Source: Xestospongia bergquistia
Taxonomy: Eukaryota > Porifera > Demospongiae > Haplosclerida > Petrosiidae
Direction of reading: 5' to 3'
DNA length: 64,000 nt
Assembly (NCBI GenBank): GCA_963965975.1
Contig: OZ014417.1
Span: forward strand, 7,002,821-7,066,820
The first letter of the stretch is position 1, and the number at the start of each line of letters is the position of its first letter. The notes below the pieces were generated by a model. It saw nothing but the letters and a program-made list of their open reading frames with translations, ran no database searches and was not told the DNA's origin. Below, in pieces: positions 1 through 64,000 of the stretch. Made by a program: the position numbers and the translations under genes.

Positions 1-391
1 GATCAGGCAAAAGTAGCTTGTAGACAACTGGGAAGAAATCCAATTGGTATGATTATCAAAATTTGAAACAAGTAATTGTTTTAAAAACAATGTTATATAG
101 GAGCTATAAGCACATTTGTATCTAGTAAAGAGCTCGTTCCAATAATGAATGCTTATTTCATTTGCAATAGTACTGAGAATGACTTCAGAGAATGCACAAT
201 ATATAGTAACTCAAGATGTGATATGAAGTCAAGTTTACTAAAACCAGGACTTACCTGTGGAGGTATATTTTGACTATTTTAAAATTTCAAAAATATGACA
301 TGTATGGTTTCCTCCTTTAGTTAGCCCTCCTAAGAATCTATCGACTTGTTCACTGAACATCTCAGTCCAAATGCAATGGAATTATAATATG
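1..391 (+). pseudogene. SRCR2 end plus FN3 start of a broken receptor gene
   Basis: The window opens inside an SRCR2 first-half exon (DQAKVACRQLGRNPIG, ending near 51 at a GT donor). An SRCR2 second-half exon follows at about 103-266 and ends in LTCGG, the usual end in this family. An FN3 exon starts near 322 (PPKNL, then QWNYNM) but stops abruptly near 391, where the sequence changes to the 3' part of an RNFT-like gene with only the bases GAC shared at the joint. The FN3 is therefore cut to about its first quarter. The upstream exons lie outside the window. I read this as the 5' half of a receptor gene broken by rearrangement. Confidence 0.75.
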
Positions 392-815
392 ACGAGAACT
401 AATCAGAGCTATTTGTTCTTTCATTAAAGATAATGTGTGTGTTGTATAAGATATCCTTACTAATAATCCTACTTGTTATTTTAGTAATTGTAATATCTAA
501 TACAGTTGTACAAACTACATTATAATTTGGGTGCGTGGTTTAGAAATATCACTCTAAGATAATTGTATTCATTATGAATGCACTGAGAATTGGGTGACCA
601 GTCACAGATTAATACTGCTATTGTTTTCTATAGACTTATGGTGTTCCTCTCAAAAGAGATGACTTGTTAGAACTTTGTGAGGAAAATGTATGTCCTATTT
701 GTCAGGATGAGTTTAATGGACCTATTATGCTATGTTTTAAGGTAAGATACATGTTAAATATATTATGATGTAGATTAGGAATAGTACAAATATAAATGAT
801 TGCCTCTCTCCTCTC

Positions 816-846
<31 letters not shown>

Positions 847-986
847 TCATGCAGAATGTTTTCTGTGAGAACTGTATATTGCAATGGTTTGATAGAGAAA
901 GAACCTGTCCTTTATGTAGAGCTAGCATAGCCAATGACCCCAAATGGAGAGATGGGTCTACGACAGCATGACTACAGCTTTTCTAA
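392..986 (+). pseudogene. RNFT-like RING gene, 3' fragment, copy 1
   Basis: Three exon pieces match the copy at 6460-7740: about 392-434, 634-741 (TYGVPLKRDD, then CPICQDEF) and 855-986 (CPLCRA, WRDGST). RNFT1/RNFT2 are multipass membrane E3 ubiquitin ligases with a C-terminal C3HC4 RING. This copy is degenerate. The third RING cysteine and the histidine are changed (LRCRH in the good copy, LCFKN here). The tryptophan codon near the end is a TGA at 969-971, 15 bases before the ancestral stop. Exons upstream of 392 are absent because the copy starts at the junction with the broken FN3 exon. A CT-rich tract precedes the last exon. No functional RING is expected. Confidence 0.85.
801..850 (+). 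repeat. CT/CTTT-rich polypyrimidine tract before RNFT last exon (copy 1)
   Basis: Imperfect CT-rich tract ending directly at the TCATGCAG acceptor of the last RNFT exon. It is the shortest of three homologous tracts (7500-7602 and 10260-10334 are longer). Confidence 0.9.
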
Positions 987-1282
987 CACTTATTTATACT
1001 AGTCTGATTCTTATATTGATATCTTTCTCTGATTTTCCTACCTTTTTCTTATCCTAAAAGCAGCATGTGTCACTAACATAATACATGCATTATATATATA
1101 AATATAGTGTTATTGTGACAATTATCACTAACAGTTACAATAATTATGTTTGCTAATCTAACAAATAAATATACAGTACATGCATGAGTATACACTGTTC
1201 CTTTGTCCCAAATGATTGTTTATTTTGAGTGATTTTGTTTTGTGTACAAATAACCTGCTCTCATATCATGATATCATAGTAC

Positions 1283-1744
1283 AATGGAATTATAATATGA
1301 CAAATGATACATTACATTTTAATGTTTACTGTACTACTATAAAACAACAACAAAACACAAGATATTCTAAGACAGTATTATATAATCATAATAATACTTT
1401 TAATACATCTATTACTGGTCTATTACCTAATACTACATATACATGTTGTGTATTAGCAGTAACGTCATATGGAGAGAGTGAACCAGTATGCCAAAATATC
1501 ACTACTACTAATCTAACAAGTAATTAATATTTTGTTTACATGTACATCAGTTTACTTATACAGATATAAAGAACACTTCCTTTGTATTAAGTCATATAAC
1601 AACATCTATCATCTGTTCTCCTACAATGACAGTGTATATTAATTCAACTACAAATGCTGATACAATCACTACATTTACATTAATTGGTGGTATAGTTACC
1701 AGTATTATTACTAGTATTATTATTACTCCTATTACAATGACAGG
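1283..1744 (+). pseudogene. FN3 fragment plus type B transmembrane exon, truncated
   Basis: An FN3 exon lacking its first quarter runs from about 1283 (QWNYNMTND) to 1521. It is joined at its 5' side to an intron that normally precedes a type A TM exon (1050-1282). A type B TM exon follows an acceptor at 1561-1563 and reads MTVYINSTTNAD, then a Thr/Ile-rich TM. After MTG, at about 1744, the sequence leaves the family and enters a BED-type transposon relic, so the basic anchor (CQRSIKNK in other copies) and the tail with NPAYGP are missing. No signal peptide or SRCR exon is attached. This is a leftover of unequal recombination. Confidence 0.75.
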
Positions 1745-2520
1745 AAGCATAATAGGTGTGCTAAGTGATAATGAGTTTACAAGTTTACATAGTTGTCAAT
1801 GGCACTTGCAAGATTATTGTAGATAGTAACTATAGAAGCACATGTTCTGCACATGACTGAGCACATTGCCAGTTGAGACAGTGGAAGAGAACTGGAATTG
1901 AATCAACTATTGCTGATGGCTAGTTATCGTGACAGCACACTCAGTTGTAGGAGTGTTGGTCGTCCCCTTAAAAGTGCTGTGTGGGACTAATTTGACTATG
2001 ACCAAGAAAAAGGAAGTAGCAGATGTAAGATCTCTTGTGGCAATGGAGAAACAAAGGAATGTGGGGTTATTGTAAATGGGAAGTTTACAACTAACCTAAA
2101 GAACCACCTTAGGAAACACCCTCAGAAATTGAAGGAAGTTGAAGAAAAGGATCAAAAGAAGGAAAAACCAAATGAAGGCGCACCATCATCTACATTTTCT
2201 GGTATAAGTAAAGGTCAACTTACATTACATCAGTCTCTTCAAGCTAAAAAAAATATGACAGCAACAGTGAGAAATATCATGTCATCACTAAAAAAAAGAG
2301 AAGTTATGTTTTCGAAAAACAAGAAATATATTGATGTTTAAAATACTTGGGTAAACTTTAACTAAAACTAAAATAGACCTAACTTTAACTATAACTAATT
2401 TTTGTTTAATTTTAATAATTTTACTAAAACTAAAACTAAAACTCCTACCAGTGGGCTAGCTTTACTATAACTATAACTAATATGAAAATATGTCACTAAT
2501 ACAACACTAATGATTACTTA
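1745..2520 (+). mobile_element. hAT/BED-type DNA transposon relic
   Basis: A reading frame from ATG 1916 holds RGRPLKSAVWD, one in-frame TAA, then FDYDQEKGSSRCK and TTNLKNHLRKHP. This is the pattern of a BED zinc finger as found at the N-terminus of hAT transposases. A Lys/Glu-rich linker follows and the frame ends at 2341, before any catalytic domain. Both flanks are receptor sequence: the left side cuts a type B TM exon after MTG, and the right side joins a type A intron near 2520. I did not find clear terminal inverted repeats or a target-site duplication. It could instead be a domesticated BED gene fragment. It is broken and short. Confidence 0.6.
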
Positions 2521-2570
2521 ATGTAATAATCTTGTATCCTAAAAGCAGCATGTGTCACTAACATAATACA

Positions 2571-2573
<3 letters not shown>

Positions 2574-2612
<39 letters not shown>
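2574..2612. repeat. (TA)n microsatellite
   Basis: About 19 TA units in a receptor intron. The homologous intron at 1088-1105 has a much shorter tract. Confidence 0.95.
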
Positions 2613-2615
<3 letters not shown>

Positions 2616-2789
2616 TTATTGTGACAATTGTCACTAACAGTTACAATAATTCAGTTTGCTAATCTAACAAATAAATATACAGTACATGCATGAGTATGCA
2701 CTGTTCCTTTGTCCCAAATGATTATTTATTTTGAGTGATTTTGTTTTGTGTACAAATAACCTGCTCTCATATCATGATATCATAGTATC

Positions 2790-3211
2790 CAGTGTCACCA
2801 TCACAATTGGCACTCCTTCGAGCACATCTCAGTCCTGTGTTCCATGGACATTTAATTCATCATGTATACAAACACCTCCTCTTATATATATCTAGTTATA
2901 TTTTTAGACCACATGATGATGGGCAACAACTAAACATTGGAGGTCTTAATAATCCATCATATGACCAAGTCATCATACAAAATACACAATCTAATGGTAA
3001 CACTCAAGACACAGAACTTCCTGAGGCTCAGTACTTAATTCCTGTAAATATAATGTCAAAAACAATCACTAGCAATTCACAAGTCAATGATACCAGTGGT
3101 GATGTTCATTATTTTATTAATCAAGATTATATTCAAATAGAAGGAATGAACTCATTAGCTAATAATGAACAAGTTGGAGAAAGTCTGTATAATCATTGCC
3201 AAAGAAATTGA
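2790..3211 (+). pseudogene. Type A linker and cytoplasmic tail, TM deleted
   Basis: The beginning of a type A linker exon (about 2790-2880) is followed at once by the end of the TM/tail intron and the cytoplasmic exon 2908-3211. The Gly-rich TM segment present in all intact members (GGILVGVVSG) is deleted. The tail is fully open: RPHDDGQQLN, NPSYDQV, AQYLIPV and C-terminal YNHCQRN. The usual MYSLA tyrosine is asparagine here (MNSLA). No signal peptide, SRCR or FN3 exon is directly attached. It is a recombination remnant, although the tail has stayed open. Confidence 0.75.
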
Positions 3212-4122
3212 GAAAAATACAAGAAATGAAATTAAATTGACATATTACTGATAAATAATTTGCCGATTTTTCTTGTGTAGTTGTGCTATTCTTTAAATCA
3301 GCGAAATGTATAACTAAATTTAGTATATTTATACATAACACTGATATGTACCATTTTTTTAACTTGAAATAGTAACTTGAGTTTGATTCTGTAATACTCA
3401 TTAGCTGATTTGCCAGTACTATATTTTTTGCTATTGTGTTTACTAAGAATTGATTATAAATCTATCAAAGAAATACCTTTTGTGTTTGAGCATTACATTG
3501 TAAAAGTTCATCAGTTATTTTAACAAACCAAATTGTAGTTTACATCAGTGGATTATTACAGGAACTAGAGTTTATTTGAGTTACTCACAGAACAATTTGT
3601 TGGTATGTTATATTACAAAGCAACAAATTACACAGCAAGTAATTCACATGAATTTTGAATTCCATTGAATTGCACTGATGTAATTTTCAAATTAGTTAGT
3701 TAAAGTAACATATTATATTTTACAGTAACATATGATCTTTGATTTAAAAATGAAAAAGAGTTAGTACTATTTTGTCTACATGTAGTTATTATAATTATCA
3801 TTGTTGTATTCACATAATGACACTCGACGATGTGTACAGCATAACTCAGATCACACTTCCTTGATACAAACGTTTTATTTCTATAAATTTCTATTTATGA
3901 TCATACAAGTCATAATTATAGCAGTAATTGTTGACTTAAGTATACACAGTGGGTATTCAGTAATCGATGTTTACTTTCAAACTAACTAATATAGACATTA
4001 TATATCATTTATCTATTATGTAATGTTTATACAATTTTATTTATATGCATTTAAATCAGTCACTGCTTTAGATAATTTGCTAGTGACGTGTACAAGTAAC
4101 AGTTTTGGGCAAACACCTCATC
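3212..4122. repeat. Receptor-unit spacer (3' flank and promoter side)
   Basis: No gene seen. The same roughly 0.9-kb spacer recurs at 20416-21344 and 26094-26976. Shared landmarks are the AACTTGAAATAGTAACTTGAG block, CAAAGCAACAAATTACACAG, and an end block before the start codon (AACAGTTTTAGACAAACA in the other copies). It is part of the tandem duplication unit and should contain the 3' UTR of one gene and the promoter of the next. Confidence 0.7.
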
Positions 4123-5830
4123 ATGATCTACAGTCTCTTCATTTTCCTTATTCTTCTTTTACCAGGAGGTAATGATTATAATTATAAGTTGTATATCCTT
4201 CTCAGTTTTAAAGATTCTGACTATTAGCACTTGCAAATGAAAGCAGCAACTTCTGTAACTCTAATAAAGTGGGAGCCCTCAAATATGAGTACTCAAACAG
4301 TCATATTCTACAAATCTGTACAGAAAATGGATGGCAATACATTTGTGCTAAACCTAACTCTACCTCTTGGAATGAAAATGAAGCTAGAGTAGCTTGTTAC
4401 GAAATGGGGATGTCATAGGAAGAAGGATCAGGTAGTTACTAATTCTAATTGTTACCTTACTTTCTACTTTGACATAGAATTAAGAATTAATGTCTCTAAT
4501 TCATTGAACATTTATAATAAAACCTTTGCCTGTTCAGGTGTAGAGGAAAGACTTATAAATTGTTCAGCTATTGATTATTACGATTGTTACTTTGGTCCAT
4601 ACTATTATGCAACAGTTCACTGTTTACCAGGTATATTCTATTATAAATGTTTGTTATTATTCTTCTTTTATAGCTGCTCCATCTTGTAAATCTGGAATTT
4701 TCACAGTAGAAGACAAAACTCGTAGAATCTGTCTTTTTGGTCAATGGTACACACTCTGTGGTAATAATCTCAGATATTGTCCAGTAAAACAGTACTCAGA
4801 CTGTGATAAATATTCATTAAAAGCAGGACTAATTTGTAAAGGTATTACTCAGCTCAATAATACAATACATTTAGTTTACTTCTATAGATAACACTCCTAA
4901 AAATCTACTGGTTCATTTACTAAACTCATCATCAGTACAAATACAATGGAATTATAATATGACAAATAACACAGCACATTTTAATGTTTATTGTACTACT
5001 ATAAAACACACAACAACAAAGCACAAGATATTCTAAGACAGTATTATATAATGATAACAATACTGTTAATACATCTATTACTGGTCTATTACCTAATACT
5101 ACATACACATGTTGTGTATTAACAGTAACATCATATGGAGAGAGTGAATCAGAATGTAAGAATATAACTACTAGACCTGCTAAAACTATTTCTAATGCTA
5201 AATGTAAGTATATGGTGTATATTACTATGTTCTGTTCATTTACACTAAATTTAATTCTGAACTTCTAACTAATGATTATATTTGTGATTTGTTTGCTATA
5301 CAGGTAGCATCTCTTCTGACATATCCAGTGTTATTGTTACAACTGTCAATACTATTACTATAACTAAGACTACTAATGCAACAGATAATTATACTATATA
5401 TGTGTGTATTGCTCATTTGATTATTTAATTGATAATTTTGTTATTTTTGTGTGTTTGTTGAAATAGGCATGACCTGTTCTCATACTAATGATAAAATAAC
5501 ATACATATACATATATACACATTACTGTGCATTGTTCATATGATAATTTAATTGATGATTTTGTTTCTTCTAATGACTGATATACAACTGTTATAGGATC
5601 ACCTGCTTTCATAACAGTTGCTACTCATGTTACCATATCTCCATCCTCTATTATTAATTCAATGTGTATACAAATGGCTCCTTCAATTGACTAGTACATG
5701 TACTTTACAAGTTAATGATACCAGTGGTTCATTCATTTATCAAGATGATCTTCAAATGGATGATGTATGCTCATTAGCTGATAATCAGCAGACTGAAGAA
5801 AGTCTATACAATCAACTCCAAAGAAACTGA
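4123..5830 (+). pseudogene. Subfamily II SRCR-FN3 receptor, broken
   Basis: Exons are recognisable in order: signal peptide 4123-4168 (MIYSLFIFLILLLPG), SRCR1 4228-4431 and 4478-4630, a shortened one-exon SRCR2 4674-4841, FN3 4888-5203, and linker 5304-5384. Damage: TGG to TAG in SRCR1 (MGMS*EEG); a two-base gain in the CAA run of FN3 that shifts the frame; a lost linker donor (ATAATT for GTAATT); and a deletion joining the linker (APSI) directly to the middle of the tail, which removes the TM and the NPxY part of the tail. The tail end (5700-5830) still reads CSLADNQQTEESLYNQLQRN. With a nonsense codon, a frameshift and no TM, it is very likely a pseudogene. Confidence 0.85.
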
Positions 5831-6459
5831 GCAGGGTCAAAAACGAGTCATACAAATTATAATTAAATATTAAATAAGTCAAATTACATTTGAAATTTTA
5901 TTTGGTTGATGTACCAAAGCAGTGCGCCAATAGTAACAAAAATGTGTGGATATATGAATGAAGAGTGGGTGGGTTGGTACATGTATAAATGGTAATTGAC
6001 AATAATAGAATACTATAAATGATTGATTATAGGTTAGAAATAACCTCACCTGAGGTTCTCAATGAATGTATATGTACATATACTATTAGTTATTTAACTA
6101 GGGTAGTTACCCTTTATGATTAGGGTAATAACAGTTTGTTTACAATGAATATATTTTGAATACAGATTGGTCAATCTACAAGTAAGATAATGAGATAAGG
6201 TAATTAACTGTAGACTATAGATTACAAATAATGATGTCATCATCATGTGACTTGTGACTTGTTGAACTAATAACAAAGTTATGTGTTACTGGACTAAATA
6301 TATACTATTGGCATTTCATCATATAACAGACTATATTGTAGTAACAGTTCAGTATCTAACTTAACAATCTTTACATTAAGATTTAGCTCTGTTACCAACC
6401 AATTACTAATAATAATTGCTTCATAATCTTGCTTATTGTACAATCTTGAACTAAATCAG
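5831..6459. other. 3' flank of the 4-kb receptor, then unassigned spacer
   Basis: 5840-6090 matches the 3' flanks after 39891, 45612 and 53943 (TACCAAAGCAGT, AGTAACAAAAATGTGTGGATA). From 6090 to 6459 no gene, repeat or recognisable RNFT exon was seen, although this is where the missing 5' RNFT exons would have to lie. Confidence 0.6.
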
Positions 6460-7740
<1,281 letters not shown>

Positions 7741-8799
7741 CACTTATTTATACTAGTCTGATTTCTTATATTGATATCTTTCTCTGATTTTCCTACCTTT
7801 TTCTTATCTTCATCACCATATTATTTCATTGTATTATAATTATAATTATAGTGGTCACTATCATATGATGTACTATTGTCTATTGTGTAATAATAATGCA
7901 CTTCAACAACAAAATGAATTATTTCTTCTTTTGTTACTACATCAAACAAATTAACAATGATTACATTAGAGGACATCATTAGGAAAGTGATTTGCTGATA
8001 ATCAACATGTTATTGAGGTTGATCTTATGTTTGTATGTTGTATAGTATAATATACTTGAAAGGTCAGTATATCATTGCCTGGTAATGTCTCTTGTAACCA
8101 CCTCTTAAGTTAAAGTTAATAGAACACATCATTGTTCATTCTTTATCTCATTGATACAATGTCACTATAAAACTATATAGATATAGAATGAAAGGCACTG
8201 TATTGTATATGTTAATAATGTTGGTAAGCATATCATACATTTTGTCTTAAAATATAGGTCAATTCTATTGACATTAGTTTTGCCAACATCAAAACAATAA
8301 ACTGTTTTTTTTAATTGATATTTTTAGTTCATGACAGTACCTGAAATTTGGTATTCATTGATTCAGTTTTATATTAAATATTATTTGACATCAAGATCAC
8401 AATATCCTACCATATTCTTAGTTAAAGAAGGAACTTCAAAATGTGCTGTAATGATTTTGTCTAATGTGGTGTTTACTATAATCACACTATGATCTCCCCA
8501 CTAGTATTCACATCGGGTATGGTAAGTAGTTTATATACTAATGACTATTTCACAATTTTTTAAGTAGTTAACGGAGATGTTCTATGATACCATTCTACAA
8601 AGTCGTACAAGAGAACAATAGGGATAAGTCAGTACAGCAAATAAACATGAATACGATGACTTGTGAAGGTAAGACTACTTATAATCTATTCACAATACTA
8701 TATCATCATTTTTTCATTGTGATGATGTGTAATGTTTACAACTATAGAGTGACATAGTATACCTCACCATCTATTAATTAGTGATATCACTAGAATCCT
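7741..8799. other. RNFT 3' flank, no gene seen
   Basis: AT-rich flank repeated at 10470-11529. A short segment ending GATGACTTGTGAAGGTAAG (about 8660-8675) resembles exon-like ends in relics near 16900 and 38640, but no protein could be read. Confidence 0.5.
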
Positions 8800-9070
8800 T
8801 TGTACAACAACAGTGGCAATAGAATATCAACATAATGAAAGATGCTTTCAGTTTCAATGTACACTGTGATAACTGTGAAGAACAAGAGAGCTATTTAAAT
8901 ATGTGTCACATATGATAGCAATACTGTTAATTAATACATCTTTTACAGGTCTATTACCTAATACTACATACACATGTTGTGTATTAGCAGTAACATCATA
9001 TGGAGAGAGTGAACGACCAGTATGTCAAAATATCAGTACTGTTAATGATGAAAGTAATATTTATGAGAAC
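8800..9070 (+). pseudogene. Divergent FN3 relic
   Basis: CAACAGTGGCAATAG followed by ATATCAACAT aligns with the QIQWNYNMT block of normal FN3 exons. Downstream it returns to the shared GLLPNTTYTCCVLAVTSYGESE text. There is a stop inside the first half and a frame break before the second half. The same divergent type occurs at 11530-11800, about 17020-17290 and 38760-39040. Confidence 0.7.
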
Positions 9071-9163
9071 TGTGTTTCTCTTTGTCAGGTACTGATACTG
9101 TTGTACTAGTAATACTGCATGTTTTACTAATGATATATCATGAATTAGTGGTTTATTTGTAGA

Positions 9164-9240
9164 TGTGTTTGAGATTGGTCCAGCAAAATTTGGTCCTAGG
9201 TCTACTTTTGGCAGCAAGACTTGGTCCCAAGTCCAATTTG
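9164..9240. repeat. Short palindromic dispersed element, copy 1
   Basis: Contains AAAATTTGGTCCTAGGTC and two further GGTCC/GGTCCC motifs. The related element at 13062-13186 carries a longer near-perfect palindrome. This may be a non-autonomous mobile element, but ends and target duplication were not resolved. Confidence 0.4.
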
Positions 9241-9309
9241 ATTATAATAAGATTTAGCATTTAATCTAAATAAAGTTAGTATAAGTTATGTAATTATATT
9301 ATATTATAT

Positions 9310-9855
9310 AGGTAATGTTACAACTGGGAATGAACAGGTATAGGGTGTAGCTCTGGTCTTGTAGTTGTCAACTTGTCTCTCGTTCTTTGACATTCATCAC
9401 ATGCAGATACCTACAGTAAGTCACAGTACAACTTATAATAAAGAAAACACATCACTTACAACTTGCTTCACATCTTTCATGACTCTGTTCCATGTAAATC
9501 TCTCAATAATTCTATTATAGGTCTTTTTTTCACCAAGATGTCCAGATGTTGGGTCAGCATGGCAACAACGCACAATGCACAATTCGCCTTTGATCGTACA
9601 TACCTCACCCACTGAAAACAGAAATATTATCATAAATTATTGTAAGACAGTGAAAAAATTAAGAAAATAATAAAAACTTGTCCTGCCTTCTTCTCATAGT
9701 ACACTTCTCCTTCTCTTAATGCTAGTTTGCCAGCCTTTTTCCTAATGCTTCTCTTCCTGTTAGCAGAACAATCTGAGCCATAAGTTCCATTTTCTATGTA
9801 GTTTAATGTTTCATCAGTTAGGTTCCCATCTTCTCTCTGCTGTGACATCGCTTTT
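9310..9855 (-). mobile_element. Ty3/Gypsy-type integrase fossil, fragment 1
   Basis: On the - strand, two short coding blocks show the zinc-binding H2C2 region of an LTR-retroelement integrase (HADPTSGHLGEKKTY motif) and the stretch before it. No gag, protease, reverse transcriptase or LTR is seen. It is a broken fragment. It is shared with 11895-12955 through the tandem duplication and lacks an internal segment present there. Family assignment rests on the H2C2 motif. Confidence 0.65.
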
Positions 9856-10258
9856 TTGTTCTTTCATTAAAGACAAGGTGTGTGTTGTATAAGATATGCT
9901 TACTAATAATACTCCTTGTTGTTATTTTAATAATTGTAATAACTAGTACAGTTGTACAAACTACAAGTTAATTCATATTATATTTGGGGGCATCGTTTAA
10001 AATATCACACATAAGATTGTTGTATTTATTATGAATGCACCAAGAATTGGATGACCAGTAACAGATTAATACTGTTATTGTTTTCTATAGACTTATGGTG
10101 TACCTCTCAAAAGAGATGACTTGTTAGAACTTTGTGAGGAGAATGTATGTCCTATTTGTCAGGATGAATTTAATGGACCTATTATGCTATGTTGTAAGGT
10201 AAGATAGATGTTAAATATATTATGATATATATTAGAAATAATACAAGTATAAATGATT

Positions 10259-10335
<77 letters not shown>

Positions 10336-10467
10336 GCAGCATGTTTTCTGTGAAAACTGTATTGCAATGGTTTGATAGAGAAAGAACTTGTCCTTTATGT
10401 AAAGCTAGCATAGCCAATGACCCCAAATGAAGAGATGGGTCTACAACAGCATGGCCACAGCTTTTCT
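9856..10467 (+). pseudogene. RNFT-like RING gene, 3' fragment, copy 3
   Basis: Exon pieces: about 9856-9877, 10091-10198 and 10340-10467. This is the second unit of the 2.76-kb duplication. Cysteine and histidine ligands up to FCENC are readable, but a two-base loss just after ENC (CTGTATTGC for CTGTGTATTGC) shifts the frame before CPLC, and a later AAATGAAGAG gives a stop. The TM exons present in copy 2 are missing because the duplication began inside the 6903-7115 exon. It is a pseudogene fragment. Confidence 0.88.
10260..10334 (+). repeat. (CT)n microsatellite (copy 3)
   Basis: About 36 uninterrupted CT units directly before the last-exon acceptor. The length differs from both other copies. 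Confidence 0.95.
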
Positions 10468-11529
10468 AACACTTATTTATACTAGTCTGATCTTTATATT
10501 GATATCTTTCTCTGATTTTCCTACCTTTTTCTTATCTTCATCACCATATTATTTCATTGTATTATAATTATAATTATAGTGGTCACTATTATATGATGTA
10601 CTATTGTCTATTGTGTAATAATAATGCACTTCAACAACAAAAATGAATTATCTCTTCTTCATTACATAAAACAAATTAACAATGATTACATTAGAGGACA
10701 TCAGTAGGAAAGTAATTTGCTGATAATCAACCTGTTAGTGAGGTTGATCTTATGTTTGTCTGTTGTATAGTATAATATACTTGAAAGGTCAGTATATCAT
10801 TGCCTGGTAATGTCTCCTGTTAAGTTAAAGTTAATAGAACACATCATTGTTCATTCTATATCTCATTGATACAATGTCACTATAAAACTATATAGATATA
10901 GAATGAAAGCACTGTATTGTATATGTTAATAATGTTGGTAAGCATATCATACATTTTGTCTTAAAATATAGGTCAATTTTATTGACATTAGTTTTGCCAA
11001 CATCAAAACAATAAGCTGTTGTTTTTTTAATTGATATTTTTAGTTCATGACAGTATCTTAGATTTGGTATTAATTGATTCAGTTTTATATTAAATATTAT
11101 TAGACATTAAGATCACAATATCCTAACACATTCTTAGTTAAAGAAAGAACTTCAAAATGTGCTGTATTGATTTTTCTAATGTGGTGTTTACTATAATCAC
11201 ACTATGATCTCCCCACTAGTATTCACATCGGGTATGGTACGTAGTTGATATATTAATGACTATTTCACAATTTTTTAAGTAGTTAACGGAGATGTTCTAT
11301 GATACCATTAACAGTTACATACTACAACGTTGTACAAGAGAACAATAGGGATAAGTCAGTACAGCAAATAAACATGAATACGATGACTTGTGAAGGTAAG
11401 ACTACTTATAATCTATTCACAATACTATATCATCATTTTTTCATTGTGATGATGTGTAATGTTTACAACTATAGAGTGACATAGTATACCTCACCATCTA
11501 TTAATTAGTGATATCACTAGAATCCTTTG
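10468..11529. other. RNFT 3' flank, duplicate of 7741-8799
   Basis: No gene seen. Differs from the first copy by small indels, for example an extra AACAGTTACATACTACAAC near 11310. Confidence 0.6.
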
Positions 11530-11800
11530 TACAACAACAGTGGCAATAGAATATCAACATAATGAAAGATGCTTTCAGTTTCAATGTACACTGTGATAAC
11601 TGTGAAGAACAAGAGAGCTATTTAAATATGTGTCACATATGATAGCAATACTGTTAATTAATACATCTTTTACAGGTCTATTACCTAATACTACATACAC
11701 ATGTTGTGTATTAGCAGTAACATCATATGGAGAGAGTGAACAACCAGTATGTCAAAATATCTTAATGATGAAAGTAATTTTTATGGGAACTATGTTTATA
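11530..11800 (+). pseudogene. Divergent FN3 relic, duplicate
   Basis: Duplicate of 8800-9070 with the same stop and frame break. It ends differently after GESEQPVCQN. No signal, SRCR or TM exon is attached. Confidence 0.7.
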
Positions 11801-11894
11801 ATAAGATTTAGCATTTAATCTAAATAAAGTCAGTATAAGTTATGTAATTATAGGTTATTTTATATAGGTAATGTTACAATTAATTAAGAGTTTT

Positions 11895-12955
11895 TTTTAT
11901 ACATGTGTCACATATCCATGATATGTGCCTCTTGGTCTGCCAAATGGCACTAGGGTCTTCAACACAATCTTAATAAGCATTCTCTGTAGAGTTTGGTTAA
12001 ATAGTTCATCTAAACCATTAGCCTAAGAACAAAAACAAAATACAGAATCTTAGCTAATTATAGTTAACTTAAATATGAATTCTGACCTGTGGGTAATATG
12101 GAGTGGTTAAATGATGTTTGATGTTGAATTTTCTCATTAATTCTTCATTTAAAACATTTCTAAACTCTTTCCCATGATCAGATATTATAATTCTTGGGAG
12201 ACCCATTGTCATAAAAAGCTAGTAAAGGAATGTTTAAAATATTGATTAGTCTACCTTCAACAACACATAAGCCACACCCACAGCCTCTTTTGTTGGTAAA
12301 GCAGCTGCTGCGACCCATTTTGTGAAATAATCACTAATCATTAAAATATATCAATTTCCAGATTAAGACACAGGTGACAATGGTCCAATAAAATCAATTC
12401 CGATGTGGTACAATGGGGAATGAACTGGTATAGGGTGTAGCTCTGGTCTTGTAGTTGTCAACTTGTCTCTCGTTCTTTGACACTCATCACATGCAGATAC
12501 CTACAGTAAGTCACAGTACAACTTATAATTAAGAAGAACACATTACTTACAACTTGCTTCACATCTTTCATGACTCCCTTTCATGTAAATCTCTCAATAA
12601 TTCTATTATAGGTCTTTTTTTCACCAAGATGTCCAGATGTTGGGTCAGCATGGCAACAACGCACAATTCGTAACTTTTCAGTCTTTCATCGTACATACCT
12701 CACCCACTGAAAACAGAAATATTATCATAAATTATTGTAAGACAGTAAAAAAATTGAAAAAATAATACAAACTTGTCCTGCCTTCTTCTCATAGTACACT
12801 TCTCCTTCTCTTAATGCTAGTTTGCCAGCCTTTTTCCTAATGCTTCTCTTCCTGTTAGCAGAACAATCTGAGCCATAAGTTCCATTTTCTACGTAGTTTA
12901 TTGTTTCGTAAGTTAGATTCCCATCTTCTCTCTGCTGTGACATTGCTTTTTTGGC
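11895..12955 (-). mobile_element. Ty3/Gypsy-type integrase fossil, fragment 2
   Basis: Longer version of the fossil at 9310-9855. On the - strand it shows the region before the H2C2 zinc finger, the zinc finger, and the start of the catalytic core (YHIGIDFIGP). It is broken, with several interruptions, and no LTRs or other retroelement genes are visible. The high similarity to fragment 1 comes from the tandem duplication rather than a separate insertion. Confidence 0.65.
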
Positions 12956-13061
12956 ACTTTGAAAACTTCACAAGGTGGCTAAAGCTCTCCATTTAAGAAC
13001 ACACAACCTAAGAAGTGATAAATTGATTTGTATGTGTCAAATTCCACTTCTCTTTACCAAA

Positions 13062-13186
13062 TTATACAGTCTGAGACCCATGGGTCCAAATATTGCAAGG
13101 CGGAATTAATTTTGCAGACTTTTCGTTGCAAAATTTGGTCCTAGGTCCAAATTTTGCACCCGGACCAAATTTTTCGTGACAGACCC
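13062..13186. repeat. Short palindromic dispersed element, copy 2
   Basis: Centre near 13135-13160 reads AAAATTTGGTCCTAGGTCC followed by AAATTTT, a near-perfect inverted repeat, with more GGTCCAAA and GGACCAAA motifs on both sides. It interrupts a receptor flank: the sequence after it (CCTCATAGTGACAATAAATAATAAG) matches 17450-17490 and 29470-29525. It looks like a small non-autonomous insertion. Confidence 0.5.
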
Positions 13187-13189
13187 TCA

Positions 13190-14129
13190 TAGTGACAATA
13201 AATAATAAGTATGAACAGATAGTTACATATACTTTAGTAATCCACATTATCACTCATTTATTAATAATGTTTTATTTTATATAGAAATCCACAGAAAGTA
13301 AACAATCCTACATACAACTGACATAACTTCAAAACCATATTCTGGATAATTTATGTATACAATCATCTCACAAGATACCATTGTAATATCATCAACTAGT
13401 CCAGTTGTACATTTGTTAATAACCAGAGTCATAATTCAAGTGATTAGTTAATCTCCTTATAAAGTCCAACATATAATTAATGTTTATATTAGAACTAATT
13501 ATAACATGAGGTTGATTCTGTCATTGCAAAATGTTATTGTTTATCATATATCAAGTCCAGCAGTACTTAGATGATGACCTATGAAGTGTCTATTTAATGA
13601 TTTTTCTATTTGCTCGTTTTGTTTCAATTTGATACTTTCAAATGAACTCATTGTATATTGATTATCTAAAGATTAAAATGCATGAGACAGTTATAATTAA
13701 CCTATATCTATCTATCTACCTGTCTATCTGTCAAAAATTGTTGACTTTATTACTGTCATGTGTACACAGTGAAAATTTAGTTATTGAAGCTACATTAAAA
13801 CAACAACTAATATATGAACTTGTTATTACATCATTATATACATTGTAAAAATTCAACAGTTGAATTAGCCAATATATGGTTATATGGGTTGCTATTTTGA
13901 TTACTAATGTGTTATGAAATTAGTGGCTATGTACAGTAGTACATTAGTAATGAAAACAGTATTATGCTTACTTTTCAACAAAAATAAGTTTTTAATTGCA
14001 ACCTGTATAACCGAATAATGGTTAAATCAACCAATAAATTTTTACAGTGTATTTTGTGTTAGTACATATTGAAAGTATCTTAACAAGCATATTGTCTGCA
14101 AATGTAGAAGTTGAGAAAACAAGTTAACT
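13190..14129. other. Spacer upstream of the 14-kb receptor, with tetranucleotide repeat
   Basis: No gene seen. Holds an imperfect TCTA/TCTG tetranucleotide run (about 13703-13733) also present at 30328-30367 at the same place relative to a gene start. The last 90 bases include TACATATTGAAAGTATCTTAACAAG, a block found before all subfamily I genes. Confidence 0.6.
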
Positions 14130-16156
14130 ATGATCTCTCGTCTATTATTATACTTTTTACTACTACTACTACTACAGGGAGGTAAGTAATTTTGTAAGGT
14201 TAATCTCTCAGTTTAACTTAATAGCACATCTAGTACCTGTAGATAGTAGTTGTAAGGAAGGAGAACTTAAACACAACTCCACAAATAGTAATATACTACA
14301 GATCTGTAGTGAAAGTGAGTGGAAGTATATTTGTGCTAAACCTAATCAATGGAGTGAAAATGAAGCTAGAGTAGCTTGTTATCAAATGGGAATGGTATGG
14401 GAAGAAGGTTCAGGTATTGTAGTTGTACTAATTTTCTTAATTAAAATGTTTATTCTCTACTCAGACATAGAATTAATAACTTGGAGTTATTTAGGAATAT
14501 TTTATTCAAAAAACCTTTCTTGTTCTGGATTAGAAGAAAAACTCATAAACTGTTCAATTGATGATTACGAAAATATCTGTTACTACTATGAAAATGGTTA
14601 TTACTATTATTATGCAACAGCTAAATGCATTGATGGTATACTATATCGCCAAACAATCTTGTGCATATATATATATATATATATGTATTTATAGGTAATC
14701 AGTCCTGTATATCTGGAAGTCTTTCATTAGTAGACAAAATTTTGAAAATCTGTGTATTTGGTCAATGGCACACACTCTGTGGTAATACTTGGACATTAGA
14801 TCAGGCAAAAGTAGCTTGTAGACAACTGGGAAGAAATTCAATTGGTATGATTATCAACATTTGAAACTAGTAATTGCTTTAAAAATAATGTTGTATAGGA
14901 GCTACAAGCACATTTGTATCTAGTGAAGAGTTCGTTTATTTTATTTGCAATAGTACTGAGAATGACTTTAGAAAATGCACAATATATAGTAACTCAAAAT
15001 GTGATATGAAGTCAAGTTTACTGAAACCAAGACTTACCTGTGGAGGTTTACTTTGACTATTTTAAACTTATGAAATGTATAATTCCCTTTTTTAGTTAGC
15101 CCTCCTAAGAATCTATTGACTCATTCACTGAACTTCTCAGTACAAATACAATGGAATTATAATATGACAAATGATGCTGTACGTTTTAATGCTTACTGTA
15201 CTACTATAAAACAACAACAAAGGATAAGATATTCTAAGACAATATTATATAATGATAACAATGCTGTTAATACATCTATTACTGGTCTATTACCTAATAC
15301 TACATACACATGTTGTGTATTAGCAGTAACATCATATGGAGAGAGTGAACCACTATGTCAAAATATCACTACTACTAATGTAACAAGTAAGTTTGCTGTA
15401 TATAAGTATGCGATATACATAGCACAGAATAAAATGACATGATTACTTAATGTAATAATCTTGTTCCCTAAAAGCAGTATATGTTACTAACATAATATAT
15501 ACATATATACATATATATAGTGTTATTATGACAATTTTCACTTACTGCTAAAATAACTCAGTTTACTAATCTAACAAATAAGTATACATTAAATTAGTAA
15601 GTATGCACAGTTCCTTTCTCCCAAATGATTATTTATTTTGAGTGATTTTGTTTTGTGTACAAATAACCTAGTCTCATATCATTGATATCATAGTATCCAG
15701 TGTCACCATCACAACTGGCACTCCTGTTAGCACATTTCAGTCCTGTGTTCCATGTACGTTTAATTTATCATGTATACAAACACCTCCTCCTATTGTAGGT
15801 AGTAGTACATCTACTAGTGGTGTTTTATGGCCATGGGTTGGTGGTATACTGGTGGGTGTGGTGAGTGGTGTTCCTGTGATGATCATAGTGTGTGTGATGA
15901 TGACAGTGGTTAGCAAGAAGAAATCAATAATTGATAGGAAAAGAAACAAAGAAAGGTTTTGTATGACCATTATTATTGAATGTTTGTCAGTTATATTTCT
16001 AGATCACATGATGATGGGCAACAACTAAACGTTAGAGGTCTTGATAATCCATCATATGAGCAAGCCATCATACAAAATACACAATCCAATGGTAACACTC
16101 AAGATTTCAATATTTCAGTTTCTGATAATCCAGCTTATGGTCCAATGTATAATTAA
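14130..16156 (+). CDS. SRCR-SRCR-FN3-TM receptor, subfamily I, with chimeric tail
   Basis: Predicted exons: 14130-14181 signal peptide (MISRLLLYFLLLLLLQG); 14234-14413 and 14471-14635 SRCR1; 14695-14844 and 14899-15045 SRCR2; 15096-15386 FN3; 15694-15955 linker/TM (GGILVGVVSG core, then KKKSIIDRKR); 16013-16156 tail. All join in frame with GT-AG introns. It is likely a single-pass surface receptor. SRCR2 has FGQWHTLCGNTWTL and AKVACRQLG, with a five-residue in-frame gap after SSEE. The tail starts as type A (RSHDDGQQLN, NPSYEQA) but after NGNTQD switches to the type B end (FNISVSDNPAYGPMYN), losing QYLIPV, YSLA and YNxL. Exons 2-6 are almost identical to the 18-kb gene. The intron 14414-14470 is 57 bases and stop-free. 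Confidence 0.88.
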
Positions 16157-16521
16157 AATGTCTTACTTTTATGATAGATTTAACAATTTTAATTCTTATT
16201 TGTTATGCTAAATTCATTTGTTGATAGCATGCTAACATATTTATTCCTGACTTTGTGCAAAACTTTTAATATTATTTTTTAAATCTAGTTGTTAGGTCAT
16301 TGTTTACATTTATTGCATGCTCAGCTTCCATAAAAATAAAGGTAACTTTAAAGGTAAGGTGATGTTAGGGGGAAAGTATTCATACATGATCTGTGGGATA
16401 GCTGCAAGAAATTCTGTTGGCTACAACTATTCATGTATAGAAGGATGGTTGGATGCATAACTTTATAGTTTATAGATGAAAAACAGAGATGTTGATGATG
16501 TGAATGAACTATTCTTTTATG
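16157..16521. other. Type B 3' flank
   Basis: No gene. Matches 33715-34080 and 37468-37836 (AAAATAAAGGTAACTTTAAAGGTAAGG, GGATGGTTGGATGCATAACTTTATAG). It confirms that the 3' end of the 14-kb gene came from a type B unit. Confidence 0.75.
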
Positions 16522-17480
16522 ATGATAAGTTTTACTCTACTGTTGTTTCTTGTATTTCTGGTAAATTAAATTAAGTAATATTTTATTAAAAATGTTGTAT
16601 TAGGTTACAAATACCTCTTAATGGATATGTTCTACCAAATTTGTGCATTTAGTCAATAGCAAACACTTTGTGATAATGCTTGGACTCAGAGAAGGGAGGG
16701 AGCTTGTAGACAACTAGGAAGTAATCCAGTTGATAAAAGCACACATCATTTTAATTTATTTGATGATTCATTTCCTGTGGTTAATATTTTTCATTTTACT
16801 AGAGAAAAGAGCTCTTTTAAAGATTACCCAGCTGGAAGGCCTTTTATTAATGATATAATATCGTCTCAATTTCAAATAACAGTAATAAATTGTGAAGTTA
16901 AGTGTACTAGTATTAATACTAAATTTATATAATCATTTTTTATAGCTGTGACGACTTTGGTGTTTACCATTATATAGTAACCTAGGATATCTGGTCATTA
17001 TTAATTAGTGAAAACACTAGAACCTCTTTACAACTAAAGTGGAAATACAATACAACACAATAAAATATGCTTTCAGTTTCAATATATTCATTGCACACTG
17101 TGATAACTGTGAAGAACAACAGAGGTATTATAAATCTGTGTCACATATGATGATAATACTGTTAATACATCTATTACTGGTCTATTACCTAATACTACAT
17201 ACACATGTTGTGTATTAACAGTAACATCATATGGAGAGAGTGAACCAGTATGTCAAAATATCACTACTGTTAATGACAAAAGTGAATTTGATGATATAAT
17301 TAAGTATTGTGTTCCTCTTTGTCAGGCACTGACACTGACTGTACTAGTAACACCTCATCTCTTACTAACATTATATCATGGGTTAATGGTTATTTATGGA
17401 TATAGTAAATTGTACACTCATAATATTAATAATGCTGACCCTCATAGTGATAACGAAAAGAAAGTCATAAATCAGAAATA
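16522..17480 (+). pseudogene. Relic: signal-like exon, SRCR2 half, divergent FN3, hydrophobic end
   Basis: A hydrophobic exon at about 16520-16561 resembles a signal peptide (ISFTLLLFLVFL type). A half SRCR exon follows at about 16607-16738 (LMDMFYQICAF, then a TAG where the other copies have TGG, then ACRQLGSNPVD). A divergent FN3 lies at about 17020-17290, and a last exon after TTTGTCAG at 17325. Two frames are open after that acceptor. One is strongly hydrophobic (VLVTPHLLLTLYHGLMV) and ends with a polar tail. The other, in the expected phase, reads STDTDCTSNTSSLTN and stops early. Parts of this unit recur at 34081-34400 and 37837-38205. It is a relic. Confidence 0.6.
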
Positions 17481-18249
17481 AAATAAACAATAAGTATATA
17501 CAGACAATCATATATACTTTACATTGTTTATTAATAATGCTTTATTTTATATATAAATTGTTTACATATTAATACTTCACATGTGATATGTGTTTTTTCT
17601 TAAATGTTCATCATTGTTACTAAATATTATTAGTTGTCTACAATTAGAGATCAGTTTAACATATTTAGTATCACAAAGTTGTACTCATAACATGACCTTT
17701 TTATTCGACACATTTATATGAACTACATGTTAATCTATTTATGGTCATAACATTTGTTGACTTTGCTTATCTCACCATGTTCACAGTTGATGTTCAATAT
17801 ATTTCATGTTTATATTAGAACTAATCATAACTTGAGGTTGATTCTGTCATTACAAAATGTTATTGTATATCATATAAAACGTGCAGTAGTACTTTGGTGA
17901 TGACCTATGAAGTGTCTATTAAAGTAATAAGTATTGACAATCATGAATACAATAATAGATGATTTTTTATTTGCTTGTTTTGTTTCAATTTTGATCATTC
18001 AAAGATAAAAAAATGAGACAATTATCATTAAGGTAAATTTATCTATCTGTCAACAGTTGTTGACGTTATTATTCTCATGTGTACACAGTGAAAATTTGCT
18101 TATTGATGCTATGTTAAAACAACTGATATATGAACTCATTATTACATCATTATATATTTTGCATTAGTACGTATTGAAAGTGCCTTAACAAGTTTATTGT
18201 TTAAGTGTTAACATTTAAAGGCAGTAGTTAAAGAAAAAGTAACTTCATT
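17481..18249. promoter_or_regulatory. Spacer and conserved 5' block of subfamily I
   Basis: No gene. The last 85 bases (18166-18249) carry GTATTGAAAGTGCCTTAACAAG and GGCAGTAGTTAAAGAAAAAG, closely matched before the genes at 23852, 30556 and 34476. By position this is the promoter or 5' UTR. Function is inferred from conservation only. Confidence 0.4.
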
Positions 18250-20415
18250 ATGATTTCTTGTCTATTAATATACTTTTTGCTATTACTACTACTACAGGGA
18301 GGTAAGTAATTTGTAAGCTTAATCTCTCAGTTTAATTTAATAACACATCTAGTACTTGTAGATAGTAGTTGTAAGGAAGGAGAACTTAAACACAACTCCA
18401 CAAATAGTAATATAATACAGATCTGTAGTGAAAGTGAGTGGAAGTATATTTGTGCTAAACCTAATCAATGGAGTGAAAATGAAGCTAGAGTAGCTTGTTA
18501 TCAAATGGGAATGGTATGGGAAGAAGGTTCAGGTATTGTAGTTGTACTAATTTTCTTAATTAAAATGTTTATTCTCTACTCAGACATAGAATTAATAACT
18601 TGGAGTTATTTAGGAATATTTTATTCAAAAAACCTTTCTTGTTCTGGATTAGAAGAAAAACTCATAAACTGTTCAATTGATGATTACGAAAATATCTGTT
18701 ACTACTATGAAAATGGTTATTACTATTATTATGCAACAGCTAAATGCATTGATGGTATACTATATCGCCAAACAATCTTGTGCATATATATATATATATA
18801 TATGTATTTATAGGTAATCAGTCCTGTATATCTGGAAGTCTTTCATTAGTAGACAAAATTTTGAAAATCTGTGTATTTGGTCAATGGCACACACTCTGTG
18901 GTAATACTTGGACATTAGATCAGGCAAAAGTAGCTTGTAGACAACTGGGAAGAAATTCAATTGGTATGATTATCAACATTTGAAACTAGTAATTGCTTTA
19001 AAAATAATGTTGTATAGGAGCTACAAGCACATTTGTATCTAGTGAAGAGTTCGTTTATTTTATTTGCAATAGTACTGAGAATGACTTTAGAAAATGCACA
19101 ATATATAGTAACTCAAAATGTGATATGAAGTCAAGTTTACTGAAACCAAGACTTACCTGTGGAGGTATACTTTGACTATTTTAAACTTATGAAATGTATA
19201 ATTCCCTTTTTTAGTTAGCCCTCCTAAGAATCTATTGACTCATTCACTGAACTTCTCAGTACAAATACAATGGAATTATAATATGACAAATGATGCTGTA
19301 CGTTTTAATGTTTACTGTACTACTATAAAACAACAACAAAGGATAAGATATTCTAAGACATTATTATATAATGATAACAATGCTGTTAATATATCTATTA
19401 CTGGTCTATTACCTAATACTACATACACATGTTGTGTATTAGCAGTAACATCATATGGAGAGAGTGAACCACTATGTCAAAATATCACTACTACTAATGT
19501 AACAAGTAAGTTTGCTGTATATAAGTATGCGATATACATAGCACAGAACAAAATGACATGATTACTTAATGTAATAATCTTGTTCCCTAAAAGCAGTATA
19601 TGTTACTAACATAATATATACATATATACATATATATAGTGTTATTATGACAATTTTCACTTACTGCTAAAATAACTCAGTTTACTAATCTAACAAATAA
19701 GTATACATTAAATTAGTAAGTATGCACAGTTCCTTTCTCCCAAATGATTATTTATTTTGAGTGATTTTGTTTTGTGTACAAATAACTTAGTCTTATATCA
19801 TTGATATCATAGTATCCAGTGTCACCATCACAACTGGCACTCCTGCTAGCACATTTCAGTCCTGTGTTCCATGTACGTTTAATTTATCATGTATACAAAC
19901 ACCTCCTCCTATTGTAGGTAGTAGTACATCTACTAGTGGTGTTTTATGGCCATGGGTTGGTGGTACACTGGTGGGTGCAGTGAGTGGTGTTCCTGTGATG
20001 ATCATAGTGTGGGTGATAGTGACAGTGGTTAGCAAAAAGAAGTCAATAATTGATAGGAAAAGAAACAAAGAAAGGTTTGTATGACCATTATTATTGAATG
20101 TTTGTCAGTTATATTTCTAGATCACATGATGATGGGCAACAACTAAACATGGGACACCTTGATAATCCATCATATGACCAAGTCATCATACAAAATACAC
20201 AATCCAATGGTAACACTCAAGACGCAGAACTTCCTGAGGCTCAGTACTTAATTCCTGTAAATATAATGTCAAAAACAGTCACTAGTAATTCACAACTCAA
20301 TGATACCAGTGGTGATGTTCCTTATTTTATTTATCAAGATGATATTCAAACGGAAGGAATGTACTCATTAGCTAATAATGAACAAGTTAGAGAAAGTCTG
20401 TATAAAAGGAATTGA
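18250..20415 (+). CDS. SRCR-SRCR-FN3-TM receptor, subfamily I
   Basis: Exons: 18250-18301 signal peptide (MISCLLIYFLLLLLLQG); 18353-18532 and 18590-18754 SRCR1; 18814-18963 and 19018-19164 SRCR2; 19215-19505 FN3; 19813-20074 linker/TM; 20121-20415 tail. All are in frame. The ectodomain is nearly identical to the 14-kb gene at DNA level, introns included, but this copy keeps the full type A tail: NPSYDQV, AQYLIPV, YQDDIQ, MYSLA. The C-terminus is ESLYKRN, where relatives have ESLYNHLQRN, so the last YxxL motif has been lost by an in-frame deletion. The TM has GGTLVGAVSGVPVM followed by a KKK stop-transfer. The 57-base intron 18533-18589 is stop-free. Probably a surface receptor with phosphotyrosine docking sites. 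Confidence 0.9.
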
Positions 20416-21344
20416 GAAATAATACAAGAAATGAAATAAAATTGATGTATTACTGATAAATAAATTGTTGATTTTACTTGTATAGTCGTGCTATTCTTTC
20501 AATCAATGACATGTATAACTAACTTTAGTATATTTATACATAACACTGACACATAGCATCTTTTTAACTTGAATTATTAACTTGAGTTTGATTCTGTAAT
20601 ACTGATTAGCTGATTGACAGTATTGTATTGTTGTTATTGTGTTTACTAAGAACTGATTATAATTTTATCAAAGAAATACCTTTTATGTTTGAGCATTACT
20701 CTGTAAATGTTCATCAGTTGTTTTAACAAAGCAAATTGTAGTTTACATCAGTGGATTACTATAGAATCTAGACTTTATTTGAGTTACTCACAGTATAATT
20801 TGTTGGTATGTTATATTACAAAGCAACAAATTACACAGCAAGTAATTCACATGAATTTTGAATTCCATTGAATTGCACCGATGTAATTTTCAAATTATTT
20901 AGTTAAAGTAGCATATTATATTTTGCAATAACATATGATATTTGATTTAAAAAGAAAAATGAATTAGTATAAATTTGTCTGCAATTATTATAATTATCAT
21001 TGTTGTATTAACATAATGGCACTTGGTAATGTGCAAAGTATAACTCAGATTACATTTCCTGATATGGACAAACAAATGTTTTGATTTCTATAAATTTCTA
21101 TTTATGGTCACACAAGTCATAATTATAACAGTAATTGTTGACTTAAGTATACACAATGGGTGTTCAATAATTGATGTTTACTTTCAAACTGACTAATATA
21201 GACATTATATATCATTATTATTATGTAATGTTTATACAATTTTATTTATATGAATTTAAATCTGTCATTGCTTTAGAGAATTTGCTGGTGACGTGTAAAA
21301 GTAACAGTTTTAGACAAACAGCTCATAATGATCTCCACTATTAG
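20416..21344. repeat. Receptor-unit spacer
   Basis: No gene. Copy of the spacer at 3212-4122, ending in ATAATGATCTCC, the remains of a signal-peptide start codon. The rest of the signal exon and its intron are deleted, joining directly to the SRCR1 acceptor at 21341-21344. Confidence 0.7.
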
Positions 21345-22306
21345 CACTTGCAAATGGAAATAGCCACATTTGTAATTCTAATGAAGTGGGAGCCCTCAAA
21401 TATGACCACTCAAACAGTCATATTCTACAAATCTGTACAGGAATTCAATGGCAATACATATGTGCTACGTCTAACTCTACCTTTTGGAGTGAAAATGAAG
21501 CTAGAATGGCTTGTTATCAAATAGGAATGTCATGGGAAGAAGGGTCAGATAATACTAATTGAAATTATTAACTTACTTTGAGTTTCTTCTTTGATTTAGA
21601 ATTGAGAACTAATGCCTCTAATTCATTGAACAATTATAATAAAACCTTTGCCTGTTCAGGTGTAGAAGAAAGACTTATAGATTGTTTAGCTAATGAATAT
21701 TATGATTGTTACTTTGGTTTGTACTATTATGCAACAGTTCACTGTATTCCAAGTATATTCTATTATAAATAATTGTTATTATTATTCATTAAAAGTTACT
21801 CCATCTTGTAAATCTGGGAATTTCACAGTAGAAGACAAAACTTGTAGAATCTGTCTTTTTGGTCAATGGTACATACTCAGTGATAATAATCTCAGATATT
21901 GTCCAGTAAAACAGTACTCATGCTATGATAAATATTTATTAAAAGCAGGACTAATTTGTAAAGGTATTACTCAGCTCAATAATACAATACAGTTAGTTTA
22001 CTTCTATAGATAACACTCCTAAAAATCTACTGGTTCATTTACTAAACTCATCATCATCAGTACAAATACAATGTAATTATAATATGACAAATAACACAGT
22101 ACATTTTAATGTTTACTGTACTACTATAAAACAACAACAAAGCATAAGATATTCTAAGACAGTATTATATAATGATAACAATACTATTAATACACTATTA
22201 CTGGTCTATTACCTAATACTACATACACATGCTGTGTGTTAACAAGTAACATCATATGGAGGGAGTGAACCAGTATGTAAGAATATAACTATTACTACTG
22301 CAACAA
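21345..22306 (+). pseudogene. Subfamily II SRCR-FN3 receptor, broken
   Basis: Exons: SRCR1 21345-21548 and 21600-21752; shortened SRCR2 21796-21963; FN3 22010-22306. Damage: the signal exon is deleted except ATGATCTCC; the SRCR1 donor is lost (TCAGATAATA for TCAGGTAGTT); a cysteine in the short SRCR2 is replaced (ILSDNN for TLCGNN); and a one-base loss in FN3 (AATACACTATT for AATACATCTATT) shifts the frame. The FN3 tryptophan is also cysteine (QIQCNYN). No TM or tail exon follows; the unit runs into a spacer fragment at about 22370. It is very probably dead. Confidence 0.85.
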
Positions 22307-22447
22307 GTGAGTGTATTTTATATTGTTTATACTAGAATGAGCTATTGATATATTTATTATTTTAATGTAATGTAATATAATTGATGTTTATATTAGAACT
22401 AACAATAACTTGAGGTTGATTCTGTCATGTATAGTTTACTTATTTAG

Positions 22448-22860
22448 TGAACCCTCCTAAGAATCTATTGACTCATTTCCTGAACTTCTCAGTGTATATA
22501 CAATGGAATTATAATATGACAAATGATACACTAAATTTTAATGTTTACTGTACTACTATAAAACAACAACAAAGCACAAGATATTCTAAAACAGTATTAT
22601 ATAATGATAACAATACTGTTAATACATCTATTACTGGTCTATTACCTAATACTACATACACATGTTGTGTATTAGCAGTAACATCATATGGAGAGAGTGA
22701 AGAAATGACAGAATATCACTACCAGTAATTATGAAAGTAAATTTTATGATATAATTAAGTACTGTGTTCCTCTTTGTCAGGTACTGTTACTCATTGTGGT
22801 AACACCTCATCTTTTACTAATGATATACTATGAATTTGTTGTTTATTTGTGGATATGGTA
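22448..22860 (+). pseudogene. Orphan FN3 with hydrophobic last exon
   Basis: A complete FN3 exon from 22448 (VNPPKNLLTHFLNFS) runs open to a stop at 22728 after GESEEMTEYHYQ. It is preceded by a spacer fragment (GATGTTTATATTAGAACTAA) rather than SRCR exons. After TTTGTCAG (22780) a hydrophobic frame reads VLLLIVVTPHLLLMIYY. The same ending occurs at 17325, 29356 and 39089. Probably a recombination remnant. Confidence 0.6.
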
Positions 22861-23851
22861 AACTGTATAGTGCTAACATTCATAATAATAATGAGATGAA
22901 AAGTCATAGGTCAGAATAAGATAAATAACATGTATTATATATGACAGAAAGTCATATGTACTTCACATTATCAGTCAATAAATATTATACTAAATACAGT
23001 ATTTGTTGTTTTGTTTTGTCTCAAAGTTTACATATTAATACTTCACATGTGATATGTGTTGTATATTAAATTTAGATCATTGTTGCTAAATTAATAGTTT
23101 GTCTAAAATTATAGAACATTTCAACATATTCGTTATTGCAAAGTTGTGCTCAATAACATGACCTTTTTATTAGACACATTTACATAAACTATATGTCAAT
23201 CTACATATTATAGTCATTGACTTTGTTTATCTTACCATGTATACAGTTGATGTTTAATATAATTGATGTTTATATTAGAACTAATTATAATGTGAGGTTG
23301 ATTCTGTCATTACAAGATGTTATTATTTGTCATATAACAAGTTCATCAGCACTTTGATGTTGACCTATGAAGTGTCCATTAAAGTAATAAGTATTGACAA
23401 TACATAGATGAGTTTTCTATTTTCTTGTTTTGCTTCAATTCTAATACTTTCACATAAACTCATTTGAGTATTGATCATCTTAAAATAAAAAAAATGAGAC
23501 AATTATCACAAAGTTATATAGATAATATCTATCATAATATTAATCAACTGGTTAATGTATTTATATAACTCTAATCAATGACACATACATGACAAATTAA
23601 AGTGCTTAGATTGTTCATTGTGTACATTAATTTTATAACTGTATTGTTTGCATAGCTCAGTTTATGGTCATAAGTAAACTAACATTTACTGACTTTATTA
23701 ATCTCATGTGTATGCAGTGAGAATTTACTTTACAGCTGATATATGAAGTCATTATTACATCATTATATTTTTTGTTAATACATATTGAAAGTGACTTAAC
23801 TAGTTTGTTGTTTAAGTTTAGAGGCAGCAGTTAAAGAAAAGCAAGTTCATT
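22861..23851. other. Spacer before the 24-kb receptor
   Basis: No gene seen. Similar to 17481-18249 and 29521-30555 and ends with the subfamily I 5' block (ACATATTGAAAGTGACTTAAC, GGCAGCAGTTAAAG). Confidence 0.6.
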
Positions 23852-26093
23852 ATGATCTCTTATCTATTATTGTACTTTTTACTAATACTACTACTACTAC
23901 AAGGAGGTACGTAATTTGTAAGGTGAATCCCTCAGTTGTATATATTAACACATCTAGTACTTGTAGATGGTTGTAATGAAGGAGCCCTTCAACATAGCTC
24001 CATGAATGCTGATATACTACAGATTTGTAGTGGAGGTCAGTGGAAATATATTTGTGCTAAACCAGGCTCTAATCTATGGGGTGAAAATGAAGCTAGAGTT
24101 GCTTGTTATCAAATGGGAATGGTATGGCAAGAAGGATCAGGTATTGTAGATGTACTAATTTCCTTAATTAAAAGGTTTATCCTCTACTCTGATATAGGAT
24201 TAAAAACTGCTTGGACCAATTCAAACAAATTTCTTCACAAAAATTTTTCTTGTTCTGGATTAGAGGAAAAACTCATAAATTGTTCATCTGATGACCAGAC
24301 TTTTTGTTATTGCTACTACTGGATAAATAATCATAAAAGATATGCATATGCAACAGCAAAATGCAAGGAAGGTATACTATATAAATAATTGTTTTTTTCA
24401 AATATATATATTTATAGCTAATCAGTTCTGTACATCTGGAAGTCTGTCATTAATAGATAAAATTTTGAAAATCTGTGTATTTGGTCAATGGCACACACTC
24501 TGTGCTAATACTTGGACATTAGGTCAGGCAAAAGTAGCTTGTAGACAACTGCAACTGGGAGGAAATCCAATTGGTATGATTATCAGCATTTGAGACCAGT
24601 GATTGTTTTTAAAATAATTTTATATATAGGAGTTAAAAACACACTTGTATCTAATGAGGAGTCCATTCCAGTAATGAATGCTTACTTTAGCTGTAATGGT
24701 ACTGAGAATGACTTTAGAAAATGTACAACACATAGGATCTCAAGATGTAATATGACGTCAAATTTACTAAAACCAGGACTTACCTGTGGAGGTAATCTTT
24801 GTCTATCTTAAACTTTAAGAAATATGACATATATAGTTTACTTCTATAGTGAACCCTCCTAAGAATCTATTGACTGATTCACTGAATTTCTCAGTGTATA
24901 TAGAATGGAATTATAATATGACAAATGACACAGTATATTTTAATGTTTACTGTACTACTATAAAACAACAACAAAGCACAAGATATTCTAAGACAGTATT
25001 ATATAATAATAACAATACTGTTAATACATTTATTACTGGTCTATTACCTAATACTACATACACATGTTGTGTATTAGCAGTAACAACATATGGAGAGAGT
25101 GAACCAGTATGTCAAAATATCACTACTACTAATGTAATGAGTAAGTAATTATACTATATATTTGATACACACATACAAAAGAACAAAATGACAATTATTT
25201 AATGTAATAATCTTGTTCCTTAAAGGTAGCATGTCATTGATATAATACATACACATATATATAATTATGCATCAAGTGTTATTGTGACAACCATCACTAA
25301 CTGTTAACATAACTCAGTTTGCTAATCTAACAAATAAATATACAGTAATGAGTATACACTCTTCCTTTGTCCAAAATGGTTGTTTATTTAATAATGTTTG
25401 AGTGATTTCATTTGTTTACACAGATATGACCCACTCACATGTCACCACTATCATAATATCTAGTGTCACCATGACAACTGGTACTCCTGATACCACATCT
25501 CAGTCCTGTGCTCCATGTATTCTTAATTCAACATGTATACAAACATCTCCTCCTATTGTAAATAGTAATACATCTACTAGTAGTGCTTCATGGGTTGGTG
25601 GTATACTGGTGGGTGTAGTGAGTGGTGTTCTTGTGATGGTCATAGTGTGGGTGATAATAACAGTGGTTAGCAAAAAGAAGTCAATAATTGATAGGAAAAG
25701 AAACAAAGAAAGGTTTTGTATGACCATTATTATTGAATGTTTATCAGTTATATTTTTAGATCACATGATGATGCGCAACAACTAAACGTTGGAGGTCTTG
25801 ATAATCCATCATATGAGCAAACCATAATACAAAGTACACAATCCAATGGTAACACTCAAGGTACAGAACTTCCTGAGGACCAGTATTCAATTCCTGTTAA
25901 TATAAAGTCTAAAACAATCACTAGTAATTCACAAGTCAATGATACCAGTGGTGATGTTCATTTTTTTATTTATCAAGATGATATTCAAATGGAAGGAATA
26001 TATTCATTAGTAATGGTGAACAAGTTGGAGAAAGTCTGTATAATCATCTCCAAAGGAATTGAGAAGAAAACACAAGAATTGGTGTCAAATTAA
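23852..26093 (+). CDS. SRCR-SRCR-FN3-TM receptor, subfamily I, altered C-terminus
   Basis: Exons: 23852-23906 signal peptide; 23958-24140 and 24198-24371 SRCR1; 24418-24573 and 24630-24791 SRCR2 (a six-base insertion gives CRQLQLGGN); 24850-25140 FN3; 25424-25712 linker/TM; 25760-26093 tail. All splice in frame. The tail has NPSYEQT, DQYSIPV and IYSL. A one-base loss in TCATTAGTAATGG (TCATTAGCTAATGG in relatives) shifts the end of the protein, so the final residues are KGIEKKTQELVSN instead of a YNHLQRN-type end. The linker is Ser/Thr-rich with paired cysteines (SCAPC) and probably O-glycosylated. The intron 24141-24197 is 57 bases and stop-free. Likely a working surface receptor without the terminal YxxL. 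Confidence 0.88.
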
Positions 26094-26976
26094 CATCTTA
26101 CTGTTAAATACACTAATTGCTGACTTTCTTGTATAGTTGTACTTTAATTCAGTGAAATGTATAACTATGCATGCATAATTCAGTATATTTATACATAACA
26201 ATTACATGTACCATCTTTTTAACTTGAAATAGTAACTTGAGTTTGATTCTGTAATATGTATTAGCTGCTTGACCAGTAATGTATTGTTGTTATTGTGTTT
26301 ACTAAGAACTGATTATAATTTTATCAGAGAAATACCTTTTTGTGTTTGAGCATTACACTGTAAAAGTTCATCTTTTAACAAACCAAATTGTAGTTTACGT
26401 CAGTGGATTACTATAGAATCTAGAGTTTATTTGAGTTACTCACAGTATAATTTGTTGGTATGTTATATTACAAAGCAACAAATTACACAGCAAGTAATTC
26501 AGATGAATTTTGAATTCCATTGAATTGCACCAATGTAATTTTCAAATTAGTTAGTTAAAGTAACATATTATATTTTACAGTAACACATTTTATTTGATTA
26601 AAAATGAAAATGAGTTAGTATTAATTTGTCTACAATTATTATAATTATCATTGTTGTATTAACATAATGGCACTCGATGATGTGTACATCATAACTCATA
26701 TCACACTTCCTTGATATACACAAAGAAATGTTTTTGTTTCTATAAATTTCTATTTATGGTCATACAAGTCATAATAATAACAGTAATTGATGACTACGTA
26801 TACATAGTGAGTGTTCAGTAATTGATGTTTACTTTCAAATTGACTAATATAGACATTATATATCATTATTATTATGTAATGTTTATACAATTTTGCTTAT
26901 TTATCTAACTCAATCACTACTTTAGAGAATTTGTTGTTGAAGTGTACATATAACAGTTTTAGACAAACAGCTCATA
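26094..26976. repeat. Receptor-unit spacer
   Basis: No gene. Third copy of the 3212-4122 spacer, here leading into an intact signal exon. Confidence 0.7.
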
Positions 26977-28671
26977 ATGATCTCCAGTCTTTTCATTTTC
27001 CTTATTCTTCTTTTACCAGGAGGTAATGATTATAATTATAAATTGTATATGTTTCTCAGTTTTAAAGATTCTCACTATTAGCACTTGCAAATGGAAGCAG
27101 CCACTTTTGTAATTCTAATAAAGTGGGAGCCCTCAAATATGAGTACTCAAATAGTCATATTCTACAAATCTGTACAGGAATTGAATGGCAATACATTTGT
27201 GCTAAACCTAACTCTACTATTTGGAGTGAAAATGAAGCTAGAGTAGCTTGTTATGAAATGGGGATGTCATGGAAAGAAGGGTCAGGTAGTTACTAATTTA
27301 AATTGTTACCTTACTTTCTACTATGACATAGAATTGAGAATTAATGTCTCTAATTCATTGAACATTTATAATACAACCTTTGCCTGTTCAGGTGTAGAAG
27401 AAAGACTTATAGATTGTTCAGCTAATGATTATTATGATTGTTACTTTGGTCCATACTATTATGCAACAGTTCACTGTTTACCAGGTATATTCTATTATAA
27501 ATAGTTGTTACTATTATTCTTTTATAGCTGCTCCATCTTGTAAATCTGGAAATTTCACAGTAGAAGACAAAACTCATAGAATCTGTCTTTTTGGGCAATG
27601 GTACACATTCTATGGTAATAATCTTAAATATTGTCCAGTAAAACAGTACTCAGACTGTGATGAATATTCATTAAAAAGGACTGATTTGTAAAGGTATTAC
27701 TCAGCTCAATAATACAATACAGTTAGTTTACTTCTATAAATAACACTCCTAAAAATCTACTGGTTCATTTACTAAACTCATCATCATCAGTACAAATACA
27801 ATGGAATTATAATATGACAAATGATACACTAAATTTTAGTGTTTACTGTACTACTATAAAACAACAACAAAGCATAAGATATTCTAAGACAGTATTATAT
27901 AATGATAACAATACTGTTAATACATCTATTACTGGTCTATTACCTAATACTACATACACATGTTGTGTATTAACAGTAACAACATATGGAGAGAGTGAAC
28001 CAGTATGTCAAAATATCACTACTACTAATGTAACAAGTGAGTAACTATACTGTATATAATGTGACTCCTTCAATTGTAAGTAGTGATCCATTTACTATTC
28101 GTGGTCCATGGGCAGCAGGTGGTTTACTGGTGGGTGTGGTGAGTGGTGTTTTTGTGATGATGATATGGGTTACAGTGATGGTAATCAGGAAAAAGAAGAC
28201 TGGTACAAAAAGTAAAGAAGATAGGTAATCTATGTATAATTCCATGGTGATATATTTGTGGATTTTTTCAGATCGCATGATGATGAGCATCAACTAAACA
28301 TAGGAACTGTTGACAATCCTACATATGAACAAACTATCATACAAAGTACCCAATTCAACATTAACTATCAATGTGCAGACCTTCCTGATGCTCAGTACTT
28401 AATTCCTGTTAAAATCAAGTCCAATACATTGACTAATACATGTACTTTACAAGTTAATGATACCATTGGTTCTGTTAATATAAAGTCAAAGACAATCACT
28501 AGTAATTCACAAGTCAATGATACCAGTGGTGATGTTCATTCTATTATTTATCAAGATGATGTTCAAATAGATGGAATATATTCATTAGCTAATGGTGAAC
28601 AAATAGGGAAAGTCTGTACAGTCATCTCCAAAGGAATTGAGAAGAAAACACAAGAAATGGAGTCAAATTAA
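26977..28671 (+). pseudogene. Subfamily II SRCR-FN3-TM receptor, damaged, mosaic tail
   Basis: Exons: 26977-27022 signal peptide (MISSLFIFLILLLPG); 27082-27285 and 27332-27484 SRCR1, intact with all cysteines; short SRCR2 from 27528; FN3 to 28036; TM about 28060-28226; tail 28271-28671. Damage: a two-base loss in the short SRCR2 gives SLKRTDL then stop; the FN3 acceptor is AA instead of AG (27738-27740 region); and a deletion fuses the FN3 downstream intron to the middle of the TM exon so that no acceptor remains. The tail is a mosaic: KIKSNTLTNTCTLQVNDT (one tail version) is followed by NIKSKTITSNSQVNDT (another), and a one-base loss changes the end to SKGIEKKTQEMESN. Probably not functional as a full receptor. 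Confidence 0.8.
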
Positions 28672-28798
28672 CATCTTACTGTTAAATACACTACTTGCTG
28701 ACTTTCTTGTATAGTTGTACTTTAATTCAGTGAAATATATAACTATGCATGCATAATTCAGTATATTTATACATAACAATGACATGTACCATCTTTTT

Positions 28799-28834
28799 AA
28801 CTTGAAATAGTAGCTTGAGTTACTATTTCAAGTT
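28799..28834. repeat. Perfect 14-bp inverted repeat at a rearrangement joint
   Basis: AACTTGAAATAGTA, an eight-base loop, then TACTATTTCAAGTT. The left arm is the normal 3' flank text of the family. The right arm and what follows are not in their usual place, and sequence continues into the middle of a short SRCR2 exon. Confidence 0.85.
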
Positions 28835-28847
28835 AAATTTAGAAAAC

Positions 28848-29520
28848 AAAACTCATAGAATCTGTCTTTTTGGTCAATGGTACACACTCTGTGGTAATAA
28901 TCTCAGATATTGTACAGTAAACCAGTACTTGGACTGTGATAAATATTCATTATAAGCAGGACTAGGTTGTAAAGGTAATACTCAGCTCAGTAATACAATA
29001 TATTTAGTTTACTTCTATAGATAACCCTCCTAAAAATATACTAGTTCATTTACTAGATTTATCATCAATACAAATACAATGGAATTATAATATGACAAAT
29101 GATACAGTATATTTTAATGTTTATTGTACTACTATAAACAAAGCACAAGATATTCTAAGACAGTATTATATAATGATAACAATACTGTTAATACATCTAT
29201 TATTGGTCTATTACCTAACACTACATACACATTTTGTGTATTAGCAGTAACATCATATAGAGAGAGTGAATCAGTATGTCAAAATATCACTACTACTAAT
29301 GACAAAAGTAAGTTCTAAGTTGATATAGTTAAGTACTGTGTTTCTCTTTGACAGGCACTGACACTGATTGTACTAATAACACTTCATCTCTTATTAATAC
29401 TATAATCATAGGGTAATGGTTTATTTATGAGATGTGGTCAACTGTATAGTCATAATGATAATACTGCTGACCCTCATAGTGATAATGAAAAGAAAGTCAT
29501 AAATCAGAAATAAGATAAAT
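28848..29520 (+). pseudogene. Short SRCR2 and FN3 relic
   Basis: Begins inside a shortened SRCR2 exon (NKTHRICLFGQWYTLCGNNLRYC). It carries a TAA in place of the lysine codon after YSL (ATTCATTATAAGC), then an FN3 exon of about 29024-29310 that has lost part of its CAA run and is out of frame there, then the hydrophobic ending exon after TTTGACAG at 29355 with a stop in the hydrophobic frame. No signal or SRCR1 exon. Relic. Confidence 0.75.
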
Positions 29521-30555
29521 AATAAGTATATACAGAAAGTTATATATACTTCATATAATCATTCATTTATTAATAATGCTTTATTTTATATATAAATCCA
29601 CAGAAAGTAAACACAATCCTGCATACAATACTGGCATAAAACTTTATCTATCCTTTATAATAATTCATACAATAATCTCACAAGATAACTAGTCTAGTGG
29701 TACATTTACTAATAACCAAAGTGATAATCCAAGTGATAGTTACAAAGTACTTGTCAAAATTAAGACAAACAATGAATATCGTATACTAAATATTTTTTGT
29801 TTTGTTTTGTTTAAGTTTACATATTAAAACTTCACATGCAACATGTATTGTATCTTGAATATTTAGATCATTGTCACTAAATATTATTAGTTGTCTACAA
29901 TTATAGATCATTTCAACATATTTATTATCACAAAGTTGTACTCAATAACATGACCTTTTTATTAGACACATTTATATGAACTATATGTCAATCTATTTAT
30001 GGTCATAACATTTGTTGACTTTCTTATCTTAACATGTTCACAGTTGATGTTGAATATAATTAATGTTTATATTAGAACTAATTATAACTTGACCTTGATT
30101 CTGTCATTGCAAGATGTTATTGTTTAGCATATAAAAAATACAGTAGTACTTTGATGATGACCTATGAAGTGTCTATTAAATTAATAAATATTGGCAATCA
30201 TGAATACAATGCTAAATGATTTTTCTATCCACTTGTTTTACTTCAATTTTGATACTTTCACATGAACTCATTTGAGTATTGATCATCTAAAGATAAAAAA
30301 GTGAGACAGTTATGATAACAGTTATATCTGTCTATATATCTATCTATCTGTCTGTCTGTCTGTCTGTCAATAATTATTGACTTTATTATTGTCATGTGTA
30401 CACAGTGAAAATTAGTTATTAAAGCTATGTTAAAACAACTAATATATGAACTCATTATTACATCATTATAAATTTTGTATTAGTACGTATTAAAAGTATC
30501 TTAACAAGTTTTTGTTTAAGTGTACAGGTAGCAGTTAAAGAAAAGTAACTTTGTT
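29521..30555. other. Spacer with tetranucleotide repeat
   Basis: No gene. Copy of the 17481-18249 type spacer. A TCTA/TCTG repeat lies at about 30328-30367. It ends with the subfamily I 5' block. Confidence 0.6.
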
Positions 30556-32931
30556 ATGATCTCTTGCCAATTAATGTACTTTTTACTACTACTACTACTA
30601 CAAGAAGGTAGGTAATTTATAAATTTAGTCCCTTACTTGTATTCTTTAACAAATCTAGTACTTGTAGATAGCAGTTGTAATGAAGGAGATCTTCAACCAA
30701 GTTTCATCAATGATAATATAATACAGATCTGCAGTGAAGGCATGTGGAGTTATATTTGTGCTAAAAAGGGCACTAATGAATGGAGTGAAAATGAAGCTAA
30801 AGTAGCTTGTTATCAAATGGGAATGGTATGGGAAGAAGGATCAGGTATTGTAGTTGTAATAACTTTCATAATTAAAAGACTTATTCTCTTCTCTGACTCA
30901 GAATTAGCAACTAATTGGACTTATTCAAACACTTCTTACTCTAAAAAAAATTATTATTGTTTGGGATTGGAAGAAGAACTCATAAATTGTTCAGCTGATA
31001 ATCATGATTATTATTGTGACAACTATACAAGTCGTCTTTATTACTATTATTCATATGCAACACCCAAATGCATTGAAGGTATATTTTATATCAACAATAT
31101 ATAACTAATCTTTTTGAACTATTATAGGTAATATATCCTGTATATCTGGAAGCCTGTCATTAGAAGACAAAATTTTGAAAATCTGTGTATTTGGTCAATG
31201 GCACACACTCTGTGGTAATACTTGGACATTAGAACAAGCAAAAGTAGCTTGTAGACAACTTGGAAGAGATCCTTTTGGTATGATTATGAGCATTTGAGAC
31301 CAGAACTTGAAACGTTTTAAAATAATGTTACATGTAGGAGCTAAAAGCATATTTGTATCTAGTGAGGAGTCCATTCCAGTAATGAATGCTTACTTTAGCT
31401 GCAATGGTACTGAGAATGACTTTAGAAAATGTACAGCACATAGGATATCAAGATGTGATATGAAGTCAAATTTACTGAAGCCAGGACTTACCTGTGGAGG
31501 TATCCTTTGACTACAAAAATGTGACATGTATAGCTTAATTCTTTAGTGAACCCTCCTAAGAATCTATTGACTCATTCACTGAACTTCTCAGTGTATATAC
31601 AATGGAATTATAATATGACAAATGACACAGTACATTTTAATGTTTACTGTACTACTATAAAACAACAACAAAGCACAAGATATTCTAAGACAGTATTATA
31701 TAATGATAACAATACTATTAATACATCTATTACTGGTCTATTACCTAATACTACATACACATGTTGTGTATTAGCAGTAACATCATATGGAGAGAGTGAA
31801 CCAGTATGTCAAAATATCACTACTACTAATATAACAAGTGAGTGTATTGAATGTGATTCTAAGACAGTATTATATAATGATAACAATACTGTTAATACAT
31901 CTATTACTGGTCTATTACCTAATACTACATACACATGTTGTGTATTAGCAGTAACAACATATGGAGAGAGTGAACCAGTATGTCAAAATATCACTACTAC
32001 TAATGTAACAAGTGAGTAACTATACTGTATATAATTATTTGATACACATATAGCAAAGAACAATATGACAATTATTCAATGTAATAATCTTGTTCATTAA
32101 AGGTAGCATGTCGTTGATATAATACATACACATATATATAATTATGCATCAAGTGTTATTGTGACAACCATCACTAACTGTTAACATAACTCAGTTTGCT
32201 AATCTAACAAATGAATATACAGCAATGAGTATACACTCTTCCTTTGTCCAAAATGGTTGTTTATTTAATAATGTTTGAGTGATTTCATTTGTTTACACAG
32301 ATATGACCCACTCACATGTCACCACTATCATAATATCTAGTGTCACCATGACAACTGGTACTCCTGATACCACATCTCAGTCCTGTGCTCCATGTACACT
32401 TAATTCAACATGTATACAAACATCTCCTCCTATTGTAAATAGTAATACATCTACTAGTAGTGCTTCATGGGTTGGTGGTACACTGGTGGGTATAGTGAGT
32501 GGTGTTCTTGTAATGATCATAGTGTGGGTGATAATAACAGTGGTTAGCAAAAAGAAGTCAATAATTCATAGGAAAAGAAACAAAGAAAGGTTTTGTATGA
32601 CCATTATTATTGAATGTTTATCAGTTATATTTTTAGACCACATGATGATGGGCAACAATTAAACGTTGGAGGTCTTGATAATCCATCATATGAGCAAATT
32701 ATCATACAGAATACACAATCCAATGGTAACACTCAAGACACTGATTTTCCTGAGGCTCAGTACTCAATTCCTGCTAACGTAAAGTCAAAAACAATGACTA
32801 GTAATTCACAAGTCAATGATACCAGTAGTGATGTTCATTCTCAAAATGATATTCAAATGGAAGGAATATACTCATTAGCTAATAATGAACAAGTTGGAGA
32901 AAGTCTGTATAATCATCTCCAAAGAAATTGA
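30556..32931 (+). CDS. SRCR-SRCR-FN3(+half)-TM receptor, subfamily I, full tail
   Basis: Exons: 30556-30607 signal peptide; 30659-30844 and 30902-31078 SRCR1; 31128-31277 and 31338-31499 SRCR2; FN3 from 31547; 32301-32589 linker/TM; 32637-32931 tail. FN3 can end at 31837, the normal donor. It can also run open through that donor into a second copy of the FN3 C-terminal half ending at 32011, which adds 174 bases and keeps frame and phase. The tail keeps all motifs: NPSYEQI, AQYSIP, IYSLA, LYNHLQRN. The tail lacks the YQDD segment (SQNDIQ instead). The 57-base intron 30845-30901 is stop-free. One of the best subfamily I candidates for a working receptor. Confidence 0.9.
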
Positions 32932-33254
32932 GAAAAAATACAAGAAATGAAATCAAATTGACATATTACTGATAAATAAATTGCTGATTTTTCTTGTATA
33001 GTTAGTTATGCTATTTTTTAATTCAGTGAAATGTATAACTAAATTTAGTATATTGTTACATAACACTGACATGTACTGTTTTTTTAACTTGAAATAGTAA
33101 CTTTAGTTTGATTCTGTAATACTCATTAGCTGATTCGCCAGTACTGTATTTTTTGTTATTGTATTTACTAAGAACTGATTATAATTTTTCTGAGAAATAC
33201 CTGGTTTGTGTCAATTAATGTTTAAACATTACACTATAAAGTTCATTAGTTATT

Positions 33255-33714
33255 TCAACACATGTTGTGTATTAGCAGTAACGTCATATGGAGAGAATGA
33301 ACCAGTATGTCAAAATATCACTACTACTAATCTAACAAGTAATTAATATTATGTTTACATGTACATCAGTTTACTTATACAGATATAAAGAACACTTCTA
33401 TTGTATTAAGTCATATAACAACATCTATCATCTATTCTCCTACAATGACAGTGTATATTAATTCAACTACAAATGCTGATACAGCCACTACATTTACATT
33501 AATTGGTGGTATAGTTACCAGTATTATTACTAGTAGTATTATTACTGCTATTACAATGACAGGAATGTTCTTGTACTGTCAAAGATCTATAAAGAATAAA
33601 GTAAAATCCACTACTTCAGAAACTCCACCTCCTATGTATTGTGATGAAGTTAAAGCTCAAGGTTTCAATATTTCAGTTTCTGATAATCCAGCTTATGGTC
33701 CAATGTATAATTAA
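33255..33714 (+). pseudogene. FN3 end plus type B TM/tail exon
   Basis: Last third of an FN3 exon (about 33255-33342), then a type B exon 33383-33714. The type B exon opens in phase 1 (IKNTSIVLSH), has a Thr/Ile-rich TM, a MFLYCQRSIKNK anchor, and a short tail with PPMYCDEV and SDNPAYGPMYN. It is fully open. No 5' exons of its own are attached, but it lies about 0.45 kb after the type A tail of the 30.5-kb gene, so use as an alternative last exon is possible. The next unit repeats the arrangement at 37010-37467. 33715-34080 is the type B 3' flank without genes. Confidence 0.7.
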
Positions 33715-34080
33715 AATGTCTTATTATTATGACAGATTTAATAATTTCAATTCTTATTTGTTATTCTGAACTCATTTGTTGATAGCATGCTAACATATTT
33801 ATTCCTGACTTTGTGCAAAATTTTTAATATTATTTTTTTAATCTAGTTGTTAGGTCATTGTTTACATTTATTGTATGCTCAGCTTCCATAAAAATAAAGG
33901 TAACTTTAAAGGTAAGGTGATGTTAGAAGGAAAGGGTGTAGTACTTGTACACGATCTGTGGGACACCTGCAAGAAAATCTGTTGGCTACAACTATTTATG
34001 TATAGAAGGATGGTTGGATGCATAACTTTATAGTTTATAAATGAAAAACAGAGATGTTGATGATGTGAATGAACTATTCT

Positions 34081-34400
34081 TTTATGACGATAAGTTTTAC
34101 TCTACTGCTGTTTCTTGTATTTCTGGTAAATTAAATTAAGTAATATTTTATTGAAAATGTTGTATTAGGTTACAAATACCTCTTAATGGATATGTTCTAC
34201 CAAATTTGTGCATTTGATCAATGGCAAACACTCTGTGGTAATGCTTGGACATTAACTCAGAGAAGGGAGGGAGCTTGTAGACAACTAGGAAGTAATCCAG
34301 TTGATAAAAGCACTGACAGTGATTGTACTAGTAGCACCACATCTCTTACTAATACTACATCATGGGTTACTGATTTATTTATGGATATATTAAATTTTAA
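34081..34400 (+). pseudogene. Signal-like exon plus SRCR half exon relic
   Basis: A hydrophobic exon at about 34081-34126 is followed by an SRCR2 first-half-like exon (34169-34300: DMFYQICAFDQWQTLCGNAWTL, ACRQLGSNPVD). This runs without an intron into STDSDCTSSTTSLTN and then into the upstream sequence of the next gene. The second SRCR half is absent. Splice phase from the signal-like exon (phase 0) does not match the SRCR frame (phase 1). Relic, also present at 16522 and 37837. Confidence 0.6.
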
Positions 34401-34475
34401 TATACGTATTAAAAGTATCTTAACAAGTTTTTTGCTTAAGTGTACAGGCAGCAGTTAAAGAAAAGTAACTTCATT

Positions 34476-36684
34476 ATGATCTCTTGCCAATTAATGTACT
34501 TTTTACTACTACTACTACTACTAGAGGAAGGTAAGTAATTTATAAGTTTAGTCCCTTATTTGTATTCTTTAACAAATCTAGTACTTGTAGATAGTAGTTG
34601 TAATGAAGGAGACCTTCAACAAAGTTTCATCAATGATAATATAATACAGATCTGCAGTGAAGGCATGTGGAGTTATATTTGTGCTAAAAAGGGCACTAAT
34701 GAATGGAGTGAAAATGAAGCTAGAGTAGCTTGTTATCAAATGGGAATGGTATGGGAAGAAGGATCAGGTATTGTAGTTGTAATAACTTTCATAATTAAAA
34801 GACTTATTCTCTTCTCTGACTCAGAATTAACAACTAATTGGACTTATTCAAACACTTCTTATTCTAAAAAAATTATTATTGTTCTGGATTGGAAGAAGAA
34901 CTCATAAATTGTTCAGCTGATAATCATGATTATTATTGCGACAACTATACAAGTCGTCTTTATTACTATTATTCATATGCAAACGCCAAATGCATTGAAG
35001 GTATATTTTATATCAACAATATATAACTAATCTTTTTGAACTATTATAGGTAATATATCCTGTATATCTGGAAGCCTGTCATTAGAAGACAAAATTTTGA
35101 AAATCTGTGTATTTGGTCAATGGCACACACTCTGTGGTAATACTTGGACATTAGAACAAGCAAAAGTAGCTTGTAGACAACTTGGAAGAAATCCTTTTGG
35201 TATTATTATGAGCATTTGAGACCAGTACTTGAAACGTTTTAAAATTATGTTAGATATAAGAGCCATAAGTACATTTGTATCTAGTGAGGAGTCCATTCCA
35301 GTAATGACTGCTTACTTTAGCTGTAATGGTACTGAGAATGACTTTGAAAATGTACAACACATAGGATCTCAAGATGTGATATGAAGTCAAATTTACTGAA
35401 GCCAGGACTTACCTGTGGAGGTATTCTTTGACTATTTTCAACCTTCAAAAATATGACATGTATAGTTTACTTTTTTAGTGAACCCTCCTAAGAATTTATT
35501 GACTCATTTACTGAACTTCTCAATGTATATGCAATGGAATTATAATATGACAAATGACACAGTACATTTTAATGTTTACTGTACTACTATAAAACAACAA
35601 CAAAACACAAGATATTCTAAGACAGTATTATATAATAATAACAATACTGTTAATACATCTATTACTAGTCTATTACCTAATACTACATACACATGTTGTG
35701 TATTAGCAGTAACATCATATGGAGAGAGTGAACCAGTATGTCAAAATATCACTACTACTAATGTAACAAGTGAGTAACTATACTGTATATAATTATTTAA
35801 TACACATATAGCAAAGAACAATATGACAATTATTTAATGTAATAATCTTGTTCCTTAAAGGTAGCATGTCATTGATATAATACATACACATATATATAAT
35901 TATGCATCAAGTGTTATTGTGACAACCATCACTAACTGTTAACATAACTCAGTTTGCTAATCTAACAAATAAATATACAGTAATGAGTATACACTCTTCC
36001 TTTGTCCAAAATGGTTGTTTATTTAATAATGTTTGAGTGATTTTATTTGTTTACACAGATATGACCCACTCACATGTCACCACTATCATAATATCTAGTG
36101 TCACCATGACAACTGGTACTCCTGATACCACATCTCAGTCCTGTGCTCCATGTACACTTAATTCAACATGTATACAAGCACCTCCTCCTATTGTAAATAG
36201 TAATACATCTACTAGTAGTGCTTCATGGGTTGGTGGTACACTGGTGGGTATAGTGAGTGGTGTTCTTGTAATGATCATAGTGTGGGTGATAATGACAGTG
36301 GTTAGCAAAAAGAAGTCAATAATTGATAGGAAAAGAAACAAAGAAAGGTTTTGTATGACCATTATTATTGAATGTTTATCAGTTATATTTTTAGACCACA
36401 TGATGATGGGCAACAATTAAACGTTGGAGGTCTTGATAATCCATCATATGAGCAAATCATCATACAGAATACACAATCCAATGGTAACACTCAAGACACT
36501 GATTTTCCTGAGGCTCAGTACTCCTGCTAACGTAAAGTCAAAACCAATAACTAGTAATTCACAAGTCAATGATACCAATGATGATGTTCATTCTCAAAAT
36601 GATATTCAAATGGAAGGAATATACTCATTAGCTAATAATGAACAAGTTGGAGAAAGTCTGTATAATCATCTCCAAAGAAATTGA
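34476..36684 (+). pseudogene. SRCR-SRCR-FN3-TM receptor, subfamily I, damaged
   Basis: Close paralogue of the 30.5-kb gene: signal 34476-34530; SRCR1 34582-34767 and 34825-35000; SRCR2 35050-35199 and about 35262-35420; FN3 35479-35769; linker/TM 36059-36347; tail from 36395. Damage: an A run of 7 instead of 8 in SRCR1 (near 34866) shifts the frame; the SRCR2 second-half acceptor is AA at the usual place; a one-base loss gives GACTTTGAAAATG for GACTTTAGAAAATG; and a five-base loss in the tail (CAGTACTCCTGC) stops the protein after AQYSC at 36530. FN3, linker and TM are intact. The number of lesions argues for a pseudogene rather than a single assembly error. Confidence 0.85.
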
Positions 36685-37009
36685 GAAAAAATACAAGAAA
36701 TGAAATCAAATTGACATATTACTGATAAATAAATTGCTGATTTTTCTTGTATAGTTAGTTATGCTATTTTTTAATTCAGTGAAATGTATAACTAAATTTA
36801 GTATATTTATACATAACACTGACATGTACTGTTTTTTTAACTTGAAATAGTAACTTTAGTTTGATTTTGTAATACTCATTAGCTGATTCGCCAGTACTGT
36901 ATTTTTTGTTATTGTATTTACTAAGAACTGATTATAATTTTTCTGAGAAATACCTGGTTTGTGTCAATTAATGTTTAAACATTACACTATAAAGTTCATT
37001 AGTTATTTC

Positions 37010-37467
37010 AACACATGTTGTGTATTAACAGTAACGTCATATGGAGAGAGTGAACCAGTATGTCAAAATATCACTACTACTAATCTAACACGTAATTAAT
37101 ATTATGTTTACATGTACATCAGTTTACTTATACAGATATAAAGAACACTTCCTTTGTATTAAGTCACATAATAACATCTATCATTTGTTCTCCTACAATG
37201 ACAGTGTATATTAATTCAACTACAAATGCTGAGACAATCACTACATTTACATTAATTAGTGGTATAGTTACTATTATTATTACTAGTAGTATTATTACTG
37301 CTATTACAATGACAGGAATGTTCTTGTACTGTCAAAGATCTATAAAGAATAAAGTAAAATCCGCTACTCCAGAAACTGCACCTCCTATGAATTGTGATGA
37401 AGTTAAAGCTCAAGGTTTCAATATTTCAGTTTCTGATAATCCAGCTTATGGTCCAATGTATAATTAA
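37010..37467 (+). pseudogene. FN3 end plus type B TM/tail exon, second copy
   Basis: Same arrangement as 33255-33714: FN3 last third about 37010-37097, type B exon 37136-37467, open to the stop, ending SDNPAYGPMYN. It follows the damaged 34.5-kb gene. 37468-37836 is the type B 3' flank without genes. Confidence 0.7.
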
Positions 37468-37836
37468 AATGTCTTATTATTATGACAGATTTAATAATTT
37501 CAATTCTTATTTGTTATTCTGAACTCATTTGTTGATAGCATGCTAACACATTTATTCCTGACTTTGTGCAAAACTTCTAATATTATTTATTTAATCTAGT
37601 TGTTAGGTCATTGTTTACATTTATTGTATGCTCAGCTTCCATAAAAATAAAGGTAACTTTAAAGGTAAGGTGATGTTAGAAGGAAAGGGTGTAGTACTTG
37701 TACATGATCTGTGGGACAGCTGCCAAACATTCTGTTGGCTACAACTATTCATGTATAGAAGGATGGTTGGATGCATAACTTTATAGTTTATAGATGAAAA
37801 ACAGAGATGTTGATGATGTGAATGAACTATTCTTTT

Positions 37837-38205
37837 ATGACGATAACTTTTACTCTACTGCTGTTTCTTGTATTTCTGGTAAATTAAATTAAGTAATATT
37901 TTATTGAAAATGTATTAGGTTACAAATACCTCTTAATGGATATGTTCTACCAAATTTATACATTTAGTCAATGGCAAACACTCTGTGGTAATGCTTGGAC
38001 ATTAACTCAGAGAAGAGAGGGAGCTTGTAGACAACTAGGAAGTAATCCAGTTGATAAAAGCACTGACAGTGATTGTACTAGTAGCACCACATCTCTTACT
38101 AATACTATATCATGGGTTACTGGTTTATTTATGGATATATTAAATTGTACACTCATAATGTTAATAATGCTGGCCCTCCTAGTGACAACGAAAGGAAAGT
38201 CATAA
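37837..38205 (+). pseudogene. Signal-like exon plus SRCR half exon relic, third copy
   Basis: ATG 37837 opens MTITFTLLLFLVFL, ending at a GT donor (37879). An SRCR-like exon follows from 37919 (DMFYQIYTFSQWQTLCGNAW, ACRQLGSNPVD) and runs on without a stop through STDSDCTSSTTSLTN to a hydrophobic end (TLIMLIMLALLVTTKGKS) at 38205. The conserved IC cysteine is tyrosine (QIYTF). The exon phases do not match, so I call it a relic, but this copy is the most open of the three and could encode a small membrane or secreted product. Confidence 0.5.
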
Positions 38206-38759
38206 ATACAATACAAATACAATACAATATATACATGTTCACCTCCTTAGAAATAAAGGTGACGTTAAAGGTAAGGTGACATCATTGGGAAAGAGTGTGT
38301 CACTCATATATGATCTGTGGGACAGCTGCATTAAAAATAATAGCTATAAGTAGGTGTTCTGGGTGAATTGATTGTTCATGTACATATAGCAGGATGCTTA
38401 GATACATACCTTTATAGTTGATCAGGAGATTTAGAAAAACTGGGAAGTAATCCAATTGATAAACGCATCTTATTATTATTTATTATACAGTATGTTTGCA
38501 GGAGTTAAATACTCTACAAAGAAAAAAAATCAAGTGGTTCTTTACCTGTGGTTAATGTATTTTTCATTTTAGTAGAGAAAAGAGCTCTTTTAATGATGGT
38601 TCAGTTAGGAGAATCTATATTATTCCAATTTCAAATAACAAGAATGACTTGTGAAGGTAAGTGTATTCATGTTCAATCAACAATTCTAATTTTAATATCA
38701 CCATTTTTATCACTGTGATGTGTGGTCTTTACTATCATAGAGAGACATAGTACACATCA
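38206..38759. other. Spacer with exon-like traces
   Basis: Flank text of type B units (GGTAAGGTGACATCATTGGG) and a block near 38575-38655 (AGAAAAGAGCTCTTTTAA, TTCCAATTTCAAATAACA) also present near 16800-16890. No readable protein. Confidence 0.5.
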
Positions 38760-39891
38760 CCACCTATTAATTTGTGAAATCACTAGAATCCTCTGTACAG
38801 TTACAGTAGGAATATAATATCAACATAATAAAATATGCTTTCAGTTTCAATGTATTCACTGTACACTGTGATAACTGTGAAGAATAACAGAACTATTGTC
38901 ATATATGATAACAATACTGTTAATACATTTATTACTGGTCTATCTATTACCTAATACTACATACACATGTTGTGTATTAACAGTAATATTTTATGGAGAG
39001 AGTGAATCAGATGTCAGAATATCATGTCCACAAATGGTAAAAAGTAAGTTTTATGATATAATTAAGTACTGTGTTCCTCTTCATCAGGTACTGACACTGA
39101 TTATACCAGTAACATGTCATCTCTTACTAAATATTATATCATGGATTGATGGTTTATTTGTATATATGGTTAGTAACAATGGTAGGTTATATAGATAAAG
39201 TTTGTATTGAGAATTGCATTAAATTTAAAGAATCTAATGAACAGTGTTGACATGCTGATTTACCTTTGGATACATCTGTATATTTCTCACAAGATACAAT
39301 ATATATTGATAAAACCATTGACCAATCCAGTATTACCTTTAATAATAATAAGATTGATAATGCAAAGAAAAAACGGAGTGAGTTTAATATAAGTTACTTG
39401 CTTTTTGTTTCTCAAATTATTTAGAATTTGTGACAATTATTGTTTGAGTATTACATTGTATTCTGTTTACACAGGTAGTAGTGGTACATCTACTAGTGGT
39501 GGTCAGTGGGTAGGTAGTATACTGGTGGGCATGGTAAGTGGTGTTCTTGTAATGATGATGGTGTGGGTGACAGTGACAATAGTCAGGGGAAAGAAGACTA
39601 ATGCAAAAATTATTAAAGATGGGTAAATCTAAGCATGATTCTATAGTGATACATTTTGTGAACTTTTTCAGATCAAATGATGATGGTCACCAACTAAACA
39701 ATGGAACCCTCAGTAATCCTACATATGAACAAATCAATGTGCAAAATTCACAATCCAACAGTAACTATCAAGGCAGGGATCTTATCGAGACTCCTTACTT
39801 AGTTCCCATTAAAGTCAAGTCTAATACATTGACTAATACATCTACGTTACAAGTTAATGACACTAGTGGTGTTGTTCCTTCTTTCATTTAA
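38760..39891 (+). pseudogene. Divergent FN3 relic followed by type A TM and tail exons
   Basis: A divergent FN3 (about 38785-39045) has TAG at the core tryptophan and a broken middle. A TM exon follows an acceptor near 39474 (SSGTSTSGGQWVG, then ILVGMVSGVLVMMMVW, VRGKKTNAK), and a tail exon at about 39671-39891 (RSNDDGHQLN, NPTYEQI, TPYLVPI). The tail stops at TTTCATTTAACAAG, where relatives read TTTATCAAGA, so the YSLA and YNQL parts downstream are untranslated although still recognisable to 39975. No SRCR exons. The TM and tail pair is well preserved and closest to the 43.7-kb gene. Confidence 0.7.
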
Positions 39892-40951
39892 CAAGACAGT
39901 GTTCAAATGGAAGGAGTACTTTCATTAGCTGATGATCAATAGACTGGACCAAATTTGTACAATCAATTTCAAAAACTGATCAGGGTTAAACGAGTCAAAT
40001 AGATTACATTTGCATCATATATTATAGTTGTGTATGTGTTTTGATACAATACTAGTGTATTATAACTAATTTTATAGTTTTTTGTGTATTTCTATCATGT
40101 ACCAAAGCAGTGCTCCAAGAGTAACAAAAACTAGATGAATAGAAGAGTATGTGGGTTGTTATAAATGGTAATTGAAAGTAATAAAATATAACAAATGGTT
40201 GAGTATAGGTTAGAAACCTTACCTGAGGTTCTCAATTGAATATATAAGTAATCATTGTTGCTTTTGTCTTTATAACACTTCCCTAAATTATTGCTCATGC
40301 TGTAGTGGCATCAAATAATGAGTTACTGCACAATGTTGTAAGACTAAGATAAAGTAAGCAAAATTTATTTAAACACAAAATTATATAGCAATAAAAATCA
40401 AGGAACAATCAGTTTGTTAACAGATGGAACTGATACATATACTTATACTATTGTTCAATCAAATAACACATTTACTATATATTCTAATGGAAATGGACAC
40501 ATAGAAATAAGGTAAAGAATTGATGCTTGCATGAATGATATCCTTACTTCTTATATTGCTTCAGCATCCATACTAGTAAAAGTGATACTGTATATGTACA
40601 TTTTAATGACTTAAGACATACTTTGCATGCACAATAAATACCTCCTTCCTCTCAATCTCATGCATATATTCCCACTCCAATATTGTTCATTCATACACAT
40701 AAGTATCCATTTGATAAAGTCTACAACATAATATGTGTATTTATATAACATAGAACACTACTCATGACCTTGAATCATCTGAGTTTGTTGACTGATTATA
40801 CTAAATGTACATAAAGGGAGTAATTGATTTGTGTAGTCATCCTACCTATAAACATATATATGTGACTACAGTGTATACTGTGACTACAATGTGTATATGT
40901 GATTAAAGTTGATGAAGTACATAAAGATAAAATTTGAAAGCGAATATTATC
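39892..40951. other. Spacer before the 41-kb receptor
   Basis: 3' flank type shared with 5831-6090 and 53944-54300, then subfamily III upstream text with GTGACTACAGTGTATACTGTGACTAC (about 40861-40890). No gene seen. Confidence 0.6.
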
Positions 40952-42581
40952 ATGTTTCTCTGTCTACTAATTTACCTGCTGCCAAAAGGTATAGTTGCTG
41001 TGATTAATTTGAAGTTACATATGTAAATATTTTGTAAATTAGTACTGGCAAACAGTTGCTCTAATGATGGAGATCTTAGATTCAATCCATCAAACAGTCG
41101 TATATTACAGATCTGTACTGAAAACAAATGGAGTGACATTTGTGCTAAACAAAGGTTCTAATCAATGGGGTAGAAATGAAGCTAGAGTGGCTTGTTATCA
41201 AATGGGAATGGTATGGAAAGAAGGATCAGGTATTAACTGATTTGGTATTAAATTAATTCCCTTCTTCTACTCTGATATAGAATTAAAAGTTACTGGCCCA
41301 GCATATCATACATATTTAGTGTTATTTAAAAAATTTTCATGCTCTGGCACAGAAGAGAAACATATAAATTGCTCAACTATTCGTGTTGAAAGTAATGAGA
41401 TTTCCAGTTATGATTGCTTCTATCAACCAACTGTTCACTACTATGCAGCAATAGACTGCATCCCAGGTGTGTATTGTATTAGACCAATATACTCCTAATG
41501 TTATGTAATATTTAATTTTCTAGCTAGTTGTAAGTCTGGAGATCTATCATTAGAAGACAAAGTTCTAAGAATCTGTGCATTTAGACAATGGCACACGTTC
41601 TGTGGTAATACTTGGACATTAGTTCAGGCGAAAGTAGCTTGTACACAACTTGGAAGAAATCCAATAGGTATAATAGCTTAGCACATACATAGGCATTGTG
41701 TAATGTACATCTTTATTGTGACGACTTTTGCAACATACATTAGGAGCTAAATATATACTTGTTTCTGAGAAAGGTTCAACTCCTGTGTTTAATACTTACT
41801 ATCAGTGTAATGGAAAAGAAAACAGTTTTGAACAATGCCTAGAGAATCAATTTTCAGACTGTGATAAAACTTCCTTAAAGGCAGGACTTATTTGTGGAGG
41901 TATAACAAAATACTGAGTAATAGCTATATTTCATTGTCCGATATATAGAAAGCCCTTCTAGGAATATACTCGTTGATGCATTAAATTTATCATCAGTACA
42001 AATACAATGGGACTACAATATGACAAATGATACAGTACATTTTAATGTTTACTGTACTACTATTTTAAACAACAACAAAGTACGAGATATTCTAAGACAG
42101 TATTATATAATGATAACAATACTGTTAATACATCTATTACTGGTCTATTGCCTAATACTACATACACATGTTGTGTATTAGCAGTAACATCATATGGAGA
42201 GAGTGAACTAGTATGTCAAAATATCACTACTACTAATATATCAAGTAATTAATATTATGTTTACACGTAAATCAGTTGATCTATCTCATCTGTTCTCCTA
42301 CAATGACAGTGTATATTAATTCAACTACAAATGCTGATACAACTACTACATTTACATTAATTAGTGGTATAGTTACCAGTATTATTACTAGTAGTATTAT
42401 TACTGCTATTACAATGACAGGAATGTTCTTGTACTGTCAAAGATCTATAAAGAATAAAGTAAAATCCACTACCGCAGATGTAGTGCCTCCTGCAATCTAT
42501 GATGAACTTAATGTAACTCACAATTCTGATTTCCCAGTATCTGATAATCCAGCTTATAGTCCACATGTAATTAAAACATAA
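40952..42581 (+). pseudogene. Subfamily III SRCR-SRCR-FN3 receptor, type B end, damaged
   Basis: Exons: signal 40952-40988 (MFLCLLIYLLPK); SRCR1 41043-41229 and 41281-41466; SRCR2 41524-41667 and 41744-41899; FN3 41949-42244; type B TM/tail to 42581. Damage: a one-base gain in SRCR1 (AAACAAAGGTTC for AAACCAGGCTC) leads to a stop; FN3 has an insertion at the CAA run (ACTATTTTAAACAAC) and shifts frame; and the type B acceptor region is shortened so the phase no longer fits. The tail differs from other type B tails: AIYDELNVTH gives a YxxL motif, and it ends NPAYSPHVIKT. SRCR2 is fully intact. Pseudogene, or a gene with sequence errors. Confidence 0.8.
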
Positions 42582-43658
42582 CTGTTTTATTGTTATATGT
42601 ACTTAATTCTCAATTGTTGCGCTGAATGATTTTGTTATTATGTTATTAACATGTTATCATGTCATTCCTTGATCATGGGCAAAACTTTTTACACTATTAT
42701 TTTAATTTATTTGTTTAGTCATTGTGTTGTTTACATTTATTACAAGCTCACTTTCCATAAAATGGTGACATTATTGATAAAATAACATTAGTTGGAAGGG
42801 GTGCGGCACTTGCACATAATCTGTCGGATAATTGCTGGTGGTTACAATTAGTTAATTTCATTTTCCATTGAATGCAATACAATCAATATAAATATAAAAT
42901 TGCTAGAAGAAAACTGTGTTGTATTTAAACAATCAAACATGCTCATTTATCTGAGTATTATATATGATATTTGATTAATAAAGAAAATGAGTTAGTACAA
43001 TTTTTTCTACAATTATTATAATTTTCATTGCTGTATTCACATAATGACACTCAATAATGTAAATAAGACAATATGATTATGACTTATATCACACTTCCTT
43101 GATATGCACAAACAAATTTATTATCTAAATCTCTATTAATGATCACAAAAGTCATAAGTACATTTTTAACAACTTTAGGCATACACAGTATATATTCAAT
43201 CTCATGCATAAATTCCTATTCCAATGAGTCTTGTTCATATCATACACATATATCCAATGGATAAAGTCTACAACACAATATGTGTATTTATACAACATAA
43301 AAGACTACTTATGGCATTGAATCAACTGAGATTGTCACAAGGGTTAATGTTCAGTAGTTGTTTCCCCTTGAATCAACTGAGTCTGTTGATAGATTACCCC
43401 ACATGTACACAATGGTTTAATGTTCAATAGTCAATTTCCCTTGAAGCAATCAAGTTTGTTGACAGATCATCCCACATGTACACAATGGGTTAATGTTCAG
43501 TAGTTGGTTTTGTTTAGTTGTCCTACCTGTACATGTATATATGTGACTACAATATATACTGTGACTAGTGTATATTGTGACTAGTGTATACTGTGACTAG
43601 TGTATACTGTGACTACAATTGATAAACTATATAGAGATAGAAGTTAAAAGGAAAGATT
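42582..43658. other. Spacer before the 43.7-kb receptor
   Basis: Type B 3' flank, then subfamily III upstream text. A minisatellite lies in its last 120 bases (separate entry). No gene seen. Confidence 0.6.
43541..43618. repeat. Promoter-proximal minisatellite, TGTGACTAGTGTATAC unit
   Basis: Four to five copies of a unit close to GTGACTAGTGTATACT just upstream of the start codon at 43659. Single or double copies of the same motif lie at the same position before the subfamily III genes at 40952, 48573 and 54773. Confidence 0.75.
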
Positions 43659-45612
43659 ATGATATTTCTCTGTCTACTCATTTATCTGCTGCCAGAAGGT
43701 ATAGTCATTGAAAATTACATATTCCAGTTTGGATATTCATATTTATATATAACTGTTAGTACTAGCAAAGAATAGCTCTAATGATGGAGATCTTAGATTC
43801 AATCCATTAAACAGTCGTATACTACAGATCTGTACTGAAAACAAATGGAGTGACATTTGTGCTAAACCAGGCTCTAATCAATGGGGTAAAAATGAAGCTA
43901 GAGTGGCTTGTTATCAAATGGGAATGGTATGGAAAGAAGGATCAGGTATTAACTGTTTTGGTATTAAAATTAATTCTCTTCTTCTACACTGACATAGAAT
44001 TGAAAGTTACGGGCCCATCATATCAAACTTATTTAGTGTTTTTTAAAAATTTTTCATGCTCTGGCACAGAAGAGAAACTTATAAATTGCTCAACTATCCA
44101 TGTTGAAAAGAATGAGATTTCCAGTTATGATTGCTTCTATCAACCAACTGTTTACTACTATGCAACAATAGACTGCATCCCAGGTATATATTGCATTAAA
44201 CCAAAATACTCCTAATGTTTGTAATAATATTTTAACTAGCTAGTTGTAAACCTGGAAATCTATCCCTGGAAAACAAAGTTCTAAAAATCTGTGAATTTGA
44301 ACAATGGCATACACTCTGTGGTAATACTTGGACATTAGCTCAGGCAAAAGTAGCTTGTAGACAACTGGGAAGAAATCCAATTGGTATGATGGTTAACAAG
44401 TAGTCTCACCAAATAAAAAGGCATTGCATAGTATATGGTAATCTTTTGCAATCTACTTTAGGAGCTAAATATATACTTGTTTCTGATAAAGAATCTAGTC
44501 CTGTGGTTAGCACTTACTATAAATGTAATGGAAGAGAAAACAGTTTTGAACAATGCCTAGAGAATCAATTTTCAGACTGTGATAAAACTTCCTTAAAGGC
44601 AGGACTTATTTGTGGAGGTATAACAAAATACTGAGTAATAGCTATATTTCATTGTCTTATATATAGAAAGCCCTTCTAGGAATATACTCATTGATATATT
44701 AAATTTATCATCAGTACAAATACAATGGGAGTACAATATGACAAATGATACAGTACATTTTAATATTTACTGTACTACTATAAAACAACAACAACAACAA
44801 CAGCAGCAACAATACACAAGATTTTCTAAGACAGTATCATATAATGATAACAATACTGTTAATACATCTATTATTGGTCTATTACCTAATACTACATACA
44901 CATGTTGTGTATTAACAGTAACATCATATGGAGAGAGTGAACCAGTATGTCAAAATATCACTACTAGTAATGTAACAAGTGAGTGTATTTATCATAATTA
45001 TAAGTGTATTAGAACAGAACAAATTTATATATCTATTGTAGTGTAAAAATCTTAATTAATCCAACAAGTACATCATTATGTACTGTTCATTTTTTTAAAA
45101 TGATTGTTTACTTAATAATGTTTGGATGATCTTACTCTGTTTACACAGGTAGTAGTGGTACATCTACTAGTGGTGGTCAATGGATTGGTGGTATACTGGT
45201 GGGTGTGGTAAGTGGTGTTCTTGTGGTGGTGACAGTGTGGGTGATAGTGACAATAGTTAGGAAAAAAAAGATTGATACAAAAAATATTGAAGATAGGTAA
45301 TATAAGGATAATTCTATAGTAATACATTTTGTGGACATTTTCAGATCACATGATGATAGTCAACAACAAAACATGGGAACCCTCAGTAATCCTACATACG
45401 AACAAAACAACATTTCAAGTACCCAATCCAACAGTAATTATCAAAGCAAGGACCCTATTGAGACTCCATACTCAATTCCTATTAAAGTCAAGTTTAATAC
45501 ATCGACTAATACATGTACTTTACAAGTTAATGATACCAGTGATGTTGTTCCTTCATTCATTTATCAAGATGATCTTCAAAAGGAAGGAGTATGCTCATTA
45601 GCTGATGATTAG
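43659..45612 (+). CDS. SRCR-SRCR-FN3-TM receptor, subfamily III, poly-Q FN3, short tail
   Basis: Exons: 43659-43698 signal peptide (MIFLCLLIYLLPE); 43760-43945 and 43998-44183 SRCR1; 44240-44383 and 44462-44617 SRCR2; 44667-44978 FN3; 45149-45296 TM (GGILVGVVSGVLVVVTVW); 45345-45612 tail. All join in frame. The first SRCR1 cysteine is serine (AKNSSNDG for ANNCSNDG). The FN3 CAA run is expanded to about nine glutamines. The linker is very short (SSSGTSTSGG). The tail has NPTYEQN and TPYSIPI, but YSLA is CSLA, and a TAG follows LADD where relatives have CAG, so the terminal YNQL is absent. Readable as a complete gene whose two last tyrosine sites are gone. Confidence 0.87.
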
Positions 45613-46369
45613 CAGACTGAAGAAAGTCTGTACAATCAGCTCCAAAAAACGAGTCAAGTAGATAATGTTTGTGTATTTTTTTCTTATATAATAGTTCTGT
45701 ATGTGCTTTGATAAAATACTTGTGCATTAAAACTAATTTTGTAATTTTTTGTGCATGTAGTATTTGGATGGTCTACCAAAGCAGTACCACAATAGTAACG
45801 AAAATGTGTGAATAGATGAATGGAAGAGGAAGTGGGTTGGTGCATGTATAAATGATAACTGAAAATAATAGAATACTATAAATGGCTAATTGTAGGTTAG
45901 AAACTTGATGTTCTCAATGAATATATACGTAGTTAATATTGCTTATGTCGTTATAATACTTTCCTAAATTATGGCTCATGCTTGTAGTGACATTTCAAGG
46001 CAAACAATGAGGCACTGCAATGTATTGTTAGACTAGGATAAAGTAAGTAAAGTTTATTTGAGTGGGTATATTATTTCTATTATAGCTAATATTGTGTGCA
46101 TAATCTACCCTATACCTGTCATGTCTGTCTAACATCATTTATTAAAATATATCATCATTGCCTTTAAATATTCCTTCCTTAAACATAGCTTCCTCTCACA
46201 GTGATACAAGTAATAACATCCTGTTATGTTTTAAAATTATCAAGACCAATAAGAACGTATCTATCAAACATTTCATAAGTTTAATTTTAACTTTCATACT
46301 ATACTTCAGAAACTGAAAACAACAACAACAATAGAGTAATGTGTATTCTAATATAGTATTAGAAAACAA
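45613..46369. other. Spacer
   Basis: Remaining out-of-use tail end (to about 45650) and the common 3' flank (TACCAAAGCAGTACCACAATAG). No gene seen. Confidence 0.6.
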
Positions 46370-47423
46370 TAACAGTACTGTTAATACATCTATTACAAGT
46401 CTAATACTACATACACATGTTGTGTATTAACAATAACATCATATGGAGAGAGCGAATAAGTATGTAGCTCCTGGTGTAATGGTAGGTGTGGTAAGTGGTG
46501 TTTTTATTATGTTGAGCAGTGATTAGGAAAAAGAGAAGAAACACTAATATGCAAAAAAATGATGACATATTCATCAGTTTACATCAGTAAATAGTCCTTC
46601 TAAAATCTACTGGTTCAGTTACTGAATTCATCATTAGTACAAATACAATGGATTTGTAATATGACAAATGACACAGTTCATTTTAATGTTTACTCTACCA
46701 CTATAAAAATACAACAGAGTAGTTTATATTCTAAGACAGTATTATATAATAATAACAATACTGTTAACACATCTATTACTGGTCTATTACCTAATACTAC
46801 ATACACGTGTTGTGTATTAACAGTAACATCATATGGAGAGAGTGAACCAGTATGTGAAAATATTGCTACTACTAAAGTAGCAAGTGAGTGTATTTTAAAA
46901 TTTGTTTATACTTGGCTGAATTATTTGATATATTTATTATTTTAATGTAATGATCTTGTTTACTTTTAAAGATAGCATTAGCTATCATTTCATTGATGTA
47001 TCTATTAGTGTTGTGATAACTGTCACTCAGTCTGTTAGTCAAACAATTGAGTATACATTACATCATTATATGTACTGTTTGTTTTTCCTAAATTTTATTG
47101 ACTCTTACAAATCACAAGATGATAGGAACCAATTAAACATCAGGCCCTCAGTAATCCTAAATATGAACAAACCATCATCCATAGCACACTATCCAATAGA
47201 AATTCTAAATGCACAGACCTAAACTTTCCTGAGGAAATGTAAAGTACAATGACTAGTAATTCACAAGTCAATGATACCAGTGGTGATGTTTGTTATTGTA
47301 TTTATCAAGATGATGTTCAAATGGAAGGAGTATACTCATTAGTTGATGATGAACAAGTTAGAGAAATTTTATATAATCATCTCCATGGCCAGAAGAATAG
47401 AGGAGAAACATGCGAAAATTAAT
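46370..47423 (+). pseudogene. Receptor remnants: two FN3 pieces, TM trace, tail
   Basis: A broken FN3 end (46370-46460) is fused to a TM trace (GVMVGVVSGVFIM-like, about 46468-46540). Then comes an FN3 exon of about 46594-46882 with a shifted start and TGGATTTGTAAT at the QWNYN position, a linker exon trace (46972-47060), and a tail (about 47115-47423) without a TM. The tail keeps QVNDTSGDV and VYSLVDDEQ but is frame-broken. Relic. Confidence 0.75.
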
Positions 47424-48572
47424 TGAGACAATCAAATATCAATGTTTAAATCTATTTAGTTTTAATAGATGAATAGCTCATTCTTATGTATGTAATACTA
47501 CTACAAGTTTGATTTTAAAGTATGCATTTGATAAATTTTACATAGTAACTATTAGTAGTAGTCCACAAGCATTGAATGGATGGATGGATTCTAGTAGATA
47601 CATCACTTGGATCTGCCATTGATTAGATCACACATTTAGGAGCTGTATCATCTACTTACAATGTGAAGCATATTATTGATGTTAAGACTTTGAGCAGTGT
47701 TATTTCATTGTCTCCTATAGTTCTCTTAATATCATGAGTAACCAGAAATTACTTAAAATATCAAATAACATTTTAATTGAGACATAAACACATTACCTAT
47801 CTTTGGCCATCACACATCTGATATTCAAACGACTAAATCTACAACCACCAAATACACACAATGTAAGTTTGCTCATCTAAGTGAAATTAGTCTGTGCAAT
47901 AAGTCTATAGATCTAATATGGTCTTGAGTCAACTAACAAGTTTATTTTATTTCTATGAAGTGGGTGTTCAGTAATGACATTATACACCAATAAAATAAAC
48001 TGTACACGGATGGCTTGAATACATGTCACAGTCACATGTGCTGTAGATGTATATATCTGGGCAAGGAACTATTAATTGAAATGTGATAGAAGCTAAAGAA
48101 GCAGGCAGTCATCATTGTTTTATGTCTTTTGATTTATGCTTTACTCAGTCTTCTATTAGAAAGTAAATATCAGAAAAGAAGTAGATTGTGATTTTAGCTA
48201 TTAACATTTAGTGCTAGCAGACAATTGTTCTGATGATGGAGATCTTAGATTCAGTCCATTAAAAAAGTAGGTGCCTCCTTCCATTCTAATCTCATAAATA
48301 TTCTTATTCCGATATGTCCACACCACACACATCAATATCCAATTGATAAAGTCTATAGCTACAACATAATATGTGTATTTATACAACATAAAAGATTACT
48401 TATGGCCTTGAATCAACTGAGTTTGTTGATTAATTATCCCATACACATATACACAAAGAGAGTAATTGGTTTATGCAGTCATCCTACCTGTACATGTATA
48501 TATGTGACTACAGTGTATGCTGTGAAGTTGATAAAGTATATAGAGAGATAGAAGTTGAAAACAAAGATTATC
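47424..48572. other. Spacer with a 5' SRCR1 fragment
   Basis: Mostly featureless. At 48211-48270 lies the first third of a subfamily III SRCR1 exon (LADNCSDDGDLRFSPL), cut off and followed by the same upstream text that precedes the 48.6-kb gene, so a former gene start was lost here by recombination. Confidence 0.65.
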
Positions 48573-50475
48573 ATGTTTCTCTGTCTACTAATTTATCTGC
48601 TGCCAGAAGGTATAGTCATTGGAAATTACTTTGCAGTTATGGACATTTATATTTACATATAACTCTTAGTACTGGCAAACAATTGCTCTAATGATGGAGA
48701 TCTTAGATTTAGTCCATCAAACAGTCGTATATTACAGATCTGTACTCAAGACAAATGGAGTGACATTTGTGCTAATCCAGGCTCTAATCAATGGAGTGAA
48801 AATGAAGCTAGAGTGGCTTGTTATCAAATGGGAATGGTATGGAAAGAAGGATCAGGTATTAACTGTTTTTTATAAATGGAATTTATATTATATTTTATAT
48901 AGAATTGAAAGTTACGAAACCTTTTTCATATCAAGAGTATTTACCGTCAATTGAAAATTTTTCTTGCACTGGTATAGAAGAGAAACTCATAGAGTGCTCA
49001 ACAATCCCGGCTAGGGATAATTATGATTGCATCTATAAGCCTGGAAAATATAGCTATGCAACCATAGACTGCAGTATCCCTGGTATATACAATATCCCAA
49101 TAATATTTTAAATATACTAAGATTTATAGATACTTGTAAATTTGGAAGTATCTCATTAGAAGATAATATTTTAAAGATCTGTGTATTTGGTCAATGGCAC
49201 ACACTCTGTGGTAATACTTGGACATTAGCTCAGGCAAAAGTAACTTGTAGACAACTGGGAAGAAATCCAATTGGTATCATTATTATCATTATAATTGTAA
49301 TTATTATTTGAAAATTATTAGGAGCTAGAAACACATCTATTTCTAGTAATGGTTCGACTCCAGTACTCAATGCTTACTTCAAATGCAATGGAACAGAAAG
49401 AAATCTCAAATATTGTCTAGTGAGCCAGTTGTCTGATTGCTATACGAATTTATCAGTAGCAGGACTTACTTGTGGAGGTACATTCTAAGTGCCCAATTAA
49501 TTTTTAACTCACTATTATAGAGAACCCTTCCATAAATCTAATGGTTCAATCAGTGGACACATCATCAGTAAACATACTTTTGGAATATAATATGATAGAT
49601 GGCACAAGTCATTTTAATATTAACTGTACTACTATGAAACAACAACAACACCAGCAAGGCAGTTATTGTTATTCTAAGACAGTATTATATAATGATAACA
49701 ATACTGCTAATATATCTATTACTGGTCTATTACCTAATACTACATACACATGTTGTGTATTAGCAGTAACATTATACAGAGACAGTGAACCAGTATGTCG
49801 AAATATCACTACTGCTATTGATAAAGTAACAAGTGAGTATACTAATTTTTTTGTACTGTCCTTGTCTCTCAAAGCTATGATCATATTTTACACAGATGTG
49901 ACCTGCTCTCATATTACTGATATAGTAGTGTCAACTGTTCTCATCAAAACTGTTACTCCTGTTATAATATCTCAGTCTTGTACTTTCAGTTCAACATGTA
50001 TTCAAACACCTATTATGAGTAGTGACATGTTTCTTAGTGGTGGTCCATGGGCAGCTGGTGGTATAATGGTGGGTGTGGTGAGTGGTGTTTTTATTATGGT
50101 GATGATATGGGGATTAGTAACAGTGATTAAGAAAAAGAGAAGAAATACTTATACGAAAAGACATGATGAAAGGTAATTTCTTTACAATTCTTTTATTTAT
50201 TAAACACTTTTAGATCACATGATGAGTACCAGCTAAACATGGCAGCCCTTGAAAATCCCACATATGAGCAAACTATCATCCAAAGTACACAATCCAAAAG
50301 TACTTATCAAGGCACAGATCTTCCTGAAGACCAGTACTTAATTCCTGTTAATATAAAGTCAAAAACAATGACTAGTAATTCGCAAGTCAATAATTCCAGT
50401 GATGACGTTTCTTCTTTTGTTTATCAAGATGATGTTCAAATGGAAGGAGTATATTCATTACCTGATGATCAGTAG
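48573..50475 (+). CDS. SRCR-SRCR-FN3-TM receptor, subfamily III, truncated tail end
   Basis: Exons: 48573-48609 signal peptide (MFLCLLIYLLPE); 48670-48855 and 48903-49082 SRCR1; 49130-49273 and 49322-49477 SRCR2; 49521-49832 FN3; 49896-50172 linker/TM; 50214-50475 tail. All in frame. FN3 is unusual: NILLEYNM replaces the QIQWNYNM core, and QQQHQQGSYCYSK follows. The TM reads GGIMVGVVSGVFIMVMIW, then KKKRR. The tail has HDEYQLN, NPTYEQT, DQYLIPV and VYSLPDDQ, then a TAG (CAG elsewhere) so that the LYNQLQRN end, still visible after the stop, is not translated. The 63-base FN3/TM intron (49833-49895) has no stop in frame. Probably a working receptor. Confidence 0.9.
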
Positions 50476-51490
50476 ACTGGAGAAGGTCTGTACAATCAAT
50501 TACAAAGGAATTGAGAAGGAGACAACAACAAAATTACTGTCAGAAATCTTGATTTTTATTAAAAGATGTTATTTTATTATTGTAGATAATTAAGTATTAA
50601 GGTGACTTTTGCAAATTAGATTTTCACGCATATAATGTTCAACTATTACAAGACCTGTATGGATAAATAGATGAATAGAGGATCTATGTATGAATGGATG
50701 GATGGATTGATGGATAGATGGTTGGGCAAATGTACTACATAAGCATGTGTCTATTTGGTATAAAGATGAATAGAGGACAAATAGATAGAAAATGAATACA
50801 AGGAAAGCTTGATTCATAACAATTCACATTTCATAATGATGTATGTTATAACTGATCTGTTTACACAGACTAGCACATAACTACTACATTTTTGTAAATT
50901 CTAAGTTAATCAGTCAACAAGATGGCTTTCTCTCTTCTCTTTTGTTGCTGCCATGTTTCTCTATTTTATCATATTTAAATTTCTATTTATGGTCACATAA
51001 ATCATAATCGTATCAGTAACTAATGACTTTTTTATCTTAAGTATACACAGTTGGTGTTCAGTAATTGATATTTACTTTCAAACTGACTAATATGAATATT
51101 TTTTATCATTATAATATTATATCATGTAATGCTTATGCAATATTGTTTTTATTTAAGTCAGCAACTGCTTAGGACTTAAGGTGGAGAAGTTTATAAAAAA
51201 CAAGAGAGCCAACTCATCATGATCTCCAGTATCTTCATTTCAGATTCACATGATACTAACACTATTCCTTTAAGGATTCATTAACTGAATGATACTGTAA
51301 TTAATATATAATATGAACATTATAAAGTATATAGTCTTTGTCTATTTATGGTCATAAGTAAACCATTGCAGTTGATGATTTTGCTTTCACCCTGTATATT
51401 AAAAGTGATCAGTAACTGATGTTTGTTTTTGTTCTGAAGTGGCTTAGTGAAGCACAGTACACAGCTGAAGAAGCTAAAGGCAAGCAAGTT
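50476..51490. other. Spacer with GGAT-type tetranucleotide traces
   Basis: Imperfect GATGGATG runs near 50688-50725. Upstream text of the next gene shares CAGTAATTGATATTTACTTTCAAACTGACTAATAT with the 3212-4122 spacer. No gene seen. Confidence 0.6.
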
Positions 51491-53943
51491 ATGATCTTTT
51501 GTCTATTGATATACATTTTCCTTCTTTTATCAGGAGGTATAAATAATTATCAATATAATATATTTTATGCTACTACTTTTAGTTAACAGTTGTTCTGATG
51601 AGGGAGCCCTTAAGTACAAGCCCCCAGACAGTCATATATTACAAATCTGCATTGGAGGTCAATGGAGTTACATTTGTGCTAAACCAGGGCACAATCAATG
51701 GGGTGAAAATGAAGCTAGAGTGGCTTGTTATCAAATGGGAATGTCATGGCAAGAACAATCAGGTATTAAAATTTGTTTGATGCACTGAATAATTTGCCTT
51801 CTGTATTCTGGAATAGTTGTGAGCACTACTACTAGCCATTACCATGAAGTGAAGTTGAAAAATATTACTTGCTTTGGTGTAGAAGAAAAAGTCATAAATT
51901 GTTCAATCATCCCTGCTCATGAAATTTATAACTGCTTCTATAACCTCAAAGAATATCATTATGCCAGTGCTCACTGTATTTCAGGTACTCTTTTCAAAGT
52001 TGTGTCTACAGTCCAGGCAGAAAAGTGAACACTTCACACGTTAGACCTAACTCTCAAATTTTGTATTAAAGTATGGCTTTTTTCTGCCAGGACTCTCATA
52101 CTTTCAATATGCATTAATAATGGTACTACTATTATTATTATAGCTAAGATGTCTTGTCAGTCTGGAAGTCTCTTACTAGAAAATAAATTTCTAAAGATCT
52201 GTGCATTTGGTCAATGGCGCACACTCTGTGGCGATACTTGGACTTTGGCTCAGGTTAAAGTAGCTTGTAGACAACTGGGAAGAAATCCTATTGGTATGGT
52301 CTTTAAAATCATGAATATTACATTATTTGGATTAATTAGGAGCTAAAACTAGCTTTGTTTCTAGTAAAGACCCAACTCCATTACTTAGTACCTACTTTCA
52401 CTGTAAAGGAATTGAGAATAATTTCAGATTATGTCCAGTAAAACAGTTCTCCAACTGTGATGTTACTTCATTGAAAGCAGGCCTTATTTGTGGAGGTATG
52501 TAATCTTTACCATTTCAACACATTCATCAAGTTACATCTGTAGAGAGTCCTCCTAAAAATCTACTGGTTCATTCACTAGACTCATCATCAGTACAAATAC
52601 AATGCAATTATAATATGACAAGAGACACAGTAAATTTCAATGTTTACTGTACTACTATAAAACAACAACAACAAAACACAAGATATTCTAAGACAGTATT
52701 ATATAATGATAACAATATTGTTAATACATTTATTACTGGTCTATTACCTAATACTACATACACATGTTGTGTATTAACAGTAACATCATATGGAGAGAGT
52801 GAACCAGTATGTGAAAATATCACTACTAGACCTGCTAAAACTATTTCTAATGCTAAATGTAAGTAGATGCTATATATTACTATATACTGTTCATTTACAT
52901 TAAGTTTATTTCTGAACTTCTAACTAACGATTATATTTGTGATTTGTTTGCTATACAGGTAGTATGTGTTCTGACATATCCAATGTTGTTGTGACAACTG
53001 TCAATACTATTACCATATTAACTAAGACTACTAATGCAACAGGTAATTATACTATACATAATATTTATTGCTCATTTGATTATTTAATTGATAATTTTGT
53101 TATTTTTGTGTGTTTGATCTCATATTACTGATGCAATAATATCGACTGTTTTCATAACAACTAGTACTCCTGAAGCCATTACTCCTGTTACATTAACTAA
53201 TTCTACTTATACAACAGGCAATTTTACTATATATATATATATATATATACATACATATATACACATTACTGTGCATTGTTCATATGATAATTTAATTGAT
53301 GAGTTTGTTTCTTCTCATATGACTGATATACAATTGTATTGGGATCACCTGCTTTCTTTACAGCTGCTACTTATGTTACCATATCTCCATCCTCTATTAT
53401 TAATTCAATGTGTATACAAATGGCTCCTTCAATTGTAAGTAGTGATGCATTTACTATTGGTGGTCCATGGGCAGCAGGTGGTATATTGGTGGGTGTGGTG
53501 AGTGGTGTTTTTGTGATGGTGATGATATGGGTTACAGTAACAGTGGTCAGGAAAAAGAAGACTGGTACAAAAAGTAAAGAAGATAGGTAATCTATGTATA
53601 ATTCCATGGTGATATATTTGTGGACTTTTTCAGATCGAATAATGATGAGCATCAACTAAACATAGAAACTGTTGGTAATCCTACATATGGACAAAATAAC
53701 ATGCAAAGTACACAATCCAACAGTAACTCTCAAGGCACACACCTTCCTGAGGCTCAGTACTTAATTCCTATTAAAGTCAAGTCTAATACATTGACTAATA
53801 CATGTACTTTACAAGTTAATGATACCAGTGGTGGTGTTCCTTATTTCATTTATCAAGATGATCTTCAAATGGAAGGAGTATACTCATTAGCTGATGATCG
53901 GCAGACTGAAGAAAGTCCGTACAATCAACTCCAAAGAAACTGA
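51491..53943 (+). CDS. SRCR-SRCR-FN3-TM receptor with complete tyrosine tail
   Basis: Exons: 51491-51536 signal peptide (MIFCLLIYIFLLLSG); 51583-51762 and 51817-51984 SRCR1 (eight cysteines); 52144-52293 and 52340-52495 SRCR2 (eight cysteines); 52544-52858 FN3; 52959-53042 linker; 53364-53586 linker/TM (GGILVGVVSGVFVMVMIW, then KKK); 53634-53943 tail. All in frame. The tail is the reference form for type A: NPTYGQN, AQYLIPI, VYSLADDRQTEESPYNQLQRN spaced as two tyrosine motifs 16 residues apart. The FN3 core tryptophan is cysteine (QIQCNYN). A possible extra linker exon at about 53120-53217 lacks a good acceptor and ends at GC instead of GT, so I leave it out. The least damaged member in the window. 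Confidence 0.92.
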
Positions 53944-54772
53944 GCAGGATCAAAAACGATTCATGCAAATTATATTTAAATATTTTATTTTTCACATAAT
54001 TATAATAGTTCTGTTGTGTTCATGTTTTGATACAATACTACAGTATTATGTCTAATTATACAAACTTTTTTGTGTAGTATTGATTGGTGTACTATAGCAG
54101 TACCACAATAGTAACAAAAAATGTGTGGATAGATGAATGAAGAGTGGGTGGATTGGATGTATGGATGAATAGTTATTGACAATAATAGAATACTATAAAT
54201 GGCTGAGTGTAGGTTAGATCCCTTAATGAATATATATGCAGTCAATGTAGTTTATGTCTTTATAATACCTCACAAAATTACAGCTCATGCAGCTTGTTGA
54301 CATGACATTGTCGATAATGAGGCACTGCACAATATTGTGAGTCTATGATAAATAAGAGACCAAGTTATTTAAATGGGTACATGATAGTTCCATTATAGCT
54401 AATATTGTGTATATAGTATTTAATCTACCCTTCCTTTTGGATCCGTCTAACAACATAATAACTTTATCTTACATACACAATATGTACCTCCCTCCATCTC
54501 AATAGTTCCTATTTCAATATGTCTTATCAATATCCAATTGATAAAATCAACAACATAATATATGTATTTATATAACATAGAACACTACTTATGTATGGCT
54601 TTGAATCAACTGAGTTGTTGACTGATAATCCCATATGTACACAATGGGTTAATATTTAGTAATTGCTTTTTATATAGGAGTCCTACCTATACATTTATAT
54701 ACTGTGACTAGTGTATACTGAGACTACAGTTGATAACGTATATAGAGATAGAAGTTAAAAACAAAGATTATA
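53944..54772. other. Spacer before the 54.8-kb receptor
   Basis: Common 3' flank (ACCACAATAGTAACAAAAAATGTG) followed by subfamily III upstream text with ACTGTGACTAGTGTATACTGAGACTAC near 54702-54728. No gene seen. Confidence 0.6.
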
Positions 54773-56591
54773 ATGTTTGTCTGTCTACTAATTTATCTGC
54801 TGTCAGAAGGTATAGTCATTGAAAATTACTTTGTAGTTATGGATATTCATGTAAATATTGTATAAACTTAGTGCTGGCAAACAATTGCTCTAATGATTGA
54901 GATCTTAGATTCAGTCCATCAAACAGTCGTATATTACAGATCTGTACTCAAGACAAATGGAGTGACATTTGTGCTAAACCAGGTTCTAATCAATGGAGTG
55001 AAAATGAAGCTAGAGTGGCTTGTTATCAAATGGGAATGGTATGGAAAGAAGGATCAGGTATTAACTCTTTCATATAAAAGGAATTTATATTATACTTTAT
55101 ATAGAATTGAATATTACAGGCCCTTCATATGGTACTTATTTAGTGTCATTTAAAAACTTTTCTTGCACTGGTATAGAAGGGAAACTCATAGAATGCTCAA
55201 CAATTCCTGCTGGTATTAATTATGACTGCATCTATGAGCTTGGAAAATATAGCTATGCAACAATAAACTGTGTCCCTGGTATATATACTATCCTGTTAAT
55301 CTTTTAATACTAAGATTTATAGGTACTTGTAAGTTTGGAAGTATCTCATTAGAAGATAATATTTTAAAGATCTGTGTATTTGGTCAATGGCACACACTCT
55401 GTGGTAATACTTGGACATTAGCTCAGGCAAAAGTAACTTGTAGACAACTGGGAAGAAATGCAATTGGTATTATTATTATCATTATAATTGTAATTATTAT
55501 TTGAAAATTATTAGGAGCTAGAAACACATCTATTTCTAGTAATGGTTCGACTCCAGTACTCAATGCTTACTTCAAATGCAATGGAACAGAAAGAAATCTC
55601 AAATATTGTCCAGTGAGACAGTTGTCTGATTGCTATATGAATTCTTCAGTAGCAGGACTTACTTGTGGAGGTACATTCTAAGTGCCCAATTAATTTTTAA
55701 CTCACTATTATAGAGAACCTTTCCATAAATCTAATGGTTCAATTGTTAGATACATCATCAGTAAACATACTTTTGGACACTAATATGAAAGATGACACAG
55801 GACATTTTAATGTTTACTGTAATACTTTAAAACAACAACAACAACACCAGCAAGCCAGTTATTGTTATTCTAAGACAGTATTATCTAATGGTAACAATAC
55901 TATTAATACATCTATTACTGGTCTATTACCTAATACTACATACACATGTTGTGTATTAGCAGAAACATCATATGGAGTGAGTGAACCTGTATGTCAAAAT
56001 ATCACTATAACTACATATAATACTACTGTCACTACAGTTACTGTACCTCCTCATAATACTACTTTCACTACTGTTATTATAAATCAAACACCTCTTTGTA
56101 TGACTAAAAACAGCACATTTGCCAGTGCTATTATTCCATGGATAGGTGGCATACTGGTGGGTGTAGTGAGTGGTATCCTTGTGATGGTGATAGTGTGGGG
56201 ATTGTGACAATAATTGGGAAAAAGAAGACAAAAGCTGATATGAAAAAACGGTATTTCATTTGCAATTTTTTATTGTGCTTCATATTCTTATAGATCACAT
56301 GATAGTCCAGTAAACATTGGAGTCCTCGATAATCCCACATATGAGCAAACTATTATACAAAGTACACAATCCAACAGTACGTATCAAGGCACAAATCTTC
56401 CTGAAGACCAGTACTTAATTCCTGTTAATATAAAGTCAAAAACAATGACTAGTAATTCACAAGTCAATGATACCAGTGGTGATGTTCATTCTTTTATTTA
56501 TCAAGACGACATTCAAATGGAAGTTGTATACTCATTACCTGATGGTGAGCAGACTGGAGAAGGTCTGTACAATCAATTACAAAGGAATTGA
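54773..56591 (+). pseudogene. SRCR-SRCR-FN3-TM receptor, subfamily III, two lesions, FN3/TM exon fused
   Basis: Exons: signal 54773-54809 (MFVCLLIYLLSE); SRCR1 54872-55057 and 55105-55278; SRCR2 55323-55466 and 55515-55670; FN3, linker and TM in one exon 55714-56250; tail 56294-56591. Only two lesions: GGA to TGA in SRCR1 (NCSND*DLRF, at 54898-54900) and a one-base loss after the TM (TGGGGATTGTGAC), giving IVWGL then stop at 56207. Everything else is open, including a tail with NPTYEQT, DQYLIPV, VYSLPDGEQ and LYNQLQRN. The intron that separates FN3 from the TM exon in all relatives is absent; Thr-rich text (TTVTVPPHNTTFTTV) fills the gap. Recently dead, or affected by sequence errors. Confidence 0.85.
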
Positions 56592-57059
56592 GAAGGAGAC
56601 ATTACTAAAATTATAGTTTGAAATCTTTATTCTTATTAAGCCTTGTTATTATGTTCATATAAATATATATTGAGATGATTTTAGCAATTATTACAAGGGG
56701 TTGTATGGATTAATACATGAATAGAGGATAGATGAATGGACAGTCAGACAGATATACTACATGAGCATATGATTATTTAGTATGGAGATGAATAGAAGAC
56801 AGAGGAGATAGAAAATGATTGCAATTAAAGACTGTTTTCATAACAAATCATATTTCTATGTGATACATAGTGATCTATGTTATAACTGATCAGTTTACAT
56901 AGACTAAGACATGATTACTACATTATTAAAAATTCTAAGTCAATTAATCAACAAGAAGGCTTTCTTTCTACTCTATTTCACTGCTATCATGTTCTACTAT
57001 TTTCATTATATATTTAGTGTATCTAGTAAGAATGAACGATAACCCTTTATTACTAATTC
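56592..57059. other. Spacer, no gene seen
   Basis: 3' flank similar to 50476-50900 (GATGAATAGAAGACAGAGG, TAACTGATCAGTTTACATAGAC). Nothing else recognised. Confidence 0.6.
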
Positions 57060-58180
57060 TTTTACTTAATGTGTTGTCAGAAAAGGTATCAAGGTAGATA
57101 TCTGTCTTTACAACTCCACAATTCCCTCAGTGTTATAACTGTGTGCAGAAGAAATATAGAGTTATGTGTGTGCCTGAAAAATGTGTATGACCCATTGACA
57201 TCAACTGAAGCCAATGCCACTTGCTAACAATTGCAATTTCTTGGAAGGAGTAATTATTAGATAAGACAAGTACATACATGTCTATCCAAAATAATGGGCA
57301 CTCCTCAATGATGTGAGATTAGAATTGTGCCAGATCTATTCCCAAATTTGGGGATAAAGCCAATGTTTACTGATGTAGGTGCAGTGTTATTTCATTAGAT
57401 ATTACTGTTTATATTATGTTAATTTATCTGTTTATTCTTTCAACAGATTAATTTATTAACATTAATAAAAACATTATCACTAACCTTAAACATTACTGTT
57501 CATGTTCAAGCAGTCTACTGCATTGTAATAGGCTCTAATAACTACTCTCATAGTAATACAACCAATACTTACATTAACTGTAGTTGAAGAATTGATGGAG
57601 TCAATATACATATTTTAATCTCTCCTTAAATTGTATCTCAAGTAAAGATACTAATAGATTTGTAACGGATAGTCTACTAGTATTTGGTTTGAAAGTTGGA
57701 TACACATCTTAGAGGGAGATAGAGTTTACTCATTTAATGTTTATCTTCAAATTAAAAGTTGGCATATACCATCTGTTATTGTTAAGTATATATGTGTTAC
57801 ATAAACATTTGTTAAGATCAAAATTATTTATTATTTTGTTCTTATAATTTGCAATTTTAGCACCAGCATTTTAACTGACACACATTGTGTGGAAATACAG
57901 AGAGTTGGACAACAGCCCAGGCTCAGGTAGTGTGCTGTCAGAAGGGACTTAACCAACAAAGTCAGTTATCACTATTATTAAAATTCATTGTACATGTTGT
58001 GTGTATCTACATCATTTATGAGCCAATTCAATAAGGTTATCTTCTGATATTGGTCTTGAATCTACAATTAATATAAGGTTTCATTGTACTGGTGTAGAGA
58101 GGACTTATTGGACTGCTCATTTAGTTCTGGCCAATATTTTAATAACAATATATTGGCTGGAGTAACACGTGGGAGTATAA
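57060..58180 (+). pseudogene. Old, strongly decayed SRCR gene
   Basis: SRCR-like traces in order. About 57090-57240 is cysteine-rich with several stops. About 57880-57960 reads HTLCGNTESWTTAQAQVVC, an SRCR2 first half. About 58065-58125 reads FHCTGVERTYW, an SRCR2 second half. No signal peptide, FN3 or TM exon could be read. It is much more decayed than the other relics, which suggests an older loss. Confidence 0.6.
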
Positions 58181-59245
58181 TAATGTACATTACATCAACA
58201 AACTTCCTCAATTAATAAATGTATCACTACATCACAATATGCAACAACAAGTTACAATGTCTACTGTTATGACAATATCACAGAGAATATAAAGATTAGC
58301 TAATGATATTACTGCTAGTGACATGACAAAATATTGGAGGTCTTACTTCTAGAATGAGTCTGAATGACACACATATGTTGCATGTCATTGGTGAGATCTA
58401 TAATGTATAGAGTGACTATATATGTACAAATACAAATACTACTACTATACTAGATTGTAGTATATCTAACACAACATCTATTGTTTGTTAATGTTAGTAA
58501 TACTACTACAAATAAGGCTACATAAACTGTCAACAATGGTACAACAACAAACTCTTGTAGATCTAGCAATGACTCTACAGCATCACTTATGCCTGTTACT
58601 AAGAGAACATCATTAGTAGAACATTCTGCTCTATATGGTCCAGTGACATATACAATACATGAAGTGTTTATTCTACTGTTTATCCAACAGACGGTAATGG
58701 TACACACCTACCAAGGTCATCTATATAGTATCATATATTATTGTTTGACATTTTGTAATAATTTCTAATGGAGTTTTCCTTGATGTTTTTGTTTCTTTCT
58801 CTGTTTTGTCTTCTACGCTAGTATTCTAAACATTCATATTGACACCAAAACAGGCACAATTACCAGTACATCAAATTCTTACCCACCCATACAGTGAATT
58901 AGACATGCACAATGCAAGTTAACATCAAGTGCAAGTTGTTATCATGTCTTCAGACCCAAAATCAGGCTATGTTTTTAGGGGACAATAACCCTGAATTAAC
59001 TGGTTTCAGTCAACAATATACTGTAATAAAAAACAATGGCTACTTTATCCTACAGGAATAACTATAAAACTCTTAATAATAAATAATATTTTATAATACT
59101 AATGATAGTTTAACTTAAAATGATTCGTTTGTTCTTAAATGTAAACTTCTTAATATTATGTCAACATTAAACAGGAAGTAGACATCTAAGTTAGAATTAT
59201 CAATAAACACTATAAGGAGCAGAATATTCCTCAAGAAGGAGTAAG
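58181..59245. other. No gene recognised
   Basis: Thr/Asn-rich short frames on both strands, for example on the - strand at 58450-58707, but no homology, splice pattern or family motif. Near 58540-58690 the + strand is rich in ACA/ACT triplets and may be a decayed receptor linker. Confidence 0.5.
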
Positions 59246-61577
59246 ATGAATCTTGAAGTTGATTTTATTCTACTGTGCTCAGTATGTTGCTTACAACAAG
59301 GTAACAAAAGTATTAACATGTTGTAATAATTAAAACTTTTGAACAGTTATCACTGGATGTGTTGAGGGAGAACCCTGTCAAGGAAATTGTCTTACATCAC
59401 CATTTTGTACTGAAACATATGTTTGCACTGAGAATGTCTGTCATTTAAGTAAGAGGGAATCAGAGCTGCTCATTAATGATGTTATTATATAGCTAATCTA
59501 AATTCAAATAATGGCAAAATAAATACACATTCATACATTGTCCATCTAAATTTACATTATGAGTATAACTCTACAAGTAGCCAAAAGAGTGGCCTCATAC
59601 TCATATTGCTAGTGCAAGGCTATCAAAAGGTTGTAATAAATAATTTTTATAGCTATCTTCCTATAGAATGTAAATGTGGAGACTTAATGTTAATAAATGA
59701 ATCAGTTCTTGCTATATGTTCATCAAATGGTGAATGGTACCCAATCTCTGGTCATCATTGGACATTAACAGAGGCAAAAGTAGCTTGTAGACAACTTGGA
59801 AAAAATCCAATTGGTATGAATAATTACACAAGAATACAAAATTATTAAAATTAATTAAAACAAAAGGTGCTGAAAACATTACACTAATATTAGACCAAGA
59901 TACATGCTGGTCTAATCAATGTAATGTTCAATTCTGTTGTAACGGGAGTGAGAGTTTTCTCAGAGATTGTTTGATATATTATATCGAAGATTATCAGATG
60001 AAGGCAGGACTCAAGTGTGGAGGTATGTTATTTATGTTATAATAATAATTAAATACCAATATAGATTGGCCCAGTCCATACAATTTATCTATACAACGAC
60101 TGGAATCTTCAATACAGCTCAACTGGAAATACAACGTCAAACGCACAACTAACATGGTACTAATGTTTATAATATCATGTGAATGTAAACAACAGCAGAT
60201 CAGCCATGTTTATTCTAAGATAATACTATATAATAATGACAGTACTTTTAATACATCTATTTCTGGTCTATTACCTAATACTACATACAACTGTTGTGTA
60301 TTAGCAGTAACATCAAATGGAAAGAGTGGACCAATATGTGAAAATATCAATATAACTGGTAATACAACAAGTGAGTTTATTCTTGTTACAACTACTATAT
60401 TAATCTATAATGATACTTTGTTATTTATTTTTCTTATCAGGTCAAATTTGTTCTTCTACTACTGTGACAGATGTATTCACTACTAGTGTCATCAAAACAA
60501 CTTCTACAACAGTTACAATCATGACAACTGTTACTTCTCTTATTATACCTCCATCCTCTAATATCAATACAAAAACACATTGTCCTACTGGTAGTATGAC
60601 AATTGTTACTTTTAATACCGTATCTCCATCCAGTACTATCAATACAATAAAAACACATTGTCCTAATGGGAGTGGTGATACATTTACTAATGGTAGTTCA
60701 TGGGTGGGTGGTATATTGGTGGGTGTGGTAATTGGTGTTCTTGTGATGGTGATGGTATGGGCAATAGTGACAATAGTTAGGAAGAAGAGGAGGAAAATGG
60801 TGGACAACATAATAACATACAATAATAGGTATGTTCAGAATTATGTTTTGTATGTATGTAATTTACAAGGACAAGTTATATGTACAAAGAATGCATACTT
60901 TATGTTAATAATTAGACATAATATTTACTTTGCTACATACGTTGCTATTTCATTAAAAATATGAACTTTCAGTAACTTTTTAAAGCACTAATGTAATAAG
61001 TTGACTGCTACAGCTGCACTAACAAGTTTAATGTGTATATAAATAACCACAATGCTACAAACCTCATATTAGCTATTGTCATGTATACAATGTCATTATC
61101 ACTGACTATACATTATAGTATGGCTATGGTATCATTATATCTGTGTTATTTTTAAATGCAATCCAAAAACAAGCCACCACAGTAGTAATATACAGTATAT
61201 AAACATGTATGAAATACACACACACACACACACATATACACATCATTATGTTAAGCATTTATATGATATTTTTATTTAAAATTAATAGTTCCACTTCACA
61301 AACATCAAACACAGAAGGTTTAGGTAACCCTACATATGATGGACTTGTACATCCTATTACCAATATGGAGCTGCCTGAAGCTGAGGCTACATATAGTTAT
61401 TCTGTAATGCCACAGACTCACAAATATGATACCGTAACTAATATCACTGAGGAAAGACCAAGGGTAAACCAAGATATTCCCATTAACACTGGTATATACT
61501 CTCCTGCTGAAAATATCGAAATTGAAGGAGTAGCTGAAGATGAAATTGGTACATATTCAAAGCTCCAGAGAAAATAA
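59246..61577 (+). CDS. Divergent receptor: Cys-rich N-terminal module, SRCR, FN3, TM, tyrosine tail
   Basis: Exons: 59246-59300 signal peptide (MNLEVDFILLCSVCCLQQ); 59347-59448 cysteine-rich (GCVEGEPCQGNC, then FCTETYVCTENVC); 59493-59813, an unknown segment of about 60 residues (NTHSYIVHLNLHYEYN, SGLILILLVQGYQK) running directly into an SRCR first half (WTLTEAKVACRQLGKNPIG); 59867-60022 SRCR second half; 60065-60370 FN3; 60441-60828 linker/TM; 61289-61577 tail. All phases fit. The linker holds two similar repeats around HCPTGS and HCPNGS. The tail has NPTYDGL, TYSYSV, KYDTV, IYSPA and C-terminal TYSKLQRK, with no long conserved text from other tails. SRCR1 is replaced by the Cys-rich module. 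Gene model good; the N-terminal module is unidentified. Confidence 0.82.
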
Positions 61578-62757
61578 TTTTATAATATATAGTCTATTAA
61601 TTCTGTCATTGTATTAACACGTTTTACTATTACAAGTTATAAGTAAATTATTAAATGAGCAATTGTATTCAATTAGTTTTGTAATTAGTTTAATTTTATT
61701 ATTACAGTCACAATATTGATAATAATAGAAGCAAAATAAATCTAATCATTTAGAACAGAAATAAATTATAGGTATTTAGTGTGTATAGAGATAAGAAAAC
61801 AATTAATTGACATTGGTTATTATTGTGCATGTAAAGAATTTCGAACTATGTGCCTTTTTGATTAATAAATTAGTTAGCTAGGTGTGTCTTAAACTTCATA
61901 ATTCATTAGCATTTATTAGATGTTTTGGGAAAGGAGGAAGTATTGTTTAAGACTATTTTAGAGTGCAATCTAATGTAGATATATTCTGTTCCTGAATCTC
62001 ACCTGTGTCAGAAACAGAACAACAATATTTGTGAAGACTTATACATGCATGAAACTAGATGTTGACTTGTATCATGTCCATAGCAATAGTAACACAACAT
62101 ATATACATAATTTGGTTTATATAGTTGCCTCTGTTGAACGAGACTTCAGTTTGTACTAGCATTACAGTCCATGTATGCAGGTAAATTCATTTTGAGAATT
62201 AATTACAAACCTTACTTTCATATGTAATGCACTGTACCAACGGACAGTATCGTGTTCTCAGCTTTAACTTAACAGAAAGCATATCATAAATAACAAAATA
62301 AATAGACCAAAGTACAATAGACAAAGTAAGGTAACCACATAACAAAGAAGTGCAAAGTAAATATGACAAGATCTAATTAACACACATACACTACTTAACA
62401 AGTCATTCAGTAAGACAAATACTGATTACCAGAACATTCAGTAGGACAATCAACAAGGTGAAGTGTTGAGTGAACTCTGTTACACATACATCACTGGTAT
62501 ATCTATTTATATCACAACATTAAAACAAAAAAAGAGTAAATAAAGACAGTCCTTTCGAGAGTGTTTTGTAGTTTCAACTATATCACAGTTATGAGTTGTC
62601 ATTGTGAAAAAAAAACATCTTGATATATTAAATGAAGCTGTTACCATATTGTTATATAACCATGATGTAACCATGAAGTATGCAGAATGACAACAGGAAA
62701 TGGACAATATCATTAGATTAGATTAGGAAAAGAGCAGAATTTGTTCAAGTCTTCAAG
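61578..62757. other. Spacer, no gene seen
   Basis: AT-rich, no family text recognised. A (CA)n run lies just upstream in the last intron of the preceding gene (61216-61233). Confidence 0.5.
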
Positions 62758-64000
62758 ATGTATCTTCACTATGTCTTTATTTTACTATGTTGTCTAAAAA
62801 AAAGTATGGAAACTAATTGATTTTCCAAAGCTCTTAAATGCTTTATGATCTAGTTACTGGATGTGTTGAGGGAGAGCTCAGATTTGAGTCAAACAGCAGC
62901 TCTCTAATACAGATTTGTGCTAAAGGACAATGGGGATATATTTGTGCTAATTATTATTACCAATGGAGTGAGGAAGAAGCCCAAGTTGCTTGTCAACTGA
63001 TGGGATATCAAAGTTTTAAAAAATTAGTTAGAGGTAAGAAACAAATGCATTTATGTTAAGATAACAAGATCAATTATAATATACTGATTTCAATTTAGGT
63101 GACTATAGAGTAAGAGATGCAGAAAAAAAAATAGTCAGTTATTCACATATCAAGTGCAAGGGTCTTGAACAACAAGTTACTCAATGTTATCTTAGAGAAA
63201 GTAATAATAAAAATGATTGCAAAAATGGTAATAATGGTAATTACTACTATGCTGCTACCATATGCCAAACTAGTTCTGGTAATACAAAGCTTTATAACTA
63301 AAATAATGACAAAACGGACTGTCTTCTTTAGGTTGTAAAGGTGGAAAATTATCCCTTAATGGAACACTACTTACAATTTGTGCATTTGGTCAATGGCACA
63401 CACTCTGTGGTAATACTTGGACATTAGGTCAGGCAAAAGTGGCTTGTAGGCAACTTGGAAGAAATCCTATTGGTATGATTCTTTGTATACATAATATGTT
63501 TATTTCTCAATAAAAACAAGGTGCTAACAACAGTATAATTGATGTTGCATTCTCTGCTGTTGATATTCAGTTCTATTGCAGTGGAAATGAGAATTCTCTT
63601 AGGAAATGCTCAGTGATTAATAATTATAAGTGTAGCTCACCAGGGAAAGCAGCAGAGCTTACATGTGGAGGTAGACAACTATAATTATGTAATAAAATTT
63701 ATGAAGTATATTAGAATGGCCCAGTCCACCTCACAATTTATCCATTCAATTACTGGAATCTTCAATACATATCTACTGGGAATATAATTATAGCAATCAC
63801 ATGATAAATGTTATCACTTTCAATGTATCCTGTAAAAACAGTGTACAACAAATTAAATACTGGTATTTCAATAACAGTACTTTTAATACATCTATTACTG
63901 GTCTATTACCTAATACTACATACACATGTTGTGTATTAACAGTAACATCATATAGAGAGAGTGAACCAGTATGTCAAAATATCACTACTACTAATTTAAA
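62758..64000 (+). CDS. SRCR-SRCR-FN3 receptor, divergent, cut by window end
   Basis: Exons: 62758-62803 signal peptide (MYLHYVFILLCCLKK); 62854-63033 and 63099-63278 SRCR1; 63332-63472 and 63521-63670 SRCR2; FN3 from 63715 to the window edge. All in frame. SRCR1 starts TGCVEGELRF, which is also how the Cys-rich exon of the 59-kb gene starts, so the two are sisters. SRCR1 second half is unusual (Asn/Lys-rich before NYYYAATIC). FN3 begins EWPSPPHNLS, has IYWEYNY in the core, and ends with the family-wide GLLPNTTYTCCVL text. TM and tail are outside the window. Confidence 0.85.

Follow-up and report, generated by a model that had tools for sequence, protein, structure and literature searches.

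A tandem array of SRCR-FN3 genes with tyrosine-bearing tails and a homogenised FN3 segment in the sponge Xestospongia bergquistia

In an array of SRCR-FN3 genes of the sponge Xestospongia bergquistia, the FN3 exon is homogenised across gene classes over its 3' half (the FN3-C island), and a smaller island is present in the second SRCR domain. Both islands are new here. The expansion of SRCR-FN3 genes in sponges is already known, and the array, with its tyrosine-bearing tails and its island, adds to a known kind.

Organisation of the array

The array occupies at least 141 kb of contig C7 (C7:6,964,194-7,105,688), which is a lower bound as its 3' end lies beyond the DNA examined. It contains the entire stretch of 64,000 nucleotides that was analysed (the window). 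A first-pass annotation of the window had placed the array at positions 4123 to 64,000; the array is real, but it occupies the whole window and continues past either end. All units in the window are arranged head to tail on the + strand, and each unit encodes, in this order, a signal peptide, a first SRCR domain (two exons), a second SRCR domain (two exons), an FN3 domain, a stalk with the TM segment and a tail. The introns are mostly about 40-65 bp long, the intron 3' of FN3 being longer. The shared architecture proposed earlier, a signal peptide, two SRCR domains, FN3, TM and a tyrosine tail, was thus borne out by the exon order and by Pfam searches with three spliced proteins. All three contain two stretches matching SRCR (PF00530; 62.2-82.6 bits, cut-off 26.1), and the fn3 scores of 24.4, 25.9 and 32.2 bits exceed the cut-off of 25 in two of them. 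Neither EMI nor EGF gave a Pfam match in these proteins. The closest solved structures are the SRCR domains of CD163, and eight cysteines per SRCR domain were counted by eye in g7.

The window comprises 16 units, of which 14 have a match to the first SRCR domain; that of g0/u12 lies just upstream, and for g14 only the second SRCR domain was found. In addition, there are about ten relic groups. At least 15 head-to-tail genes and about as many relics had initially been described; the head-to-tail arrangement was confirmed, but the intactness of the genes had been overstated. Only g7 is open with ordinary splice sites, while five units (g2, g3, g5, g11 and g12) are near-open, nine (g0/u12, g1, g4, g6, g8, g9, g10, g13 and g15) are broken or fragmentary and one (g14) is unclassed. 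The units and elements in the window are as follows:

1..3208, + strand: g0/u12, 3' part of a unit starting at C7:7002180, with SRCR2, FN3, a TMb piece, a damaged TMa and tail A; one frameshift, a TM piece missing and the YSLA tyrosine lost
4272..5827, + strand: g1, broken, SRCR2 shortened; five stops and five frameshifts in the model
14130..16156, + strand: g2, hybrid tail with two NPxY, in which the start of tail A is fused in frame with the final part of tail B
18250..20415, + strand: g3, tail A with a shortened last motif lacking NxL
21389..22729, + strand: g4, broken; one stop, one frameshift, TM and tail absent
23852..26093, + strand: g5, near-open; a frameshift near the tail end alters the final residues, otherwise open
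26977..28671, + strand: g6, broken, SRCR2 shortened; one stop and five frameshifts
30556..32931, + strand: g7, the sole unit in the window that is open over its full length and has ordinary splice sites; the four tail motifs are all kept
31171..31285, + strand: SRCR2 core of g7, second low-dS island
31706..31834, + strand: FN3-C island, g7 copy, with near-uniform silent sites across the array
32638..32928, + strand: tail A exon of g7, with LDNPSYEQ, QYSIPA, IYSLA and SLYNHLQRN
33260..33711, + strand: orphan FN3 end and TMb exon 3' of g7; tail B, NPAYGPMYN
34476..36681, + strand: g8, recent copy of g7, broken; three frameshifts
37013..37464, + strand: orphan FN3 end and TMb exon 3' of g8
40934..42563, + strand: g9, tail B, broken; three frameshifts
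43644..45651, + strand: g10, broken; two stops and two frameshifts
48573..50475, + strand: g11, near-open, start codon placed by eye; a stop 12 codons short of the aligned tail end removes the last tail motif, the rest being open
51491..53943, + strand: g12, near-open, start codon placed by eye; a stop within the stalk stretch could be bypassed by a candidate exon
54755..56588, + strand: g13, broken; one stop and one frameshift
59489..61577, + strand: g14 (c1), class C, tail C; no reliable first SRCR
62760..64000, + strand: g15 (c2), class C, truncated by the window end; frameshift in the tail beyond the window

g2 and g3 have lost the acceptor that the TM exon normally uses, and their reading frame is kept only if donor and acceptor are both shifted. 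A transposase considered at positions 1991-2341 was rejected, as it had no Pfam match at 0.01.

A homogenised segment at the end of the FN3 exon

The comparison of seven class-A with five class-C genes revealed a dS of only 0.053 in the FN3-C island, whereas the same genes reach saturated values of 1.23-1.48 in S1a, S1b, S2b and FN3-N. For five chosen pairs, with the SRCR2 core excluded, the island differs from the rest with Fisher p values of 9.6e-09 to 2.3e-12. The SRCR2 core, the second island, has a dS of 0.15 between classes A and C and is 89-92% identical between g7 and c2, c3, c8 and c9. In the 166 kb examined, the FN3-C segment of about 130 bp yielded 54 blastn matches, among them dead copies, and g7 carries a second tandem copy reaching to about position 32014. 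A genome-wide repeat was rejected as an explanation: among the matches listed, at least 41 (a lower bound, with 40 of 59 candidates scored), all lie on C7 in the array or in a small satellite.

Repeated gene conversion is very probably the cause of the uniform island, judging from these sequence comparisons. It could also be envisaged that a function at the DNA or RNA level, for instance a regulatory or splicing element, holds the island constant, and both amino-acid and silent changes are indeed low in it. However, amino-acid divergence within the island exceeds silent divergence, relics and dead copies from which the rest of the gene has gone still carry it, and folding of two FN3-C stretches as RNA yielded no signal (z +1.08 and +0.81). 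Such a function is therefore quite improbable, and RNA structure was dismissed as a cause. Positive selection was also considered and not adopted. In a set of ten genes that includes defective ones (g2, g3, g5, g7, g11, g12, u07, u06, c3 and c9), 36.5 amino-acid and 5.5 silent distinct changes were counted in FN3-C (p 0.06; p 0.20 against other copies), and the omega of 3.57 (CI 1.02-12.26) for g5, g7, g11 and g12 is based on very few silent changes. The four-gamete fraction ranged from 0.19 to 0.36 across all modules, FN3-C having only eight sites.

Tyrosine-bearing tails

A single set of tail motifs had been described for the array; each of the four motifs keeps its tyrosine in most class-A tails, but the tails fall into three types (A, B and C) that had not been separated. 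The long tails A and C have matches only in the array and in the small satellite on the same contig. The first tail tyrosine, in the context hydrophobic-x-x-x-x-Tyr and mostly NPxY, is kept in all 21 aligned tails (14 A, 6 C and 1 from the satellite), and position -5 to it is always L or V. In the 14 class-A tails, an alignment that excludes the partial, hybrid or shifted tails of g1, g2, g8 and u05, the NPxY tyrosine is present in 14 and the full NPxY in 12; the tyrosines of QYxIP, YSLA and the last motif are kept in 13, 10 and 12 tails, respectively. Among the C-type tails, for which the TM-tail junction is ill-defined in the gene models used, the tyrosine is found in 7/7 and the full NPxY in 5/7. 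The last motif has the form Y-x-x-L in g7, g12, g13 and most C tails and is lost or altered elsewhere. Inspection by eye showed the ITIM spacing S-x-Y-x-x-L in g7, g12 and a small number of other copies, most being spaced otherwise, and no ITAM. Long tyrosine tails were also read by eye in the more distant downstream members.

The genome contains 81 SH2 and 6 PTB (PID) matches as well as tandem SH2-SH2-PTP genes at C3:1.265-1.284 Mb. Together with the invariant first tyrosine and omega values below 1 (see below), this agrees with the original suggestion of receptors with docking-type tyrosine tails expanded at one locus, and the sequence features make a docking receptor of some kind likely.

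Exchange of ectodomains and tails

Several pairs of genes differ in divergence on the two sides of the island. The ectodomain dS is 0.105 in c3-c4 and 0.138 in g11-g13, compared with 0.807 and 0.327 in TM and tail, respectively, while in g10-g12 the relation is reversed (0.641 vs 0.258). Moreover, u02/u03, u06/u07 and c3/c4 combine near-identical ectodomains with differing TM and tail regions. These patterns show that some genes have exchanged ectodomains and tails on either side of the FN3-C island. The dS values of ectodomain and tail are in step for most class-A pairs, and exchange is thus only occasional. The orphan TMb exons were considered as selected alternative last exons, an idea that was abandoned in view of omega values of 0.85 (CI 0.54-1.43) for all copies and 0.96 (0.35-4.27) for the orphans.

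Vertebrate paired immune receptors such as KIR and CD300 are likewise encoded in tandem arrays, with similar ectodomains, different tails and exchange between members, and the analogy had already been drawn for this locus. Paired receptors would transmit opposing signals through different tails, and SHP-type phosphatases would read the ITIM-like last motif. The three pairs named above, the S-x-Y-x-x-L motif in g7 and g12 and the tandem SH2-SH2-PTP genes, with a putative link to the receptors, speak for this reading. However, all tail-B genes found in the models (u02, u06, g9 and u12) are broken, none of the gene models form a pair of open genes sharing an ectodomain with different signalling tails, and most other tail copies lack the strict ITIM spacing. 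In g7, the orphan TMb exon 3' of it and c1, inspection by eye revealed neither an ITAM nor charged residues in the TM helices, and the ectodomains differ from those of the vertebrate receptors. Thus, the analogy holds for different tails on near-identical ectodomains, but a paired-receptor system is hardly to be expected. It is also rather unlikely, though conceivable, that a recombination hinge is maintained at the end of the FN3 exon and keeps ectodomains and tails interchangeable, so that the germline array would continue to yield new receptor-output combinations with the tandem SHP-type phosphatases as tail readers.

Selection and decay

The SRCR domains and the tail of the least damaged members (g5, g7, g11 and g12) are under mild purifying selection, with omega values of 0.56 (0.43-0.72) and 0.53 (0.34-0.83), respectively. 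The set was narrowed to these four genes because the TM-exon acceptor normally used is missing from g2, g3 and u07, and u06 is frameshifted; the wider set first taken as open, including g2, g3 and u07, gave the same outcome. Groups that also contain broken members have omega values of 0.65-0.70, and the contrast with the ectodomain of the damaged A4 group (0.92) is therefore not clean.

These values bear on the view that the array is mostly decaying, with duplication and conversion making and breaking copies and function largely confined to one or a few members. Of the 16 units in the window, nine are broken, and another five have a defect or doubtful splicing, the A4 ectodomain evolves at an omega of 0.92 and the relics share the homogenised island. 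However, omega is clearly below 1 in the least damaged genes, the first tail tyrosine is kept even between classes at a tail dS of about 1, and the more distant downstream members have long tyrosine tails as well. We consider predominant decay doubtful. The array might also be a histocompatibility-like locus for self or kin recognition, as it is expanded, restricted to one locus and shows exchange between members; the SRCR omega below 1, with no sign of diversifying selection on these domains, makes allorecognition very improbable.

Proposed function and relation to known receptors

The proteins are predicted to be single-pass surface receptors with two SRCR domains and FN3 outside and a PTB-type site followed by further tyrosine sites inside. 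The ligands of the SRCR domains may be microbial, particulate or self, PTB adaptors for uptake would be recruited at the NPxY site, and the distal YNxL or YSKL could serve either as a YxxL site (SH2 or AP-2) or as an ITIM-like one. In this manner, the receptor would act like CED-1/Draper/MEGF10, while conversion would homogenise the island and exchange around it would provide related ectodomains with different tails. By analogy, we tentatively propose recognition or uptake receptors that work like CED-1/Draper and owe their diversity to duplication, conversion and tail exchange, much of the array having decayed; a role in uptake or microbe recognition is plausible, if somewhat less than an even bet. 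This estimate and that for a docking receptor were slightly lowered because of the shifted splice sites that g2 and g3 require and the lack of an open tail-B gene. Against the proposed reading count the single unit in 16 that is open with ordinary splicing and the loss of the YSLA tyrosine in 4/14 A tails.

CED-1/Draper/MEGF10 are single-pass proteins with NPxY plus YxxL, ITAM or ITIM sites in the tail, and Draper occurs with different tails and has Corkscrew as an SHP-type eraser, according to the part of the source cited (PMC8092387). The array resembles them by NPxY in 12/14 A and 5/7 C-type tails and by YxxL in several tails, but their ectodomains contain EMI and EGF-like domains instead of SRCR and FN3, and no homology is claimed. 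As to sponges, Amphimedon queenslandica is reported to have 296 SRCR genes, 158 of them in tandem arrays (PMC10855680), and SRCR superfamily expansions have also been described in Stylissa carteri and Xestospongia testudinaria (PMC4772301), Halichondria panicea (PMC8242945) as well as Aplysina aerophoba and Dysidea avara (PMC6208332). Combinations of SRCR and fibronectin III are among those reported, as in this array; unlike here, the cited parts of these four papers mention neither a set of tyrosine motifs in the tail nor tail exchange nor a silent-site island, and a search of the text of PMC10855680 for the word 'tyrosine' gave no hit. The multiadhesive protein of Geodia cydonium also unites fibronectin and SRCR modules, but has a complement-control module in addition, as judged from its title in PMC10855680. 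The literature searched, which was limited in scope, contained no description of this locus, of tyrosine-tailed SRCR pairs in sponges or of an SHP expansion in sponges.

SRCR expansions in sponges have thus been counted before, and the present array bears on the signalling and diversification of such receptors. The conserved PTB-type site, the exchanged tails and the uniform island make it testable whether pair-like modular receptors have arisen outside the vertebrate clusters. Moreover, the array allows the effect of an intragenic conversion hot spot on a receptor array to be tested.

Organisation of the receptor array

The genome comprises 146.46 Mb on 21 contigs and contains at least 163 SRCR matches (150 of 4312 candidates scored). 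The many SRCR matches, together with small introns and AT-rich DNA, are compatible with a sponge origin. Array copies were located by tblastn using the exon peptides of unit g7 as queries, and gene models were derived from a purpose-written spliced aligner. The window covers positions 7,002,821-7,066,820 of contig C7 (OZ014417.1). FN3 and SRCR matches span positions 6,964,194-7,105,688 of this contig, nearly to the end of the DNA examined, the downstream extent being a lower bound. There is also a satellite:

C7, near 3.07 Mb, reverse strand: small array satellite

Each unit is composed of a signal peptide, SRCR1 and SRCR2 (two exons each), FN3 (one exon), the stalk with the TM, and the tail (one exon). 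The introns are mostly about 40-65 bp long and in phase 1, with a longer intron after FN3 and a last intron in phase 2. Pfam detected SRCR in two stretches in three of three spliced proteins and fn3 above the cut-off in two of them; the SRCR domains of CD163 are the closest solved structures.

The first-pass annotation had proposed at least 15 head-to-tail genes with a common architecture. The layout holds, but the units are largely not intact. The window contains 16 units (g0-g15) and about ten relic exon groups. Only g7 is open throughout with ordinary splice sites. Units g5 and g11 carry a single defect each, near the tail end, and the stop in g12 lies in a part of the stalk that could be bypassed through a candidate exon. 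The models of g2 and g3 are free of stops and frameshifts, yet both units have lost the usual TM-exon acceptor and stay in frame only if donor and acceptor are both shifted. Of the remaining ten units, nine are broken or fragmentary (g0/u12, g1, g4, g6, g8, g9, g10, g13 and g15), and g14 is unclassed. Upstream, the u07 model lacks stops and frameshifts, but GG stands where the TM-exon acceptor normally lies; u06 retains a frameshift. Downstream, the class C units c3 and c9 are open except at the TM-tail junction. Because c1, c4 and c7 show a similar mismatch, it may reflect a splice missed by the models.

Several further features were noted. In g7, the FN3 end occurs twice in tandem through a 174-bp duplication (window 31682-32017), which leaves one open frame; the extra segment may be removed by splicing or may contribute another half FN3. 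Within the stalk of g0/u12 lies a 116-aa open frame (window 1991-2341) resembling a BED-type zinc finger by eye, for which Pfam gave no match at 0.01. About 8 kb (window 5900-14100) contain only two FN3-end fragments and no open frame of at least 100 aa. The adjacent class C units c6 and c7 (C7:7081446-7086126) are nearly identical, owing to either a recent duplication or an assembly duplicate. Upstream of the array, a reverse-strand open frame (L033:755-1627) contains a DTTGSMSEE stretch that, on visual inspection, resembles a von Willebrand A domain.

A homogenised segment at the end of FN3

Among the subgroups of class A, sliding dS drops to about 0.03 across the final 48 FN3 codons, and the first complete window within the following exon gives 0.74; weaker dips occur at the ends of the first exons of SRCR1 (0.11) and SRCR2 (0.13). 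Between seven class A and five class C genes, dS is 0.053 in the C-terminal FN3 half (FN3-C), as against 1.48 and 1.36 in the two SRCR1 exons, 0.39 and 1.23 in those of SRCR2, 1.33 in the N-terminal FN3 half, 0.55 in stalk/TM and 0.97 in the tail. The FN3-C value for g5, g7, g11 and g12 versus c3 and c9 is 0.056. This island (31706-31834 in g7) is less uniform in c1, c5 and c6 (dS 0.14-0.18). In blastn comparisons of g7 with c2, c3, c8 and c9, 119-129 bp align at 96-97% over the island; beyond it and its second g7 copy, only the SRCR2 core aligns (89-92%), with additional short stalk or TM pieces in c3 and c9. For five chosen pairs, the island differs from the rest without the SRCR2 core (Fisher p 9.6e-09 to 2.3e-12).

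Blastn matches to the island number 54 in 166 kb, some of them partial, and 27 lie inside the window. Relics with a decayed or absent upstream half still carry it at about 82-96%. Since dead copies are uniform and silent change does not exceed amino-acid change, repeated gene conversion is a better explanation than constraint on the protein. It is improbable that a function at the DNA level keeps the island uniform.

Exchange of tails between ectodomains

In most class A pairs, ectodomain and tail dS are about in step. However, dS is lower in the ectodomain than in TM plus tail for c3-c4 (0.105 and 0.807), c3-c9 (0.107 and 0.401) and g11-g13 (0.138 and 0.327), and the direction is opposite for g10-g12 (0.641 and 0.258). 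Moreover, the ectodomains of u02 and u06, which bear tail B, closely resemble those of the tail-A units u03 and u07. As u02, u03, u06, g10 and g13 are broken, these examples record past exchange. The position of the island between the swapped parts suggests that it could drive such exchange.

Tyrosine-based tails and their candidate readers

The tail motifs NPxYxQ, QYxIPV, YSLA and YNxL had been described as common to the members. The array has three tail types, A, B and C. Tail A (LDNPSYEQ, QYLIPV, YSLA, SLYNHLQRN) keeps its four tyrosines, in order, in 14, 13, 10 and 12 of 14 aligned tails. Tail C carries GNPTY, YSYAV, IYS, VYSLA and TYSKLQRK; among seven C-type tails (six C and one satellite), the first and last tyrosines are present in all and the third in four. 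The position -5 of the first tyrosine site is L or V in 21/21 tails of the printed alignment. Matches to tails A and C are confined to the array and its satellite. Tail B is a TM exon ending in NPAYGPMYN that matches only the array, besides two weak hits (E 0.07) on other contigs. In g2, the start of tail A is fused in frame to the end of tail B. Two distant downstream members (L042:2834-3880 and L042:6378-6941) have tyrosine-rich tails in 348-aa and 187-aa frames; by eye, these open frames contain NPNY or NPTY, YxxP, VYDxV and VYSxV, outside the homogenised set.

The genome contains 81 SH2 and six PTB (PID) matches. Eight places show a pair of SH2 matches lined up with a PTP match:

C3:1265457-1283528, reverse strand: six SH2-SH2-PTP-like genes in tandem, one with its frame split by a stop
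C3:916188-917681, forward strand: single SH2-SH2-PTP-like gene
C7:8318067-8319560, reverse strand: single SH2-SH2-PTP-like gene

At seven of them, all three domains share one open frame of 521-629 aa. Pfam confirmed SH2-SH2-PTP in both frames submitted (stretches L045 and L046, one on C3), and PTPN11 is closest to the C3 protein among solved structures. A ninth set at 0.2 Mb of C6 has breaks between the pieces. Given the abundance of small introns in this genome, the seven single open frames suggest that SHP-type phosphatase genes were retrocopied and amplified; a link to the array receptors is tentative. SH2 matches also cluster at C6:1622265-1697212 (reverse strand), within open frames about 400-500 aa long.

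Selection and relation to known receptors

In g5, g7, g11 and g12 (six pairs), omega is 0.56 (0.43-0.72) for the SRCRs, 0.53 (0.34-0.83) for the tail and 0.74 (0.54-1.04) for stalk/TM, the intervals being indicative because gene pairs have common ancestry. An earlier seven-gene set gave 0.59, 0.62 and 0.82, respectively. Ectodomain omega is 0.92 in subgroup A4, but 0.65 in A1 and 0.70 in A5, both of which contain broken members. This pattern speaks for a function in some members; omega gave no sign of diversifying selection in the SRCRs.

The tail logic most resembles that of CED-1/Draper/MEGF10 (PMC8092387), whose ectodomain differs. Concerning the proposed analogy to paired immune receptors, the array is not a member of that group, as every tail-B model is broken; its receptors may nevertheless work like them. 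SRCR expansion, tandem arrays and SRCR combined with fibronectin III have already been published for sponges (PMC10855680, PMC8242945, PMC6208332, PMC4772301). The array adds variation on this published sponge SRCR-FN3 theme.
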